From Rhizobium sp. L43 (GTDB lineage Bacteria > Pseudomonadota > Alphaproteobacteria > Rhizobiales > Rhizobiaceae): 64,000 bases of DNA. Below, in pieces: positions 1 to 64,000 of the stretch. Below the pieces are notes generated by a model. It did no database searches, was not told the origin of the DNA, and saw only the letters and a program-made list of their open reading frames with translations. The position numbers and the translations under genes were made by a program. The stretch lies in assembly GCF_002531725.1 (NCBI RefSeq), contig NZ_NWSQ01000018.1:62001-126000 (forward strand). The letters run 5' to 3'. The stretch's first letter is position 1. The number at the start of each line of letters is the position of its first letter.

Positions 1-87
1 GGAAATGCCCTGAAGAATGTTCAGCCGCGTGCCGCGGGAGGTATAGTGTTTCGAAAGGTCGCGGACGGAGAGCAGCGGTGCGTTCAT
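1..87 (-). CDS. Peptide-type ABC transporter ATP-binding protein, N-terminal fragment
   Basis: The first 29 codons of a gene that runs off the left edge. The start codon at 87 directly abuts the stop of the upstream ATPase gene. The readable start, MNAPLLSVRDLSKHY, is typical of the second ATPase (DppF/OppF type) of an oligopeptide ABC importer, and the position after a DppD-type gene fits. No Walker motif is inside the window, so the family rests on the start and the operon order. Confidence 0.75.
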   Translation of the reverse strand, partial: MNAPLLSVRDLSKHYTSRGTRLNILQGIS

Positions 88-1104
88 CTAGATCTCCTGC
101 CATCTCACGCAGCGGCTGCGGTGCTGCGGATTGACCTGTTCGAGCGCCGGAACGGCAGCGCGACAGGCTTCGATCGCGAATTTGCAGCGTGGGGAAAAGG
201 CGCAGCCGCTCGGCATGTTCATCAGGCTCGGGACCATGCCGGGAATGGCGGCGAGTTTTTCGCCGGCCTGTTTCATCCGCGCGGCATCGCCGAGGCGCGG
301 CATGGAGGCGAGAAGGCCCATCGTGTAGGGATGTTTGGGATTGCGGAACACCTCGCCGACCGGCCCTTCCTCGACGATCCGGCCAGCATACATCACCGCG
401 ACGCGATGGGCGATTTCGGCGACGACGCCGAGATTGTGGGTGACGAAGAGCATGGCCATGCCGCGCTCACGCTGCAGTTTGAGCAGCAGATCGAGAATCT
501 GCGCCTGGATCGTCACGTCGAGCGCCGTGGTCGGCTCATCGGCGATCAGCAGCGCCGGATCGCAGGCGAGGGCCATGGCGATGGTGGCGCGTTGCCGCAT
601 GCCGCCCGAGAGTTCGTGCGGATATTGGCCGGCACGGCGCCGGGCGTCCGGTATGCCGACGCTTTCAAGCAGCGCGACGGCTGCCTCCATCGCCGCCTTG
701 CGGCCCGCCCCGCGATGGATGCGGATCGGCTCGGCGATCTGGTCGCCGATCGTGAAAACCGGATTGAGACTCGACATCGGCTCCTGGAACACCATGCCGA
801 TATCGTCGCCCCTGATCCTGCGCATGCTCTCTTCGTCGAGGCAGACAAGATCCCGGGCCGCGCCGCCCCTGGTCGTCAAGCGGATGCTGCCTGCGGCGAT
901 CACGCCGATGCCGCGGGTGAGCAGCCGCATGACCGACAGGCTGGTGACCGACTTGCCGGAGCCGGATTCGCCGACGAGCGCCAGCGTCTCGCCGGCGGCG
1001 ATGCTGAGGTCGATATCGTTGACCGCCGTGATCTCGCCGCCGCGGATGCGGAAGATCGTTCGCAATCCCCTGATGTCGAGTACGGGTTCGGCGGCCTGTT
1101 CCAT
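88..1104 (-). CDS. Oligopeptide/dipeptide ABC transporter ATP-binding protein (DppD type)
   Basis: A cytoplasmic ATPase of 338 residues that powers import through the two permeases encoded upstream in the same operon. Walker A GESGSGKS lies near residue 45, the signature LSGGMRQR near 165 and Walker [13 protein letters not shown] near 185. The C-terminal segment with [16 protein letters not shown] and the cysteine-bearing [14 protein letters not shown] is the oligopeptide/dipeptide C-terminal domain, which in relatives carries an iron-sulfur site. The gene starts 7 bases after the DapA-family gene, so an importer subunit and a catabolic enzyme share one transcript. The substrate is unknown. 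Confidence 0.93.
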
Positions 1105-1111
1105 CGGCCGC

Positions 1112-2029
1112 TCAGTTCAGCAGGCCGGTTGCACGCAGGATCTCGTCGATCCGCGCCGTTTCCGCATCGTTGAGCGAGGCGCGCGGCCGCGGCATGACGG
1201 CGGTGTCGATGATGCCGAGGCTCTGCATGGCGGCCTTGAAGGCGCCGATGCCGGCTGCGCCGCCGCTGACACGGCCCTGCGCGACCCAAACGATTTCGAA
1301 GAGGCGGCAAAGGCGCTCCTGCTCCTTTTTCGCGGCGGCCCAATCGCCGCGCTGCGCGGCATCCCAAAGCCTGATATAGCCGTGCGGATCGACATTGGCG
1401 ATGCCGGGAACGACGCCGTGGGCGCCCATCAACAGGGCGGTGTCGACGACGATCTCGGAGCCGGTCATCAGGAAGACGTCCTTGTGTTCGGCAAGGTCGA
1501 GCAGCGCATAGCGGAAATTGCCGTCATCACCGCTGGAATCCTTGAGGCCGATAATGGCGCCTTCCCTGGCAAGGGTGACGACGGTCTGGCGCTGCAGCTT
1601 GACGTGAACGCAGACGGGAATGTCGTAAGCGACCAGCGGAACGTCCACCGCATCTCTGACATAACGGAAATGATCGAGGATCTCGGACTGGCTGGTGACG
1701 GTATAGAATGGCGCCGTCACCACCACCGCGTCGGCGCCGGCGGTCTTTGCGACCTTCGCATGGGCAATGACGCGATCCGTGGTCGGGTCGATGACGCCGA
1801 CGATCAGCGGCACACGGCCATTCACCACCTTGGCCGAATGCTCGATGATTTCGCGCCGGGTCTTGTCGTCATGGAAGATCACCTCGCTCGTCGAGCCGAG
1901 CACGAATACGCCGTGGCAGCCGGCATCGATCAGATGTTCGAGCACACGCGTATAGGAGCGGTAGTCGACGGTGAAATCCGGATTAAGCGGTGTTACGACG
2001 GGGGGAACGACACCCTTGAATTTGGTCAT
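1112..2029 (-). CDS. DapA/N-acetylneuraminate lyase family protein
   Basis: A class I (Schiff-base) aldolase or synthase of 305 residues, the usual family length. The lysine in [10 protein letters not shown] is the expected Schiff-base residue, and the tyrosine in TAPFYTV matches the family's catalytic tyrosine. The substrate-carboxylate loop reads GSTSE instead of the GTTGE of true dihydrodipicolinate synthases. Because it sits inside a GntR-regulated peptide/opine importer operon, a catabolic role on a keto acid or sugar acid is more likely than lysine synthesis. The exact reaction cannot be read from the sequence. Confidence 0.85.
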
Positions 2030-2047
2030 TTTCGCTTCTTTCGATTG

Positions 2048-2926
2048 TCAGTTCAGTTCGGCACGCGGGTCGAAGGCATCTCTGAGGCCATCGCCGATGA
2101 AGTTGATCGCAAGGACGGCAAGGATGAGCGCGGCGCCGGGGAAGAGCCATTGCCAGGGATATTGTTCGAGCACGGCCGTCGAGCGGGCGGCGTTCAGCAT
2201 GTTGCCCCAGCTTGCCGCCGGCTGAGCGATGCCGAGACCGAGGAAAGACAAGCCGGCCTCGAGCAGGATGGCATTGGCGATCTGCAGCGTCGCATAGACC
2301 ACGAGGATATCGATCGAGTTCGGCAGGCCGTGGCGAAAGAGCAGATGTCCGATGCCGGCGCCCATGCCGCGCGCGGCCATGACGAAGTCGCGCTCACGCA
2401 ATTCCAGCAGCCGGGAGCGGATCATGCGCGCCAGCAGCGGCCAGGAAAGCAGCGAGATGACGAGTACGGTCGGCCAGATGCCGGTGCCGGCAATCGAGGC
2501 GAGCACGAGCAGGAAGATGACGGGCGGCAGGGTCATCACCAGATCGACGAAGCGCATCGAGACGGCATCCGCCCAACGTCCCGCAAGCGCCGAGACGGCG
2601 CCGAAGAGAAAGCCGATGACCGCGGACAGCGCGGTCGATGCAACGGCGACCAGAAGCGAAATCCGGCCGCCTTCGAGCACGCGCGCAAAGACATCGCGGC
2701 CGACGCCGTCGGTTCCGAACCAGTGCGTGGCCGTCGGGCCGCTGTTCATCGCCAGAAGATCGATGTCGTTCGGCCGGTAAGCCCACCACAGCGGATAGGA
2801 GAGGATCAAGAGCAGCATCGGAAGGACGATGCCGACGCCGGCAACGGCTGCGCGGTTGAGCAGAAAACGATCGAAGGCGCGGGCAAGTGGCCCCGGGCTG
2901 CGGCGTTGCGGGGAGCGTGCCAGCAT
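2048..2926 (-). CDS. Peptide-type ABC transporter permease (DppC type)
   Basis: Inner-membrane permease of 292 residues. The open frame continues far upstream, but the ATG at 2926 was chosen because it gives a normal DppC start (MLARSP...) just after the DppB stop at 2929. One hydrophobic helix near the N-terminus is followed by a periplasmic stretch with [21 protein letters not shown], a DppC hallmark, then the binding-protein-dependent transport domain of five helices. The EAA-like coupling loop is around [16 protein letters not shown]. It pairs with the DppB protein encoded just upstream. Confidence 0.92.
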
Positions 2927-2928
2927 GG

Positions 2929-3891
2929 TCAGCCCACCTTGATGCGCGGGTCGACGACCGCATAGGTGATGTCGGTCAGAAGATTGACTGTGATAACGCA
3001 AGTGCCGATGACGAGCGTCGCTCCCATGATAACGGGATAGTCGCGGGTCTGTACGGCATCGACGAGCAGAAGCCCCATGCCCGGCCAGTTGAAGACACTC
3101 TCGATGAAGATGGCACCGCCGATGGCAAGCCCGATGGTGGAGCCGATCAGGGTGACGATCGGAAGCAGCGCATTGCGCAACGCATGTTTGGTGATGACCC
3201 AAAACTCGAGAACGCCCTTGGCGCGGGCCGTGCGCACGTAATCCTGGTTCAGGACTTCGAGCAGCGAGGCGCGCATGTAACGCATGATCAATGCGGCTTG
3301 CGCGACGGACAGAAGGGCGGCCGGCAGGATCAGATGATGGAGGAGATCGCCCACCGAGAACGCCTCGCCGGGTGTCAGCATGCCGCCCGATGGCATCCAG
3401 TGCAGGCGGACGGAGAAGATATAAAGGCCGAGCAGCGCGCTGAGGAATGCCGGGCTCGAAATGCCGGCAAGTGCTGCCACCGATAGGGAGAGATCGGCGA
3501 GCGAATTGCGGCGAACGGCGCCGATCACCCCGCAGGCGATGCCTGCGACGATGGCGAAGACAAGGGCGGTGCCCATCAACAGCACCGTCGGCCCGATCCG
3601 CGACAGCACCAGAGCCAGAACCGGCTGGTCGAGACGCTTGATCGAATAGCCGAGATTGCCCGTCAGCGCCTGCTGCAGCCAGCCGAGATACTGGACGGGC
3701 AAGGGCTGATCGAGCCCGAGGCTTCGGCGCAGATCGGCAAGATCCGACGGCGACATCGGCAGGTTCGGATCGATATAGGCATCGATCGGGTCGCCTGGTG
3801 TCAGGCGCAGCAGCAGGAAGATCAGCATGCTCAGGGCGACGAGCATGCCCATTCCTATGATCAGGCGTCTGAGACTGTATCGGAGCATCAT
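2929..3891 (-). CDS. Peptide-type ABC transporter permease (DppB type)
   Basis: Inner-membrane permease of 320 residues starting [11 protein letters not shown], a standard DppB start followed by a first transmembrane helix. A periplasmic segment contains [11 protein letters not shown] and [16 protein letters not shown], the typical GDP/LGLD signature of this family, then the five-helix transport core. The EAA-like loop [21 protein letters not shown] is near residue 220. It forms the translocation channel with the DppC-type protein and follows the binding-protein gene by about 50 bases. Confidence 0.93.
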
Positions 3892-3944
3892 GAATCCGTC
3901 GTGTCAGCGTGGCCGAAGCCACCCTCAAGGCTTTGCGGAAACGC

Positions 3945-5543
3945 CTATTCGGCGATCGACCATTTCTGCGGGTCGGCCTGGTAGGGGCCGCCGCCCGGCG
4001 CCGGCGTCCAGACGAAATCCTTCAACTTGGTCGAGACGATGCCGTAACGGTTTGCCACCCAGAGCGTCGCCCAGGGCAGCTCCGTGTTCATCACCTTGCA
4101 GACGTCCTGGTAGGCGGCATCCCGCTTGGCGCTGTCCGGCTCGGCCAAGGCACTATCGAGCGCCTTGGTGAGGTCAGGCATGCGCACCCTGGCGACATTC
4201 GGTCCGGCCGGAGGGATCTGCTTCTCGTTGAGGCCGACATTGATGCTGCCGGCATCCGGCCCGTTCTGCAGCCCGGCATAGACCATCTGGAACTGGGCCA
4301 TGTCCGGCGCCGCATTGAGCACGATGCTGTTATAGGTCGGCGCATCGACGGCGCGCGGGACGATGTTGATGCCGACCTGGGCAAGCATCGCCTGAACTGC
4401 GGCAAGCACGTTGGTAGCCAGCGGCGTGGTGTAATAGGTCAGAAGCGTGATCGGCTTGCCGCCATTGATCTGGTCCCAGCCGGCTTCCGTCAGCAACTTC
4501 TTGGCCTTCTCAGGATCATAGGCATAGGTGTCGATATCAGGAGGTATCAGCTGTTCGGCGACATAGGCGCAGTTGGCAGGCTTGGCCGCGCCGCCATAGA
4601 GGCTCTGGATGATGGCATCGCGATTGATCGCGTACATCACCGCCTGGCGGACGCGCACATCCTTCCAGAGCGGGGAATCGTGGTTGAAGCCGAGATAGTT
4701 GACGACGAAAGAGTTGCCTTCGATGACCTGGAAGTCCTTGTTTTCCTTGAAGGTCGGTACGTCGTTGGAATCGACATAGGTGAACTGGATTTCGCCGGAT
4801 CTCAGCGCCGCGATCGCCGCGGCCGGGTTGGCGAAATAGCGATTGATGACGCGTTCCAGGGCGGGTTTGCCACCGCGATAATCGGTGTTTGCGGCAAGTT
4901 CGACATATTGATCCGAGACGTATTTGGTGAACTTGAACGGACCGGTGCCGATCGGAGCGGTCGACCACCAGGTGTTCTTCGCCAGCTGGTCGGCAGGAAT
5001 CGAGGAGAGCGCATGCTCGGGTAGCATCATCACCTTGGTCATCGTGTCGGGAAAGCTGCTGCTCGGGGCGCTGAGCTTGATGACAACCGTGTGCTCATCC
5101 GGCGTCTCGACGGACGATATGCCCTTCAGCCGGGCAGCGAGCACCGAGCCGGTTTTCGCATCCATAGCAAGGCCCATGGTGAACTTCGCGTCCTTGGCGG
5201 TGAACGGTTTACCGTCATGCCATTTGGCGTCCGCCAGCTTGAACGTGTAGGTCATCTGGTCGGAGCTGACCTCGTAGGAGCTTGCCAGCGCGCCGACGAC
5301 CTTCTGCAGCTTCTCGTCATAGGTGATCAGCGGTTCGTAGTAGACGCTGAGCCAGGTGAAGCCGGCGGTCGCGGCGAGCGGATTGAAGTTGCCCTGGAAG
5401 CCTCCTGGGCCGACATCGAAGCCGCCCGACAGCGTGGCTGCCTGCGCCTGGTTTGCAACGCCCGAAACGACAAGAGCCGGAACGGCAGCCGTCGACAGCA
5501 AGGCGCCAAGCGCAATAACGGATAATCTAGACAGTCTTTTCAT
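3945..5543 (-). CDS. Peptide-type ABC transporter substrate-binding protein
   Basis: Periplasmic binding protein of 532 residues (family 5, DppA/OppA/NikA). A Sec signal peptide covers about residues 1-35 and ends in NQAQA. The mature protein carries family-5 features such as [19 protein letters not shown] and [17 protein letters not shown]. Its start codon lies inside the last codons of the GntR gene: the Shine-Dalgarno GGGAGG is read as part of that gene, so translation is probably coupled. The ligand is not known. The adjacent DapA-family enzyme suggests that the imported compound is catabolised. Confidence 0.93.
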
Positions 5544-6270
5544 GTGTTCCTCCCACGTTTGAACTTGTCTTGTTGTTGGCGATCACCCGGGCAATGCCCT
5601 CGTAGTGACGATCCAGGCGTCTGCGCGCCTCCTCCAGATCTTTTGCCTCGATCGCATCGACGATCGCGGCATGGTCGCGCCACGTCGCCATCGGATCGGC
5701 ATTTTCAAGATTGACGAAATCGGATGCCTTGTAGAAGGCGAGCCAGAAGACATCGATCAGCCGCACGAGTGTTTCATTGTCCTGGCAGCGAAACAGCAAT
5801 CGGTGGAACAGCTGGTCGTCTGTCGCAAAGGTTTCGCCGCGTTCGGCATGGGCGCGCATGCGATTGACGGTGGCACGCAGCTCGGCGATGTCCTCTTCCC
5901 CGATCACGTCGATCGTCTTGCCGATCAAGCCCACTTCCAGCGTGCGCCGGATTTCAAGCACCTCTTCGATCTGCCGCAGGGCGCCGCCGAGGCCGTAAGC
6001 GAGATTGTCGAGAAGCGGCTCGAAGGAAAAGGCCTTCACGAAGATGCCGACGCCGCGCCGGGTCTCCAGCACGCCGAGCGATTCCAGCGCCTTGATGCCT
6101 TCCCTCAGCGAATTTCGGCTAACGCCGAGCTGGGTGGCAAGCTCTCCTTCCGCCGGAAGCAGGGTTCCGGGCGCCAGGCCATTGTCGTCGATATAGGCGC
6201 GCAGACTTTCTTGCACGGAGACATGCAGCAGTGGCGCGCGCGTCAGCGGCTTCATCGATTTCAATGTCAT
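5527..6270 (-). CDS. GntR-family transcriptional regulator (FadR subfamily)
   Basis: DNA-binding repressor of 247 residues. The N-terminal winged helix (residues about 15-80) contains LPAEGELATQLGVSRNSLREGIKALESLGVLETRRGVG. The C-terminal all-helical FCD domain has DQLFHRLLFRC, giving metal/effector-site histidines typical of the FadR/VanR group. It is the first gene of the importer operon and overlaps the binding-protein gene by 17 bases. It most likely senses the imported substrate or a product and controls its own operon. An imperfect dyad just upstream (6304-6327) is a candidate operator. Confidence 0.92.
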   Translation of the reverse strand: MTLKSMKPLTRAPLLHVSVQESLRAYIDDNGLAPGTLLPAEGELATQLGVSRNSLREGIKALESLGVLETRRGVGIFVKAFSFEPLLDNLAYGLGGALRQIEEVLEIRRTLEVGLIGKTIDVIGEEDIAELRATVNRMRAHAERGETFATDDQLFHRLLFRCQDNETLVRLIDVFWLAFYKASDFVNLENADPMATWRDHAAIVDAIEAKDLEEARRRLDRHYEGIARVIANNKTSSNVGGTHEKTV

Positions 6271-6303
6271 GCGGATCGCTTTCTAGCATCGTCAATCAGA
6301 CAC

Positions 6304-6327
6304 ATCCTGCATATATACTCGTAGGAT
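6304..6327. promoter_or_regulatory. Candidate operator of the GntR-headed importer operon
   Basis: Inverted ATCCT and AGGAT arms flank an AT-rich centre (TATATA) 34 bases before the GntR start. The setting fits an autoregulatory site or the -10 region of the operon promoter. Short arms make this tentative. Confidence 0.35.
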
Positions 6328-6418
6328 ATCTGTCAAATGGTCAGGTTGGGCGCGAAAGCTGCCCCGCCTTGCAGCTATCTAAGAAGTTTGGTTTTGGGCA
6401 GGGTATTCCTGGGTTGCT

Positions 6419-7699
6419 TCAGTCGGCTTGATTGGCCTCTAGAGCGTGGACCACCACGCAGTTGCGGCCGGTCTTTTTGGCAAGGTAGAGCGCCGCATCC
6501 GCTTGGCGCTGCATGTGCTCTGCGGACACGACGTTGCCATTTTGCAATATCGCTATTCCAATGCTGACAGTGACCCAGGGGACGACGCGAGAGGTGGGAT
6601 TTGGAAGAGACGCAGCTTCAACTCGGCTGCGAATTCTCTCCGCAACCGCCCTGGCCTCTTGTCCATCGGAGCCAGGCAGAAAGACGAGAAACTCTTCGCC
6701 GCCGTAACGGGCGACCTCATCCCGCTCATCTCTCATGCTGCTCTGAATGATGCCGGCCACTTTCACCAGGCAGCGGTCGCCTTCGGCATGCCCGAGATTA
6801 TCGTTGAGATGCTTGAAGTCATCGAGATCGCACATCAGCATCGCGGCGCCGCTCGTTTGTCTAAGCTCCTGGTTCCAGAAATGATGGAGCGTTTCCATCA
6901 TCGAACGCCGGTTGGCGACACCCGTCAGCGGATCGGTCCGTGCCAGCAATTCCAGCTGCGAATTGGCGTCGGTGAGCTCTGCGAGGCGACTTCGATCTCG
7001 TAACTCGAGCAGGAAAGTCTTCTGAGCGAAGATGGTTGTGGTGCGTCGGGCAACGACGGTTGCTGCCACTCCGCTCGCGAAAAACAGCGTCCCGGCGAGC
7101 GCGCTTCCCGCCTCGATGCCTGGATTGCGCAATTGAAACACGAGGTAGAGACCGAGGGCAGAAGCACCGATCGCCATCGCCCAACCGAGTGGAACGGGAA
7201 AGATGATGATGGCGGTGACGGCAACAAAGAGCATGATGGTCAAATGCCGCTCATAAAATTCGCCGCCGCTGTTCACGCCCACCAGGGCGACGGACAGCAA
7301 GATGAGAAACACCGCCGAGAGGATGAAAACGCCCTGCAGCCACAAAGGGTGCGGCCGCCGGAAGACGAGCACGGCGACAAGAGCCGCAGGCGGAAGGATA
7401 GACGCCGGCCAAAGCATCGACATCACGGTTTCGGCCGGAAGCAAGATCGCGTTGAGCCCCCATGTCAGGATGTCGAGCACGATGACCCACACCATCCAGG
7501 CGCGGATGATCTTGGCAGTCCGCGGCCAGGAGCGTTCGCGAAAAAGCTGGGCCAGCTCGCCATGCAGGCGGATATCGCGCGTGCGACCGCCGAGCAGGCG
7601 CTCGACTTGCTCGACAATGGCCGGGCTCAACCTCTGGAGAGGTTTCCGCGAAGACGCCCTTACCGATTTGATAGGAGCTGTGGTTCGCTCGGTATCCAT
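6419..7699 (-). CDS. Membrane-bound diguanylate cyclase (GGDEF)
   Basis: Makes cyclic di-GMP from two GTP. Of 426 residues, the first ~75 are soluble, then about six hydrophobic segments (residues ~75-235) form a membrane sensor region of no named type that I recognise. A GGDEF domain fills the last ~170 residues with RTDPLTGVANRR, FKHLNDNLGHAEGD and the active-site motif RYGGEEF. The allosteric inhibition site RxxD expected just before GGEEF reads DERD, so product inhibition is probably absent. It stands alone, in its own transcription unit, and ends about 150 bases from the GntR start. Confidence 0.94.
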   Translation of the reverse strand: MDTERTTAPIKSVRASSRKPLQRLSPAIVEQVERLLGGRTRDIRLHGELAQLFRERSWPRTAKIIRAWMVWVIVLDILTWGLNAILLPAETVMSMLWPASILPPAALVAVLVFRRPHPLWLQGVFILSAVFLILLSVALVGVNSGGEFYERHLTIMLFVAVTAIIIFPVPLGWAMAIGASALGLYLVFQLRNPGIEAGSALAGTLFFASGVAATVVARRTTTIFAQKTFLLELRDRSRLAELTDANSQLELLARTDPLTGVANRRSMMETLHHFWNQELRQTSGAAMLMCDLDDFKHLNDNLGHAEGDRCLVKVAGIIQSSMRDERDEVARYGGEEFLVFLPGSDGQEARAVAERIRSRVEAASLPNPTSRVVPWVTVSIGIAILQNGNVVSAEHMQRQADAALYLAKKTGRNCVVVHALEANQAD

Positions 7700-8118
7700 C
7701 TGTCGGATTTAGGGAGCAGAGGGCCGGAGACAAGACGGACCGTGGAGTTCGCCCGAAAAGACGACATGCTTGCCCTAATGATTTTGTAGCAGGTGATGAC
7801 AGTATGTCGTTCACATGCGTCACATCGGGCCAATGTCTTACCCATGCCGGGCCGAATTCACCGGTTCGATTCCCATCAAGCCCGGCAGGTTGACGGTTGT
7901 CTCGGTCCGCACTTGCCCTCTCGCACGACAAAACCGCCCTCCGCCGGCAATGATCCGGCGGAGAACGATGAAGACCTCGATGCTGCGTGCAACCTGCTCG
8001 GGAGAGCCAGGCGCGGAGATTTTATCGGTTAAAAGATGACTAAAATAATCACCTTATGTTGACAAGGCCAATTTCGCTCCATAGGTTCCGCGCGCATCTG
8101 TGATGTAGGGACCAAGTG
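7700..8118. other. Intergenic region between diguanylate cyclase and TonB receptor
   Basis: About 420 bases between divergent genes. The right end holds the IRO box at 8037-8051 and the receptor ribosome-binding site. The left part must hold the cyclase promoter on the minus strand, but I see no clear -35/-10 pair. Short open frames here have no start signal or recognisable product. Confidence 0.5.
8037..8051. promoter_or_regulatory. IRO box (TGA-N9-TCA) upstream of the siderophore receptor
   Basis: The sequence TGACTAAAATAATCA matches TGA-N9-TCA exactly, the iron-responsive operator bound by RirA in Rhizobium. It lies 68 bases before the receptor ATG, where repression by RirA in iron-rich conditions would be expected. 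Confidence 0.75.
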
Positions 8119-10290
8119 ATGGCGCGTGTTTTTTTGAATGTTTCTAATAATCTACCGCGAATTTATAGAGATGGGCTATTTGCCACGACAGCGGTCGTTC
8201 TGATCGGCTTTGCGGCATCGCCGGCTTCCGCCCAGAGCGCCTCCACAGGCGACACCGCGACAGCGCTGGAACCGATCGTCATTCAAGGTGCAGCCTCTGA
8301 TAGCAAGACCGACCGGACGTCGGTTACGGCCAAGAACAGCGCGGGCGCGACCAAGATCAGCACGCCACTCGTCGAGACGCCGCGTTCGATCTCGGTCACC
8401 ACCGAGAAGGAAATCGAGCAGCGCGGCGCGCAGACGGTCATCGAGGCGGTGCGTTATACAGCCGGCGTGACGACAGGAACGAGCGGCTTCGATCCGCGTT
8501 TCGACCAGATCTATATTCGCGGCTACAACGCCACGACGGTCGGCGACTATCGTGACGGATTGCGCCAGCCCTATATCAATTACGGCATGTTCCGAACCGA
8601 TCCCTATCAACTGCAGCGCGTCGAGGTGATCAAGGGGCCGGTTTCCGTTCTCTATGGCTCGGGTTCGCCGGGCGGCCTCGTCAACAAGATCTCGAAGCTC
8701 CCGACCGAGGAGCCGATCCGCGAAGTCGATATCACCTACGGCACCAAGGATCGGGTGCAGGGGATGTTCGATTTCGGCGGACCGATCAGCGAAGGCAACG
8801 ACGATTTTCTTTATCGCATCGTCGGCCTTGCGCGGCGCGGCGATACCAATTTCGATATTGCCGACGACCGCTATTTCCTGGCGCCGTCCTTTACCTGGAA
8901 GCCGGACGAGGCCACGTCTCTGACGGTGTACGGTCTGGCGCAGTCCGACGAGACCGACGCCAATGTCGGCGCGATCACGACCTCGGACGGCAGGATCCTC
9001 GATCTCAGGCAGAGCGATCCCGACTATGACTACCAGAAGGTCAAGCAGCAGCAGGTCGGCTATCAGTTCGAGCACGAGTTCGACAACGGCCTGACGTTCC
9101 GGCAGAACCTGCGTTATTCGCATCTCGATCTGGAGGCCCGCTACCTCGGTGTTACCAGCTGGACCGGGACCGTCGCGCATCGCGGCACCAATGCGATCCG
9201 GGACGAAATGAACGTCTTCCAGGTCGACAATCAGCTCGAGGCGAAGTTCGATACAGGCCCTGTTGCCCACACGATGCTGTTCGGGCTCGACTACAGCAAT
9301 CTCGACTCGAGCTTTGGCTACGGCTTCGGAGCCGCCGATCCGGCCTTCGACTTCGATATCGCCAATCCGACCTATGGAGTCTCCGGCGCTACGCCGGACT
9401 ATAATTTCTTGGCTTCCAAAGCCGATATGCGGCAGGTCGGCATCTATGCCATGGACCAGATCGAGGTCGGAAACTGGCGTTTCAACCTCGGCGGCCGGCA
9501 GACATGGGTGAACCAGACGCGCGATTCGACCTTGCCCACGGTCAGCTCGGAGGATGTCGACAAGAATGCCTTCTCCGTCCAGGCCGGTGCGCTCTACCTC
9601 TTCGACAGCGGCATTGCGCCCTTCGTTTCTTACGCCACCTCTTTCGATCCAGTCACCAACCGGTCGGCCGCCAACACAATTCTTCCGCCGACGAAGGGTG
9701 AGCAATTCGAGGTCGGGGTGAAGTACCAGCCGCCCGGCTCCGATATCCTGCTGTCGGCCGTCGCCTATCACATCGTCGAGCAGAACAAGCCGAGGCTCGC
9801 CGATCCGCTGACCTTCGCCTACGATTCCCAGGGCGAGGTGACCGGAAAGGGCATCGAGCTCGAAGCCCGCGCGGCCATCGCCGACGGCCTCGATATCATC
9901 GCGGGCTACACCTACAACGACTCCGAAGTCACCGGGGGCAACAACGTCGGAAATACCCCGGCCGTCACCCCGACCCATATTGCGAGCCTGTGGACGAATT
10001 ACACCTTCCAGGAAGGCAATCCCTTCAACGGTCTGTCGGCTGGCGCCGGCGTGCGCTACATCGGCGAGACCTGGACGGATGTCGCCAATACCTCGAAGAA
10101 CGCTGCAAGTTTCTATGTCGATGCAGCCCTCTCCTATGATTTCGGGGCGGTCGACAAGAAATATGAAGGGCTGACGGCAGCCTTCAACATCCGCAACATC
10201 GCCGACGAGCGCGAAACAGTTTGCGAAGAAGGCTTCTGCTATCTCGGCCAGGGCCGCAACATGACCGGCACACTGAAGTATCGGTGGTAA
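8119..10290 (+). CDS. TonB-dependent ferric-siderophore outer-membrane receptor
   Basis: Outer-membrane receptor of 723 residues of the FhuA/FoxA hydroxamate-siderophore group. A signal peptide ends about ASPASAQS, followed by a TonB-box-like segment (LEPIVIQGA), a plug domain (about residues 75-180, with RGYNATTVGDYRDGLRQ and VEVIKGPVSVLYGSGSPGG) and a 22-strand barrel. It ends in ...LKYRW, the terminal aromatic residue needed for barrel assembly. No N-terminal signalling extension is present, so it is a transporter rather than a FecA-type sensor. ATG 8119 has AGGGA seven bases ahead; GTG 8116 is possible. The IRO box and location beside vbs and fhu genes suggest ferric vicibactin as ligand. 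Confidence 0.93.
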   Translation: MARVFLNVSNNLPRIYRDGLFATTAVVLIGFAASPASAQSASTGDTATALEPIVIQGAASDSKTDRTSVTAKNSAGATKISTPLVETPRSISVTTEKEIEQRGAQTVIEAVRYTAGVTTGTSGFDPRFDQIYIRGYNATTVGDYRDGLRQPYINYGMFRTDPYQLQRVEVIKGPVSVLYGSGSPGGLVNKISKLPTEEPIREVDITYGTKDRVQGMFDFGGPISEGNDDFLYRIVGLARRGDTNFDIADDRYFLAPSFTWKPDEATSLTVYGLAQSDETDANVGAITTSDGRILDLRQSDPDYDYQKVKQQQVGYQFEHEFDNGLTFRQNLRYSHLDLEARYLGVTSWTGTVAHRGTNAIRDEMNVFQVDNQLEAKFDTGPVAHTMLFGLDYSNLDSSFGYGFGAADPAFDFDIANPTYGVSGATPDYNFLASKADMRQVGIYAMDQIEVGNWRFNLGGRQTWVNQTRDSTLPTVSSEDVDKNAFSVQAGALYLFDSGIAPFVSYATSFDPVTNRSAANTILPPTKGEQFEVGVKYQPPGSDILLSAVAYHIVEQNKPRLADPLTFAYDSQGEVTGKGIELEARAAIADGLDIIAGYTYNDSEVTGGNNVGNTPAVTPTHIASLWTNYTFQEGNPFNGLSAGAGVRYIGETWTDVANTSKNAASFYVDAALSYDFGAVDKKYEGLTAAFNIRNIADERETVCEEGFCYLGQGRNMTGTLKYRW

Positions 10291-10308
10291 GCACGGCGGT
10301 TGAGATGA

Positions 10309-10336
10309 ACCAGGCCGTCGCCCTCGACGGCCTGGT
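10309..10336 (+). terminator. Strong hairpin after the receptor gene
   Basis: A perfect 11-bp stem (ACCAGGCCGTC pairing with GACGGCCTGGT) with a six-base loop begins 18 bases after the receptor stop. No T-run follows, so it may end transcription weakly or protect the mRNA 3' end. Confidence 0.5.
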
Positions 10337-10457
10337 GGGGGAGGGCCGATCTCCTTGTTGCCGCGGGAAGCTGCTCGGTTCTCCCTGCAGACGGGCATAA
10401 TCGTACCCCCACAGGGATATTTGCGGCATCAAGGAGCAAGTGCCATCAACCGCGCGC

Positions 10458-11864
10458 TCATTTACGAGCGTGATCGCTACTTGATACTCCCGGAACGTTT
10501 CGCTCTCCGAGGTCCCAATAAAGCCCGGCCATCAACGCGAGTCCTTCACGCGCGATATCAATGGGCAGATGTTCGTTCGGCGCATGCTGAGAGCACCCCG
10601 GATATGAATGCGGTATCCACACGGTCGGAAGCTGCAGAGTTTCAGAGAAGGCATCATTCGGCAGAGAGGCGCCAAGGTTCGGCAGGATGGCCGGCTTTTT
10701 GCCTGTTGTACGGCCGATCGAGTCCACGACCCAGTTGACCCAAGGATGCTTGGGATCGAGCCGCGTGGCACGAAAGACCTCATCGCTCGGCTGCGCTATT
10801 TGAACCTGGGAAAAACCGTGCTGATCCAGGTGACGGCGCAGAGCCGGCAAGACATTTTCCACGTCAATACCGACGACGAACCGTAACTGACAGCGAGCCG
10901 AGGCTCTCGCAGGGATAGCCCCGACAGGCGTCCTCGGGTTTCCGGCCTCGAAGGCGAGTACAGCAAACGAACACCAGGCGAACAGCTTTTCCGCTGGCGT
11001 CAACCCAGGTTCGCCCCAGTTCGGATCAATCTGCGGGCCTTCGGCATCGCTCTCGATCTCACAATCGGCAAGAACGTGACGCACATTGTCGGGGATGCTC
11101 ACCGGGCGCCATTCCGGAACCAGAATCTTGCCGGAGGGCTCGGTGATACTGGCGATCGCATGGGCAAGCTGGATTGCAGGATCGGAGAGAAGACCGCCCC
11201 AGTTGCCCGAATGATAACCGCCCTTGCGCGCATCGATCCAGATGTCAAAGCTGATCGCGCCGCGTGATCCCAGAAAGACGGTCGGCCGTGCGGCGGAAAG
11301 TCGGGGACCATCCGAGGCGATCAGCACGTCGGCGCGGAATAATTCCTTATGCGCGTCAACGAGTGCGTGCAGGCCAGGAGAAATTCTTTCCTCCCCCATC
11401 TCGATCAGATACTTGGCATTGAATCCGAGCTTCCCGCGCGTCTCCAAGACGGCCCGGAGCGCGCCGATGTTGACGGTATGCTGACCTTTATTATCGGCGA
11501 CACCGCGACCGTACCACCTGCCATCCCGCTCGATGAGTCGCCAGGGCGAAAGACCGTCGGCCCATTTATTGTCGAGCCCTCGTATGACGTCGCCGTGGCC
11601 ATAACCCAGCACCGTCGGCCGAAGGGCGTCCTCGTGGCGCTCGACGTAAAGGAAAGGCCAGCCGTTTTGGGAAAGCTTGCGACATTGAAAGCCGAGGGCC
11701 TCAAAGGCGGGCGTCATCTCGCTGTCGAGATACTGATCGAGAACCGCTGCGCGATCAGGATTCTGACTCTCGGTCGGCATCGCGACACGTCGCGCCAGAT
11801 CCTTCCGAAAATCGCCGGAAGCGAAGTAAGACTCTGCTCTGGCAATAGCGGCGTCTCGGGTCAT
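10458..11864 (-). CDS. M20-family metallopeptidase/deacylase
   Basis: A zinc-dependent peptidase or amidohydrolase of 468 residues. The dinuclear-site residues are visible: GYGHGDV (His and Asp ligands), WYGRGVADNKGQ (bridging Asp), EMGEER (catalytic Glu pair) and a C-terminal QHAPNEH (last His ligand). The dimerisation domain lies in the middle third. There is no signal peptide, so it acts in the cytoplasm. It is encoded on the minus strand between the receptor and fhuB, with a separate start and no sign of belonging to the siderophore pathway. Its substrate is not predictable. Confidence 0.88.
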   Translation of the reverse strand: MTRDAAIARAESYFASGDFRKDLARRVAMPTESQNPDRAAVLDQYLDSEMTPAFEALGFQCRKLSQNGWPFLYVERHEDALRPTVLGYGHGDVIRGLDNKWADGLSPWRLIERDGRWYGRGVADNKGQHTVNIGALRAVLETRGKLGFNAKYLIEMGEERISPGLHALVDAHKELFRADVLIASDGPRLSAARPTVFLGSRGAISFDIWIDARKGGYHSGNWGGLLSDPAIQLAHAIASITEPSGKILVPEWRPVSIPDNVRHVLADCEIESDAEGPQIDPNWGEPGLTPAEKLFAWCSFAVLAFEAGNPRTPVGAIPARASARCQLRFVVGIDVENVLPALRRHLDQHGFSQVQIAQPSDEVFRATRLDPKHPWVNWVVDSIGRTTGKKPAILPNLGASLPNDAFSETLQLPTVWIPHSYPGCSQHAPNEHLPIDIAREGLALMAGLYWDLGERNVPGVSSSDHARK

Positions 11865-11968
11865 ACCTGCAACCTAACACGAGAGAGAATTGGCCGGAAC
11901 GGTCAAAGAGGAATGCAACGACGATTGCGTTGGAGCATGAGCGGGCCTTGCCGATTGCCACCTGCCTG

Positions 11969-13933
11969 TCACGCCCGCCGGCGCAGAACGATCAGCAGCA
12001 TCGGCGCTCCGACCAGAGCCGAGATCAATCCGGCGGGAATCTGATAGGGAAAAGCGATCATCCGCCCCGTCCAGTCGGCAATGACCAGCAGGACCGCTCC
12101 AATCAGGGCGGCGGCGAGGAGCTGGGCGGAGGGGCGGCGAAGACCGAGCCCATGGGCAAGGTGCGGCGCCATCAATCCGACGAAGCTCAAAGGGCCGACG
12201 ACGAGCGTCGCCGCCGCCGTCATGATCGCGGAGAGCCCGAACAAAACAGCGCGTGCGGGAACGATCCTCAGGCCGAGTTCGCTCGCCGTCTCGGTTCCAA
12301 GCTGCAGCAGGGCAAGCCACCGGCTGGCGAGAAAGGCGGCGGCCAGGCAGGCGAGCGCAATCAGAAGGGCGCTTGCGGCCACCGCATTGTCGACGAAATA
12401 GGTCGAGCCCGCCATCCAGCGTATCAGCGCCAGGCCTCTCGGATCGCCGCTCGCGGCAAGGACGCCGATCCCGGCGTCGAGCATCGCGCCGAAGGCGATG
12501 CCGGCGAGCAGCACGCGGTTCGGGCCGCAGCCCGAACGGGCGCTCAAGAGGAAGATCAGCGTCAGCACCGCAAGGGCGCCCCCGCCGGCAAAGACAAGCT
12601 GGAGCGTCAGTCCCGGTGCAGCAAAGGCAAACATGGCGGCCGCAACACCGAGCGTTGCTCCGGCCGATACCCCAAGCACTTCGGGGCTCGCCATTTCGTT
12701 TCCGGTCAGCCGCTGCAGGATCAGCCCCGTCACGCCGAGCACGGTTCCGGCGCCGAATGCGGCGGCGACCCGCGGCAGCCGAAGCGGAAGGATTTCATCC
12801 CATGAGGCGGCCGGCAGCCATGCCCAGGCTCCGTCGGGTGCGCGGCCGAAGAAGATCGCGGCCATCGCCAAGGCAATGATGCAGGCGAGCAGAATGGCGA
12901 ATGATGCCGCTCTGCTGCCGGCTGCAGGCCGCGGCGACGTCACGCCGGGCAGCGTGCGCGAGGCCGTGGCGAGGCGCGGGAGCATGGCAATCAGGATCGG
13001 TCCGCCGAGCAGCGCGGTCACCGCCCCGGTCGGCACGAAGTCGCCGGGAGCAAGAAGCTTGATGGTCTGATCCGTCAGCAGGAGAAGGCCGGCGCCGGCA
13101 ACCGGCGACCAGATCAATTGGCTGATGATCCGCCTTGCGCCGGCCAGGCGAACGATCTGCGGGGCTACCAGCCCGATGAAGCCGATGACGCCGACGGCGC
13201 TGGTGACGAGGGCGCAGAGTGCGATGGCAATCGCCAGGATGAAACTCCGTGCCCATTTGACCGGCAGGCCAAGGCTCGTTGCGCCGGCATCGCCGAGCTG
13301 GCTCAGCGTCAACGGCCTTGTGGCCAGAAGGGCAAGCCCCGCCAGCAGCGCCACCTTCGGCAGCAGCGACGTCGGGATCGCCCAGCTTTGCTGCGACAGC
13401 GATCCGGCGCCCCAGATGAAAATTCCTGAGAGATATTGATCGTTCATCAGCACCAGAATGGCTGCCGCCGCCCCGCACCAGAGGCCGACGATCATGCCCG
13501 ACAGGATGAGAGAAAAGGGCGAGAAGCCGTGCCGGGCGCTGATCGAAAAAATGGCGAGGGCAGCAAGTGCACTTCCGCCGAGCGCGACGGCGTCCCGGCC
13601 CCATCCCGTCAGCGAGGGAACGGCGAGCATGACGGAAACCAGTGCCAGATTGGCGCCGGCCGAGACGCCGAGCGTCGTCGGCGAGGCCAGCGGATTGCGC
13701 AGCATCTGCTGCAGCATCGTCCCCGACAGTGCGAGGGCGGCGCCCGCGATCAGGGCGGTCGCCATGCGCGGAAGCGTGGAATAGAGGAGGAGAAGATGCT
13801 GCGCATCGTAACCGGCGGTCGCCTCCCGATGCGGCAGCGCCGGCAGGCGATCGAGGACGGCCAGGCCCAGGCCTGAAAACAGCAGCAGCGCCGCTAGTGC
13901 CGGCGCGCCGAAGCGGGAATATCGAGGCTTCAT
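11969..13933 (-). CDS. fhuB: Ferric-hydroxamate ABC transporter permease, fused two-domain type
   Basis: Inner-membrane permease of 654 residues made of two tandem FecCD-type halves (about 1-325 and 340-654), the layout of E. coli FhuB. Each half carries the family motif, such as GVSAGANLALVSVML and GVSAGATLGVAAAMFA, and a late GFIGLVAPQIVRL or SFVGLMAPHLAHGL segment. Around 18-20 helices are expected. It overlaps the fhuD stop by one base (ATGA), so translation is coupled. It should import the ferric siderophore delivered by FhuD. The matching ATPase FhuC is not encoded in this window. Confidence 0.93.
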   Translation of the reverse strand: MKPRYSRFGAPALAALLLFSGLGLAVLDRLPALPHREATAGYDAQHLLLLYSTLPRMATALIAGAALALSGTMLQQMLRNPLASPTTLGVSAGANLALVSVMLAVPSLTGWGRDAVALGGSALAALAIFSISARHGFSPFSLILSGMIVGLWCGAAAAILVLMNDQYLSGIFIWGAGSLSQQSWAIPTSLLPKVALLAGLALLATRPLTLSQLGDAGATSLGLPVKWARSFILAIAIALCALVTSAVGVIGFIGLVAPQIVRLAGARRIISQLIWSPVAGAGLLLLTDQTIKLLAPGDFVPTGAVTALLGGPILIAMLPRLATASRTLPGVTSPRPAAGSRAASFAILLACIIALAMAAIFFGRAPDGAWAWLPAASWDEILPLRLPRVAAAFGAGTVLGVTGLILQRLTGNEMASPEVLGVSAGATLGVAAAMFAFAAPGLTLQLVFAGGGALAVLTLIFLLSARSGCGPNRVLLAGIAFGAMLDAGIGVLAASGDPRGLALIRWMAGSTYFVDNAVAASALLIALACLAAAFLASRWLALLQLGTETASELGLRIVPARAVLFGLSAIMTAAATLVVGPLSFVGLMAPHLAHGLGLRRPSAQLLAAALIGAVLLVIADWTGRMIAFPYQIPAGLISALVGAPMLLIVLRRRA

Positions 13934-14838
13934 CAGGCGGCAGTCTCCAGAACATCGACCATCAAGGTCGAAAAGCGCAGCGCCTCCTGGACCATTCCAA
14001 ACATCAGGACGCCTGGGACGACCGAGATCCGCTGCCGCCGGACGAAGGGAAGGCTGGTCCAGAGCGGGCTTTCGGAAAGCCGGGTCAGGACATCGGGCGG
14101 AAGCAACGGCGACACGACGACGAGGTGGGCCTCTTCATCGAGTTCGGCGAGCTGTTCCAGGCCGACCGTCTGAAATCCCCAGTAGCTGGCCTCGCCTTTC
14201 CAGGCATTCTCAAGGCCGATGCGTCGCATGGCGCCGCCGTAAAGGCCGGGGCCGCCATAGATGCGCGCATGCCTGATGTCGACGAAGTTGATGACGGCGA
14301 CCGGAGGCACCGACAGGCTCTTCACCCGCTCGCGCAGCCGGCCGAACGTGGTGTCGGCGCGGGAGAGAAATGCTTCCGCTTCCTGCTGTCGCCCGATCAT
14401 GGCGCCGAGACGCCGCGTTTCGGCGTAGGAGCGCTCGAGCGCCTCGCCACCCCTAGCATAGATGGTGAAGGTCTCCACAGGCGCGATGCGGGAGAGCTTT
14501 TCATCCATCGCCGCAAGGAAAGGCGTGCTGAGGATGAGCGATGGCCGGATGCTGGTGAGGACTTCGAGATTGATCTCCGCCGTGGTGCCGATATCGACGA
14601 CGCCTTGCGGCATGGTCGGCTCGACAACCCATTCCGACCAGTTCCGCAGCGAGGCGATCGCACGCGGCACGCTGCCGAGCGCCAGCATCGTCGATGCCAA
14701 TCCGTAATCGAGCGAAACGACGCCGCCATCCCCGGCGCGCGCGATGGCGGGTGCCGCGGCGCGCGCGACGGCGGGTGTGCCCGCCGTTGCCAGCGCGCCC
14801 AGAAGAAAATCCCGTCGTCTCAAGGCGCGGTCTCGCAT
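13933..14838 (-). CDS. fhuD: Ferric-hydroxamate ABC transporter substrate-binding protein
   Basis: Periplasmic binding protein of 301 residues, FhuD/helical-backbone class. ATG 14838 was chosen because GGGGGA stands just before it and it opens with a twin-arginine signal (RRRDFLLGALA) cleaved near AAAPAIARA; a start at 14877 is possible but lengthens the signal without benefit. The ligand-binding halves contain VVSLDYGLASTMLALG and, later, GLEQLAELDEEAHLVVVSP. A Tat signal means export after folding, as seen for some FhuD proteins. It overlaps the acetyltransferase gene by 19 bases and fhuB by one base, forming one operon. Confidence 0.9.
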   Translation of the reverse strand: MRDRALRRRDFLLGALATAGTPAVARAAAPAIARAGDGGVVSLDYGLASTMLALGSVPRAIASLRNWSEWVVEPTMPQGVVDIGTTAEINLEVLTSIRPSLILSTPFLAAMDEKLSRIAPVETFTIYARGGEALERSYAETRRLGAMIGRQQEAEAFLSRADTTFGRLRERVKSLSVPPVAVINFVDIRHARIYGGPGLYGGAMRRIGLENAWKGEASYWGFQTVGLEQLAELDEEAHLVVVSPLLPPDVLTRLSESPLWTSLPFVRRQRISVVPGVLMFGMVQEALRFSTLMVDVLETAA

Positions 14839-15323
14839 AGCTGTCCCCCGGCGAGCGGCTTGACCATGAACAGACACGGATGATCCTCGTGCCAGAGCGT
14901 GGCAAAGACCTCCGCCCTGACGAAGCCGTTCCGGTCGTAGAATCGCCGCGTTGCCTCGAATTGCGGCTCGTCGCGGTCACGCGGGGCGAGCGTTTTGACC
15001 GTCAGCAGCCGGGCGCCCGATTGATGGCCGAAGCGTTCGGCCTCGTCGAGCAGATGGCGTCCGGCGCCGCGACCGTGATATTCGGGGCGCGTCGCAATCA
15101 GTGCGATTTCGACGGCGCCGGGTAGATGCGGCTTCAACGCCATCAACGCCGTCACGACATCCGCCTCGACATAGCCGAACACCGGCAGATCTTCGACTGC
15201 CGCGGCACTCGCTTCAATGACCTCCGGTTCTGAAAACCAGTCGGGCAAAGCCCCCATGATCGAGCGGCAGAGCTCCGCCTTGCCTGTCAGGATCTCGACT
15301 GTTCTTCCCATTTTTTCTCGCAT
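14820..15323 (-). CDS. GNAT-family N-acetyltransferase
   Basis: A 167-residue protein with a GNAT acetyl-CoA fold. Residues about 75-120 contain VEIALIATRPEYHGRGAGRHLLDEAE, the RGxG/A pyrophosphate-binding loop, and the C-terminal part RRFYDRNGFVRAEVF is typical of the last GNAT strand and helix. It is the first gene of an operon with fhuD and fhuB, where other rhizobia have the ATPase gene fhuC. Vicibactin synthesis needs an N2-acetylation step (VbsC), and no other candidate is in the window, so this enzyme is a possible but unproven substitute. The start may be at 15323 or 15311. Confidence 0.8.
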   Translation of the reverse strand: MREKMGRTVEILTGKAELCRSIMGALPDWFSEPEVIEASAAAVEDLPVFGYVEADVVTALMALKPHLPGAVEIALIATRPEYHGRGAGRHLLDEAERFGHQSGARLLTVKTLAPRDRDEPQFEATRRFYDRNGFVRAEVFATLWHEDHPCLFMVKPLAGGQLCETAP

Positions 15324-15343
15324 TCATCCGGTCGATTTAAACT

Positions 15344-15358
15344 TGACTCCTGTTATCA
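15344..15358. promoter_or_regulatory. IRO box (TGA-N9-TCA) between rpoI and the acetyltransferase-fhuDB operon
   Basis: TGACTCCTGTTATCA matches TGA-N9-TCA exactly. It lies 21 bases upstream of the minus-strand acetyltransferase start and 119 bases upstream of rpoI, so RirA bound here could repress both siderophore uptake and, through rpoI, siderophore synthesis. Confidence 0.75.
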
Positions 15359-15476
15359 CCTTAAAATAGACACTGCAATCAAATCGTGCACTTCCGCTCA
15401 AAATAAGGAGCGCCAAGACCGAGCCGACCAGCAACGACAGAGCCTGATTTTCCATTTGTAAAAAGGGTACAGGACT

Positions 15477-16136
15477 ATGCGAGCATCGCATCGTGATGTG
15501 AACGGAAATGCCGTGGTCAACGCTATGATCGAGAACAAGGATAAACTCCTTAAAACGATTGAAAGCGTTGTCAAATCAAGATTATATTCCGAGGATATCT
15601 TTCAGGACGGAGTTATCAAAGCCTATGGGGTGAAAACCGACGACATTCGTTGCCCGATCGGTTACGCCTTTCGCATGGTCTATAATCTCGCGCTCGACGA
15701 GAGCCGCCGGCGGCGCCAGCAGATGAACAACTATAGGTCGATCGATCAGGTTCAGGAGATCACTGCTCCCATCCCCACCGTGCTCGACCAGCTTGTCGCT
15801 GCCGAGACCCTGCGCGATGTGCTGGCCTCGCTCGAGGCTTTGCCGAAGCGTACCAACGATGCCTTCATCCGCCACCGCCTCAACGGCGTGCCGCAAAAGG
15901 ATATTGCAGCCGAACTCGGCGTCTCCCGCACCCTCGTCAACTTCATGATCAAGGCGGCGGAGCAGCATTGCCATCTGGCAATCACCGAGCCTGCCATCCT
16001 CCCCGATCATGAACATCGGCAGGCGTCTAGCGTCTCGCGGCGTGCAGCGCCTGCTGCAGATCGCTCCACAGCAATTCCGGTTCTTCCAGCCCAACGGCGA
16101 AACGGATCGTCTGCTCGCTCACGCCGAACCGGATGA
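15477..16136 (+). CDS. rpoI: ECF sigma factor for siderophore biosynthesis genes
   Basis: ECF sigma factor of 219 residues related to PvdS/FecI. Region 2 covers about residues 17-85 with YSEDIFQDGVIKAY, and region 4 about 105-165 ends in the helix-turn-helix GVPQKDIAAELGVSRTLVNFMIKAAEQHC. In R. leguminosarum, RpoI transcribes vbsGSO and vbsADL. The same gene set lies next to it here, with matching promoter elements at 19715-19797. No FecR-type anti-sigma gene follows, which agrees with control by iron through the IRO box rather than by surface signalling. The last ~36 codons are Arg/Ser/Ala-rich and overlap vbsL on the other strand. Confidence 0.9.
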   Translation: MRASHRDVNGNAVVNAMIENKDKLLKTIESVVKSRLYSEDIFQDGVIKAYGVKTDDIRCPIGYAFRMVYNLALDESRRRRQQMNNYRSIDQVQEITAPIPTVLDQLVAAETLRDVLASLEALPKRTNDAFIRHRLNGVPQKDIAAELGVSRTLVNFMIKAAEQHCHLAITEPAILPDHEHRQASSVSRRAAPAADRSTAIPVLPAQRRNGSSARSRRTG

Positions 16137-17214
16137 AAGAGGTCATCCGGTCGAGGATCTGCAGCGCGACCTTGGCGGGAACGACCAGCGTTTCCGGTCC
16201 TCCCCAGCTGACGCCGAGGCGGATCTCGCGAAGCCCGTTGACGAAGCGCGCGACATCGATATCGGGCGTGAGGTCGAAGGCAAACAGCCCGGCATAACCC
16301 GACAGCGTCGCCCGCCCGGGGTGATCCTGAAAAGCCGGGTGGCGAACGCGGGCGATGGCGGAATGCTGTTTCAGCCGGTCGGCCAGCAAAAGCCCGCTGC
16401 GCTCATGCTCCTTGAGGCGGACACGCAGCGTGCGCATGCCGCGCAGCAAGAGCCAGGCCTCAAACGGCGAGAGCTTGGCGCCGACATAGGGGTAGGAGGT
16501 CGAGTTGATCTTGGCGATCGCCTCCTTCGAGCCGACGACGACGCCGGCGACCGTATCGCTGTGGCCGCCGAGATATTTCGAAGCGGCGTGAATGACGATA
16601 TCGACGCCGTGCTGGATCGGCTTCTGAAAGAGCGGCGTTGCCCAGGAATTGTCGATGATGGTGGTAACACCGGCCTCCTTCGCCATGGCCGAGAGCGCCG
16701 TTATGTCCTGCAGCTCGAAGACGAAAGAGGTCGGGTTCTCGAGATAGAGCAGCTTGGCGCCCGACAGCGCCTTGCGGACCTCGTCGTGATCGGCAGGGTC
16801 GACGAAATCCACCGCGACGCCGAGCCGGCCGAGCAGTTTCACCAGAAGGCGGTAGACATCGTTATAGAGGTGGCGGACCGCAACGACCCGGTCGCCGGCT
16901 TCCACGAGGCTGAGGATCGTCGAGGTGATGGCGGCCGTTCCGCTCGAGAAAGCGCGTCCGTCCTCCGCGCCCTCGAGGCGGGCAACCAAAAGTTCGAATT
17001 CCCGAACGGTCGGATTGTCGCCGCGCGAATAGATGTAATTGCGCGCCCGGCCTGCAAAGACATCCTCCATCGCCTCGTAACTGTCGTAGGTGAAGAGCGA
17101 CGTCTGGAAGATCGGTGGAGACACGGCGTTGAATGGTGCGGGATCGACGGGCGTGAAGAGATCGTCGGCGATCGCATGGGCGCCAAGATCGTGCGGATTG
17201 ATCGACTGGTTCAT
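16027..17214 (-). CDS. vbsL: PLP-dependent Cys/Met-metabolism-fold enzyme, probable VbsL epimerase
   Basis: A fold-type-I pyridoxal phosphate enzyme of 395 residues of the cystathionine synthase/lyase family. The cofactor lysine is K213 in HAASKYLGGHSD, with D188 (TIIDNSWATP) for the pyridine nitrogen and SSGTAA (about 90-95) for phosphate binding. It is the third gene of a minus-strand set in the order A-D-L, matching the vbsADL operon of R. leguminosarum. VbsL is the enzyme assigned to L-to-D epimerisation of the ornithine units of vicibactin. A methionine/cysteine lyase is the alternative by family alone, but context favours VbsL. Its 3' end overlaps rpoI by 110 bases. Confidence 0.82.
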   Translation of the reverse strand: MNQSINPHDLGAHAIADDLFTPVDPAPFNAVSPPIFQTSLFTYDSYEAMEDVFAGRARNYIYSRGDNPTVREFELLVARLEGAEDGRAFSSGTAAITSTILSLVEAGDRVVAVRHLYNDVYRLLVKLLGRLGVAVDFVDPADHDEVRKALSGAKLLYLENPTSFVFELQDITALSAMAKEAGVTTIIDNSWATPLFQKPIQHGVDIVIHAASKYLGGHSDTVAGVVVGSKEAIAKINSTSYPYVGAKLSPFEAWLLLRGMRTLRVRLKEHERSGLLLADRLKQHSAIARVRHPAFQDHPGRATLSGYAGLFAFDLTPDIDVARFVNGLREIRLGVSWGGPETLVVPAKVALQILDRMTSFIRFGVSEQTIRFAVGLEEPELLWSDLQQALHAARR

Positions 17215-17235
17215 GGTGATCCTCTCATGGGCAAA

Positions 17236-18654
17236 TCACGGGCAAAAGCGGGGGTAGGGACGGATGGAGGCCAGGCGGTCGGCCGAGCGCTGCCGGAGTG
17301 CATTGAGCGCCCTCACCAGGCAGACGGCCGACAGCAGGCCGGTCAGGGCAGAGGCCAGAAACATTGCCGCCAGCAAGCCCGAAAAGCCGAAGAACGGCGG
17401 CAGAAGAGCCAGCAGAGGAAAGAGAAGATAGCCATTCTGCGCCAGACCGATGGCAACCGCCGCTTTCGGCCTGCCCTGCGCCTGGAAGAGGACCAGCAGC
17501 GTTTGCCGCAGGCCGAACAGCAGAAAGGGAAGATGGGTCGCGACGATCGCCTGGCTTGCGACCGAAAGCACGGCCTGATCCTTGGTGAAGAACGAGGCGA
17601 GATGTTCGGAAAAGCCGAGTGCGACCAGTCCGTAAGCGCCGCCGACCGCGCTGGTGACCACTGTCAGGATGCGGACTGCCGACAGCACCCGGGCCACATC
17701 CCCGCTGCCCCAGGCGAAGCTCAGAATGGACTGGGCCCCGAGTGAAAGGCCGATAACCGGAAGTGTTCCGACAGCGAGCAGCCGCAAGGCAATCCCGACG
17801 CCGGGAATGCCGGCTTCTCCATGATAGGTGCCGGCGAGCGACAGCATGGCCGCAATCGCGCCCGCCGTTGCGAGACTGGTCAGCGTCGTCGGCGCGCCCA
17901 CCGCAAGAACCGGTCTGAGGCCGCCGATATCTCTCAACCGCCAGCCAAGCGTCAGCCGAACCGTCCCCAGGCGCCTGGCGTGGTAAGCGCCGTAGATGGA
18001 AAGTGCGACGAGCTGGGACAGGATGGTCGCGATTGCCACGCCCTGCAGGCCGAGGCCGAATCCGAAGATCATGATCGGGTCGAGGATCATGTTCAGCGCG
18101 AAGCAGGCGACCAGCGTCCACATGCTGAAGCGGGCATTGCCCTCGGCGATCGCCAGGAAATCGAGAATGATCTGCGCCATCGTCAGCGGGATCGAGACCG
18201 CGATGATGAGGAGATAATGCTGCGCCAGCGGCTCGATGGCGGGCGTGGCGCCGAACAGCAGGAAAGAGGGGAAGGCAACGATTGCGACGGCGCTTGCCGC
18301 GCCGAAGGCGACGCCCGCGGCAAGGCTGACCGAGGCAAGCGTGCCGGCCCTTGACCGGTTGCCGGCACCGAGCGCGCGGCCGACCTCGGTTGCCACGCCG
18401 ACGCCGATGCCCTCGCCGAAGGCCGCGACGAGCATCAGGATAGGCAGCACGATCATGATCGCGGCGATCTGGTCCTCGCCGATCATGCCGACGAAGACCA
18501 TGTTGATCGTGTGATGCGCGGCATTGATCGACAGGCCGAACATGGCCGGCAGCCCGAGCCGCAGCAGCAGCCGGAAAAGCTGCGGACTGGCAAGATCTTC
18601 CGGAGCAAGCCGCCGTTTCCGAAGCCTGCCGCTCATCTCACTCATGTCGTTCAT
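17236..18654 (-). CDS. vbsD: MATE-family efflux protein, probable siderophore exporter
   Basis: A 472-residue inner-membrane protein with about 12 helices in two MATE (NorM/DinF) halves. The family is recognisable from GLPAMFGLSINAAHHTINMVFVGMIGEDQIAA near the start and from the repeated motif LSLGAQSILSFAWGSGD near residue 290. MATE proteins exchange sodium ions or protons for organic compounds. It sits between the acyltransferase and PLP genes, overlapping the former by four bases (ATGA), in the place of vbsD. The likely job is secretion of newly made siderophore, which is inferred from position. Confidence 0.85.
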   Translation of the reverse strand: MNDMSEMSGRLRKRRLAPEDLASPQLFRLLLRLGLPAMFGLSINAAHHTINMVFVGMIGEDQIAAIMIVLPILMLVAAFGEGIGVGVATEVGRALGAGNRSRAGTLASVSLAAGVAFGAASAVAIVAFPSFLLFGATPAIEPLAQHYLLIIAVSIPLTMAQIILDFLAIAEGNARFSMWTLVACFALNMILDPIMIFGFGLGLQGVAIATILSQLVALSIYGAYHARRLGTVRLTLGWRLRDIGGLRPVLAVGAPTTLTSLATAGAIAAMLSLAGTYHGEAGIPGVGIALRLLAVGTLPVIGLSLGAQSILSFAWGSGDVARVLSAVRILTVVTSAVGGAYGLVALGFSEHLASFFTKDQAVLSVASQAIVATHLPFLLFGLRQTLLVLFQAQGRPKAAVAIGLAQNGYLLFPLLALLPPFFGFSGLLAAMFLASALTGLLSAVCLVRALNALRQRSADRLASIRPYPRFCP

Positions 18655-19640
18655 GATGCGGGCACCCAGAGATGGTCGCCGAAGAAACGCTCACGGGTCA
18701 GCATCACCAGCAGCGCCCGCTTATGCGGAAAGTCGAAATGCTTGACCTTCGCAAAGCCGGAGCGATCGAGATTGCGGATCTGCTGCTCGTGGCTGGCGCG
18801 CGGCTCGCCGACGATGCGCCTGGTGCGGGGATCGTCGAGGAAGATGAAATGCATCAGCGAGGGTAGCCATGCGCTGATCCATTTCTTGCCGCGATAGCCG
18901 GGCTCACCGATTGCGACATGCCAGCCGCGATCATAATCGTCGGCGTCGTAGAAGGGACCGAGCCGGTTTTCCTTGGCCCAGTAGACCTCGAAATAGCCGA
19001 AGGGGATGTCTGCGAAACTGCCGATCAGCGGCAGGACATGCGGATCGGCGATCCTTTCCTGCAGCATCTCCCGGTGCTTGTCGAGCGAGCCCGCATCCTC
19101 CCAGATCGTGTTGACCTGCTCATCGTTCATCCAGCGATGAAAGGCGGCAAGATCGGTCTCCGGGTCGGCGACCCTGAAGGCGATATCCCGTTCGAGCCAC
19201 GGGATGAACCGCTGGTAGACCGTGCCTTTCGGCTTTGCCGGCCGGCGCGGATGGTAGCGCCCCGCGGTCATCTCCGGCACGGGCGGCAGCGGATAGGAAA
19301 GCTGCGGCAGCCACAGCGACGGCCATTGCCAGAGGATCGCGGAATCGAGCCTTCCGTCGATGCCCGTGATGTGCCGGGGAAGGCTTGTCTGATGCCCCTC
19401 GAAGGCGACCGACGTGATCGAGCGATCTTGCGCCGTCACCGCTTCGGCAGCGGCCATGAGAAGCTCGGCCGATTGCACGGGATTGCCCTCATAGAAGGTC
19501 AGCGAGGCGATGCCGGCTTCGACTTCGAGGGCGACTCCGTGATTCCCGTGCGTGGTGTTGAGATGGACGAGATTAGGGGCAAGCCTGACATAGCTGCGCG
19601 CCTGCAGAGCCCGCCTTTGTTTGGCGGCGTCGAAATCCAT
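18651..19640 (-). CDS. vbsA: Hydroxyornithine acyltransferase, IucB-like
   Basis: A 329-residue acyltransferase. The C-terminal half (about 165-325) is the IucB/RhbD-type GNAT domain, seen in FHRWMNDEQVNTIWED, GYFEVYWAKENRLGPFYDADDYDRG and WLPSLMHFIFLDDPRTRRIVGEPR. In vicibactin synthesis, VbsA transfers (R)-3-hydroxybutyrate from CoA to the N5-hydroxyl-amine of ornithine, creating the hydroxamate. ATG 19640 was chosen because AAGGAG stands eight bases before it; the frame is open further upstream without such a site. It heads the vbsADL operon behind an RpoI-type promoter at 19715-19738. Confidence 0.88.
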   Translation of the reverse strand: MDFDAAKQRRALQARSYVRLAPNLVHLNTTHGNHGVALEVEAGIASLTFYEGNPVQSAELLMAAAEAVTAQDRSITSVAFEGHQTSLPRHITGIDGRLDSAILWQWPSLWLPQLSYPLPPVPEMTAGRYHPRRPAKPKGTVYQRFIPWLERDIAFRVADPETDLAAFHRWMNDEQVNTIWEDAGSLDKHREMLQERIADPHVLPLIGSFADIPFGYFEVYWAKENRLGPFYDADDYDRGWHVAIGEPGYRGKKWISAWLPSLMHFIFLDDPRTRRIVGEPRASHEQQIRNLDRSGFAKVKHFDFPHKRALLVMLTRERFFGDHLWVPAS

Positions 19641-19714
19641 GATGTTTCTCCTTGATCGGTAGGGTTTTGATGCTGCGAGCATGAAGCCCGCTCCTGCGCC
19701 GATTTGGTAGAATG

Positions 19715-19738
19715 ACGATCCATCCTTGGCGGGATTTA
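19715..19738 (-). promoter_or_regulatory. Predicted RpoI promoter for vbsADL
   Basis: On the minus strand TAAAT and CGT are separated by exactly 16 bases, the layout of the iron-starvation box recognised by PvdS-type sigma factors. The -10 side continues as CGTCATT, identical to the divergent vbsG promoter. It would start transcription about 65 bases before vbsA. Confidence 0.65.
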
Positions 19739-19773
19739 GGGTTGGGAAAAGAAAAAAATTCTCAACAATTTTC

Positions 19774-19797
19774 TAAACTGGGGCTGGCGGGATCCGT
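19774..19797 (+). promoter_or_regulatory. Predicted RpoI promoter for vbsGSO
   Basis: TAAAC and CGT are separated by 16 bases, mirroring the vbsADL promoter on the opposite strand, with the same CGTCATT on the -10 side. The predicted start lies about 30 bases before vbsG. Confidence 0.65.
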
Positions 19798-19834
19798 CAT
19801 TTGCGCATGACGTCAATCACGGCAGGAGCCTTCA

Positions 19835-20053
19835 ATGGATAATCTCGAGCCCGGCGACGATCTCTGGATCGTCGTCTACGACACCGAGCATCACTACTCG
19901 GTCTGGCCGCAGGACAAGCGGATTCCGGTGAGCTGGCAGCCCGCGGGCTTTGCCGGTTCGCGCCAGGAATGCCTGGCGCATATCCGCGACGTCTGGGCCG
20001 ATCCGCGCCCGCTCTCCCTCCGCTCGGCAATATCAAGCGACGCCCGTCTCTAA
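19835..20053 (+). CDS. vbsG: MbtH-like NRPS accessory protein
   Basis: A 72-residue MbtH-like protein, full length for the family. The conserved pattern is present: HHYSVWPQDKRIPVSW, GFAGSRQECLAHIRDVWADPRPLSLR, including the tryptophans that pack on the adenylation domain. MbtH-like proteins bind NRPS adenylation domains and help them fold or activate. AGGAG lies seven bases before the ATG. It is the first gene of vbsGSO and ends 16 bases before the NRPS gene, its obvious partner. Confidence 0.93.
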   Translation: MDNLEPGDDLWIVVYDTEHHYSVWPQDKRIPVSWQPAGFAGSRQECLAHIRDVWADPRPLSLRSAISSDARL

Positions 20054-20069
20054 ACATCCGGATGGCAAG

Positions 20070-23000
20070 ATGAACAAGCAGATCACCAATTTCGCCGACG
20101 CCCGCCCGACCGATGCGGCAGTGGACACAGTCTTCGAGAGCTTTCCGCTGACGATCGCGCAGAAGCGCATCTGGTCGCTGGAGCAGATCGGCAATTACAC
20201 GGTCTTTCCCGACCAGATCATCGGGCTGCGATTGAGCGCCACGATCGACGCTGAGACGATTGCCGGCGCCTGCCGCGGGCTGGTGGCTGAAAATCCGTCG
20301 CTCACCACTCGTTTCCGCCGGCTGGCGGGCGGCCGCATCGAGCAATATCGCGGCGCGTCGAACGCCGTGCCGATCGAGCTCCTCGGAAAAGAGGGAGCCG
20401 CTCTTTCAGAGGCTGATGCCTTGGCCGCGCGGAAAGCCTTCCGCGACAGGCGCTTCGATCTCCTGGAACGGCCGGGGGCGCGCATCCAGATCATCCAGCT
20501 GGCCGATGGGCAGTCGCTGCTGACGATCGTGCTGCATCCGATCATCTCAGACGACCGCGAAAAATCCGTTCTTGCCGGTTTCCTGGCGCGAATTCTCGAC
20601 GGCGAACCCGCCGGCAACATGCAGCCGGCGGAGATCTCGGCTGGAACGCGGGAGGAAGAATGGCTGGAGACGGATGAGGCGCGGGAAGCGCTTGCCTATT
20701 GGCGTGACACGATCGGTCTCGACTATGCGGCCTCGACTTTTCCCACCCGCTTCAACAGCGGCGGGCTTGCAGGCGTGGCGCGCGCCGAGCATCGGTTCGC
20801 CATCGCGCCCGACCTCTGGAGCAAGCTCGAACGGCATGCGGGGAGCAAGGGATTTCAGGTCGAGCGTGTACTGCACGCCGCCTTCTGCGCGCTGCTGGCG
20901 CGCTACGGCGGCAATTATGCTTTGCTGACCGGCCTGCTGGTCGCACGGCCGCGCACGGAGCATTTCGCCAGCCGCGGCCGCGCCGAACAGATCCTTCCGC
21001 TCGTCCTGCCGCTCGCCTCCCGACATTCTCTCGATGACGTCGTCGCGGCGATCTCCTCGGTGACGGGGGAGGGGCTTCGCCGGCTCGTGCCGCTGGAGCG
21101 CATCACGCAGGAACTGGTCGTCGACGAGGCGGCCGCACAGGAAGCCGTGGTCAAGGCGCTGTTCGAATTCCGCGAACCCTATCCGGTCGCGAGAGATGCT
21201 GGGAATCTGGAGCCACTAGGCCCACGCGCCGACAGCGAGCTTTCCCTGGTGATCGAGGCGCATCCCGATGGGAGCGCATCCGGGCTGATCGACTATGCCC
21301 AGGATCTTTACGACGGCGCCCTGATCGCCCGTGTCGCCAGGCATTTCGGCCTGGCGCTTGAGCAGATCGTCGCGCAGCCGGGCCTCCGGATCGAGGACAT
21401 CGAACTTGTCGGCAGCGACGAACTCGACTGGTTGTCCGCCCCCTACGAGGATGACGTCGTCAATGACAACCGGCCGGTCCACGAGCTGATATCGGCCCAT
21501 TCGCGCCGGACGCCTGAGAAGACGGCGATCGTCTATGGCGACGAGGAATGGAGCCATGGCTGGCTGGAGGCAAGCACCAACCGCCTCGGGCATCGGCTGC
21601 GGCAGCTCGGCGTTCGCGCCGAGGTGACGGTCGCGATCTTCATCAAGCGTTCGCCGGAGGCGATCGTCGGCATCCTCGCCACGCTGAAGGCGGGCGGCGC
21701 CTATATTCCCGTCGAGCCCGATCATCCGCCGGTGCGCAACCATCACATCCTGCGCGATGGCGGCGTCAAGATCGTTCTCACCCACAGCTGGCTGCGCCAT
21801 CGCCTGCCGGAAGAGCTCGACGCCGTTATCCTCGAACTCGACAAGCTCGATCTCGACGGCGAGCCTGAAACGCCGCTCTATGTCCCCATCCACAAGGATC
21901 AGCTCGCCTATGTCATGTACACCTCGGGATCAACGGGATTGCCGAAGGGGGTCGCCGTCGAGCACGGCCCGCTGACGCATCATCTGCAGAATACCTCGCG
22001 CGTCTACGGCATGAGCTCGGAATCCCGCGAATTGCCGTTCCTGCCCTTCAGTTCGGACGGTGGCCATGAGCGGTGGATGAACGCGCTGATGGAAGGCGGC
22101 AGCATCATCCTTCCAGACCAGCCGCTGTGGACGCCGGAAGAGACGCTGACGGCGATGCGCAAGCACGGTGCCAACAATGCCAGCATTCCCACAACCTATC
22201 TGCAGCAGCTGGCGGAATGGGCCGACATGTCAGATGGGGCGCCGCCGATGCGGCTTTATTCCTTCGGCGGCGAAGGGCTGGCGCAACCGACCTTCGATCT
22301 TCTGTCGCGGGCGCTGAAATCGGAATGGCTGATCAACGGCTACGGTCCCACAGAAACCATCATGACGCCGATGGTCTGGAAGGTCAGGGCCGGCACGAAG
22401 TTCCAGGGGGTCTATGCTCCGCTCGGCCGCGCCGTCGGGGCAAGGCGCGTCTATGTGCTCGATCCCGATCTCAATCCGTGCCCGATCGGCGTGACCGGCG
22501 AGCTTTATATCGGCGGCGAGGGCATCGCCCGCGGTTATCTCGGCAAGCCGGATACAACCGCCGACCGCTTCATCCCCGACCCATTCTCGACGGAGGGCGG
22601 CCGGCTTTACCGCTCCGGCGACCTGACGCGTTGGCGCGAGGACGGAACCGTCGAATTCGTCGGCCGTGTCGATCATCAGGTGAAGCTGCGCGGTTACCGC
22701 ATCGAACTCGGCGAGATCGAAGCGGCGCTCCTGCAGCAGCCCGGCGTCGGCGAAGCCCTGGTCGTGCTGCGCGATGACGATGGCGGCGAAAAGGCGCTCG
22801 TCGCCTATGTCGTTCCGAAGAAGGATGAGATGCTTGAGGTCGAGACGGTCCGCGCCGGCCTCGAACGCAGCCTGCCCTCCTATATGGTGCCGGCGGCGGT
22901 GGTCGAACTGGAAAAGATGCCGACCAATCCGAACAGCAAGCTCGACCGCTTCGCGCTGCCGGCGCCGCAACCGGTCAAGCGTGAAATCGTCGTGCCGGCG

Positions 23001-24062
23001 ACCACACTCGAAGAAGAGGTGCTGGATGTCTGGCGCCAGGTTCTCAAGCTGGAGGCGATCAGCGTCGAGGATAATTTCTTCGCGATCGGCGGCAATTCGC
23101 TGGGCGCGATCCGCATCCTTTCCCTGCTGCGGCAGCGCCGGCCGAAGGTGCCGCTCACCGTCGCCGATATCTTCAACAACCCGACCATCCGCGCCTTTGC
23201 CGGCGTGATGGAGCAGGGGGCGGAACGGGATCTCTCCGAGGTGATCGTGCTGCGCGCTTCCGGCGCCAAGCCGCGGCTCTATTGCTTCCCCGGGCTTCTC
23301 GTCAGCACCCGCGAATATGTGAAGCTCGTCGATTATCTCGGTGCCGATCAGCCGGCGACCGGCTTCATTTGCCACTCGCTGTCCGAGAAGAAGCAAGTCG
23401 GCGCGCCGGTCGAAGAGATCGTCGAGAGCTATGCCGACTATATCAGGACGCACAGCAGGGGCGCGCCCTGCACTTTCCTCGGCTGGTCCTGGGGCGGACT
23501 TCTGGCCTATGAGGCTGCCCGCACGCTGGGCAACGAGGTCGATGTCAGGATGATGGCGATGGTCGATGTGTGCGACCTCGGATCGGAATTTGCGATCGGC
23601 GCCAAGCCGCGCTTCCGGCCGGGCGAACGCGACATGCTTCACCGGGACGTGCAGGCTTGGCTGCAAAAGACGGCGATGCGCCCGGAATGGGACCGGCTGC
23701 TGTCGACGATGGACGCCGATACCTACGATCAGTTCCTGCGCTTCGTCGCCGACGAAAAGGACCCGCTTCCCACAGATGGGCCCGATATCAGCAGCCGCGA
23801 GCATACGTTCTGGGTGCTGATCGACAATGCGCTGATCTTCCGCAAGCACCGGCTCGTTCCCCACGATGTGCCGATCTATCCCTGGGCGGCCGACGACAGC
23901 CTCAACCGTGGCCTCAACCTGATCGATTGGCGCCGCCTGTCGCCGCGGGCGTATGCGGCCGAAGTCATCACCGGCACCAACCACCTGCACATGATCGGGT
24001 CTCCCGCCTTCCACTCAAGGCTTGCCCTGCGTCTCAAGGAAACAGAGAAGGATTTCGCATGA
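20070..24062 (+). CDS. vbsS: Four-domain non-ribosomal peptide synthetase (C-A-T-TE)
   Basis: A 1330-residue cytoplasmic NRPS. A condensation-type domain covers about 20-450, adenylation about 465-975 (YVMYTSGSTGLPKG near 615, YRSGDLTRW near 848, NSKLDR near 955), a carrier domain with GGNSL (pantetheine serine S1010) and a thioesterase with GWSWG (nucleophile S1140). VbsS activates the acylated hydroxyornithine, and the thioesterase trimerises and cyclises it to the trilactone. The condensation motif HHxxxDG reads H156-P-I-I-S-D-D, lacking the catalytic second histidine and the glycine. By hand alignment to PheA the pocket residues are about D,G,E,S,Y,F,G,M,T,K. The start has GGATGG upstream. 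The stop overlaps vbsO (ATGA). Confidence 0.95.
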   Translation: MNKQITNFADARPTDAAVDTVFESFPLTIAQKRIWSLEQIGNYTVFPDQIIGLRLSATIDAETIAGACRGLVAENPSLTTRFRRLAGGRIEQYRGASNAVPIELLGKEGAALSEADALAARKAFRDRRFDLLERPGARIQIIQLADGQSLLTIVLHPIISDDREKSVLAGFLARILDGEPAGNMQPAEISAGTREEEWLETDEAREALAYWRDTIGLDYAASTFPTRFNSGGLAGVARAEHRFAIAPDLWSKLERHAGSKGFQVERVLHAAFCALLARYGGNYALLTGLLVARPRTEHFASRGRAEQILPLVLPLASRHSLDDVVAAISSVTGEGLRRLVPLERITQELVVDEAAAQEAVVKALFEFREPYPVARDAGNLEPLGPRADSELSLVIEAHPDGSASGLIDYAQDLYDGALIARVARHFGLALEQIVAQPGLRIEDIELVGSDELDWLSAPYEDDVVNDNRPVHELISAHSRRTPEKTAIVYGDEEWSHGWLEASTNRLGHRLRQLGVRAEVTVAIFIKRSPEAIVGILATLKAGGAYIPVEPDHPPVRNHHILRDGGVKIVLTHSWLRHRLPEELDAVILELDKLDLDGEPETPLYVPIHKDQLAYVMYTSGSTGLPKGVAVEHGPLTHHLQNTSRVYGMSSESRELPFLPFSSDGGHERWMNALMEGGSIILPDQPLWTPEETLTAMRKHGANNASIPTTYLQQLAEWADMSDGAPPMRLYSFGGEGLAQPTFDLLSRALKSEWLINGYGPTETIMTPMVWKVRAGTKFQGVYAPLGRAVGARRVYVLDPDLNPCPIGVTGELYIGGEGIARGYLGKPDTTADRFIPDPFSTEGGRLYRSGDLTRWREDGTVEFVGRVDHQVKLRGYRIELGEIEAALLQQPGVGEALVVLRDDDGGEKALVAYVVPKKDEMLEVETVRAGLERSLPSYMVPAAVVELEKMPTNPNSKLDRFALPAPQPVKREIVVPATTLEEEVLDVWRQVLKLEAISVEDNFFAIGGNSLGAIRILSLLRQRRPKVPLTVADIFNNPTIRAFAGVMEQGAERDLSEVIVLRASGAKPRLYCFPGLLVSTREYVKLVDYLGADQPATGFICHSLSEKKQVGAPVEEIVESYADYIRTHSRGAPCTFLGWSWGGLLAYEAARTLGNEVDVRMMAMVDVCDLGSEFAIGAKPRFRPGERDMLHRDVQAWLQKTAMRPEWDRLLSTMDADTYDQFLRFVADEKDPLPTDGPDISSREHTFWVLIDNALIFRKHRLVPHDVPIYPWAADDSLNRGLNLIDWRRLSPRAYAAEVITGTNHLHMIGSPAFHSRLALRLKETEKDFA

Positions 24063-25417
24063 CCGTCGCTTTTACCCGCAGGGATGCCCTCCACGAGTCG
24101 CTCGATCTTGCCGGTATCGGCATCGGCCCCTCCAATCTGAGCCTTGCCTGCCTGCTGGAATCGGTGCCTGAGGTTCGCAGCCGCTTCTTCGAGCGGCGCG
24201 GCGCCTTCGACTGGCATCCCGGCATGATGATGCCCGGCGTCGAGCTGCAATCGTCCTTCCTGAAAGACCTCGTCACCCCGGTCCTGCCGACCAGCCGCTG
24301 GTCGTTCGTCTCCTATCTGGTCGCCCATAAGAGGCTCTACGCTTTCCTGAACGCCAATTACGACGCCGTTCCCCGGCAGGAATTTGCACGCTATCTCGCC
24401 TGGGTCGCCAAGGGCGTGGAGGATTTGCGTTTTGGAACGGATATTCGCGACGTCGAACACCGCGACGACCGCTTCGTCCTGCGCTTCGACAATGGCCAGG
24501 AAGAAGCGCGGAACCTGGCGATCGGCACGGGATCTTCGCCCTTCGTGCCCGACTGGGCAAAACCGTTTCTGGGCGCCGATTGCTTTCACAACAGCGAGGC
24601 CAAGTCGCGTCTCGCCGATCTCGGTGCTGCCCGCATCGTCGTGGTCGGCGGCGGCCAGAGCGGCGGCGAAGTGGTCGAAGCGCTGCTTGGGAATCCCAGT
24701 TCAATGACGGAACTGACCTGGATCAGCCGGCGTCACAATTTCGAGCCGATCAACGATACGCCGTTTTCGAACCAGGTCTTTTCACCGGAATACGTGCAGG
24801 CCTATCTGAAGCTCGGCGGCGAGCAAAAGCAGGCCGCTTTGAAGAACTCGATCCTGACCAGCGACGGCCTGTCGATTTCGACGATCCATTCGATCTACCG
24901 TCGCCTCTATGCCTTGCGTTATCTCGAGCCGAGCATGCTCAATGCATCTCTGGCGCCCAATCGCGACGTGATCCAGATGGAGCGGAACGGCAATGCCTAT
25001 CGGCTCATCGTCAGGAATCAATTCGATGGCGGCATCGAGGTGCTCCACGCCGATGCGGTGGTTCTGGCAACCGGCTACCGATTCCGCTTGCCGGATGCTT
25101 TGGGCTCGCTGGGTGAACGGATAACGCTCGACAGAAACGGCTATCCCATCCTCAACGACGATTACACGATGCAATGGACAGGCCCGAGGGCAAACCGGCT
25201 GCTTGCGCAGAATGCCGGCCGATATTCGCATGGCATCGCCGACTCTCAGCTCAGCCTGATGGCCTGGCGGAGCGCAATGATCGTCAATACGCTGCTTGGC
25301 CGGCAGCATTTCGACGCGGAACCGGACAATGCGCAATTGGCCTGGGCGAGCGAGACCGCTTCGGCAATGCCGCATCAGCTCCGCGCCGGCTATTCGGACG
25401 GCATGCTGTCGTCCTGA
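24059..25417 (+). CDS. vbsO: L-ornithine N5-monooxygenase (lysine/ornithine hydroxylase family)
   Basis: A 452-residue flavoprotein of the PvdA/IucD class that hydroxylates the side-chain amine of ornithine using FAD, NADPH and O2, the first committed step to a hydroxamate. FAD binding is shown by GIGIGPSNLSLA (residues 19-30), NADPH binding by VVVGGGQSGGE (194-204) and the family ATGYRF at 336-341. Its ATG overlaps the NRPS stop, giving coupled translation in vbsGSO. Ornithine rather than lysine is chosen because of the vicibactin-type setting. The 3' end overlaps the convergent PPTase gene by 28 bases. Confidence 0.92.
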   Translation: MTVAFTRRDALHESLDLAGIGIGPSNLSLACLLESVPEVRSRFFERRGAFDWHPGMMMPGVELQSSFLKDLVTPVLPTSRWSFVSYLVAHKRLYAFLNANYDAVPRQEFARYLAWVAKGVEDLRFGTDIRDVEHRDDRFVLRFDNGQEEARNLAIGTGSSPFVPDWAKPFLGADCFHNSEAKSRLADLGAARIVVVGGGQSGGEVVEALLGNPSSMTELTWISRRHNFEPINDTPFSNQVFSPEYVQAYLKLGGEQKQAALKNSILTSDGLSISTIHSIYRRLYALRYLEPSMLNASLAPNRDVIQMERNGNAYRLIVRNQFDGGIEVLHADAVVLATGYRFRLPDALGSLGERITLDRNGYPILNDDYTMQWTGPRANRLLAQNAGRYSHGIADSQLSLMAWRSAMIVNTLLGRQHFDAEPDNAQLAWASETASAMPHQLRAGYSDGMLSS

Positions 25418-26109
25418 AACATACGCGTGGAAATGCCGGGCAACCCGGATTGGCAACAGGCAGCCAGCGCAACGACATGCTGGCTGCCGCTTTGGATCAG
25501 ACGATGATGCCATCGCCGATCACGATCGCTGCCGTCGATCATCACAGGGATGCCGTCCTTCCAGGAAAAAACGACATTGCGAGGATCCTCGCGCAGCCCG
25601 ACGCCGAGGGCCTTCAAATGGCTCTCCTTGAGCGTCCAGAGCGCGACAGCCGCCCGCGCGCGTTCGCGGGCAGGCAATTCTGCGAGCCGGCGCCGTTCGT
25701 CTGCGCTGCAATAGCTAGCCACCGCCGCCTCTTCGATCTCGGCGTCGGCGCGTTCGCAGTCTATTCCGAGGTGATCACATCCTGACGCGACAGCGACCGC
25801 CACCAGCCCGTCGGCATTGGCGAGGCTGAATTGTGGGATATCACGCCCCTCCATCTTCAGCTTGCCGTGCTTGTCCGGAGACAACAGAACCTTGCTCGGC
25901 GATACCCCGCTATGCACGCTCAATAGCCGCCGCAAGAGATAGCGGCCGGCAACGAACGAAGCCCGATCTCGCTCAAACCGGTAGGTCGCTGCGCGCTCCC
26001 GTTCATCCGCTGAAAGTGACTGCATCCAGCGGTTCCAGTCGCGTTCGTTCTTGGAGTAATGCCAGAGGGCGATTTCAATGCCGGCAGGTTGGTTTTCTGA
26101 TTGCTGCAT
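25390..26109 (-). CDS. vbsP: 4'-phosphopantetheinyl transferase, Sfp type
   Basis: A 239-residue Sfp-type transferase that moves phosphopantetheine from CoA to the carrier-domain serine (S1010) of the NRPS. The magnesium-binding GIDCERAD gives D117 and E119, and WTLKESHLKALGVGL gives K161, E162 and K166. It is transcribed toward vbsO from its own promoter, as for vbsP in R. leguminosarum, where it is not iron- or RpoI-regulated. I see no IRO box or RpoI-type promoter in front of it, which agrees. Confidence 0.92.
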   Translation of the reverse strand: MQQSENQPAGIEIALWHYSKNERDWNRWMQSLSADERERAATYRFERDRASFVAGRYLLRRLLSVHSGVSPSKVLLSPDKHGKLKMEGRDIPQFSLANADGLVAVAVASGCDHLGIDCERADAEIEEAAVASYCSADERRRLAELPARERARAAVALWTLKESHLKALGVGLREDPRNVVFSWKDGIPVMIDGSDRDRRWHHRLIQSGSQHVVALAACCQSGLPGISTRMFQDDSMPSE

Positions 26110-26405
26110 GGATCCAGTATGTGTCCCCTGGACCGATTGGCAAGCATGCAGGTGCTTGCCAACGGCAGGGCAACTGCGTCGGGCGAGACATTTTCGCTCG
26201 CCATGGCTGCTTTTTTCTGACGTTTCCAGGAACCCTGAGTCGTGCTGTTTTCCAACTAATCGCGGAAGTGTCGTTCAGCGCAAAAGTTTTCTAAAAACGA
26301 CACCGAGGTCATTATTTAGTTAACACTAAATTATTGAATCTGGTGCGAGATTTTGCCTCAAACCGGCACGCCGGTCGTCCCAGGTAAACCTTCGAGGAGA
26401 CCCGC
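26110..26405. other. Divergent intergenic region between vbsP and the chemoreceptor
   Basis: About 300 bases, GC-poor at the right end. It contains a small dyad at 26314-26331 and GAGGAG just before the chemoreceptor start. No IRO box or small gene is evident. Confidence 0.5.
26314..26331. promoter_or_regulatory. AT-rich dyad upstream of the chemoreceptor
   Basis: ATTTAG and CTAAAT form a perfect inverted repeat around TTAACA, 75 bases before the chemoreceptor start. It may be an operator or part of a promoter; no factor can be named. Confidence 0.3.
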
Positions 26406-28283
26406 ATGAAGCGCCCGAGTATCAAGCAAGCCCTGATCTTAACGCTGTCGATCATCAGCCTGTTCATGGTTGGCCTGTCCTATGTCTCGCTGACCACGAC
26501 CTCGACGCTTAGGGCCAATGCCGAGCAGATCGGAACCTTCTGGATGCAGCGGCTGGTGACGGCTCGCGAGATCAAGGGCAACTTCCTCGATCTGAAACTG
26601 GTCTATGCCCAGTATCTCCTCGAAGACACGGCGGAGGAGCAGAAAACAGGAAAGCAAGGGATCGACGCTGCCGCCGTTGCGCTCGAAAAGGTTGTCACCG
26701 AATACGAAAACGGCGTCCGCACGGCGCGTGGGCGCGAACTGATCAACCAGATCAAGCCGGAACTCAGCAAATATCGCGAACTGGCAGATCAAATGATCGC
26801 GCTCGAAAACAGCGGGAAGACGCCTGACGCAGTCCGTTTCTTCAAGGAAAAGATGGAACCGCAAGGCGAACTGGTGAACAAGGCGGTGGCGGATCTGGTT
26901 GCTTTCAGTCTTAGCCAGGCCGAAGGCTTTGTGGCCGCAAGCGGTGCTTCTGCGGATTCAGCTTTCATGTTGACGGCAGTCATCGCAGCGGTAGCCGTGC
27001 TCGTTGCTGTGGCCGGCATCGTGTTTGCGATATCGGGAATCGCCAATCCGATCCGAAGGACCGCATCCGCCATGAAGCGTTTGTCAGATGGCGACCTCGA
27101 CAGTGATATTCCCTATGCCGGCCGCACCGACGAAGTTGGCGAAATGGCCGGCGCAGTCGAAATCTTCCGGCAGAACGCGCTCAACGTCGTCAGGCTCGAG
27201 AAGGAAGCCGCCGAATCCCGCAGTGAGAGCGAGGCGGTGCGCGCTTCGGCCCAGCAGCGCGCCGAACGCGAGGCGGAACAATTGCGCTTCGCAACCACGA
27301 CATTGGGCGGAGGCCTCCGGCGGCTTGCAGCAGGCGACATATCCTTCCAGCTTTCGGAGCAGTTTGCAGCCGAATACGAAACCTTGCGCGAAGACTTCAA
27401 CGCTTCGCTCCGGCAGTTGGGCGCGACGATCGGCGCGGTGCTCCAGACGGTGCAGAGCATAGATAATGGTACCGGTGAAATTGCATCTGCTGCGCAGGAT
27501 CTTTCCAAGCGTACCGAACAACAAGCGGCCTCTCTCGAGGAGACGGCTGCAGCTTTGGACGAGATCACGTCGAATGTGGCGATGGCGACCAAACGCACCG
27601 ACGAGGCACGCAATGTGGCCCTGGAGGCCGATATTAGCGCTCAACGGTCGGCAACTGTCGTATCGGAGGCGGAACAGGCCATGCGGCGCATCGAGGAGAG
27701 TTCACAACAGATTTCGAACATCATTGGTGCAATCGATGAAATCGCCTTTCAGACGAACCTCTTGGCGCTGAACGCCGGCGTGGAGGCTGCCCGTGCGGGT
27801 GAGGCGGGCAAGGGTTTTGCAGTGGTCGCACAAGAGGTCCGTGAGCTTGCCCAGCGTGCCGCGCAAGCAGCCAAGGAAATCAAGGGCTTTATTCAAAAGT
27901 CATCAACTGAAGTGCAAAATGGCGTGAAACTGGTTCTCGAAACCGGAACGTCGCTCAAGTCGATCGGTGAGTACGTCGTACAGATCAACCAACTCATGGA
28001 TGCGATTGCCACTTCGGCGCGCGAGCAGTCAACTGGACTTGCTGAGATCAACACCGCGGTCAATCAAATGGACCAGGCGACCCAGCAAAATGCGGCAATG
28101 GTCGAGCAGTCGACGGCTGCCGCCGCATCTCTGTCCTCCGAGGCAGGCCGCCTGCGGGATCTGGTCAATCAGTTTCAATTGGACGGTGACAAGGGCGCGC
28201 CGGACGTGCAGCTCAGCGGGAGGCCCTTCGAAGGCAGCATGTCAATCCGGTTGGTCACGCCGCGGCGCGTGATGCAAAGATGA
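26406..28283 (+). CDS. Methyl-accepting chemotaxis protein
   Basis: A 625-residue inner-membrane chemoreceptor. One helix lies at about residues 8-30. A periplasmic four-helix-bundle-like sensor follows to about 185, the second helix (AFMLTAVIAAVAVLVAVAGI) is at about 188-212, a HAMP linker at about 213-268, and the cytoplasmic signalling domain at about 320-600. The hairpin tip IDEIAFQTNLLALNAGVEAARAGEAGKGFAVVAQEVRELAQ (in part) is the CheA/CheW-binding signature. There is no CheR-binding pentapeptide at the C-terminus. It is monocistronic with GAGGAG before the ATG. The ligand is unknown; proximity to the siderophore genes is not evidence of a link. Confidence 0.95.
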   Translation: MKRPSIKQALILTLSIISLFMVGLSYVSLTTTSTLRANAEQIGTFWMQRLVTAREIKGNFLDLKLVYAQYLLEDTAEEQKTGKQGIDAAAVALEKVVTEYENGVRTARGRELINQIKPELSKYRELADQMIALENSGKTPDAVRFFKEKMEPQGELVNKAVADLVAFSLSQAEGFVAASGASADSAFMLTAVIAAVAVLVAVAGIVFAISGIANPIRRTASAMKRLSDGDLDSDIPYAGRTDEVGEMAGAVEIFRQNALNVVRLEKEAAESRSESEAVRASAQQRAEREAEQLRFATTTLGGGLRRLAAGDISFQLSEQFAAEYETLREDFNASLRQLGATIGAVLQTVQSIDNGTGEIASAAQDLSKRTEQQAASLEETAAALDEITSNVAMATKRTDEARNVALEADISAQRSATVVSEAEQAMRRIEESSQQISNIIGAIDEIAFQTNLLALNAGVEAARAGEAGKGFAVVAQEVRELAQRAAQAAKEIKGFIQKSSTEVQNGVKLVLETGTSLKSIGEYVVQINQLMDAIATSAREQSTGLAEINTAVNQMDQATQQNAAMVEQSTAAAASLSSEAGRLRDLVNQFQLDGDKGAPDVQLSGRPFEGSMSIRLVTPRRVMQR

Positions 28284-28475
28284 AGCGCAACTGAGGTCAG
28301 ATCAGATACCGAGAGATATTGAATTGGCGCCTAGACGATCTCGGTTCGTTCTCCCGGGACGCTCGTCCTGCATCATATGTCGCAAGGCATCATGGGTGAG
28401 CCGATATTCTCATATCCCGCCGTATCCTGTAGGGTCGCGGTATCTGCGGACCTATGGGAAATTTCAGAGCGATCG

Positions 28476-28865
28476 ATGAAGAAGATCTTCAATCCGGCCT
28501 CGGTGCGCCGGCCTTTCGGAAATTATAATCACGGCTTGCTCGTGCCGCCCGGCGCATCGTTGCTGGTCACGTCGGGTCAGCTTGGTATCGGTCTCGACGA
28601 TACGGTTCCAGATGACGTCACTGCGCAGACGGAACTCTGCTTCGAGGCGATCAAGGCGATCCTCGAAGAGGCGGAGATGAGTTTTGCCGATGTGATCCGC
28701 ATTGCGGGGTTCGTCACCGGCCGTGAGGATTTTCCGGCCTATATGGCCGTGCGGGATCGCTATACCCTTGATCCGAAGCCTGTTTCCACCCTAATCATCG
28801 TCGGCGGTTTTACCCGCCCGGAATTCCTCGTCGAGGTCGAAGTGACGGCCGCCAAAATCTTTTAA
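28476..28865 (+). CDS. RidA/YjgF/UK114-family protein
   Basis: A 129-residue RidA-superfamily protein; relatives form trimers. The start at 28476 (MKKIFNPASV) fits the family, although the frame is open for another 33 codons upstream. GQLGIGLDDTVPDDVTAQTELCFEAIKAILEEAEMSFADVIR (in part) is the family core. The arginine that binds the substrate carboxylate in true imine deaminases is replaced (KPVSTLII), so it probably belongs to an Rid subfamily with another role. It is convergent with the flavodoxin-like gene, and the two stops overlap. Confidence 0.87.
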   Translation: MKKIFNPASVRRPFGNYNHGLLVPPGASLLVTSGQLGIGLDDTVPDDVTAQTELCFEAIKAILEEAEMSFADVIRIAGFVTGREDFPAYMAVRDRYTLDPKPVSTLIIVGGFTRPEFLVEVEVTAAKIF

Positions 28866-29443
28866 AAACGCTCCATCGCGTCGCCGACGCGGGCGAGGAA
28901 TTTTGCCCGCGTCTCCGGCGTGCAATTGTTCATGTCGTAATGGGCGAGGAAGGTCACCGGCCTCAGCGGGTTGATCTGCGCCCTCAGCACCCGCTTGACG
29001 ATCTTCTTCGGCGGGTTGCCGGCGGCAAACGCCCGAAAGGGGGTTGCGCCATAAGTCAGGACGGCGGCAAGCTTGCGGATGTGGCGCAGCCGCGATTCCA
29101 CCTTACCGTCGACCAGTTCGAAGGAAACGCCCGGCAGCCATACGCGGTCGAAATATCCCTTGAGGATCGCTGGAAAGCCGAAATTCCAGATCGGGGTGCA
29201 GATGACAAGCCCTTCGGCCGCCTTCAGCCTGTCGACATGGGATTCCACCAGCTTCAGATTTTCCGGATAGTCGTGATAGACGAGCCGGTCGCGGCGTGAG
29301 AGCACCGGGTCGAACTGCTCTTCATAAAGGTCGCAGGCATCCACCGTGTGCCCGGCCTTCCCAAGGCTCTCGACGGTCTGCCGGTAAAGCGCCTTGCCGT
29401 AACTTTCCTCGACCGGGTGGGAGTGGAGGACGAGAACCCTCAT
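28862..29443 (-). CDS. Flavodoxin-like NAD(P)H oxidoreductase
   Basis: A 193-residue flavoprotein of the NQO/MdaB-type flavodoxin-fold family. The N-terminal RVLVLHSHPVEESYGKAL is the FMN/FAD phosphate loop region, and VICTPIWNFGFPAILKGYFDRVWLPG (in part) is the family signature. It probably uses NAD(P)H to reduce a quinone or supply reduced flavin. ATG 29443 overlaps the stop of the FAD oxidase gene (ATGA), so it is the last gene of that operon and may be a redox partner of the pathway. Confidence 0.88.
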   Translation of the reverse strand: MRVLVLHSHPVEESYGKALYRQTVESLGKAGHTVDACDLYEEQFDPVLSRRDRLVYHDYPENLKLVESHVDRLKAAEGLVICTPIWNFGFPAILKGYFDRVWLPGVSFELVDGKVESRLRHIRKLAAVLTYGATPFRAFAAGNPPKKIVKRVLRAQINPLRPVTFLAHYDMNNCTPETRAKFLARVGDAMERF

Positions 29444-30849
29444 GAGGCCTCCATCAGGGCCGCCAGGCCGGGGAAGAGATAGTTCTTGCCGGCATTGAAG
29501 TCGAAATCGGGATTTTCCCACGCAATCATCTTGCCGGGATTGAGCAGGCCCTTCGGGTCGGTCTCCTGTTTGAAGGCGAGTTGCACCGTGTCGGTGCGCT
29601 TCATGCCGCCTTCCTCAAGCGTATAGCGGTGCGGGTTGAAGATCGGGCATCCATTGTCCTGGTGGATCTTGATGATCTCCTCCAGCCGCTCCTCGGTGGT
29701 ATAGCGCACCAGCGGCAGGCCGGAGCACTGGATCTGGCCGTCGAACTTGATGAATTCGAGATGACCGGGCACTTCGTCCCCGAAGATTTCCACCATCTTC
29801 CGGACCTTGGCGACATGATCCGGTCCCGGATATTGCACCTGCAGATAGGTGAAGCTCGGATCGACCTTGAGGGCGCGCAATGTCGTGTGGTTCCACGCCA
29901 GTTCATAGGCATGCGGGATACCGCGCATGCTTTCCACCTTGTCGGAGCGGAACATGATCTCGCCCTTCTGCGCCGCCGTGAAGGCAAGAAAGGCATCCAG
30001 GGAGTGCGGCGCGATCATCAGCACGACAATCGACTGACCCTGACGGATATAGGGCTTGTGGCGGGTGAAATAGTCGTGAGGGATGGGAGCGGCGATCGGG
30101 GCGATCTCCTTGACGAGGATGCCGTTGCATTTCGCCAGTACGTCGGAAAAGCGCACCGCTTCCATGAAGTCGTCATAGCCGACCAGCACGTCGACCCAGT
30201 CATAGGCGGGGGCAAGCGGCATCTCGATCTCGGTGATGATGCCATTTGTGCCGTAGGCGTGGCTGACCTTCTGCAGATCCCAGCCGGTGAGATCGAGGAC
30301 ACGCGGCTCGGCTTCCATGGTGACGACGCGCAGCCGCAATATATTGCCGATATCGCGCAAGCCGCCCCAGGTGATCGAGCCGACGCCGCCCGAACCGCCG
30401 GCGATGAAGCCGCCGACCGTCGCCGTCTGGGCGGTGGAGGGGTGGAAGCGCAGCTCCTGGCCGGAATGGGCCTTGGTCTGCTTGTCGAGCTGGGCAAGGA
30501 CGATGCCGGGCTCGCAGATGACGCGGCCGGGGTGGATTTCCTTGATCTTGTCCATGGCGGCAAGGTTCAGCACGATGCCGCCGGAAAGCGGCATGGCCTG
30601 GCCGTAATTGCCGGTGCCGGCGCCGCGCGGCGTGACCGGCACGCCATGGGCATAGGCGACCTTCAGCGTCCGGATGACCTCTTCCTCGGTCTTCGGCGTG
30701 ACGACGAGATCGGCCGTCACATTGTCGAGCTGCGCCTTCAGGATCGGCGAGTACCAATAGAAGTCCCGGCTTTTCTGGCGCACCAGCGCCGGATTATCCT
30801 CGACGGCGATGCCTTCGAGTTCCTTTTTGATCTTCTGATAATCGGCCAT
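29440..30849 (-). CDS. FAD-linked oxidase of the VAO/GlcD type
   Basis: A 469-residue FAD-binding oxidoreductase. The PCMH-type FAD domain is in the first ~230 residues, with VTPRGAGTGNYGQAMPLSGGIVLNL and GGFIAGGSGGVGSITWG. The cap domain ends in PKGLLNPGKMIAW, as in glycolate oxidase/D-lactate dehydrogenase relatives. There is no signal peptide. ATG 30849 was chosen because GGAGG precedes it. It follows the cytosine-deaminase-like gene by two bases. It should oxidise an intermediate of the pathway, but the substrate is not readable from sequence. Confidence 0.87.
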   Translation of the reverse strand: MADYQKIKKELEGIAVEDNPALVRQKSRDFYWYSPILKAQLDNVTADLVVTPKTEEEVIRTLKVAYAHGVPVTPRGAGTGNYGQAMPLSGGIVLNLAAMDKIKEIHPGRVICEPGIVLAQLDKQTKAHSGQELRFHPSTAQTATVGGFIAGGSGGVGSITWGGLRDIGNILRLRVVTMEAEPRVLDLTGWDLQKVSHAYGTNGIITEIEMPLAPAYDWVDVLVGYDDFMEAVRFSDVLAKCNGILVKEIAPIAAPIPHDYFTRHKPYIRQGQSIVVLMIAPHSLDAFLAFTAAQKGEIMFRSDKVESMRGIPHAYELAWNHTTLRALKVDPSFTYLQVQYPGPDHVAKVRKMVEIFGDEVPGHLEFIKFDGQIQCSGLPLVRYTTEERLEEIIKIHQDNGCPIFNPHRYTLEEGGMKRTDTVQLAFKQETDPKGLLNPGKMIAWENPDFDFNAGKNYLFPGLAALMEAS

Positions 30850-30850
30850 G

Positions 30851-32164
30851 TCAGCCTCCAACGACGTTATCGAGTTCACGGTAGTCCGGTAGGCTGCGGT
30901 CGATCACCTTGCCGCGGCGAAGCACGACGCGGTCAGACTGCGGACGCGACAGGAATTCACTCCAGCGCCGGGCGCTGAAGAGCACGAGATCGGCCGGATC
31001 GCCGGCGGCGATCCGGCCCTTGTCCGGCCGCCCGACGATGGCGGCGGGCGAGGTGGTGACGACACGGGCGGCGGTATCGAGCGGGTGGTCGAGATGCAGG
31101 ATCCGGACGGCCTCGCGGAAGACCTCGACCGGATCGAGATCGCCATAGGCATAGAAGGGGTCGCGGGTATTGTCGGAGGCGACCGCGGTCGCGACCCCGG
31201 CGGCGGCCAGCTCGTGGAACAGAGTGACGCCGCGCCAGCGCGGGGTGCGGCCGGGATAGCGGTCCTGCAGATACATGTTGCACATCGGCAGCGAGACGAC
31301 GGCAATGCCTGCCTTGGCGACCAACTCGACGGTGCGCGCGGCGGTATCGTCGTCCTGACGGGCGAGCGAGCAGCAATGGCCGGCGGTGACCTTGCCCTTA
31401 AACCCATTGCGCAGCACCGCCTCGGCAATTGCCTTGAGCGTCTCGGCGCCGGGGTCATCCGTCTCGTCGACATGCAGATCGACATCCAGGCCATGCTCTG
31501 CAGCCGTTCTGAAGAGTGTGTCGAGCTGCCAGACAAGCTCCGGCCCCATCCGCGTGACGCCGCCAAGCAGGCCGCCGGTTTGCCGGATCGTTGTGACGAG
31601 ATCGGCAAAGAAGGGGCTGTCCGCCATGGCGTCCAGCGGGAAGAGGGCGACCGCCTGCAGCGCGATCCTGTCCTTCCAGGCATCGCGGATTTCGGCAAAG
31701 ACCTCGAAGGAGATGCGATGCTGGGGCGCCAGCGAATCCAAATGCGTGCGGATCAGGCTGGTGCCGTGGGCATAGGCGGAGCGCAGCGAGAAATCCATGC
31801 GCCGATTCACGTCCGCGGCCGACCAGTTGGCTTCCCGGTCGGCCCTGACGGCGTCGAGCGCGCCCATGAAACTGCCGTCGGGGTTGGCCTGGCGCGGCCA
31901 GATATGGCCCTTGTCGAGATGGGTATGGATATCGGCAAAACATGGCCAGACCATGCCGTCCTTGAGATCGATCCTGGCATAATCGGCGGGTGCGGCGCCG
32001 GCCGGCCGGATGGCGGCAATCGTGCCGTCGCTGATGACGATATCGACTGTGGCCAGTCCTTCCGTCACCGGCACGCCGATAGGCTCGACGGTGACGGCGG
32101 GCACTGTCGCATTGCACAGCACGAAGCGGGCCGCATTCGGCGGGGATATGAAGGAATAGGTCAT
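30851..32164 (-). CDS. Cytosine deaminase-like amidohydrolase (CodA type)
   Basis: A 437-residue metal-dependent amidohydrolase of the cytosine deaminase family. Metal and catalytic residues are visible: H80 and H82 in DIHTHLDKGH, then LHVDETDDPG, TAGHCCSLA, and ASDNTRDPF near residue 310. Family members hydrolyse exocyclic amines or ring amides of pyrimidines, triazines, creatinine-like and related rings. Its position between an importer and an FAD oxidase suggests an imported nitrogen heterocycle as substrate. It shares ATGA with the permease gene upstream. Confidence 0.88.
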   Translation of the reverse strand: MTYSFISPPNAARFVLCNATVPAVTVEPIGVPVTEGLATVDIVISDGTIAAIRPAGAAPADYARIDLKDGMVWPCFADIHTHLDKGHIWPRQANPDGSFMGALDAVRADREANWSAADVNRRMDFSLRSAYAHGTSLIRTHLDSLAPQHRISFEVFAEIRDAWKDRIALQAVALFPLDAMADSPFFADLVTTIRQTGGLLGGVTRMGPELVWQLDTLFRTAAEHGLDVDLHVDETDDPGAETLKAIAEAVLRNGFKGKVTAGHCCSLARQDDDTAARTVELVAKAGIAVVSLPMCNMYLQDRYPGRTPRWRGVTLFHELAAAGVATAVASDNTRDPFYAYGDLDPVEVFREAVRILHLDHPLDTAARVVTTSPAAIVGRPDKGRIAAGDPADLVLFSARRWSEFLSRPQSDRVVLRRGKVIDRSLPDYRELDNVVGG

Positions 32165-33018
32165 CAGTTTTCCCGTTTGATGCTGCTTTCATGCCAGCGA
32201 TGAAGGCAGAGCCAGGCGATCAGGGTGGTGAGGCCGAAGATTGCCACGCCGAGCATGGAGAGCATCAAGAGAGCCGCGAAGAGCCGCGGGATGTTCATCC
32301 GGTATTGCGCTTCCAGCAGGCGGAAGGCGAGGCCGGAGCCGGCGCCGGCCGAGCCCGCGGCAAATTCGGCGACGACGGCGGCGATCAGCGCAAGACCGCC
32401 GCCGATGCGAAGGCCGGTCATGAAATAGGGTTGGGCGGCCGGGATCTTCAGATAGATGAGCGTCTGCCAGCGCGAGGCGCCGTAGAGTTCGAACAGGTTG
32501 ATGAGGTTATGGTCGACGCTCTTCAGACCCTGCACCATGTTCGACAGGATCGGGAAGAATGCGACGAGGAAGGCGCAGATCAGCAGCGCCACCTGCGTCG
32601 AGGGGGCATAGATCAGGATCAGCGGCGAGATCGCCACGATCGGCGTCACCTGCAGGATGACGGCGAGCGGATAGAAGGCGATCTCGATCCAGCGCGATTG
32701 CACCAGGAAGATCGCAAAACCCACGCCGCCGATCAGCGCCAACGCCAGCGAGATGAAGGTGATCTGGGTCGTGACCCAGAGGGCAGGCGCCAGCGTGCCC
32801 CAATCATTGACGAAGGCTGCGGCCACGGCGCCGGGTCCGGGCAGGATGTAAGGCGGTACACCCGATAGAGCCACGTAAAGCTCCCAGATGACGATAAGCA
32901 CGGTGATGACCAGGAAAGGCACGGCGATGCGCAGTGCCAGGTCGCGCCGCCGGGCGTTGGCAGGTTTGGGGACAGGCAGGGACGCGGCCTCGGCGGTTTT
33001 AATGCTTTCGACGCTCAT
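32164..33018 (-). CDS. NitT/TauT-type ABC transporter permease
   Basis: An inner-membrane permease of 284 residues (SsuC/ThiX type). ATG 33018 overlaps the ATPase stop, and the frame upstream of it is an extension into that gene. A hydrophobic N-terminal helix is followed by the BPD transport domain. The coupling loop FELYGASRWQTLIYLKIPAAQPYFMTGLRI (in part) is the EAA motif. It works with the ATPase and binding protein encoded upstream. Confidence 0.9.
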   Translation of the reverse strand: MSVESIKTAEAASLPVPKPANARRRDLALRIAVPFLVITVLIVIWELYVALSGVPPYILPGPGAVAAAFVNDWGTLAPALWVTTQITFISLALALIGGVGFAIFLVQSRWIEIAFYPLAVILQVTPIVAISPLILIYAPSTQVALLICAFLVAFFPILSNMVQGLKSVDHNLINLFELYGASRWQTLIYLKIPAAQPYFMTGLRIGGGLALIAAVVAEFAAGSAGAGSGLAFRLLEAQYRMNIPRLFAALLMLSMLGVAIFGLTTLIAWLCLHRWHESSIKREN

Positions 33019-33854
33019 CAGTGCTCCTCCGATCCGCCCATGGCCTCGATCAGCGACCGCGATGCCGTCTCGCAGGCCTGCCGATATTGTTCCGAGGTTC
33101 GATAATGCGAATCCCGATCGAGGCTGGTCGCCAGCGGAAAATCGGCATGCACGCGGCCGGGCCTTGCCTTCATCACCACGATCCGGTTCGAGAGATAAGC
33201 GGATTCGAAGACGGAATGGGTGACGAAGATCACCGTGATACCGGTCGCCTGCCACAGCCGCAGCACGTCGTCATTGAGCTTCTGGCGGGTGATCTCGTCG
33301 AGCGCGGCGAAAGGCTCGTCCATCAGGAGCAGCTTCGGCTTCGTCACCAGCGCGCGGGCTATCGATACGCGCATCTTCATGCCCCCGGAGAGTTCGCGCG
33401 GATAGGCATCGGCGAAATCCTGAAGACCGACGGTCGACAGCGCTTCGACGATCCGGTCGCGGGCTTCCGCCTTCGAAATCCCGCGCAGTTTCAGGGGCAG
33501 GTAGACGTTGCCGGAGACAGTCTTCCACGGCATCAGCGTCGGCTCCTGGAAGACGAAGCCGATATCGCCTTCAGGCAGCCCCTTCGCATTGATGCGTGAA
33601 CTCGGCCAGTCGATCTTGCCAGCAGTGATGTCGCCGAGGCCGGCGATGATGCGCAACGCCGTGGACTTGCCGCAGCCGGAGGGGCCGAGCAGGCTGATGA
33701 ATTCGCCGCTTTCGACCGTCAGCGACATGCCCGAGAGTGCTGTCGTGCCGCTGGAAAAGACCTTCGAAACCGCCTGCATGACGACCAGCGGTCGCTTTCG
33801 CGTTTCCTTCGAAGGCGCCGCCTTGGTTTCGGCTGGGGACATTTTCTCGCTCAT
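33018..33854 (-). CDS. NitT/TauT-type ABC transporter ATP-binding protein
   Basis: A cytoplasmic ATPase of 278 residues (SsuB/TauB/ThiZ type). Walker A LLGPSGCGKST, Q-loop FVFQEPTLMPWKTV, signature LSGGMKMRVSIARAL, Walker B LLLMDEPFAALDE and the H-loop FVTHSVFESAYLSNRIVVM are all intact. It overlaps the permease gene by one base. A stable hairpin lies between it and the binding-protein gene. Confidence 0.94.
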   Translation of the reverse strand: MSEKMSPAETKAAPSKETRKRPLVVMQAVSKVFSSGTTALSGMSLTVESGEFISLLGPSGCGKSTALRIIAGLGDITAGKIDWPSSRINAKGLPEGDIGFVFQEPTLMPWKTVSGNVYLPLKLRGISKAEARDRIVEALSTVGLQDFADAYPRELSGGMKMRVSIARALVTKPKLLLMDEPFAALDEITRQKLNDDVLRLWQATGITVIFVTHSVFESAYLSNRIVVMKARPGRVHADFPLATSLDRDSHYRTSEQYRQACETASRSLIEAMGGSEEH

Positions 33855-33870
33855 TTATCGAAAGGGATGC

Positions 33871-33893
33871 GGTCCGCCGCCGGGCGGCGGACC
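33871..33893 (-). terminator. Intra-operon hairpin between binding-protein and ATPase genes
   Basis: GGTCCGCCGCC and GGCGGCGGACC pair almost perfectly across a minimal loop. It is located just after the binding-protein stop with no T-run. Such hairpins usually stabilise or attenuate the transcript so that the binding protein is made in excess. Confidence 0.55.
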
Positions 33894-33906
33894 GAGCCTG
33901 GGAGGC

Positions 33907-34923
33907 TTATTTCTTCAGCGCCATTCCGGCGCCCTTGCATACGAACTTCGTCGTGAAGGCCTTGGTATAGTCGGTATCGGTCTTGAACACCTTGATGGCG
34001 GTCATCTCGTCGAAGAACTTCTTGTAATGGGCGTCGGTGATGCAGCCGATGCCCTTGTCGAGGCTGTCACCGGATTCGATGATGCCGTATTCCTTCATCT
34101 TGGCGATCGAATAGGCGATCTGGCCATCCGTTATTTCTGGATTGTCCTTCTTGATCAGCGCGTTCGCCTTGGTGTTGTCGCCGTAGAGGTAGTTGTACCA
34201 GCCCTCGACCGAGGCATCGACGAAGCGCTGCACAACATCGGGCTTGCCGTCGATCATCGCCTGCGTCGTCGTGATCATCGTCGAATAGGGCGAGTAACCG
34301 TTGTCGGCGAGCAGGAAGACTTTTGGCTCGAAGCCCGCCTGCTTCTGGATCTCGTAAGGTTCTGATGTCAGGTAGCCCTGCTGAGCGGAGTCCTTGTCTG
34401 CGAGGAAGGGGGCGGGGCTGAAGTTATAAGGCTTGTATTGTTCGTCCTTGAAGCCTTTGAAGTTGGCCTTCATCCATTCGAAATAGGTGAGGTAGCCGTC
34501 CTTGCTGAGGAACAGCGTCTTCAGCTTGGCGAGGTCCTCGAATGTGTCGACGCCGTTATCCGGATGGGCAATCAGCACCTGCGGATCCTTTTGGAAGATC
34601 GCCGCGACATCGACCAGCGGAATGCCCTGCTCGACGGCGGATATTTCTCCCTGAGGACCGCCCATGTAAAAATCGAGCTTGCCGGAGATCAGCAGCGCGC
34701 TGTTTGCAGCATTCGGGCCGCCTTGGACGATGGTGACGTCGAGGCCGTATTTTGCATAGGTGCCGTCGGCGACGGCTTGGTAGAAGCCGCCATGTTCCGC
34801 TTGGGCAAGCCAGTTCGTCCCGTAGCTTACCTTGTCGAGGGCAAGCGCCGGCGAGGCGGCGGCAAGCATCACGGCGAGGCCGAGGCAGTTCAGGAATTGC
34901 GTCTTCGTCAGTGCTTTCAACAT
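33907..34923 (-). CDS. NMT1/THI5-like ABC transporter substrate-binding protein
   Basis: A periplasmic binding protein of 338 residues. The signal peptide ends about ASPALA. The mature start VSYGTNWLAQAEHGGFYQAVADGTYAKYGLDVTIVQGG (in part) is typical of the NMT1/THI5 group, which binds pyrimidines, taurine-like sulfonates and related ligands. ATG 34923 was chosen because AAGGGG precedes it. It is the first gene of the minus-strand operon. Together with the deaminase it points to a pyrimidine-like or other heterocyclic ligand. Confidence 0.9.
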   Translation of the reverse strand: MLKALTKTQFLNCLGLAVMLAAASPALALDKVSYGTNWLAQAEHGGFYQAVADGTYAKYGLDVTIVQGGPNAANSALLISGKLDFYMGGPQGEISAVEQGIPLVDVAAIFQKDPQVLIAHPDNGVDTFEDLAKLKTLFLSKDGYLTYFEWMKANFKGFKDEQYKPYNFSPAPFLADKDSAQQGYLTSEPYEIQKQAGFEPKVFLLADNGYSPYSTMITTTQAMIDGKPDVVQRFVDASVEGWYNYLYGDNTKANALIKKDNPEITDGQIAYSIAKMKEYGIIESGDSLDKGIGCITDAHYKKFFDEMTAIKVFKTDTDYTKAFTTKFVCKGAGMALKK

Positions 34924-35071
34924 GGCAGGCAGTTCCCCTTTTTGGCCGAGGGAAGCCTTGGCCGGCTCCCTTTTGAGGGAATTTGAGCCATTGCCATGCG
35001 CTTTGAAAAGCATCAAAATTCGTGCGCATTGATGCCTTTTCGGCATCTGTTGGAAAGCTGAAGATAATTTG

Positions 35072-35084
35072 TGCGCCCTGCGCA
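35072..35084. promoter_or_regulatory. Candidate LysR-type regulator box (T-N11-A)
   Basis: The element TGCGCCCTGCGCA is a perfect 5-bp dyad with T-N11-A layout, extended to an imperfect 19-base dyad (35068-35086). It lies 22 bases before the LysR start and about 150 bases from the divergent importer operon, the usual place for autoregulation and activation. Confidence 0.55.
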
Positions 35085-35106
35085 AAATTTATGCACCGGA
35101 GAGATC

Positions 35107-36096
35107 GTGTTGCACTCCAGACGCCTTCTTTACATCAACGAGATCGCCCGTTGCGGTTCGATCCGCAAGGCGGCAGCGCGCCTCAATGTGGCGTCATCGG
35201 CGGTCAACAGGCAGATTCTGGCGCTGGAGGAGGAGATCGGCGCACCGCTTTTCGAGCGACTGCCGCGTGGCCTGCGGCTGACGGCTGCCGGCGAACTCTG
35301 CATCGAACATATCCGGGAGGTGCTGAAGAATTACGAGCGTCTGGAGGGGCGTATCCGCAGCCTCAAGATGCAGCAGGCGGGCAAGGTGCGCATGGTGACG
35401 ACCGTTGGCCTTGCCGCCGGGCCGCTGCCCGAAATCATCGCGCGTTTTCTGTCAGAGCATCCGCGCGTCTTCGTCCAGCTGCGCAACGATGCCGGCGGCA
35501 CGACGGCCAGCACCGTTGTATCAGGCGAGGTGGATATCGGTCTCGGCTTCAACATCCCCGCCATGCCCGGCATCCGCACCCTCGGAAATTTCGATATCCC
35601 GATCGGTGTCGTGCTGCCGCCGGGCCATCAGCTGATCGGTCCCGGACCGATCAACCTCGCCGATGTCACTCAGGAAAAACTGGTTCTGGCACAGCCGGGC
35701 ACCAGCCTGCGCGAGGTGATCAACCTTGCTTTTGCGCGCCTGCCCATCCCCGTCGAGCCGGTGCTGGAGACCAATGCATCGGAGATGCTGAAGCAACTCG
35801 TCAAATGCGGCACGGGCCTGACGCTGCTCAATCCGCTCGACGTCATCACCGAATGCCGGCGCGGCGAACTGGTCTTCCGGCCGATCGCCGAACCGCATGC
35901 GCGTTACCAGCAGATGAAGCTGTTTGCCCGCGCCAGGGCGCCGCTCGATGCGGCCACCAGCCTTTTCGTCGAATATCTGCTCGCCGAACTGCTCGGCCTG
36001 GTGCAGGAATTGCAGGCCAAGGGTCATATCCCGCCGGATACGAGATCCGCGGCCGAAGCTATTTCACATAGAGATTCGAAAGCGGATAGGCCTTGA
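35107..36096 (+). CDS. LysR-family transcriptional regulator
   Basis: A 329-residue LysR regulator. The helix-turn-helix is at about residues 8-65 (SIRKAAARLNVASSAVNRQILALEEEIGAPLFERLPRGLRLT, in part) and the effector domain at about 95-300. GTG 35107 is preferred because GGAGAG stands before it; an ATG at 35071 would overlap the predicted operator. It is divergent from the importer-deaminase operon, which it probably controls. The stop overlaps the convergent creatininase-family gene by 38 bases. Confidence 0.9.
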   Translation: MLHSRRLLYINEIARCGSIRKAAARLNVASSAVNRQILALEEEIGAPLFERLPRGLRLTAAGELCIEHIREVLKNYERLEGRIRSLKMQQAGKVRMVTTVGLAAGPLPEIIARFLSEHPRVFVQLRNDAGGTTASTVVSGEVDIGLGFNIPAMPGIRTLGNFDIPIGVVLPPGHQLIGPGPINLADVTQEKLVLAQPGTSLREVINLAFARLPIPVEPVLETNASEMLKQLVKCGTGLTLLNPLDVITECRRGELVFRPIAEPHARYQQMKLFARARAPLDAATSLFVEYLLAELLGLVQELQAKGHIPPDTRSAAEAISHRDSKADRP

Positions 36097-36856
36097 GGTC
36101 TTCGAGCAATTCGACAAACCCCTTGACTTGATGGCGGCAGATCGCATCGCCCTTTTCGGCGGTGGCGATCGAGGCATCGCCGACCACGCCGAGGGGATTG
36201 AGGTCATGCGCAATCCAGGCCAGCGAATGCGGCGGCAGGGGCTGAAGATATTTGGATTGCTGCCGCATCCATTCGGCCTTCGAGGCGAAATTCTCTGCCT
36301 TGTCCATCCGTACCAGCTCAGGGCGGAAGTGCAGCATCAACGACGTCTCGACATCGCCGCCGTGGATGCCGTATTTGCTCTCGTGGTCGCTGACCATGCC
36401 TTCCGGATGGCCAAAACGGCCCCATTGCGTCGAGACCACCGCCATTTGATGGCGTACGCGCAGTTCGCGCGCGACGATGCTCATGATGTCGACATTGCCG
36501 CCATGGGAATTGACGATCACCATCTTCCGCAATCCAGCTTCGGCAACCTTTGCACCGATCGCCGTCCAGATAGGGATGAGCAGCTCGGCGCTGAGCGACA
36601 GTGTGCCGGGACCGTAGACATGTTCGTTGGCCTTGCCGATCTCCTGTGTCGGCAGCACCAATATGTCCAAATCCTCCGGCCGCTGCCTCTTCAGTTCCGC
36701 CAGCATGCCGGTCGCGATAGCGACATCGGTTGCGACCGGCAGATGCGGGCCGTGCTGTTCGGTCGAGGCGATGGGCAGAACGGCAATCGTGGTCTCGGGG
36801 GAGAGGCCGGCAAAATCATATGTGTTGAGCTCGTTCCAGTAAAACGGCGTCGCCAT
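36059..36856 (-). CDS. Creatininase-family amidohydrolase
   Basis: A 265-residue hydrolase of the creatininase (creatinine amidohydrolase/MftE-like) family. Metal residues are in LPIASTEQHGPHLPVATDVAIA (Glu, His, Asp) and NSHGGN, with a further Glu late in the chain. Family members open cyclic amides such as creatinine or cleave formamides and related bonds. The start at 36856 gives the standard MATPFYWNEL opening. It lies beside the LysR gene and may act in the same ring-opening pathway as the deaminase and oxidase. Confidence 0.88.
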   Translation of the reverse strand: MATPFYWNELNTYDFAGLSPETTIAVLPIASTEQHGPHLPVATDVAIATGMLAELKRQRPEDLDILVLPTQEIGKANEHVYGPGTLSLSAELLIPIWTAIGAKVAEAGLRKMVIVNSHGGNVDIMSIVARELRVRHQMAVVSTQWGRFGHPEGMVSDHESKYGIHGGDVETSLMLHFRPELVRMDKAENFASKAEWMRQQSKYLQPLPPHSLAWIAHDLNPLGVVGDASIATAEKGDAICRHQVKGFVELLEDLKAYPLSNLYVK

Positions 36857-37120
36857 GCGGTCGTCCCCTTTTGTCACCTGTCTTGACAGGGAGTAGGGAA
36901 TAACGATGAGCGCGAAAAGCATCATTTTGTGTGCATGGCGCTGCTTTTTTTCGTGCGCCGATACCCCAATTGCCATCGTCCCCGGTGTGATGCTGAAGGC
37001 CGGTGCGAAATAACGGTGGCTGGGATAGTAGAGATGATAGCCTTGCCTCGTTTGCGCAAAGGCTTAGCGTGCGCAACGATCGATCTTTTCGGATTGCGAA
37101 TTGTCTCGACAGAGAAGGAT

Positions 37121-37765
37121 CTACCAGCGGAGCAGCCGAGGACCGGTGAAGGCGCCGAGCGCGCCGGTGAGCAGGATCCCGAGGGAATACCAGATCAGCA
37201 CGAAGGGCATGCCGTTTTCGGTGCAAAACCACGAATAGACCCAGGCGCCCGCTGCTCCCGCGGCAATGCCGGCGACGAAGCCGGTCAGCCTGAGATCCGA
37301 GGGCGCCGCGCGGCGCAATGCCCAGACCACGCCGGCATAGACCGGCAATGCGAAGCCGACGATCAGCAACGGGCAATGGAGCGCCGAAGAGCCGAGGATC
37401 AGCACCCGGTAAGACCCAGCGGGAGCCATCATCAGCTGGATCGCTGCGACCGCCGTCATGGCGGCGATGATCGAGACCAGCCAACCGAAAAACCGTCCTT
37501 CGGAACCGTCGGGGCGGGAAAGCCGGAAGACGGCGAAGAGAGCCACCACGGCAATCACGGCATTGTAGGCCGATTTGATCCAGAAGACCGGCAGCATCAG
37601 CACATCAGGCATATCGACCCTGAGGCCGAGAATGGCCAGCATCAGCAGCAGCGAGAGCCCGAGGGCCGGCAAGAGGCCAAGCGCGAAGCGGCGCCGCAGC
37701 GCATGGCGCGGCACCGGCTTCAGGTCGCTGACCAAGCTTTCGATGATGTCGTCCGTCTTTGTCAC
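37121..37765 (-). CDS. nrsF: NrsF-like membrane anti-sigma factor
   Basis: A 214-residue protein of the NrsF (DUF1109) family. A short cytoplasmic N-terminus (MTKTDDIIESLVSDLKPVPR) is followed by six hydrophobic helices. NrsF proteins hold a SigF-type ECF sigma factor at the membrane until an oxidant signal arrives. Two cysteines in the membrane region (LHCPLL and SWFCTENG) are candidates for the sensing residues. Its start overlaps the sigma gene stop (ATGA). Confidence 0.88.
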   Translation of the reverse strand: MTKTDDIIESLVSDLKPVPRHALRRRFALGLLPALGLSLLLMLAILGLRVDMPDVLMLPVFWIKSAYNAVIAVVALFAVFRLSRPDGSEGRFFGWLVSIIAAMTAVAAIQLMMAPAGSYRVLILGSSALHCPLLIVGFALPVYAGVVWALRRAAPSDLRLTGFVAGIAAGAAGAWVYSWFCTENGMPFVLIWYSLGILLTGALGAFTGPRLLRW

Positions 37766-38310
37766 GATGCGCCTCGCAATCTCTCTCCGAGCGCCTTGAG
37801 CGCCCGGTGGATGCCGACTTTCACCGCCGATTCCGACTGGCCGGTGCGGCTTGCGGTGTCGGCGACCGATTGGCCCTCGAGTTTTACCTGCCGGATCAGT
37901 TCCTGCTGTCTCAGCGGCAAGCCGTCGAGCAACCGCTCGACATCCATGCGGGCCGTCAGCGCATCTTCGCTGAAGTCGCTTTCGATCTCCTCGCCAAGCT
38001 CGGTCTCACTAAGCTTGCGTCCACCGTGGCCGCGATGATGGTCGATCAGCTTGTAGCGGGCGATCGAGAAGAACCATGCCGTGAAAGGTCTGTTTCGGTC
38101 ATAGGTGGATCGACGGGAATGCAGGGCCAGCAATGTCTCCTGCACCAGATCTTCCATATCCGCCTTCGTCGCCGCAGCCATCCGGCGGCTGTAATAACCG
38201 ACAAGCAGCGCGCGCAAAACCGTCAGCAAACGCCGATAGGCCGCCTCGTCCCCGTCGAGGGACAGAAGCATCAGGGCTTTCAGGGCTTCTTCCGAACGGG
38301 CGGTTGTCAT
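37762..38310 (-). CDS. sigF: ECF sigma factor, SigF type
   Basis: A 182-residue ECF sigma factor. Region 2 includes DMEDLVQETLLALHSRRSTYDRNRPFTAWFFSIARYKLID (in part), and region 4 ends in the helix-turn-helix SVADTASRTGQSESAVKVGIHRALKAL. ATG 38310 was chosen over a TTG at 38343 because the predicted sigma-F promoter lies between them. It is paired with nrsF downstream and divergent from the mrpX-yedZ-yedY set, the gene arrangement of the Azospira hypochlorite-defence locus. Confidence 0.92.
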   Translation of the reverse strand: MTTARSEEALKALMLLSLDGDEAAYRRLLTVLRALLVGYYSRRMAAATKADMEDLVQETLLALHSRRSTYDRNRPFTAWFFSIARYKLIDHHRGHGGRKLSETELGEEIESDFSEDALTARMDVERLLDGLPLRQQELIRQVKLEGQSVADTASRTGQSESAVKVGIHRALKALGERLRGAS

Positions 38311-38326
38311 GCTGTCAGAGACTTCA

Positions 38327-38351
38327 TTCGGAAAAGCAGCCAATCGGTTAC
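38327..38351 (-). promoter_or_regulatory. Predicted SigF promoter for sigF-nrsF
   Basis: On the minus strand GTAACC and CGAA are separated by 15 bases, close to the sigma-F promoter form GTAAC(C)-N16-CGAA known from Caulobacter. It implies autoregulation with a very short leader before ATG 38310. Confidence 0.55.
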
Positions 38352-38406
38352 AGAGAAGATCAAAAACAATATCGGCATCACAGCTCTATCACATGCGCGT
38401 GAAGCT

Positions 38407-38432
38407 GTAACGCATCCCCACACTCGCTCGAA
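38407..38432 (+). promoter_or_regulatory. Predicted SigF promoter for mrpX-yedZ-yedY
   Basis: GTAACG and CGAA are separated by 16 bases, matching the sigma-F form seen on the other strand for sigF itself. It starts the transcript of the methionine-rich peptide gene about 60 bases downstream. Confidence 0.65.
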
Positions 38433-38496
38433 TGGGCTGATGTGAGCCATCGGCAGACCGCCGGCGGACACGGCAATTCCATTTCAGGAGAATTCC

Positions 38497-38745
38497 ATGA
38501 CCAAGTTTCTTTCCAGCCTTGCAGCCTGCACCTTCATCATCGGCCTTTCACTCGCCGGCGTGGCGTCGGCTGAGGACGCCATGAAGTCCGATGCGATGAA
38601 GAAGGACACGATGCACAGCGACGCGATGTCGAAGGACGCGATGAAGACATCAGGCACCAAGATGGACTGCACTCATAAGGCCGGCATGGAAAAGGACGCG
38701 ATGAAAAAGGCCGACATGATGAAGACCTGCGACGCGATGAAGTAG
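38497..38745 (+). CDS. mrpX: Methionine-rich periplasmic MXKDX-repeat peptide
   Basis: An 82-residue secreted peptide. A Sec signal covers residues 1-25, ending GVASA. The 57-residue mature part is almost all DAMK/DxMK-type repeats with 11 methionines, many lysines and aspartates and two cysteines. It matches the MXKDX repeat family. In Azospira suillum the homologous MrpX is oxidised by hypochlorite as a sacrificial methionine sink and is reduced again by YedY1. AGGAG lies before the ATG. A hairpin after the stop separates it from the reductase genes. Confidence 0.9.
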   Translation: MTKFLSSLAACTFIIGLSLAGVASAEDAMKSDAMKKDTMHSDAMSKDAMKTSGTKMDCTHKAGMEKDAMKKADMMKTCDAMK

Positions 38746-38759
38746 GCGTCTCGCAGTTG

Positions 38760-38793
38760 CGCGGCCGCTGAAACTTTATCCGCGGCGGCCGCG
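38760..38793 (+). terminator. Attenuator-like hairpin after mrpX
   Basis: A 9-bp stem (CGCGGCCGC with GCGGCCGCG) with a 16-base loop is followed by TCTTCTTCTTCC. It lies between mrpX and yedZ, so partial termination here would give excess peptide over the reductase. Confidence 0.55.
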
Positions 38794-38833
38794 TCTTCTT
38801 CTTCCGAAATGTCCATTCATCCGGAGAACCATC

Positions 38834-39676
38834 ATGGCGACGATCGATGCCGGCGAACAAACCGGTCACACCCTCATCTACCGCCACAGCCTTGTCGTCC
38901 GCCTGTCGCACTGGGTGAACGTGCTTTGCCTCACGCTGCTGCTGTTCAGCGGCCTGCAGATATTCAATGCTCACCCGGCGCTCTATTGGGGCCAGTATGG
39001 CGCCGACAACGACCCTTCCTTCATCTCCATGGAAGCCATCGACGATGGCGACCAGGTGAAGGGGCTGACGCATTTGGGTTCGCTGACCTTCGATACGACA
39101 GGCTTGCTCGGACTCTCGGATGTCGACGGCGAGGCGACAGCGAGGGGGTTCCCAAGCTGGCTCACGGTTCCCAGCTATCAGGACCTGTCGGCCGGCCGGC
39201 GCTGGCATTTCTTCTTTGCCTGGCTCTTCGTCCTCAACGGCCTCGTCTATCTCGTCTACGGACTGGTCAGCCGGCATTTCCGCAGGGATCTCGCCCCGAG
39301 CGGCAACGAGCTGAGACCCACGCATCTCGGTCATGAAGTCGTCAATCATATCAGGCTGCGCTTTCCGAAAGGCCCCGAGGCACGGCACTACAACACGCTG
39401 CAGAAGCTGACCTATCTCCTGGTGATCTTCCTGCTGCTGCCGTTGATGGTTGCGACGGGGCTCACCATGTCGCCGGGCTTCAACGCCGTGGCGCCCTGGC
39501 TGCTCGATGTCTTCGGCGGACGGCAATCGGCCCGCACCCTCCATTTCCTCACCGCCTTTTCGCTCGTCGCCTTCGTCGTCGTGCATGTCGCCATGGTGAT
39601 CCTGTCGGGTGTCTTCAACAATCTGCGATCGATGATCACCGGCTACTACGCTATCGAACAGGGAGACAGACAATGA
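38834..39676 (+). CDS. yedZ1: Membrane cytochrome b, YedZ1-like electron donor
   Basis: A 280-residue cytochrome b561/thiosulfate-reductase-type membrane protein. Helices occur near residues 20-45, 115-145, 195-215 and 240-265. Candidate haem-ligand histidines lie in RLSHWVN, RHFRRD, RTLHFLT and VVHVAM. It should pass electrons from the quinol pool to the periplasmic molybdenum enzyme encoded next, whose start overlaps its stop (ATGA). It is longer than MsrQ/YedZ and belongs to the type paired with YedY1 in SigF-controlled loci. Confidence 0.87.
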   Translation: MATIDAGEQTGHTLIYRHSLVVRLSHWVNVLCLTLLLFSGLQIFNAHPALYWGQYGADNDPSFISMEAIDDGDQVKGLTHLGSLTFDTTGLLGLSDVDGEATARGFPSWLTVPSYQDLSAGRRWHFFFAWLFVLNGLVYLVYGLVSRHFRRDLAPSGNELRPTHLGHEVVNHIRLRFPKGPEARHYNTLQKLTYLLVIFLLLPLMVATGLTMSPGFNAVAPWLLDVFGGRQSARTLHFLTAFSLVAFVVVHVAMVILSGVFNNLRSMITGYYAIEQGDRQ

Positions 39677-40449
39677 GCCGCCTGATCACCCGCCGCCGCT
39701 TCCTGATCGGCTCGACCCTGACCGCCTCTGCTTTGGGACTAAGCGGATGCGACGCATTGGTCGAAAACGACCGGACGAAGTCGGTTCTGAAGATCGCCGA
39801 GGGTTTCAGCATGAAGACGCAGCGCTTGCTGCTCGGCGACAAGGCGTTGGCCCGTGAATTCAGCGAGGCCGATCTGTCGCCGATCTTTCGCTCCAACGGC
39901 ACCAGCATGCCTGACAATCCGCAATATCTCGACTGGATGAGCCGGCAGTTCTCGACCTGGAGACTTGATGTCGGCGGACTGGTGGAAAAGCGGTCGCAAT
40001 TTTCGCTCGCGCAGCTGAAGACGATGCCGTCGCGCACCCAGATCACCCGGCACGACTGCGTCGAAGGCTGGAGCGCGATCGGCAAATGGACGGGCCTGCC
40101 GCTCGGCGCCCTGCTCCAATCGGTCGGGCTGAAACCCCAGGCGCGCTACATCGTGTTCCACTGCGCCGATGAATACGAAAAGACGCTGGATAGTACCGGC
40201 TGGTACTATGAGAGTATCGATCTGGTCGATGCCTTCCATCCGCAGACGATCCTTGCCTATTCGATGAATGGACGCGACCTGGAAGTGGCGCATGGCGCGC
40301 CGCTGAGGCTCAGGGTCGAGCGGCAGCTCGGCTATAAGCAGGCGAAGTATCTGACCGGCATCGAAGCGGTCGCGGATCTTGGCCAGCTTTACGGCGGCAA
40401 TGGCGGTTTCTGGGAAGATCGCGGCTACGAATGGTATGCCGGGATCTAA
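39673..40449 (+). CDS. yedY1: Periplasmic molybdopterin oxidoreductase, YedY1-like methionine sulfoxide reductase
   Basis: A 258-residue enzyme with the sulfite-oxidase-type molybdopterin fold. The N-terminus has a twin-arginine signal (RRRFLIG) and a possible lipobox (LSGC), so it is exported folded, perhaps as a lipoprotein. The molybdenum-ligating cysteine is C129 in RHDCVEGWS. In the SigF/NrsF system, YedY1 reduces methionine sulfoxide in MrpX with electrons from YedZ1. Family members otherwise include sulfite dehydrogenases, so the assignment rests on the gene set. Confidence 0.87.
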   Translation: MSRLITRRRFLIGSTLTASALGLSGCDALVENDRTKSVLKIAEGFSMKTQRLLLGDKALAREFSEADLSPIFRSNGTSMPDNPQYLDWMSRQFSTWRLDVGGLVEKRSQFSLAQLKTMPSRTQITRHDCVEGWSAIGKWTGLPLGALLQSVGLKPQARYIVFHCADEYEKTLDSTGWYYESIDLVDAFHPQTILAYSMNGRDLEVAHGAPLRLRVERQLGYKQAKYLTGIEAVADLGQLYGGNGGFWEDRGYEWYAGI

Positions 40450-40535
40450 GTCCCGCAGGCCGGCTTTGGCACTCGTGTTCTACGTTTATGCGGCGGATTG
40501 ACGCACAACTCTTGCGATGATATCTATGCCTGAAT

Positions 40536-40554
40536 TGGTCAGGCCATTTGACCA
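40536..40554. promoter_or_regulatory. Candidate GntR/FadR-type operator
   Basis: TGGTCA and TGACCA form a perfect inverted repeat around seven bases, 38 bases before the regulator start. TGGTnnnnACCA-like dyads are usual for FadR-subfamily repressors, so autoregulation is likely. Confidence 0.6.
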
Positions 40555-40591
40555 GCTGCGCGCTTGAGGAGAAGCCGCCGAGGAGGCCACG

Positions 40592-41350
40592 ATGTTTTCG
40601 CCTGTTGAATCACGCCGCCTCTATCGGCAGGTGGCGGACCAGATCCGCTTGATGATCGCGAGCGGCGAGCTTGCCGTCGGCCAGCGGTTGCCGGCCGAGC
40701 GCGACCTGGCGGAGCAGTTGTCGGTGTCACGCCCGACCGTCCGCGAGGCGCTGATCGTCCTAGAGGTCGAAGGCCTGGTCAATATCCGCATGGGATCCGG
40801 CATCTATGTCGTGCGCCAGCATGCCGCTGATGTGGCCGGGGCCGAGCGCGAGCCGGTGGAGGGGCCTTTCGAGCTGCTGCAGGCGCGCGCCATCATCGAA
40901 TGCGCCATTGCCGAAGAGGCCGCAGGCCGCGCCAGGCCCGAGGATATCGCTCTGCTCGACGAAACGCTGATGCGCATGAGCGGCGTGGTCAATGATGCGA
41001 GCGCCGTGCTTGCCGCCGATCGAGCCTTCCACACCGGCATTGCCGCCATTGTCGGCAATGCGACATTGATCCGGGTGACTGGCGAGATGTTCGACATGCG
41101 CATGACCCCTTATTTCGCGCGGCTCGCGAGCCATTTCGAGGGGCCGGGCACATGGCGCAGCGCCGTGGATGAGCATCGGGCCATTCGCGACGCAATCGCC
41201 GCCAGCGATGCCGCGGGCGCGAAGGCCGCCATGCGCGCCCATCTCACCATGTCGCAGAAGAGGTTTTCCGAGAGCTTCGGGGAGGAGTTTTCGGGAGAGG
41301 AGGAGCGCGGCCGCGGCAAGCGGTCCGCGAAAGGAACGACCAAGACTTAA
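40592..41350 (+). CDS. GntR-family regulator (UxuR/FadR type)
   Basis: A 252-residue repressor. The winged helix covers residues 8-75 (LPAERDLAEQLSVSRPTVREALIVLEVEGLVNIRMGSGIYV, in part), and the FCD effector domain covers about 95-220 with AADRAFHTGIAAI. Relatives such as UxuR and ExuR respond to hexuronates or aldonates. It heads the TRAP transporter-dehydrogenase set and very likely represses it through the dyad at 40536-40554. The C-terminal ~25 residues are charged and variable. Confidence 0.9.
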   Translation: MFSPVESRRLYRQVADQIRLMIASGELAVGQRLPAERDLAEQLSVSRPTVREALIVLEVEGLVNIRMGSGIYVVRQHAADVAGAEREPVEGPFELLQARAIIECAIAEEAAGRARPEDIALLDETLMRMSGVVNDASAVLAADRAFHTGIAAIVGNATLIRVTGEMFDMRMTPYFARLASHFEGPGTWRSAVDEHRAIRDAIAASDAAGAKAAMRAHLTMSQKRFSESFGEEFSGEEERGRGKRSAKGTTKT

Positions 41351-41373
41351 ACATGAGCTCGGAGGAGAGAGCG

Positions 41374-42348
41374 ATGAAGAAGAGACTGGCAACGATACTG
41401 TGCACCGCAGCCGCGATCATGGCGAGCAGCGCGATCGCGCATGCCGAGACCGTGCTGAAATGGGCGCATGTTTATGAAACGTCCGAGCCCTTCCACACGG
41501 ATTCCGTCTGGGCTGCGGAAGAGATCAACAAGCGCACCGACGGGCGTTACAAGATCGAGGTCTACCCGGCCTCGCAGCTCGGCAAGGAAGCGGATATCAA
41601 CCAGGGTCTCAAGCTCGGGACGGTCGACATCATCATCTCGGGATCGAGCTTTGCGGCCCGCGACTACAAGCCGATCGGCGTCACCTACTTCCCCTATATT
41701 TTCCGCGGCCCCGATCACCTGATCGCCTACACCAAGAGCGATGTCTTCAAGCGCCTTGCCAAAGGCTATGAAGACAAGACCGGCAACCACATCGCCGCCG
41801 TCAGCTATTACGGCACGCGTCATACGACATCGAACAAGCCGATTGCCAAATGCGCCGACATGCAGGGCTTGAAGATCCGCGTGCCCGACGTTCCGGCCTA
41901 TCTCGCCATGCCGCGCGCCTGCGGCGCCAACACCACGCCGATCGCCTTTGCCGAAGTCTATCTCGCTCTGCAGAACGGCACGGTCGAGGCGCAGGAAAAC
42001 CCGCTGACGACCATCGAGGCGAAGAAGTTCTACGAAGTCCAGAAGAACATCATCCTCACCGGTCACATCGTCGATCATCTCAACACCGTGGTCTCGAAGA
42101 CCCGATGGGCAAGCCTTTCCGACGAAGACAAGAAGATCTTCGGCGAGGTCATGCAGGAGGCCGCCGAGCGCACCAGCAAGACGATCGCCGGCAAGGAAAA
42201 CAGCCTCATCGCGACCTTCAAGGAAAAGGGCCTGAATGTCGCCGAAGTCGACAAGACCGATTTCGAAAAGACCGTGATGGAAAAGGTCAAGTTCGAGGAC
42301 TTCGGCTACGAAAAGGCCGATTGGGAAGCGATCCGCGCGATCCAGTAA
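41374..42348 (+). CDS. dctP: TRAP transporter substrate-binding protein (DctP type)
   Basis: A periplasmic sugar-acid binding protein of 324 residues. The signal peptide ends about SSAIAHA. The family core is seen in KWAHVYETSEPFHTDSVWAAEEI, the carboxylate-binding arginine in LKIRVPDVP and VEAQENPLTTI. ATG 41374 was chosen because GGAGGAG precedes it. With a UxuR-type regulator and an idonate dehydrogenase, an aldonate or hexuronate ligand is likely. Confidence 0.93.
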   Translation: MKKRLATILCTAAAIMASSAIAHAETVLKWAHVYETSEPFHTDSVWAAEEINKRTDGRYKIEVYPASQLGKEADINQGLKLGTVDIIISGSSFAARDYKPIGVTYFPYIFRGPDHLIAYTKSDVFKRLAKGYEDKTGNHIAAVSYYGTRHTTSNKPIAKCADMQGLKIRVPDVPAYLAMPRACGANTTPIAFAEVYLALQNGTVEAQENPLTTIEAKKFYEVQKNIILTGHIVDHLNTVVSKTRWASLSDEDKKIFGEVMQEAAERTSKTIAGKENSLIATFKEKGLNVAEVDKTDFEKTVMEKVKFEDFGYEKADWEAIRAIQ

Positions 42349-42394
42349 AGCACGGCCAACGACACTTTCGTAATGCATGTTCGTGGCGATGACC

Positions 42395-42569
42395 GCCCCT
42401 CACCCTAACCTTACCGGGGTCGAGCCACTCGTCTCGACCCGTCCTTCGGACCCCCGTAAACGGGGCGAGGGGACGTGCTCTGCGAGACGTGGTCGAGAGA
42501 CCGAGAGATTGCGGCATGGTCCCTTCGCCCCGTTCACGGGGAGAAGGTGGCGGCAGCCGGATGAGGGGC
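42395..42569. repeat. RIME-like palindromic intergenic repeat within the TRAP operon
   Basis: A 175-base element bounded by inverted GCCCCTCA ends. Inside are arms such as CCCCGTTCACGGGG and the stretch GAGAAGGTGGCGGCAGCCGG, familiar from dispersed rhizobial repeats (RIME type). It contains no gene. It separates dctP from dctQ by 319 bases in what is otherwise a compact operon and could fold into large RNA hairpins in the transcript. Confidence 0.7.
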
Positions 42570-42667
42570 AGATACGACCGAGCAAAGGACGATGTTTGTC
42601 ACCAAATTGAAGCGCGCGCCGCCCGCACGCCGCGCGCCTTCCTTCTCCAACCGCAACAAGGCCGATC

Positions 42668-43240
42668 ATGTCGCAAGAAATTCACACCCCCATCACGGCC
42701 GAGGAGATCGGCCACGAATTCGAAGGACACGCGCCAACTGCAAACGTCTCGGACTACGCCGTCGAAGACTGGATCACGCTGGTCGTCTTCTGGCTGATGG
42801 CGGGTTGCGTCTTTCTGCAGTTCTTCACGCGCTATGTGCTGAACGACAGCTATGCGTGGACCGAGGAGATTGCGATCAACTGCCTGATCGGCGTGGTTTT
42901 TCTCGGTTCCGTCATGTGCGTGCGGACGTCGCGGCATATCCAGGTGGACGTGTTCTATCACTATACGCCGGCAGGTCTGGCGCGCGTGCTCGCCACCTTC
43001 GTCGATATCGTCCGCATCGGCTTCTTCGCCTATGGCTGCCATCTGATGTGGCGCTACGTCGACATCGTCGCCGACGAGCAGATGGTCACCATCGACCTGC
43101 CGCGCAACATCGTCTTCTACTCCGTTCTCGTCGCCTTCGCGCTGATGCTGATCCGCGCGATCATCGTCTTCGTCGCCAATATCCGTCGCGGCTACTCCGT
43201 TCTGGAGCGCCCCGAAGAATTCCAGACCATCGAGGGGTGA
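42668..43240 (+). CDS. dctQ: TRAP transporter small permease (DctQ type)
   Basis: A 190-residue membrane protein with four predicted helices, beginning after a ~45-residue soluble N-terminus that is longer than usual. FFTRYVLNDSYAWTEEIAINCLIGVVFLGSV (in part) is the DctQ family signature. It forms the complex with DctM, whose gene begins four bases after its stop. Confidence 0.92.
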   Translation: MSQEIHTPITAEEIGHEFEGHAPTANVSDYAVEDWITLVVFWLMAGCVFLQFFTRYVLNDSYAWTEEIAINCLIGVVFLGSVMCVRTSRHIQVDVFYHYTPAGLARVLATFVDIVRIGFFAYGCHLMWRYVDIVADEQMVTIDLPRNIVFYSVLVAFALMLIRAIIVFVANIRRGYSVLERPEEFQTIEG

Positions 43241-43244
43241 TCCG

Positions 43245-44651
43245 ATGCTGCTGCTTCTTGGCTCGTTTCTGGTCCTGATGCTGGTCGGCGTGCCCGTCGC
43301 CATTTCAATGGCCGTGGCCTCCGTGCTTTACATCGTCCTCTACGGCGTGGCGCCCGACATCATCGTTGCCCAGCGCATGATCGCCGGCGTCGAAAGCTTC
43401 CCGCTGCTCGCGGTCCCCTTCTTCATCCTCGCCGGCAATCTGATGAACTCGGCTGGTGTCACCGGCCGCATCTACTCCTTTGCCGTCGCTCTCGTCGGCT
43501 GGATGAAGGGCGGTCTCGCCCAGGTCAACATCATCGGTTCCGTCATCTTCTCCGGCATGTCCGGCACCGCACTTGCCGATGCGGCGGGGATCGGCACGAT
43601 CGAAATCAAGGCGATGAAGGATCACGGCTATCCGGTCGAGGCGGCAGTCGGCGTGACGGCGGCTTCGGCCACGCTCGGGCCGATCTTCCCGCCATCGCTG
43701 CCTTTCGTCATCTACGGGATGATGGCGAACGTTTCGATCGGCGCTCTTTTCATGGCCGGCATCCTGCCCGGCGTGGTCATGACGCTGTTGATGATGATCA
43801 CCGTCGCCGCCTTCGCCTATTGGAAGCGCTGGGGCTCGGATGCGCCCTTCGATGTCAGGCAGCTCCTGTCGGCGGGACTGGAAATCCTCGTCGTCCTGGC
43901 GGTGCCCGTGGCCATCTATCTGCTGATGTTAGCCGGCGTCTCGATGAATGCGGCGGCGGGCATTGCTCTTGCCGGGCTTCTCGCGCTCGACTGGTATTTC
44001 CGCTTCTCCGCCGTCATGGCCCTGATGACGCCCGTCATCCTCATCGGCGGCATGACGATGGGCTGGTTCACGCCGACGGAGGCCGCCGTCGCCGCCGTCC
44101 TCTGGTCGCTGTTCCTCGGTCTGGTGCGCTACCGAACGATGACGCCTTCGACGCTCGCCAAGGCAAGCTTCGATACGATCGAGACGACGGCATCGGTTCT
44201 CTTCATCGTCACCGCGGCATCGGTCTTCGCCTGGCTGCTGACGGTGAGCCAGGCGGCCCAGCTGCTCTCCGATGCGATCCTGTCGATCACCGACAACAAA
44301 TGGGTTTTCCTGATTCTGGTGAACCTCTTGATGCTGTTCGTCGGCTGCTTCCTGGATACGATCGCGGCCATCACCATCCTCGTGCCGATCCTGCTGCCGA
44401 TCGTCGTGAAGTTCGGGATCGATCCGGTCCAGTTCGGCCTCATCATGACGCTGAACCTGATGATCGGCCTGCTGCATCCGCCGCTTGGCATGGTGCTTTT
44501 CGTGCTGTCGCGGGTCGCGAAACTCTCCGTCGAACGCACGACCATGGCGATCCTGCCCTGGCTGGTGCCGTTGTTCCTGGCGCTGATCCTGATCACCTTC
44601 GTTCCGGCCATATCGCTCTGGCTGCCGCAGCAGCTCGGGCTGCTGAGATAG
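43245..44651 (+). CDS. dctM: TRAP transporter large permease (DctM type)
   Basis: A 468-residue permease with about 12-13 helices that drives ion-coupled import of the DctP-bound acid. The family is shown by PLLAVPFFILAGNLMNSAGVTGRIYSFA, the paired motif GSVIFSGMSGTALADAAGIG and MTLNLMIGLLHPPLGMVLFV. It ends 10 bases before the dehydrogenase gene. Confidence 0.95.
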   Translation: MLLLLGSFLVLMLVGVPVAISMAVASVLYIVLYGVAPDIIVAQRMIAGVESFPLLAVPFFILAGNLMNSAGVTGRIYSFAVALVGWMKGGLAQVNIIGSVIFSGMSGTALADAAGIGTIEIKAMKDHGYPVEAAVGVTAASATLGPIFPPSLPFVIYGMMANVSIGALFMAGILPGVVMTLLMMITVAAFAYWKRWGSDAPFDVRQLLSAGLEILVVLAVPVAIYLLMLAGVSMNAAAGIALAGLLALDWYFRFSAVMALMTPVILIGGMTMGWFTPTEAAVAAVLWSLFLGLVRYRTMTPSTLAKASFDTIETTASVLFIVTAASVFAWLLTVSQAAQLLSDAILSITDNKWVFLILVNLLMLFVGCFLDTIAAITILVPILLPIVVKFGIDPVQFGLIMTLNLMIGLLHPPLGMVLFVLSRVAKLSVERTTMAILPWLVPLFLALILITFVPAISLWLPQQLGLLR

Positions 44652-44661
44652 GAGGGACACA

Positions 44662-45696
44662 ATGCAGACACGTCTGGCACGGCTTTACCAAAAGGGCGAT
44701 CTCAGGGTCGAAACCGCCGCGGTTGCGGCCCCCGGTCCCGGCGAGGTGCTTCTCAAAATGGCGGCCGCGGGCATCTGCGGCTCCGACCTGCATTATTATC
44801 AGGATGGCGGCTTCGGGCCGGTCAGGGTTCGCGAGCCGATCATACCGGGCCACGAGGCATCGGGGACCATCAGCCAGGCGGGCGAGGGCGTCGAGCTCTC
44901 GGCCGGAACGCTGGTGGCGGTCAATCCCAGCCAACCCTGCGGGCATTGCGAATATTGCGACAAGGACATGCCGATCCACTGCCTTGACATGCGCTTCATG
45001 GGCAGCGCGATGCGCCTGCCGCATGAGCAGGGCATGTTCCGGGAGTGGCTGGTGGTGCCCGCCAAGCAGTGCTTTGCGGCAGGCGTCGCGACGACCGCTG
45101 CGGAAGCAGCCTGCAGCGAACCGCTCTCCGTCTGTCTGCACGCTGCATCACGCGCCGGAGATATTGCCGGCAAACGTGTGCTCATCACCGGGGCCGGCCC
45201 GATCGGCGCGCTGATGGTCGCCGTCGCCCGTTATCACGGTGCAAGCGAGATCGTCGTGAACGATCTCGCCGATGCGGCGCTCACCCGGGCCAAGGCAATG
45301 GGCGCCAGCCGCACGATCAATGTCTCCAGGGATGCCCAGGCGCTTGCCGAATTCGAGGCGGGCAAGGGTTATTTCGATCTCGTTTTCGAATGCTCGGCCG
45401 CCGTCCCGGCGATCCGCAGCGCGATCGCCGCCATCAGGCCGCGCGGCACGATCGTGCAGGTCGGTGTCACAGGCGAGATCCCGATCCCTCTCAACGCCAT
45501 TGTCGGCAAGGAGCTTCACATTCACGGAACGCAGCGCTTCCACGAGGAATTCGCCGCCGCCGTGGAGCTGATCTCCAGCCGCAAGATCGACGTGCGTCCG
45601 ATCATCAGCCACAGCCTGCCGCTCGAGCAAGCCGATGCAGCTTTCATTCTCGCCGGCGACCGCGCGGTCGCCTGCAAGGTGCAGCTTATTTTTTAA
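44662..45696 (+). CDS. L-idonate 5-dehydrogenase-like zinc alcohol dehydrogenase
   Basis: A 344-residue medium-chain zinc dehydrogenase. Catalytic zinc ligands are in GICGSDLHYY and PGHEASG, and the structural zinc cysteines in CGHCEYCDKDMPIHC. The Rossmann motif is GAGPIGALMVAVA. HYYQDGGFGPVRVREP is characteristic of L-idonate 5-dehydrogenases, which oxidise L-idonate to 5-ketogluconate. It is the last gene of the TRAP operon, so it probably acts on the imported sugar acid or sugar alcohol. Confidence 0.87.
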   Translation: MQTRLARLYQKGDLRVETAAVAAPGPGEVLLKMAAAGICGSDLHYYQDGGFGPVRVREPIIPGHEASGTISQAGEGVELSAGTLVAVNPSQPCGHCEYCDKDMPIHCLDMRFMGSAMRLPHEQGMFREWLVVPAKQCFAAGVATTAAEAACSEPLSVCLHAASRAGDIAGKRVLITGAGPIGALMVAVARYHGASEIVVNDLADAALTRAKAMGASRTINVSRDAQALAEFEAGKGYFDLVFECSAAVPAIRSAIAAIRPRGTIVQVGVTGEIPIPLNAIVGKELHIHGTQRFHEEFAAAVELISSRKIDVRPIISHSLPLEQADAAFILAGDRAVACKVQLIF

Positions 45697-45707
45697 GCCC
45701 GGCGCAG

Positions 45708-45723
45708 CAGCCAACGTTGGCTG
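45708..45723. other. 16-base perfect palindrome after the dehydrogenase gene
   Basis: CAGCCAACGTTGGCTG is self-complementary, 12 bases after the stop codon. With flanking GGC/GCC it could form a hairpin at the transcript end, or be a protein-binding site. No T-run follows. Confidence 0.4.
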
Positions 45724-45941
45724 TGCCCTCAGACCCGCAACTGCCGTTCCGGCAGCCTCAACGGCCCCCCTCCCGCATTCGATCGACGCAGTTAGCAATT
45801 CCGTCGGGATCGGCGGAAGGTCGGCTAGCCCTCTACGGTTGCCCGCAATTGCTGCAATTTTCGACGCTCGGAGCAGTCTGCGCGGGCAAAGCGCTTTCGC
45901 CACAATCGGCACCATGTGGCAGTCCTAATTCCAAAGGGGTA

Positions 45942-45970
45942 TTGACGCCTATCTTATGTCTACATATTGT
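45942..45970 (+). promoter_or_regulatory. Predicted sigma-70-type promoter for the GntR gene
   Basis: TTGACG and TATTGT are spaced by 17 bases, 25 bases before the GntR start, with an AGGAG ribosome-binding site between. Confidence 0.55.
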
Positions 45971-45994
45971 CTTCTCAAAGTAGGAGATGATGAT

Positions 45995-46687
45995 ATGGAT
46001 GCCGAGATCAATCCCGACCGCAAAGGCAATCTTGGCCTTGCGCTCCGCAGACGCATCTTGACGATGGAACTGCCGCCGGGGGCGGTGTTGGACGAAGTGG
46101 CGCTGAGTGAAGAGTTCGGGCTATCCCGTCCGCCGGTTCGCGAGCTGATGCGCCAGATGGCTGGCGAAGGCTACATCGAGCTGGAAGCCAACCGCGCGGC
46201 GCGCGTCAGTTCGATGAGCTACCAGTCGCTGCGCGACTTCTTTCTTCTTGCGCCGATGATCTACATCACCGCCAACAGGCTGGCTGCCGAGAATGGCAAT
46301 CGCGGGCAGCTCGACGTGCTCAAGCAGATCCAGCAGTCATTCCGAAAGGCAGTCGACAACTGCGATGTCGAGGGGCGCGTCTTCTATAACGACCAGTTCC
46401 ACCGCCAGATCGGCGAGATGGCGCACAATGTCTATCTGGTTCCGAGCCTGCGGCGACTGCAGATCGACCACGCCCGGATAGGCAAGGTCTTCTACACATA
46501 TCCCAACACGCCGCGCATGCAGGAAGAGCTCGAGCTCGCCACGCAGCAGCACGACGAGATGATCGCGACCATCGAGAAGCGGGACGTCGACGCGGCCGGA
46601 GAACTGGCGCGGCTTCACCTCGAACTTTCACGACGAAACATGGCCATGTACGCGGCCCCGGAGGGCCTGGAGACGCCGAGCCTCTAG
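45995..46687 (+). CDS. GntR-family transcriptional regulator
   Basis: A 230-residue regulator of the FadR subfamily. The winged helix occupies about residues 8-75 (GAVLDEVALSEEFGLSRPPVRELMRQMAGEGYIELE, in part), and the FCD domain contains FYNDQFHRQIGEMAHN with likely metal-binding residues. ATG 45995 was chosen because AGGAGATG lies before it. It precedes the DapA-family gene in the same direction and probably controls this catabolic island or its first operon. Confidence 0.9.
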   Translation: MDAEINPDRKGNLGLALRRRILTMELPPGAVLDEVALSEEFGLSRPPVRELMRQMAGEGYIELEANRAARVSSMSYQSLRDFFLLAPMIYITANRLAAENGNRGQLDVLKQIQQSFRKAVDNCDVEGRVFYNDQFHRQIGEMAHNVYLVPSLRRLQIDHARIGKVFYTYPNTPRMQEELELATQQHDEMIATIEKRDVDAAGELARLHLELSRRNMAMYAAPEGLETPSL

Positions 46688-46819
46688 GGCCGGCGTTTCG
46701 AAGAACAGATCGAACACTGCCGGCGAGACCAATGAGCGAACGTCCGGGCAAGTGGGAATCCACCCAGATCAAGACCATTTGGCTCGACCTTCGGGCAGCC
46801 CAACACGGGACACACACGA

Positions 46820-47706
46820 ATGTCTGACTTCCAGTTTCCAGGCCTCAATCTTGCTATCGCCACACCGTTCGACGATGCCGGACGCATCGACTACGCAAGG
46901 CTCGAACACAATGTCGAGCGCTACCTCGCGGCAGGCGTCAGGAGTTTTCTATTCAGTTCCGGCACCGGCATGCACGTCTACCTTTCCAAGGTGGAATCCG
47001 AGGAACTGATCCGGCGCGGAGCACGGATCGTCAACGGACGGGCGAAGGTGATCGCGCAGACCTCTGCCTGCTCATCGAGGACGTCGTCGAGCGCACCATG
47101 CGGGCGCGCGATGCCGGCGCCGAAGGCGTCATGGTTCTTCCGCCCTTTTTCGAAGGGCCGACCGACGATCAGGGCATCCTCGATTTCTACAGCGAGGTCG
47201 CGAAGGCCGGTCTTCCGGTGATCGGCTATAACGTTCCCCAGGCGGTCGGCGTCGCCGTCACACCGGAACTTCTCGACAAGCTGAACGAAATCCCCGGCTT
47301 CTGTGCCGTCAAGGACAGCGGCGGCGATCTCGGAAAGCAGGCCGCACTCATCCGCTCCGGCCGCTTCGTCATGAACGGCGCCGACCCTCTCGTTCCCTAC
47401 GCGCTCTATGCCGGATGCGACGGCCTGATCTGGGGTGGGGCGAACTTCGCTCCGAAAACCTGCGTCGCCCTCGTCGAGGCTGCCGCCGAGCACAAGTGGG
47501 ATGAGGTTCGCGCGCTCTGGAAAATCCTGGAGTCGGCGATGGGGCTGATCTGGGAAGGCGACTACGTGCAGTCCGTCTATGCGGCGGCGGATCTGGTGGG
47601 TTACGGCGCCGGCGTTCCGCGAAAACCGCTGCGCGCGCTTGCCGCGGAAAAGCTTCCGGCCATCCGGCGCTCCCTTGAAACGCTCATGGAGCGGGAAGCG
47701 ATCTGA
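46820..47706 (+). pseudogene. DapA-family gene broken by a frameshift
   Basis: The first part (from 46820, MSDFQFPGLNLAIATPFDDAG) and the second part (in a different frame from about 47068, LLIEDVVERTMRARDAGAEG, to 47706) together cover one 295-residue DapA/NAL-family protein. The break is at about 47066-47068, where a single base seems missing. The Schiff-base lysine (FCAVKDSGGD) is in the second part. All else looks intact and codon use is normal, so the mutation is recent or is a sequencing error. If real, the first frame gives a truncated 133-residue product. It is followed one base later by the FAD oxidase start. Confidence 0.85.
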
Positions 47707-47707
47707 C

Positions 47708-49054
47708 GTGACCCAGGCCGCAAAGAACGTCTTCGTTGCATCGAGGCTTCCGAAACGCGCCGGCGTTTCGGGCTGGGTCGCCACGCTTGCCCCGCGCACG
47801 CCACGGCCGGTGTTGAACGGACCGATCATGGCGGATGTCGCGATCATCGGCGGTGGTTTCGCCGGCCTTTCCGCGGCCCGGCGCATCTCCCGCCTGGACC
47901 TTAGCGTGCGGGTCGCCATCCTCGAAGCGGGTGTCGTCGGCGAAGGGCCTGCGGGCGCCAATTCGGGTTTCATCATCGATCTGCCGCATGAAGTCTCGTC
48001 CGACGATTTCAGCGGCGAGTGGGAGGCGAGGTTCAGGCAGTCCGTCCTCATCCAGCGCTCGGCCATCGCTCTGGCGAGCGAGATGGCGGCCGAGAACGGC
48101 TGGGGCAAGGACGTGTTCGACCCCTGTGGCCGATACAGCGTCGCCATCAGCGCGGAAGGCGATAAGCACCTCGAGGACTATGCGCGGCAGCTCTCGAACA
48201 TGGGCGAAGCCCACCGGCTCCTGAATCTCAGGGAGATCCAGGCGGTAACGGGATCGCCGGTCTACACCTCCGGTCTGTTCACGCCCGGCACGGTCATCGT
48301 GCAGCCCGCCGCCTATATACGCGGGGTCGCCGACTGCCTGAAGGAGCCGGTCGCCCTTTACGAGCGGACGCCGGCGCTCTCTTTCGAGCGCTTGGGCACA
48401 GGCTGGCTCGTCAAGACGCCGGAGGGTTCCGTGCAGGCGGCAAAGATCATCATGGCGAACAACGGACATTCCGAGAGCTTCGGTTTCTTCCGCGGGCGCC
48501 TGCTCCACGTCTTCACCTACGCCTCCCTCACCGAGGCGTTCGACCCCTCGTGCCTTGATGGAGAGCGCAAGTGGGCCGCCACTCCGGCCCTGCCGATGGG
48601 AACAACCGTTCGCCGCATCGGCACGGGCGGCGGCGATCGAATCCTGGTGCGCTCGCGCTACAGCTACAATCCGGGCATCGACATCAGCGACGCCGCGATC
48701 CGGCGGGCCGGACGCCTGCACGACGGCAAATTCTCCCAACGCTTTCCCACGCTCAGCGGCGTCGGGATGCAGTATCGCTGGGCCGGCGCCATGGCGCTCA
48801 CACGCAATCATGTTCCGGCCTTCGGGGAAATCGAGCGCGGCGTATTCGCAGCATGCGGCTGCAACGGCCTTGGCGCGTCGAATTCGACGGCGTCGGGGAT
48901 CGCGGCCGCCGAACTGGCGCTCGGACACCAATCCGAACTCGGCCGCATCTATGCGCGCCTGGTTGCCCCGACGGCATTGCCGCCGCAGCCTTTCACGACG
49001 ATCGGAGCAAAGGCCCATCTCGCCTATCGCGAATGGCGTGCCGGACCGGAGTGA
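47708..49054 (+). CDS. FAD-dependent amine/amino-acid oxidoreductase (DAO family)
   Basis: A 448-residue flavoprotein of the glycine/D-amino-acid oxidase (DadA/SoxB/PuuB-like) family. About 38 residues precede the dinucleotide-binding motif VAIIGGGFAGLSAARR, followed by ILEAGVVGEGPAGANSG. The C-terminal FAD contact GCNGLGASNSTASG matches this family. The GTG start at 47708 lies one base after the DapA-family stop, indicating coupling. It should oxidise an amine or amino acid with release of ammonia. Confidence 0.85.
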   Translation: MTQAAKNVFVASRLPKRAGVSGWVATLAPRTPRPVLNGPIMADVAIIGGGFAGLSAARRISRLDLSVRVAILEAGVVGEGPAGANSGFIIDLPHEVSSDDFSGEWEARFRQSVLIQRSAIALASEMAAENGWGKDVFDPCGRYSVAISAEGDKHLEDYARQLSNMGEAHRLLNLREIQAVTGSPVYTSGLFTPGTVIVQPAAYIRGVADCLKEPVALYERTPALSFERLGTGWLVKTPEGSVQAAKIIMANNGHSESFGFFRGRLLHVFTYASLTEAFDPSCLDGERKWAATPALPMGTTVRRIGTGGGDRILVRSRYSYNPGIDISDAAIRRAGRLHDGKFSQRFPTLSGVGMQYRWAGAMALTRNHVPAFGEIERGVFAACGCNGLGASNSTASGIAAAELALGHQSELGRIYARLVAPTALPPQPFTTIGAKAHLAYREWRAGPE

Positions 49055-49472
49055 TGCGAGGGATCTCCAATCTGCGCCAGCGGCGCAGGTGACAATGCGG
49101 CGAGGCCGGCCATCTGGCGGCCTGGCTCGGTGTTACGACGCGCCGCAACATCCGCGAGCGAATACCGCCATCGATTTCGAGATTTCGCCTCGACAAAGAG
49201 CGTCCCCGCCCGCAGCGAGGGACGACGGCATCGGTATGGCCGATGGCCCGTCCGGCGCGGAAGGCGGATGCCGCCCGCAATGCCGAATCGATCGGTTCGC
49301 TATAAATAAACGCTATAGCGGCAGAATGGAGTTGTGTTGGCCAGCGACGCTTTCCTGAACCTACTGTGACGGTGTCAGCGCTGGGCTGATGCAACAAGAA
49401 CCGCGGAAAGCGGTCAGGACTACGCTGGGCCATAAGCCCAAGCGTTTGCACCCGAGAACATGGAGTGGGAAC
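49055..49472. other. Intergenic region before the branched-chain-type importer operon
   Basis: About 420 bases. The right half holds a 48-base element (49299-49346) shared with the hyuA upstream region. The left half shows no gene, terminator or repeat that I can support. Confidence 0.5.
49299..49346 (+). promoter_or_regulatory. Conserved 48-base regulatory element, copy 1
   Basis: 39 of 48 bases match the element at 56402-56449 without gaps, including the cores CTATAGCGGCAGA and AGTTGTGTT. It lies about 125 bases before the importer binding-protein start, in the same orientation relative to the gene as copy 2. Confidence 0.75.
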
Positions 49473-50666
49473 ATGAAACTTACCGTAAGCCGCAGAGCAC
49501 TTTTCCTTTCGACAGCAGTCCTTTCGCTGGCGGTTGCAGTTTCCGGCCTGCCGGCTGGCGCGCTGGCAGCGGACGGGACGATCAAACTCGGACTCGTTGC
49601 GCCGATGAGCGGCCCGAATGCGCGCTACGGCGCATTTTCGATGCATGGCGCCGAACTCGCCGTCAAAGACATCAATGATGCCGGGGGCATCGACGGGATG
49701 AAAATCGAGCTCCTCAACGCCGACAGCCAGGGCACGCCGGTCGAAGGCGTCTCGGCGGCCCGTCGTCTGATCGACCAGGATGGCGTCGACTTCATCATCG
49801 GCGATGTTTCCAGCTCGGTGACGCTCGCCATCCAGCCCGTCGCGGAAGATGCCGAAGTGCTTCTCCTGAATGCGGCATCATCCAATCCGAAGATCACCTA
49901 CCAGGCCGGCGTCGGCGGCTTCAAGTGGACCTATCGCAACTATCCGACAGATGAGAACCGGGCGCTGATCGTCGCCAAATATGCCGCAGAGCAGCGCGGA
50001 TTTACCAAGTTTGCAGTGCTCTCCGTCGACAGCGACTATGGCCGCTCGGCGATCACCTTCACGAAGAAGTACCTGCCTGACTTCAAAGGCGAGATTCTCA
50101 GCGAAGACTATTACAAGGAAGGCGAAGTCGACTTCCGCAGCGTTCTCGCCAAGATCCGCGACAATGGCGCTCAGGCCATCATCATGTACGGCCTCGCCGA
50201 TACGACGCCCATCGTCGCCCGCCAGATGGTCGAACTCGGGATAGCCGGGAAGGTCACGCTGATCGGCAATGGTGAGTTCAACACGGAAAAGACCATCAAA
50301 TCAGCCCCGTCGGCGCTCGAAGGCGCGGTCGAAGCTGCCGCATGGCTTCCGCAGTTCGACTCGCCGGAAAGCAAGGCCTTCGTCGAGAAGTTCACGGCGA
50401 CCTACAACGAAGCCCCGAACAACCACGCCTATGTTCACTGGGATACCGTCAATCTCCTTGCCGCGGCGATCAAGCAGGCCGGCAGCGCCGACAAAGTGAA
50501 GGTGCGCGACGCACTCTCGAAGATCAAGTATAAGAGCCCGGTCGGCGAGGTCACGTTCGACGACCACAACCAGGCCCGCCTGCCGATGATCCTGCTGCAG
50601 ATCGAGAACGGCAAGCCGAGCATCAAGGGTGCATATACGGCGGACATTCAGTACCCCGCCAACTGA
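49473..50666 (+). CDS. Branched-chain-amino-acid-type ABC substrate-binding protein (LivJ type)
   Basis: A periplasmic binding protein of 397 residues. The signal peptide ends about GALAAD. The mature start IKLGLVAPMSGPNARYGAFSMHGAELAVKDIND (in part) is the Peripla_BP_6 signature. ATG 49473 was chosen because GGAGTGGG precedes it. LivJ-type proteins bind many amino acids, amides and aromatic acids. The surrounding enzymes suggest an amino acid or cyclic amide here. Confidence 0.93.
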   Translation: MKLTVSRRALFLSTAVLSLAVAVSGLPAGALAADGTIKLGLVAPMSGPNARYGAFSMHGAELAVKDINDAGGIDGMKIELLNADSQGTPVEGVSAARRLIDQDGVDFIIGDVSSSVTLAIQPVAEDAEVLLLNAASSNPKITYQAGVGGFKWTYRNYPTDENRALIVAKYAAEQRGFTKFAVLSVDSDYGRSAITFTKKYLPDFKGEILSEDYYKEGEVDFRSVLAKIRDNGAQAIIMYGLADTTPIVARQMVELGIAGKVTLIGNGEFNTEKTIKSAPSALEGAVEAAAWLPQFDSPESKAFVEKFTATYNEAPNNHAYVHWDTVNLLAAAIKQAGSADKVKVRDALSKIKYKSPVGEVTFDDHNQARLPMILLQIENGKPSIKGAYTADIQYPAN

Positions 50667-50688
50667 TTTGCCGGGAGGAGGCGCACCC

Positions 50689-51561
50689 ATGCTCTCGACC
50701 ATAGTTGAGCAAACTGTGAATGGCATCGTCACGGGTTCCGTTTACGCAATCGTCGCCGTCGGCATGACCATGATTTTCGGCGTGCTGAGAGCCATCAACT
50801 TTGCTCACGGCGAATACTACATGCTCGGCACGTTCGGGGCGTGGTTTGCGATCGACTATCTCGGCCTGTCCTACGAAGCGTCGATTGTCGTGGGGGTTCT
50901 TGCGACAATCGTCGTTGCCTATGCGGTCGGGCAACTCGTCATGCGCCGGATGGTCGGCGCGCCCGCGGAGTCGGGCGTGCTCGCCACCCTCGGCATCGCG
51001 CTGATCCTGCAGAACACCATCATTCTCGTCTTCGGCGGGGGCTACAAGTTCTTCGCCGGAGGTTATATCGAGCCGGTTTCCATCCTCGGCTTCAGCCTAG
51101 CCCAGCAGCGTATACTCATTCTCGTCGTCTGTTTGCTGGTGTTCATCTGCCTCGAACTGATGGTCAGCTACACCCGCCTGGGAATGGCGATGCGCGCGGT
51201 TTCCCAGAACGTCGAATGCTGCGGCGTCGTCGGCATCGATGTGCCGCAGGTGGTGCTTCGAACCTTCATGCTGGGGGCGGGCCTTGCAGCACTTTCGGGG
51301 GTTCTGACGGCGCCGGTCAATGTCAGCGTCTATGGCGGCATGGGCGAGCTGATCACCTTCAAGACGCTGCCGATCATCATCATGGGCGGTTTGGGCAATG
51401 TGCGCGGCACGTTCGTCGCGGCGATGATCCTCGGCGTGGCCGAGAGCCTGGTCGCCACCTATGTCGGCCTGCAATTCCGCGACACCGTCGGCTTCGCCAC
51501 GCTGATCCTGATGCTGATGTGGCGGCCGCATGGCCTCTTTTCGACGCAGGCGCGCTTCTAG
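50689..51561 (+). CDS. Branched-chain-type ABC permease (LivH type)
   Basis: A 290-residue permease with about eight helices. The start at 50689 follows GGGAGGAGG. GSVYAIVAVGMTMIFGVLRAINFAHGEYYMLG (in part) is the LivH signature and LAALSGVLTAPV lies late in the chain. It pairs with the LivM-type protein. Confidence 0.93.
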   Translation: MLSTIVEQTVNGIVTGSVYAIVAVGMTMIFGVLRAINFAHGEYYMLGTFGAWFAIDYLGLSYEASIVVGVLATIVVAYAVGQLVMRRMVGAPAESGVLATLGIALILQNTIILVFGGGYKFFAGGYIEPVSILGFSLAQQRILILVVCLLVFICLELMVSYTRLGMAMRAVSQNVECCGVVGIDVPQVVLRTFMLGAGLAALSGVLTAPVNVSVYGGMGELITFKTLPIIIMGGLGNVRGTFVAAMILGVAESLVATYVGLQFRDTVGFATLILMLMWRPHGLFSTQARF

Positions 51562-51604
51562 CAGCAGCGCCCGCCGACCTTTCTCGAACGACCGAGGATA
51601 CGAC

Positions 51605-52591
51605 ATGTCTCTGACGGAAACCGCTCAACAGGTACGCAGGCGCGATCTTCGCATACCGCTCGCCGCAGTCCTGATCGTCGTCGCGCTCGCCGCCCCTTTC
51701 ATCGGCAGCCGTTACATCACCCATTCCCTGATCATCGCCCTGATTTTCATGCTTCCGGCCCATGGGCTCAATCTGCTTGTGGGATACACCGGTCTGCTGT
51801 CATTGGCCCAGGCCGCGTTTTTCGGCATCGGCGCCTATACGGCAGGTCTTCTCGCCGTCGCCTACGGCACACCGTTCTACGTCAATCTGATCGCCGCGGG
51901 CGCCGTCTCCGGCGCCCTGGCTCTTCCGCTCGGCATTCCCGCCCTGCGGCTGCGCTCGACGTCCTTCGTAATGTGTACGCTCGGTTTCGTGATCATCGGT
52001 CAGGCGATCGCCAAGAACTGGATCTCGCTGACCCGCGGCGATATGGGGCTTTCGGGCATTCCAAAACCCTATTTCGAACTGGGCCCGCTGTCGTTCACCG
52101 TATCCGGCACGACGAACTTCTATTATCTCGCCTTGGTCGTCGGCATCCTCGCCACCTTCGCCGTCTGGGCGATCGTCCGCTCGCCCGCCGGCCGCAACAT
52201 GGTGGCGATCCGCGAGAACGAGACGCTGGCCGAATCTCTCGGCGTTCCCACCTGGCACTATAAGCTGATCGTCTTCATGATCAGCGCCGTGTTTGCCGGC
52301 ATCGGCGGCTGCCTTTACGCCTATTACCTGACGGTCGTCAGCCCGCTGACCTTCCAGATGTATTATTCGACAACGATGCTGATCATCGTGCTGGGCGGCG
52401 GGGCGGGCATGATTTCCGGCACCGTCTTCGGAAGCCTGCTCTTCGTCGGGCTGACGGAGGCGCTGCGCATTACACCCGAACTGCGCATGATCGCCTACGG
52501 CGTTTGCCTTCTCGTCCTGGTCTTCTGGTTCAAGAAGGGATTTGCGCCGCTGATCAATCGCTTCTGGAATGCGATCGGAGGCGCGAAATGA
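51605..52591 (+). CDS. Branched-chain-type ABC permease (LivM type)
   Basis: A 328-residue permease with about ten helices. LVGYTGLLSLAQAAFFGIGAYTAGLL (in part) and the coupling loop AIRENETLAESLGVPTWHYKL are LivM hallmarks. Its stop overlaps the LivG start (ATGA). ATG 51605 was chosen because the upstream frame lacks a start signal. Confidence 0.93.
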   Translation: MSLTETAQQVRRRDLRIPLAAVLIVVALAAPFIGSRYITHSLIIALIFMLPAHGLNLLVGYTGLLSLAQAAFFGIGAYTAGLLAVAYGTPFYVNLIAAGAVSGALALPLGIPALRLRSTSFVMCTLGFVIIGQAIAKNWISLTRGDMGLSGIPKPYFELGPLSFTVSGTTNFYYLALVVGILATFAVWAIVRSPAGRNMVAIRENETLAESLGVPTWHYKLIVFMISAVFAGIGGCLYAYYLTVVSPLTFQMYYSTTMLIIVLGGGAGMISGTVFGSLLFVGLTEALRITPELRMIAYGVCLLVLVFWFKKGFAPLINRFWNAIGGAK

Positions 52592-53361
52592 CCGGTCATC
52601 TTCCGCTTCTCGAAATCAAGAACCTCAGCAAGTCCTACGGTGCGGTGAAGGCCGTCAACGATGTCAGCATTCATATCGACCGCGGTGAGATCGCAGGCCT
52701 GATCGGGCCGAACGGCTCCGGAAAATCGACCTTCTTCGATTGCAGCACCGGCCTTGCGAAGCCGGATACCGGCACGGTCGTCCTCGACGGACAGGACATT
52801 ACCGGCTGGTCCCTGAACCGCATCGCCAGGGAAGGCCGCATGCTGCGCTCCTTCCAGAAGACCGTGACCTTCAAGTCGCTCGATGTCGAAGAGAACCTGG
52901 TCATCGCCGGTCAGATGTTCACCTTCCCGTCGATCGCATCGACCTTCGGCTCGGGAAAGATGTCCCGCCAGCGCATCGATGGTCTCAGGGAAAGAGCCCG
53001 CGACCTGATCAAGATGGCGGGTCTCTGGGATGTGCGCCACCAGCCGGCGGGCAATCTATCGGGCGGGCAGCAGAAGCTGATCCAGTTCGCATCCATGCTA
53101 ATGCCCGAACCCAAGCTCATCCTGCTGGACGAGCCGATGGCCGGGATCAATCCGAAGATCATCGAACGCGTCGTCGACACCATCCTCTATGCCAACAAGT
53201 CGCTTGGCGTGAGCTTCCTGGTGATCGAACACAATATCGATGTCGTCACCAGCATCTGCCAGCGCGTCATCGTGCTCGACCAGGGAGCCAAGCTCGTCGA
53301 AGGCTTGCCGGGCGACATCATTCAGGATCAGCGCGTCAGGGAGGCCTATCTTGGCAGGTAA
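52588..53361 (+). CDS. Branched-chain-type ABC ATP-binding protein (LivG type)
   Basis: A 257-residue ATPase. Walker A LIGPNGSGKSTFFD, signature LSGGQQKLIQFASML, Walker B LILLDEPMAGINPK and H-loop VIEHNIDVVTSIC are intact. The LivG-type tail GDIIQDQRVREAYLG is present. It is translationally coupled to LivM upstream and LivF downstream. Confidence 0.94.
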   Translation: MTGHLPLLEIKNLSKSYGAVKAVNDVSIHIDRGEIAGLIGPNGSGKSTFFDCSTGLAKPDTGTVVLDGQDITGWSLNRIAREGRMLRSFQKTVTFKSLDVEENLVIAGQMFTFPSIASTFGSGKMSRQRIDGLRERARDLIKMAGLWDVRHQPAGNLSGGQQKLIQFASMLMPEPKLILLDEPMAGINPKIIERVVDTILYANKSLGVSFLVIEHNIDVVTSICQRVIVLDQGAKLVEGLPGDIIQDQRVREAYLGR

Positions 53362-54094
53362 TTCGAACCTTTCGATCCGTGACCTCAGTGCAGGTTACGG
53401 CAATCTGGACATCCTCAACGGCGTCGATCTCGACGTGCCGGCGGGACAGTTCGTGGCCCTGATGGGGCCGAACGGGGCGGGCAAATCAACGCTCCTCAAG
53501 ACGCTCTACGGCATGACGACCATCAAGCAGGGCAACATCGACTGGCGCGGCAAGAATATTGCCGGCAGCAAGTCGCGGGCCATTCTGGGCGAGGGGATTT
53601 CCTTCGTGCCGCAGGGGCGCTGCAACTTCCCTGTCATGACCGTCGACGAAAATCTTCAGATGGCGGCCTATACAATCCGTGACGCCCAGGTGAAAGCCGA
53701 CCGCGATTACGTCTACGACCTCTTTCCGATCCTCAAGAAACGCCGCGCGACACTCGCCGGCAACATGTCCGGCGGCGAGCAGCAGCTGCTCGAAGTGGCG
53801 ATGGCGGTGCTGCAGCGGCCGAAGGTGCTGCTGGTCGACGAGCCGTCGGTCGGGCTGTCGCCGGCGGCGATCGGCATCGTCTTCGACGAGCTTCTTCGGC
53901 TTCACGCCGACGGCATGACGATCCTGCTCGTCGAGCAGAACACCAAGAAAGCCATGGAAGTGGCGGAGCGTGCGGTCATCCTGAGGCTTGGCAAAGTCAT
54001 CTGGGACGGCCTGCCGAAAGACATCACCCATGACGAACTCGGCGAACTTTTCCTGACCGGGAAGATGCGCGGCGAAACCGAAGCCGTTCACTGA
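53351..54094 (+). CDS. Branched-chain-type ABC ATP-binding protein (LivF type)
   Basis: A 247-residue ATPase with LMGPNGAGKSTLLK, FVPQGRCNFPVMTV, MSGGEQQLLEVAMAVL and VLLVDEPSVGLSP. The best start is TTG 53351, which overlaps the LivG end by 11 bases and has GGGAGG before it; no ATG fits the N-terminus. It completes the five-gene importer. Confidence 0.92.
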   Translation: MAGNSNLSIRDLSAGYGNLDILNGVDLDVPAGQFVALMGPNGAGKSTLLKTLYGMTTIKQGNIDWRGKNIAGSKSRAILGEGISFVPQGRCNFPVMTVDENLQMAAYTIRDAQVKADRDYVYDLFPILKKRRATLAGNMSGGEQQLLEVAMAVLQRPKVLLVDEPSVGLSPAAIGIVFDELLRLHADGMTILLVEQNTKKAMEVAERAVILRLGKVIWDGLPKDITHDELGELFLTGKMRGETEAVH

Positions 54095-54128
54095 AGCCGA
54101 TCTCACCCTTAGAAACGAGGAAATCCCA

Positions 54129-55337
54129 ATGAGCGCCTTCGTGCCTGCATCACGTGTGTCCAGTATCAAGGTTTCGCCAAGCACGGCTGCGGCGGCCCGG
54201 GCACGCGAACTGAAGGCGGCGGGTCGCGACATCGTCGATCTGACGGTCGGCGAGCCGGACTTCGACACACCAGACAACATCAAGGCTGCGGCGCATGCCG
54301 CCATCGACAGGGGCGAAACGAAATATACCGCCGTCAACGGCACGCCGGCGCTGCGCAAGGCAATCATCGGCGATTTCAAGCGCCGGCTCGGACTCAACTA
54401 TGCCGATAACGAAATCTGCGTGGGCGGCGGCGCCAAGCAGATTCTGTTTCTCGCGCTGATGGCGAGCGTCGAAAACGATGCCGAGGTGATCATTCCCGCG
54501 CCCTACTGGGTTTCCTATCCCGATATGGTCATCGCCAACGAAGGCAAGCCGGTCATTATCGAATGCCCGCAGGAAACCGGCTTCAAGCTGACGCCGGAGG
54601 CTTTGGAAAGGGCGATCACGCCGAGGACCCTGTGGCTCATCCTCAACGCGCCGTCCAATCCGACGGGTGCGGCCTATGACAGGCACGAGCTCGAAGCCCT
54701 CGGTAAGGTGCTGCTGCGCCATCCCCACGTCTTCGTGCTGTCAGACGATATTTACGACCAGGTCTGGTTCAAGGACGAACCGATGACGACGCTGGTTGCC
54801 GCCGTCCCGGAACTGAAGGAGCGTGTTCTGCTCACCAACGGCGTCTCCAAGTCCTACGCCATGACCGGATGGCGTATCGGTTATGCGGCGGGTCCGGCGG
54901 CGTTGATCGCCGCCATCAACAAGCTGCAGTCGCAGATGTCGTCCTGCCCGTCGTCGGTCAGCCAGGCGGCGGCCGCCTATGCGCTGTCTTCGGACCAGTC
55001 ATTCGTCGCCGAAAGCGTCAAGGTCTATAAGGAACGCCGGGATTATGCGTGCGCCCGGCTCAATGCCGTGCCCGGCCTCTCCTGCCTCGTACCGGACGGG
55101 GCCTTTTATCTGTTTCCGAACTGCGCTGGTGTCATCGGCAAGAAGACGCCCGAAGGCAAGACGATCGAGACGGATCTCGATTTTGTGCTCTATCTGCTCG
55201 ATGGCGTCGGGGTCGCTGCGCTGCAGGGGGCTGCCTACGGAATATCGCCTCATTTCCGCCTCTCGATTGCAACGTCGATGGAGGCAATCACCCAAGCATG
55301 CGATCGCATCGAACGGGCTGTTGCCGGCCTGCGTTAA
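54129..55337 (+). CDS. Class I/II PLP aminotransferase (aspartate aminotransferase family)
   Basis: A 402-residue fold-type-I aminotransferase. The cofactor lysine is in NGVSKSYAMTGWRIGYAAGP, with VGEPDFDTPDNIK at the N-terminus, NAPSNPTGAAYDR for the Asn ligand and the substrate-carboxylate arginine near HFRLSIATS. It closes the importer operon, 34 bases after the ATPase gene, and should convert an amino acid from the pathway to its 2-oxo acid. Confidence 0.9.
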   Translation: MSAFVPASRVSSIKVSPSTAAAARARELKAAGRDIVDLTVGEPDFDTPDNIKAAAHAAIDRGETKYTAVNGTPALRKAIIGDFKRRLGLNYADNEICVGGGAKQILFLALMASVENDAEVIIPAPYWVSYPDMVIANEGKPVIIECPQETGFKLTPEALERAITPRTLWLILNAPSNPTGAAYDRHELEALGKVLLRHPHVFVLSDDIYDQVWFKDEPMTTLVAAVPELKERVLLTNGVSKSYAMTGWRIGYAAGPAALIAAINKLQSQMSSCPSSVSQAAAAYALSSDQSFVAESVKVYKERRDYACARLNAVPGLSCLVPDGAFYLFPNCAGVIGKKTPEGKTIETDLDFVLYLLDGVGVAALQGAAYGISPHFRLSIATSMEAITQACDRIERAVAGLR

Positions 55338-55414
55338 CCGCAAAAGGCCGGTAGGCCTTGCGCCCCACCGGCCGCAGGCTTTACGTTTTTTCGTGAAACA
55401 AGAAGCCGGTGGCC

Positions 55415-56353
55415 ATGAGCGTCGATTTCCGAAAACTGAAGAGCTTCGTCAAGATCGTCGATACCGGCAGCGTATCGCGCGCGGCAAGCCTTCTGCGGAC
55501 GGCCCAGCCGGCGCTATCGCAGCAGATTGCCGCTCTGGAGGCACACTTCAAGCACAAGCTTCTCATCCGCAGCAATGTCGGCATTACGCCGACGGAGGCG
55601 GGGCTCATCCTCTATCGGCATGCGCAGCTGATGTTGAAGCAGATCGAGCAGGCGCAGGTCGACATCGATCAGTCCGCCAAGTCGGTGGCGGGCCGCGTCT
55701 CGATCGGGCTGGCGACCTATTCCTCGTCAAGCGCCTTGTCGCTGCCGATCCTCAAGGAGATGAAAGCGCGGCATCCCCATATCGTCGTCCACATCAATGA
55801 CAGTTTCGGCCAGATCCTCAGCGAACTGATCATGACGGGCAAGATGGATATGGCGCTGATCTATGCCGCCGCGCCGATCAAGGGCGTCACCCTGCAGCCA
55901 TTGTTCCGCGAGGAAATGTTCCTCGTCTCGCCGCCGGGCATCGAACTCCCGGGGGACAGCAGCGCGCCGCTTCCGCTTGCCGCCCTCCAGGAAATCCCGC
56001 TGCTTCTTCCCAGCAAGGCGCATCTGCTCCGCCGGCTGATCGACGACGCGCTGGCGAGAGCCAGAGCCACCCCTGAGGTTGTCTCGGAAATCGAATCCGT
56101 TCCCGCCCTCAGCGCAGCGGTCCTCGAGGGGCTTGGATCGACCATTCTCCCGGCTTCAGTGGTCACCGAGACGGCGATCTTCTCCGGCGCGCAGGTGCGG
56201 GCGCTGACCAAGCCGGTGATCGACGCGACCGTATCGCTCTGCGTCGCCGATCATCTTCCCCTGTCGGAACCCGCCATCGCCGCCCGCTCCGTCCTCCTCG
56301 ATGTCGTCGGCAAGCTGATGAGCAGTCATCATCAGGGGATCAAGCCGGCTTAG
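55415..56353 (+). CDS. LysR-family transcriptional regulator (Nac/CbbR-like)
   Basis: A 312-residue regulator. The helix-turn-helix covers residues 5-60 (TGSVSRAASLLRTAQPALSQQIAALEAHFKHKLLIRS, in part), and the effector-binding domain covers about 90-295. ATG 55415 was preferred to a GTG at 55409. It lies between two operons that each carry the conserved 48-base element, making it the first candidate to bind it. The GntR at 45995 is the alternative. Confidence 0.9.
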   Translation: MSVDFRKLKSFVKIVDTGSVSRAASLLRTAQPALSQQIAALEAHFKHKLLIRSNVGITPTEAGLILYRHAQLMLKQIEQAQVDIDQSAKSVAGRVSIGLATYSSSSALSLPILKEMKARHPHIVVHINDSFGQILSELIMTGKMDMALIYAAAPIKGVTLQPLFREEMFLVSPPGIELPGDSSAPLPLAALQEIPLLLPSKAHLLRRLIDDALARARATPEVVSEIESVPALSAAVLEGLGSTILPASVVTETAIFSGAQVRALTKPVIDATVSLCVADHLPLSEPAIAARSVLLDVVGKLMSSHHQGIKPA

Positions 56354-56401
56354 CCGGTGGCTGCTCCTCGCAGCGGCAGTCCGACGGTGGATCGCCGCGC
56401 C

Positions 56402-56449
56402 GCCATAAGCAAAGCCTATAGCGGCAGACTGTAGTTGTGTTAGCCAACG
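56402..56449 (+). promoter_or_regulatory. Conserved 48-base regulatory element, copy 2
   Basis: It matches copy 1 (49299-49346) at 39 of 48 positions without gaps. The core CTATAG-N7-CTGTAG is an imperfect dyad in this copy. It lies about 100 bases before hyuA, in the same orientation as copy 1. Confidence 0.75.
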
Positions 56450-56546
56450 CGCCGGGCATTCCCCTAACCTTCAAGCAGACACCGGGTCCGGGCATCGGAT
56501 CCGCATAGCGGCGCCTGCCGCGCCGAACAGTCGCTTCGAGGACAAC

Positions 56547-58610
56547 ATGGCAAAACTGGCTTTCGACACGGGTGGTACCTTTACCGACTTCGCGCTCCTG
56601 GACGACAAGGGCGACCTCCACCTCCACAAGGTTCTGAGCACGCCGAAGAACCCTGCCGAAGCCGTCGTGCAGGGTGTGTCCGAATTGCTGGAGAAGTTCG
56701 CCGGCGCCATCGCCATCGACAAGCTGCAGGTGCTGGGCGCCACCACCGTCGTCACCAATGCCGTGCTCGAGCGCAAGGGTGTGGAGACCGGCTTCGTCAC
56801 CACCGACGGCTTCCAGGACATGCTGCGTATCCGCAACGAAGGGCGCTACGACCTCTACGACCTGAACATCAAATATCCCGACCCGCTGGTCACCCGCGCA
56901 AACAGCTTCGGCGCCAGGGAGCGGATCGCTGCCGACGGTTCCGTCATGACTGAGCTCGAGGAGGAGACGGTGCGCGAGATCGCCGGCCGCCTGAAGGAGA
57001 AGGGCATCCGCTCCGTCGCTGTCTGCCTTCTCCATGCCTATAAATATCCGCAGCACGAGCAGCGCGTCGCAGCGCTGCTGCGCGAGGAAGCCCCAGATAT
57101 CTTCGTCTCGCTCTCCTCCGAAGTCTGCCCTGAAATGCGCGAATTCGACCGCGCGTCGACGACTGTCGTCAACGCCTATACCAGGCCGCAGATGGCCGGA
57201 CACGTCGCCCATCTCCAGCGTGAGTTCGCTGCGAAGGGCATCGATCGCCAGGTCCTGTGGATGACATCCTCCGGCGGGCTGGTGCCGAGCCGGCGTGCCG
57301 CGGAACTGCCGGTGCGCCTGATCGAGTCAGGTCCGGCGGCGGGTGCTGTCGCCGCGGCCGAATTCGGCCGCACGGCCGGCGAGGCGAGCGTCCTCTCCTT
57401 CGATATGGGCGGTACGACCGCGAAGCTCTGCCTGATCCCGGACGGCGAGCCGAATGTCGGCACCGATCTCGAGGTCGCCCACTATCAGCGCTTCCGCAAG
57501 GGATCCGGTTTCCCACTGAAGATCCAGTCGATCCAGATGATCGAGATCGGCGCGGGCGGCGGCTCGATCGCCGCGAAGAATCCTCTCGGTCTGCTCGACG
57601 TCGGCCCACACTCCGCAGGCGCCATGCCCGGCCCGGCCGCCTACCAGCGCGGCGGCACCCAGCCGACTGTCACAGATGCCGACATCCTGCTCGGATATAT
57701 GGGCACCGAATCCTTCGTCGGCGGCTCGTTCAAGGTATCCAGGGAGGCCGCTCACGAGGCGATGGCCAAACTCGCCACTTCACTGGAGGTTTCGGTCGAG
57801 CGCTGCGCATGGGGCATCCATGACCTCGTCAACGAATCCATGAGCAAGGCGGCCGCCATGCATGCGACCGATCTCGGCGTCGATCCACGTTCGCTGCCCA
57901 TGGTCGCCTTCGGCGGCGCCGGCCCGGTCCACGCCTATGGCATCGCCCGCAAGCTCGGCATTTCCCGCATCATCTGCCCGACCGGTGCAGGCGTCAGTTC
58001 GGCGATCGGCCTGTTGATCGCGCCGGTGGCGGTCGATCTTTCCGCAAGCCATCCGATGGTGCTCGACGCCTGGGATGTCGGCGCCATGAACCGCCTGCTG
58101 GACGAGCTGTCGGCCCAGGGCGCCGAAGTCGTGTCGGCGGCGGGCGTCCCGAAGGATACGATCAGCAACCGCTATACCGTCGACATGCGCCATGTCGGTC
58201 AGGGCCATGAAATCACCGTGGTTCTGCCCGACCGGACCTTGCCGAAGGAAGAGTTTCTCAGCGAGCTCCGCGGCAACTTTTTCAAGCTCTACCGTGAACT
58301 GTTCGGCCGCACCGTTGCCGCTCCGCTGGAGGTCATCACCTGGCGCCTGCGCGCCGGCGGCGAAAAGGATCAGGTCACGCGCCCGCACGAGACCGTCGTT
58401 GCCGACGCCAGCAAGGGCAGCCGCAAGGTCTATTTCCAGGAGATCGGCGGCTTTGCCGAGACCGCGGTCTACGACCATTACAAGCTTCCCGTCGGCGAAG
58501 AGGTCAAGGGTCCGGCAATCGTCGAACAGCGTGAATCGACCGCGGTCGTCGGCCCGAGCGGCGTCTTCCATGTGGATGCCCATGGCAACCTCGTGATCAA
58601 CATTCACTAA
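56547..58610 (+). CDS. hyuA: Hydantoinase/oxoprolinase subunit A (HyuA family)
   Basis: A 687-residue ATP-dependent ring-opening subunit of the N-methylhydantoinase A/5-oxoprolinase/acetone carboxylase family. The actin-fold phosphate loops AFDTGGTFTDFALLD and SFDMGGTTAKLCLI and the EIGAGGGSIA segment are conserved. The C-terminal ~150 residues form the HyuA_C domain. It acts with HyuB, encoded 11 bases downstream, and hydrolyses ATP to activate a cyclic amide. The element at 56402-56449 ties it to the importer operon. Confidence 0.92.
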   Translation: MAKLAFDTGGTFTDFALLDDKGDLHLHKVLSTPKNPAEAVVQGVSELLEKFAGAIAIDKLQVLGATTVVTNAVLERKGVETGFVTTDGFQDMLRIRNEGRYDLYDLNIKYPDPLVTRANSFGARERIAADGSVMTELEEETVREIAGRLKEKGIRSVAVCLLHAYKYPQHEQRVAALLREEAPDIFVSLSSEVCPEMREFDRASTTVVNAYTRPQMAGHVAHLQREFAAKGIDRQVLWMTSSGGLVPSRRAAELPVRLIESGPAAGAVAAAEFGRTAGEASVLSFDMGGTTAKLCLIPDGEPNVGTDLEVAHYQRFRKGSGFPLKIQSIQMIEIGAGGGSIAAKNPLGLLDVGPHSAGAMPGPAAYQRGGTQPTVTDADILLGYMGTESFVGGSFKVSREAAHEAMAKLATSLEVSVERCAWGIHDLVNESMSKAAAMHATDLGVDPRSLPMVAFGGAGPVHAYGIARKLGISRIICPTGAGVSSAIGLLIAPVAVDLSASHPMVLDAWDVGAMNRLLDELSAQGAEVVSAAGVPKDTISNRYTVDMRHVGQGHEITVVLPDRTLPKEEFLSELRGNFFKLYRELFGRTVAAPLEVITWRLRAGGEKDQVTRPHETVVADASKGSRKVYFQEIGGFAETAVYDHYKLPVGEEVKGPAIVEQRESTAVVGPSGVFHVDAHGNLVINIH

Positions 58611-58621
58611 AGGTTACTCAG

Positions 58622-60298
58622 ATGTCGAAACCCGTCACCGATTTTAACGACCCGATCAATCTTCAGGTCATGTGGAACCGCCTGATCTTCATCGCCGACC
58701 AGGCCGACAACGTTCTCGGCAAGACGGCATTCTCGCCGATCGTCCGCGAGAACCACGACTACGTCACCGTCCTGCTGGACAGCAAGGGACGGGCGCTGGC
58801 GCAATGCACCTGGTCGATCCCGGTCTTCATCACCTCGCTGCCGGCCGCGGCCCAGAACTATTTCCTGCCGAAGTTCCCGGCAGACAAGCTCGAAGAGGGC
58901 GACGTGCTGGCGACCAACGATCCGGAGATCGGCACCGGCCATCTTCCCGATGTCACGATGATCACGCCGATCTTCAAGAACGGTAAGGTCGTCGCCTATG
59001 CCGGATCCATCGCCCATCTTCCCGATATCGGCGGCGCCCCTCTGCATTCCGAAGCGAGCGACATCTATGAGGAAGGCATCCGCTTCCCGATTATCAAGCT
59101 GCTGAAATCAGGCGTTCCGAACCAGGACGTCTTCGACATCATCGAAGCGTCGGTCCGCCTTCCGACCGAAGTGCGCGGCGATCTCGAGTCGATGATCGCT
59201 GCCAACAACGTCATGGGCCGCGAACTCGTCAAATTCCTGGATGAGTACGGTCTCGACGATGTCGAAGGCCTGGCGACCGCCATTCATTCCCGCTCTGAAG
59301 CGCAGACCCGCAAGGCGATCCGGGAATGGCCGAACGGCAGCTACGCGGCCGAGGTTCTGCTCGACGGTTACGATGTCGACGTGACGCTGAAGGCTTCAGT
59401 CATCATCAAGGACGACTCTGTTCACGTCGACTACACCGGCACGTCAGACCAGGTTCTGCATTCGATCAACTGCCGGACGAACTATCGCTACGCCCATTCC
59501 GTCTATGCTCTGAAGTGCCTGCTCGACCCCGAGACGCCGAACAACGAAGGCTGCATCGTCCCGATCACCGACGAGGCTCCGCTCGGTTGCATCCTCAATC
59601 CGCAGCACTGGACGGCGGGCAATTCGCGGAACCTGATCGGGCACGTGATTCCCTCGCTGATCTTCAAGGCGCTCGAAGGCGTCGTGCCCGAAAAGGTCAT
59701 GGGCGACAGCGGCGGCGCCCCGATCTGGGCCGCCAATTGCGTCGGCCAGCGCAATGACGGTACGCAATATGGCTCCGTCCAGAATTTCCACGGCGGGCAG
59801 GGCGCGCGCGCCGAGTTCGATGGCCTGGACACGCTGAGCTTCCCGTCGAACTGCAAGGTGACGGCCATCGAGATGTTCGAAGTCGCCGTGCCGGTCCTGA
59901 CCGAGCGGAAGGAACTGATCGCCGACTCCGGCGGCGCAGGCAAACATCGCGGCGGTCTCGGCCAGCGTGTCGTGCTGCGCAACCTCGGCAAAAGCCCGAT
60001 GAACATCTATCTCGCCTCCGAGCGCGTCCGCCATCCCTGCTTCGGCGTCGTCGAAGGACAGAGCGGATCGGCCGGAAAGGTCTTGAAAGACGGCAAGCCA
60101 CAGTTCCCCAAGGGCAAGGTGGTGCTGAAGACGGGCCAGCGCCTCGAGGTCGAGACGCCGGGCGGCGGCGGTTGGGGACTTGCCAGCGAACGTTCGCGCG
60201 CCCTCATCGAGCAGGATCTTTCCGAGAACCTGATCACGGCGAAGGCTGCGCGGGAAATTTACGGCTATTCTGGCCCGATCGCTGCAGCGGCCGAATAG
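58622..60298 (+). CDS. hyuB: Hydantoinase/oxoprolinase subunit B (HyuB family)
   Basis: A 558-residue partner of HyuA that completes hydrolysis of the activated ring. FSPIVRENHDYVTVLLDSKGRALAQ (in part), TNDPEIGTGHLPDVTMI, and AHLPDIGGAP are the HyuB core motifs. The C-terminal NIYLASERVRHPCFGVVEG and ETPGGGGWG match the family end. Substrates in the family range from hydantoins to 5-oxoproline; a lactam or imide is the safe prediction. Confidence 0.92.
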   Translation: MSKPVTDFNDPINLQVMWNRLIFIADQADNVLGKTAFSPIVRENHDYVTVLLDSKGRALAQCTWSIPVFITSLPAAAQNYFLPKFPADKLEEGDVLATNDPEIGTGHLPDVTMITPIFKNGKVVAYAGSIAHLPDIGGAPLHSEASDIYEEGIRFPIIKLLKSGVPNQDVFDIIEASVRLPTEVRGDLESMIAANNVMGRELVKFLDEYGLDDVEGLATAIHSRSEAQTRKAIREWPNGSYAAEVLLDGYDVDVTLKASVIIKDDSVHVDYTGTSDQVLHSINCRTNYRYAHSVYALKCLLDPETPNNEGCIVPITDEAPLGCILNPQHWTAGNSRNLIGHVIPSLIFKALEGVVPEKVMGDSGGAPIWAANCVGQRNDGTQYGSVQNFHGGQGARAEFDGLDTLSFPSNCKVTAIEMFEVAVPVLTERKELIADSGGAGKHRGGLGQRVVLRNLGKSPMNIYLASERVRHPCFGVVEGQSGSAGKVLKDGKPQFPKGKVVLKTGQRLEVETPGGGGWGLASERSRALIEQDLSENLITAKAAREIYGYSGPIAAAAE

Positions 60299-60307
60299 GG
60301 GAAAGAC

Positions 60308-61111
60308 ATGGGACTTCTTCAAGGAAAAATCGCTCTGGTAACGGGAGCCGGCTCCGGGATCGGTCGCGAGACCGCCCTGCTGCTGGCAAAAGACGGCGCC
60401 ACCGTCGTGCTGACCGGGCGGCGGATCGAACCGCTGCGCGAGGTGGCGGCCTTGATTGAAGAGGCTGGTGGCAAGGCCGTCGTGCACGCGCTCGATATCG
60501 AGACGCGCGAAGAGATCTTCGCCGCGGTAAAGCAGATCAAGGATAGCGTCGGATCCGTCGATATCCTGGTGAACAATGCCGGCAGCGCAAGCAAGGTGCT
60601 GAATGCGCGCTTCTTGAGCGAGGCCGAGTGGACCTCCACCATCAACGTCAATCTGACCGCCGTTTTCAACCTCACCCAGGCGGTCCTTCCGGACATGATC
60701 GCTAAGGGCGAGGGGACGATCATCACGGTCTCATCGCTTGCCGTGATCAATCCCAACCTGCTCGGCGGCGCGGCCTATGGTGCGGCCAAGGCCGGCGTGA
60801 AAAACTTCATGACCTTCCTGCACAACACCTATCGCAATCAGGGGATCCGGGCGACGACGATCCTGCCCGGCGAGACGAATACGCCGATCATGAACAATCG
60901 CGCGCGCCCGCCTTTGCAGGAGGAACGGGCCGTCATGATGGATCCTCATGACGTCGCCCGCGCGATCGCCCTTTGCGCCAGCCTGAACAAGAGCGCGGTG
61001 ATCCCCGAGCTTCACATCTGCCCGACATTCATGCGGGACACGTCGGCGGATATCGAAATTGCCCGTTGGGTCGGGGCGCCGGCCGATACGCCGGATATGC
61101 CGAAAAAGTAG
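60308..61111 (+). CDS. Short-chain dehydrogenase/reductase
   Basis: A 267-residue classical SDR. The NAD(P) loop TGAGSGIGRETA, NNAGSA and the catalytic Ser-Tyr-Lys (VSSLAVINP..., AAYGAAKAG) are intact. It is encoded between hyuB and an aldolase gene with short gaps, so it probably oxidises or reduces a hydroxy/keto group in the same pathway. Confidence 0.92.
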   Translation: MGLLQGKIALVTGAGSGIGRETALLLAKDGATVVLTGRRIEPLREVAALIEEAGGKAVVHALDIETREEIFAAVKQIKDSVGSVDILVNNAGSASKVLNARFLSEAEWTSTINVNLTAVFNLTQAVLPDMIAKGEGTIITVSSLAVINPNLLGGAAYGAAKAGVKNFMTFLHNTYRNQGIRATTILPGETNTPIMNNRARPPLQEERAVMMDPHDVARAIALCASLNKSAVIPELHICPTFMRDTSADIEIARWVGAPADTPDMPKK

Positions 61112-61127
61112 AATTGGGAGGATATCG

Positions 61128-61829
61128 ATGAACGGAGCGAAGTTGCGCGCGCGGCTATTGGCCGGCGAGGTTGTCACCATGTATACGCCGCACCATTCTT
61201 CGTCGGGCCTAGCAGCCCGACTGGTGGAGCTCGGCGCCGATTCCGTCTTCGTCGACTGCGAGCACGGAAGCTGGAGTTTCGAAGATGTGCGCATGACGGC
61301 GCAGATCGTCCGCTCCGTCGGCGGAGCGGCGATCATTCGGCCGCATTCGCATGAGCGCCCGATCATCATCCGCTACCTCAACGCGGGCGCCGACGGGATC
61401 ATGGTCCCGATGGTGGACACGGCTGGACAGGCGCGCGCCGTCGTCGATGCCGTCCGTTACGCTCTTCCGTCCGACTTCGACAAGCGCCTGGTGGTGGCGA
61501 TGATCGAGACGGTGGATGCCATCGACAATCTCGACGAGATGCTGGAGGTCGACGGCATCGACGTCTTCTTCATCGGACCTGGCGATCTCTCGCAGAATAT
61601 GGGCTATCCGCCGGCCCCGCCTTTCGGCGAGCCGCGCCCTGAAGCGGTCATGGACAAGGTCGCGGTCGCCGTCGATAAGATCCGCGCGGCAGGCAAGGTT
61701 GCCGGCACGCTCGCCACCGCCGACGAACTGCCGCATTGGCTGCAGAAGGGGGTTCAGTTCTTCTACATCCACACCGATCCCTTCCTGCGCCGCGGGATTG
61801 TCGGCATCAGGCAGACGCTCGCGCGATAG
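61128..61829 (+). CDS. HpcH/HpaI-family aldolase
   Basis: A 233-residue class II (metal-dependent) aldolase. DSVFVDCEHGSW (base His), VVAMIETVDAIDNLDEM (metal Glu) and VFFIGPGDLSQNMGYP (metal Asp) are the family's active-site segments. Relatives cleave 4-hydroxy-2-oxo acids to pyruvate plus an aldehyde. ATG 61128 was chosen because GGGAGG precedes it. As the last gene of the hyuA operon it would end the pathway with carbon-carbon cleavage. Confidence 0.9.
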   Translation: MNGAKLRARLLAGEVVTMYTPHHSSSGLAARLVELGADSVFVDCEHGSWSFEDVRMTAQIVRSVGGAAIIRPHSHERPIIIRYLNAGADGIMVPMVDTAGQARAVVDAVRYALPSDFDKRLVVAMIETVDAIDNLDEMLEVDGIDVFFIGPGDLSQNMGYPPAPPFGEPRPEAVMDKVAVAVDKIRAAGKVAGTLATADELPHWLQKGVQFFYIHTDPFLRRGIVGIRQTLAR

Positions 61830-61972
61830 CGGGCGGAGCGCTCGATTGTTGAGATCGCCGAATGTGGTTCGGCATGCCGGTGGAAAATCGAACAGTCCGC
61901 AAGGGATCCAACGGGCGACTATCGCTCAATCCGAACGCTATGAGCGCTGAACTCTCCTTTGCGCCGGTGGGC

Positions 61973-61995
61973 AAAAGCCGCAGAATTTCTGCGGC
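61973..61995 (-). terminator. Rho-independent terminator of the decarboxylase gene
   Basis: On the minus strand an 8-bp stem GCCGCAGA/TCTGCGGC with a three-base loop is followed by TTTT, 12 bases past the decarboxylase stop. On the plus strand it could also end the hyuA operon transcript. Confidence 0.75.
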
Positions 61996-62006
61996 ATCGG
62001 CCCATT

Positions 62007-63662
62007 CTAGTTTGCTTTCCAGTTCGCATTATCGGGGATCGACCGCTGCGGCACGACGACCTGGATGATGGACGGACTGTTCAGGTTTTCTTTGGCACCG
62101 TTTATGGCCTCCCTCAGTTCGCCATAGGTGCCTACTTTCCAGCCTTGGCAGCCAAAGACCTCTGCCAACTTGCTGTAATTCCACCGGTGCAGGATGCATG
62201 AATTGTAGAACGGTTTGTCGTCATGGAAAACCGATGCATCGGCAAGCCATTGCTCCACGCCATAGATGCCGTTGTCCATCACGAAGATGATCGGGTTGAG
62301 ATTGAAACGGGTTTGGGTCGAAAGGCATTGAGCGGTCATCTGAAACCCGCCATCCCCCGCAAAGACCATCAGCCTCTGTTGATTTTGCTTCGCCAGCGAA
62401 ACCCCTGTCGCGGCCGGGCCGATATAACCGATCGCCGAATAGGATGATTGTATGATGAAACCGCGGCGAGCACCCACTTCAAGAAGCAGGCTCCCGAAAT
62501 AATTCAAACTCGCATCGGCACCAACGATGGTGTTTCCGTCGATCTGCGGCTGAATGAAATCGTAGAAGCCCTGATAGGTAATTTCGCCTGCCGGATTGAT
62601 GGCTGGCATTTGCCGGGCCGTTTTCGCCGGAAGACTTTGGGCTTTGCACGTCAGCCTTTTGTCAATCAAGCCATTGACGAGATCCGCCAGCGCAACCTGT
62701 GCGTTGAAGATCGTGCCATATTTCACTGTATCCCAGGAGGCGAATGCGGTTTTATCGAGATCGATAGGCCAGCCTAAATCATTGATATCGGTCAACCAGA
62801 CGCCCAGCGCCAATACGAAGTCGGAGTCTTTGACCAAGGACTGGACATAGGGCGACGACGATTTGCCATCGAACACCCCGGCAAATTGTAGATCGTCTTC
62901 CGATAGGATGGCCTTGCTCAAAAGCTCGGTCACGTAGGGAATTTTGAGGTCCCGGATGAGCCGCTCCGCCTGGTCGTGAAGGCCAAACCGGTCGATCTCG
63001 ACACCGATCCAGATCAGGGGTTTGGTGGCATTTTGCAATCTTTCGCTGATTTGCGCGATCGACTGATCGAGACTGCCCTCGTCGGATATAACAGGCGCCG
63101 CTTTTAATGTATTCGACGGGCGCGTGCATTCCAGGTCCACCATATCCTCCAGCAACTCGATATAGACCGGACGTCTTTCCGTGATGCACTGCGTCAGCGC
63201 ATAATCTATGAGCATTGGCGCAAGATGAGGGCTGTCGATGCGGACGGCAGCGGCCGTTATGTATTCGAACACCTGAAGATCGGTTTCCCGTCCGCTGATG
63301 AAGTGATGCGAACTGTAGCCGGTTTGTTCGAATGTGAGCGTTTTCTGGATGCTTGGCGCACCGTTGATCAGAACGACCGGCACCTTCTCGACGTAAGATC
63401 CGGCGATCGCATTTGTTGCGCAAAGCGAGCCTGCGGAATAGGTAACGCACAGCGCGCCAATTCCTTTCAGTCGCGCATAGCCGTCAGCCGCATAACCGGC
63501 ATTCAGTTCATTCACCTCCTCGATGACCTGAATATCGCTCTTCTCGACATAACTGTTCACCCATTCGATCGAATAATCGCCCGCTACGGAAAACAGGTGC
63601 CCCAGGCCCAGTTCGCGAAGTCTGTCGACCAGATATTGTCCAACCGTGTATGTGTCGCCCAT
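62007..63662 (-). CDS. Pyruvate/indolepyruvate decarboxylase-like ThDP enzyme
   Basis: A 551-residue thiamine-diphosphate decarboxylase of the Pdc/IpdC group. Catalytic Glu is in QVIEEVNELNAGYAADGYAR, the paired histidines in GYSSHHFISG and the ThDP/Mg motif in FAGDGGFQMTAQ...DNGIYGVEQ. It removes CO2 from a 2-oxo acid to yield an aldehyde. Sequence alone does not separate pyruvate from indolepyruvate or phenylpyruvate. It is monocistronic with its own terminator and opposes the hyuA operon. In rhizobia such a gene could serve fermentative metabolism or indole-acetate formation. Confidence 0.9.
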   Translation of the reverse strand: MGDTYTVGQYLVDRLRELGLGHLFSVAGDYSIEWVNSYVEKSDIQVIEEVNELNAGYAADGYARLKGIGALCVTYSAGSLCATNAIAGSYVEKVPVVLINGAPSIQKTLTFEQTGYSSHHFISGRETDLQVFEYITAAAVRIDSPHLAPMLIDYALTQCITERRPVYIELLEDMVDLECTRPSNTLKAAPVISDEGSLDQSIAQISERLQNATKPLIWIGVEIDRFGLHDQAERLIRDLKIPYVTELLSKAILSEDDLQFAGVFDGKSSSPYVQSLVKDSDFVLALGVWLTDINDLGWPIDLDKTAFASWDTVKYGTIFNAQVALADLVNGLIDKRLTCKAQSLPAKTARQMPAINPAGEITYQGFYDFIQPQIDGNTIVGADASLNYFGSLLLEVGARRGFIIQSSYSAIGYIGPAATGVSLAKQNQQRLMVFAGDGGFQMTAQCLSTQTRFNLNPIIFVMDNGIYGVEQWLADASVFHDDKPFYNSCILHRWNYSKLAEVFGCQGWKVGTYGELREAINGAKENLNSPSIIQVVVPQRSIPDNANWKAN

Positions 63663-63700
63663 GTTCCAACGGCTCCCCTGTTGACGACAATTGACGGATA

Positions 63701-63803
63701 TTAGAGCGCCGTGCGTCCTTTCGGACGCACAAAGGACGCACTAACCCTTTGAAACTACGCATCGTGCTTTCCGAAAATCGATTCGGATTTTCGGGCCGAT
63801 GCG
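63701..63803. repeat. Palindromic intergenic element with two hairpins
   Basis: Two stems lie side by side: GTGCGTCC/GGACGCAC (63711-63730, loop TTTC) and CCGAAAATC/GATTTTCGG (63771-63794), the second nested within GCATC...GATGC. Similar hairpin pairs are frequent between rhizobial genes, so a dispersed repeat is likely. It separates the decarboxylase promoter from the last, partial gene and may also end that gene's transcript. Confidence 0.5.
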
Positions 63804-64000
63804 CTAGAACTGGCTCGCGTTATCGAATAAGCGCGGTATGTATATGTCGAATATTCCGGGGCATTTTCGCTCGGGAAAGCTTTCCAGCAGGAAGTGCTTG
63901 AAAGCATCATTGGTCAGCCCTTTGCCGGCGGCCTCCAAGGCGACGGACAAATACTCTATATTTTTTGCAACCTCGTTTTTGTCGGCCGGGAAGCCGTGAC
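63804..64000 (-). CDS. Unknown protein, C-terminal fragment
   Basis: The last ~65 codons of a gene entering from the right edge. It reads HGFPADKNEVAKNIEYLSVA and continues to ...DIYIPRLFDNASQF before a TAG stop. Codon use and helix-like composition look like genuine coding sequence, but I recognise no family from this piece. Confidence 0.6.
   Translation of the reverse strand, partial: HGFPADKNEVAKNIEYLSVALEAAGKGLTNDAFKHFLLESFPERKCPGIFDIYIPRLFDNASQF

Follow-up and report, generated by a model that had tools for sequence, protein, structure and literature searches.

A probable vicibactin (vbs) locus in Rhizobium sp. L43, with an altered condensation motif in its peptide synthetase VbsS

In the window, i.e. 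the whole stretch of 64,000 nucleotides analysed here, positions 8037-26109 hold the genes and sites listed below, with identities given against R. etli CIAT 652 unless another strain is named.

8037..8051, unstranded: IRO-type box TGA-N9-TCA before the receptor gene, putative site; in place in 27/27 loci
8116..10290, plus: TonB-dependent siderophore receptor gene (fhuA-type); PF00593, PF07715; 87% to fhuA
10458..11864, minus: M20 family peptidase gene; PF01546; at the site of fhuF-araC-sdr in R. etli
11969..13933, minus: fhuB, permease; PF01032 twice, NF007866 above cut-off; 89%
13933..14877, minus: fhuD, periplasmic binding protein (its real start is uncertain); PF01497; 91% over 265 residues
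14820..15323, minus: vbsC, GNAT N-acetyltransferase; PF13508, PF00583; 88% to vbsC over 161 residues, same place (the start annotated in CIAT 652 would fall at about 15311)
15344..15358, unstranded: IRO-type box in the divergent vbsC/rpoI promoter region; TGA-N9-TCA in 30/30 loci
15477..16136, plus: rpoI, ECF sigma factor; PF08281; 92%
16027..17214, minus: vbsL, Cys/Met-metabolism PLP enzyme (epimerase); PF01053; 94%
17236..18654, minus: vbsD, MATE exporter; PF01554; 88%
18651..19682, minus: vbsA, hydroxyornithine acyltransferase (GNAT); PF13523; 88%
19711..19738, minus: PvdS-like box TAAAT-N16-CGTCATT facing vbsA, putative RpoI promoter; such a box in 29/30 loci
19774..19801, plus: PvdS-like box TAAAC-N16-CGTCATT facing vbsG, putative RpoI promoter; such a box in 30/30 loci
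19835..20053, plus: vbsG, MbtH-like protein; PF03621; 86%
20070..24062, plus: vbsS, NRPS with domains C-A-PCP-TE (Pfam); 93%
20535..20555, plus: VbsS condensation motif HPIISDD instead of HHxxxDG
24059..25417, plus: vbsO, Lys/Orn N-monooxygenase (ornithine); PF13434; 92%
25390..26109, minus: vbsP, phosphopantetheinyl transferase; PF01648; 68%, and 85% to R. johnstonii 3841

The initial annotation had described a vicibactin-type island uniting genes for synthesis, export and uptake with that for a sigma factor, and this is borne out by gene order and by the close match to annotated vbs genes. All the parts that it named (MbtH, NRPS, N-monooxygenase, acyltransferase, MATE, PLP enzyme, PPTase, ECF sigma factor, receptor, fhuD and fhuB) are present as Pfam matches, and the order, which it took to be that known for R. 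leguminosarum vbs genes, recurs on plasmid pC of R. etli CIAT 652, whose corresponding genes carry the annotations vbsG, S, O, A, D, L, P, rpoI, fhuA, fhuD and fhuB. The gene identities and their order, like the motifs and the place of FhuC described below, were read directly in the analysis. The window proteins are 86-94% identical to their annotated CIAT 652 counterparts, with the exception of VbsP, and VbsS is 92-96% identical to many copies on Rhizobium plasmids. The VbsL-type acyl-hydroxyornithine epimerase, which serves as the vicibactin marker in PMC12971057, is present with 94% identity to vbsL of CIAT 652 and 95% to that of R. johnstonii 3841, together with a single-module C-A-PCP-TE NRPS that is near annotated VbsS over its full length (93%) and, beside vbsS, genes for VbsO (92%), VbsA (88%), VbsC (88%), VbsD (88%), VbsG (86%) and VbsP (68%). 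Low identity of VbsS, VbsA or VbsL, which the initial annotation had named as refuting its reading, was looked for and not seen: the three stand at 93, 88 and 94% against CIAT 652 and, against R. johnstonii 3841, at 89, 87 and 95%. The vbsC gene, which had been reported as absent, is the GNAT at 14820-15323 on the minus strand.

The putative control sites appear to agree with the published circuit. The receptor box has all 15 bases in common with an IRO box that PMC10510648 gives for the fhuA promoter of R. leguminosarum, which makes it a likely RirA binding site, and vbsC is repressed by RirA according to the same paper; the bare TGA-N9-TCA pattern is common, with 32 occurrences in the window against 13.6 expected. 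The first base of the receptor box, 8037, is also where the initial annotation began its island. An excerpt of PMC1557990 reports that RpoI serves adjacent vbs promoters, and in the window rpoI adjoins the vbs genes, with the two conserved PvdS-like boxes lying divergently between vbsA and vbsG, ahead of vbsADL and vbsGSO, respectively. When one mismatch is allowed, the short PvdS-like pattern shows no enrichment in the window (2 occurrences against 2.56 expected), and the box was not found in most of the 16 Phyllobacterium-type or second-lineage loci scanned, where the two matches obtained were not placed against genes.

The statement that fhuC is absent holds for the window, whose ABC ATPases match E. 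coli FhuC at 24-30%, and fails for the genome, in which one clear FhuC (58% to E. coli FhuC) is encoded on another contig (C11:49768-50532). The same split is found in R. etli CFN 42, where fhuC lies apart from the vbs cluster. With receptor, FhuD and FhuB in the window, the Fhu-type hydroxamate uptake set is thus complete genome-wide. Because of the identity to annotated vbs genes in the same order, the closeness of VbsS to Rhizobium plasmid copies and its domain content, the IRO and PvdS-like boxes conserved in place with a receptor box equal to the published RirA site, the role given to RpoI in the excerpt of PMC1557990, and the FhuC on C11, we consider it very probable that 8037-26109 is a Rhizobium vicibactin locus with vicibactin as the predicted product. 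The 68% identity of VbsP to that of CIAT 652 counts against this reading, as do the commonness of the bare TGA-N9-TCA pattern and the lack of enrichment of the short PvdS-like one. NRPS-independent synthesis of the IucA/IucC type was rejected, as PF04183 is unmatched in the genome. For annotation, the gain is a complete vbs set, vbsC included, with the transporter ATPase on a separate contig.

That the cluster makes a vicibactin variant, with another acyl group or incomplete N-acetylation, would be suggested by the fact that the acyl donor of VbsA cannot be fixed from its sequence, by the description of a form without acetyl groups, vicibactin 7101, and by related Phyllobacterium clusters, in which a recognisable vbsC was found in 0/14 within the stretches examined. 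The window does hold vbsC, however, and its VbsA, VbsL and A domain are near those of strains annotated or reported as vicibactin makers, which makes a variant most improbable.

Since fhuC is unlinked and the FhuF ferric reductase was not found in the genome (PF06276 unmatched, while the same search found it in 81/148 genomes of the genus), iron release is left unexplained, which counts against the vicibactin reading. The M20 gene replaces fhuF-araC-sdr in 2/30 Rhizobium loci, namely the window and Rhizobium sp. BT04; neither this gene (10458-11864) nor the missing fhuF was mentioned in the initial annotation. Its place in the gap held by fhuF in R. etli, in the same direction as fhuB and in a genome where PF06276 is unmatched, and the recurrence of the arrangement in BT04 could be taken to mean that the peptidase cleaves the siderophore after import and in this way replaces the lost FhuF in iron release. 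We hold this to be improbable, as the gene occupies the spot in just 2/12 FhuF-less genomes with a close VbsS, close M20 relatives occur in genomes that lack any match to VbsS (G157, 96%), and the source genome (G000) has other candidates for iron release in two PF08021 reductase-type matches. The M20 gene is probably a passenger. PF08021 (siderophore-interacting FAD protein) as a stand-in for FhuF was not supported, being found in 10/12 FhuF-less genomes with a close VbsS and in 16/29 with FhuF (p 0.15 in a Fisher test that ignores relatedness), and two of the 12 (G081 and G017) have neither protein. Locus L021 ends before the receptor, and its missing fhuF is not decisive.

The condensation domain of VbsS departs from the canonical motif, with HPIISDD in place of HHxxxDG, and the change is family-wide, as the second His or the Gly is kept in 0/52 distinct VbsS-like proteins. 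These are 60 VbsS-like stretches minus eight duplicates; 59/60 are free of stops and L052 holds one stop, which was not placed, while three rows were left out, L056 for want of a vbsS match and L061 and L062 as distant PLP enzymes that match no vbs gene. From the motif, the domain seems to be without its catalytic residue, as in catalytically silent X-domains, for which His2 and Gly7 are named as changed positions in a portion of PMC6565677. The X-domain of glycopeptide NRPSs shares with the VbsS domain the C-domain fold (predicted for VbsS) and the changed second His and Gly, and is its second-best PDB match by sequence and ranks 3-4 by fold, but ordinary C domains match equally well or better and the VbsS domain is not classed as an X-domain. 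A difference is that known X-domains recruit P450 enzymes for peptide cross-linking, as described in parts of PMC11546977 and PMC6565677, from which the X-domain motif was also taken.

The altered motif suggests that ester trimerisation is probably the work of the thioesterase, with no joining by the C domain. A thioesterase is able to cyclotrimerise unaided, as in the case of enterobactin. It is a possible but doubtful alternative that the condensation domain has stayed active and makes the ester bonds itself: its fold is predicted to be retained, internal stops are absent in 68/68 VbsS-like genes of the genus, dN/dS of VbsS is far below 1, and sections of the review PMC11546977 state that loss of the second His need not put an end to activity and describe an active HQxxxDM domain, whereas in VbsS both positions named for inactive X-domains are altered in 52/52 distinct sequences. 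Substitution rates were dropped as evidence that the C domain is dead. The mean dN/dS of VbsS (against 10 loci hand-picked from 29) is 0.193 for C, 0.057 for A, 0.132 for PCP and 0.104 for TE, while seven E. coli EntF genes with intact motif give pooled pN/pS values of 0.133, 0.057, 0.083 and 0.084, respectively; as C is fastest in both, the rate cannot separate the cases and the motif alone does. Loss of the alpha-amine-binding Asp from the A domain, which would suit an acetylated substrate, was also dropped, as the EntF alignment shows Asp in the column. It is tempting to speculate, though we think it rather unlikely, that the C domain is a non-catalytic, X-domain-like docking platform, selected for tethering at least one of the free-standing tailoring enzymes VbsC, VbsA and VbsL to the carrier protein, with the thioesterase alone making all three ester bonds. 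With no intact condensation motif in 52 distinct VbsS-like proteins, which domain trimerises the vicibactin unit is testable with one purified protein.

The biochemistry, regulation and product that we infer for the locus follow known relatives, and the enzyme steps are reportedly those of Carter et al. 2002 and Heemstra et al. 2009. Under iron scarcity RirA would leave both IRO boxes, the one ahead of the receptor gene and the one in the vbsC/rpoI region, and RpoI would then drive transcription of vbsGSO and vbsADL from the two divergent PvdS-like promoters. Ornithine would be hydroxylated by VbsO, given a 3-hydroxybutyryl group by VbsA, inverted at the alpha carbon by VbsL and acetylated at the alpha amine by VbsC, after which the unit would be loaded by VbsS, with VbsG as its MbtH partner and VbsP to arm it, and the thioesterase of VbsS would join three units by ester bonds and close the ring. 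VbsD would export the product, and ferric vicibactin would be taken up again by receptor, FhuD and FhuB, with power from the FhuC encoded elsewhere in the genome.

The vbs clusters of R. etli CIAT 652 and CFN 42 share with the window the full set of vbs genes along with rpoI, fhuB, fhuD and the receptor gene, in the same order and directions, but have fhuF-araC-sdr where the window has the M20 gene; unlike them, the window has no nitrate-type ABC genes after vbsP, and its VbsP is just 68% identical. R. johnstonii (leguminosarum) 3841 carries on pRL12 the vbs genes, rpoI and receptor in the window's order with 82-95% identity and, unlike the window, has fhuF and no fhuB/fhuD within the 10 kb flanks. 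The nearest copy found is on plasmid pRspBT04f of Rhizobium sp. BT04, with 94.4% DNA identity over 99% of window positions 6000-30000, M20 gene included, and it differs from the window by small sequence differences only within the stretch compared. The locus is a further copy of a well-described rhizobial iron-scavenging system, a known and otherwise ordinary one.

Between 8116 and 26109, the Pfam content comprises a TonB receptor, M20 peptidase, FecCD permease, periplasmic binding protein, small GNAT, ECF sigma factor, Cys/Met PLP enzyme, MATE exporter and Acetyltransf_8 GNAT, together with Lys_Orn_oxgnase, ACPS and MbtH matches and the Condensation, AMP-binding, PP-binding and Thioesterase domains of the NRPS. 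The initial annotation as a vicibactin-type cluster is borne out by protein identities of 86-94% (VbsP 68%) to R. etli CIAT 652 and by the shared gene order. VbsS is 92.9% identical to its CIAT 652 counterpart, annotated 'vbsS: vicibactin biosynthesis non-ribosomal peptide synthase', and 91.8% to that of R. etli CFN 42. In a plasmid collection VbsS matched 350 records, in 145 of which one place alone spanned 80% or more of the query, with Rhizobium sp. BT04 as the best match (96.4%); the BT04 plasmid is also the nearest copy found at the DNA level (94.4% identity, 99% of window 6000-30000 covered). VbsL serves as a vicibactin marker in a metallophore-mining paper (PMC12971057).

Protein identity (%) to R. 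etli CIAT 652
Uptake genes and rpoI: receptor 87, fhuB 89, fhuD 91, rpoI 92
vbs genes: vbsC 88, vbsL 94, vbsD 88, vbsA 88
vbs genes, continued: vbsG 86, vbsS 93, vbsO 92, vbsP 68

Features of the window
8037-8051, TGA-N9-TCA box upstream of the receptor gene, at the same place in 27 of 27 loci
15344-15358, TGA-N9-TCA box in the vbsC-rpoI interval, position shared by 30 of 30 loci
19835-20053, MbtH gene

Two genes had been recorded as missing. The absence of vbsC did not hold: the gene that separates fhuD from the sigma factor gene, coding for a small GNAT, is vbsC. CIAT 652 has its counterpart at the same place under the annotation 'vbsC, vicibactin acetylase', and 30/30 Rhizobium loci, the window counted, carry a homologue 82-100% identical to CIAT 652 vbsC. 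The absence of fhuC stands for the window, where the ABC ATPases match E. coli FhuC at 24-30%, but not for the genome (99 contigs totalling 7.12 Mb, with the window at C8:62001-126000), in which one candidate stands out at C11:49768-50532 with 58% identity; the second-ranked match (42%, on contig C99) adjoins its own FecCD permease. The C11 gene appears to be surrounded by genes for sugar ABC transporters and sugar kinases. In R. etli CFN 42 fhuC and fhuB are likewise on separate contigs, and in R. leguminosarum Norway fhuC, fhuD and fhuB are grouped apart from vbs, so that the split is common to relatives and is not a defect of this locus. The fhuD frame (13933-14877) includes in its upstream part a twin-arginine-like signal, RRRDFLLG, that would be lost with the shorter start given in the BT04 annotation.

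In R. etli the interval between the receptor gene and fhuB is occupied by fhuF, an araC-type regulator and an SDR gene, whereas the window has the M20 peptidase gene there. Of 30 Rhizobium loci (the window, L018-L045 and L058), 21 carry a nearly complete fhuF and 2 a fragment of it; the remaining 7, in which none was found, include L021, which ends short of the receptor. M20 occupies the gap only in the window and BT04 (2/30). The gap of R. chutanense (L058) is 348 bases and matches the window up to 10425, resuming from 11969, and the M20-bearing stretch thus lacks a counterpart there. Among the 41 genus genomes with a close VbsS (at least 89%), FhuF was not found genome-wide in 12, L43 included, and M20 adjoins vbs in 2; in G084 and G102, vbsS and the M20 relatives are on different contigs. 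We take the M20 gene to be a passenger.

The 15 bases of the receptor box are identical to the IRO box (a RirA-type site) of the R. leguminosarum fhuA promoter, which served in RirA binding tests, and vbsC is repressed by RirA, according to PMC10510648. Bare TGA-N9-TCA matches number 32 in the window against 13.6 expected; the evidence for these putative IRO boxes is position and conservation, a bare match meaning little. Two divergent TAAAY-N16-CGTCATT boxes, the only exact occurrences in the genome, lie between vbsA and vbsG; the vbsG-side box is present in 30/30 loci and the vbsA-side box in 29/30. With one mismatch the whole genome gives 29 matches versus 10 for the reversed control pattern, a count that is no independent test since the pattern was taken from the window itself, and a shorter PvdS-like pattern with one mismatch showed no enrichment within the window. 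The PvdS box of Pseudomonas is TAAAT-N16/17-CGT, which the putative vbsA-vbsG boxes resemble. A PvdS entry is among the best RpoI matches in a table of PMC1557990. The rpoI and vbsL genes are convergent and overlap by 110 bases (16027-16136; likewise 15970-16079 of L018, the CIAT 652 locus), the tail of RpoI thus being encoded opposite the end of vbsL.

The condensation domain of VbsS has HPIISDD at residues 156-162 (window 20535-20555) where E. coli EntF aligns HHLLVDG. The comparison covered 60 VbsS-like sequences, 52 of them distinct, among them those of R. johnstonii 3841 and Phyllobacterium and seven from a second Rhizobium lineage (about 47% identity). All 52 retain the Asp and the first His, whereas the second His is replaced by Pro (45) or Ala (7) and the Gly is retained in none. 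When VbsS was also aligned to chains of solved structure with HMMER, independently of the EntF alignment, the best match was 8xjz, with an intact lhHiisDG opposite the VbsS motif, followed by 4tx2, an X-domain (a catalytically silent C-type domain) with an altered motif. The X-domain motif is HRxxxDD or HRxxxDE, and such domains are reported to lack condensation activity (PMC11546977, PMC6565677). The predicted structure (mean pLDDT 73.9) suggests with moderate confidence that the fold is kept: it gave 283 matches in the PDB with E of at most 0.001, with teixobactin C-A structures at the top and X-domains at ranks 3-4. An altered motif with a kept fold suits formation of the three esters by the thioesterase, but two points speak against that mechanism: the second His is not essential in every case (PMC11546977), and by relative rate the domain cannot be told apart from that of EntF. 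No remark on the motif was found in the partial literature on vicibactin and vbsS that was covered, key papers lying outside it, and antiSMASH 8 now marks C domains that lack catalytic residues (PMC12230676); we therefore claim no priority for the observation.

The second VbsS-like NRPS lineage (about 47% to VbsS) occurs in 27/148 genus genomes, for instance at loci L176 (G004) and L177 (G031), and homologues of vbsL, vbsA, vbsO, fhuC, fhuD, fhuB and the receptor gene adjoin the NRPS; L177 has a vbsC homologue (58%), whereas none was found in L176. FhuB and FhuD of the window (11969-14877) are 63-64% and 61-62% identical to this lineage, and 53% and 46% to R. leguminosarum, while the unlinked FhuC is 52-53% identical to it versus 56% to R. 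leguminosarum (comparison set including locus L175), and the transporter thus looks assembled from different sources. VbsP (25390-26109) shares 68% identity with that of CIAT 652, 85% with that of R. johnstonii 3841 and 88% with that of BT04; the neighbouring genes do not follow this pattern, which is suggestive of exchange at this border of the cluster.

Phyllobacterium-type vbs clusters (L046-L057, L059, L060; VbsL 79-82%) carry fhuB and fhuD, with fhuC in both checked (L046, L052), and gave a vbsC match in 0/14 loci (about 21 kb of each searched); their product may be a non-acetylated relative, or an unrelated acetylase may be in use. The vbs gene order on pRL12 of R. johnstonii 3841 is identical to that of the window, and vicibactin production is reported for R. 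leguminosarum 3841 in PMC12815270. The vicibactin cluster of the window is complete and conserved, and is new only in being a further copy.
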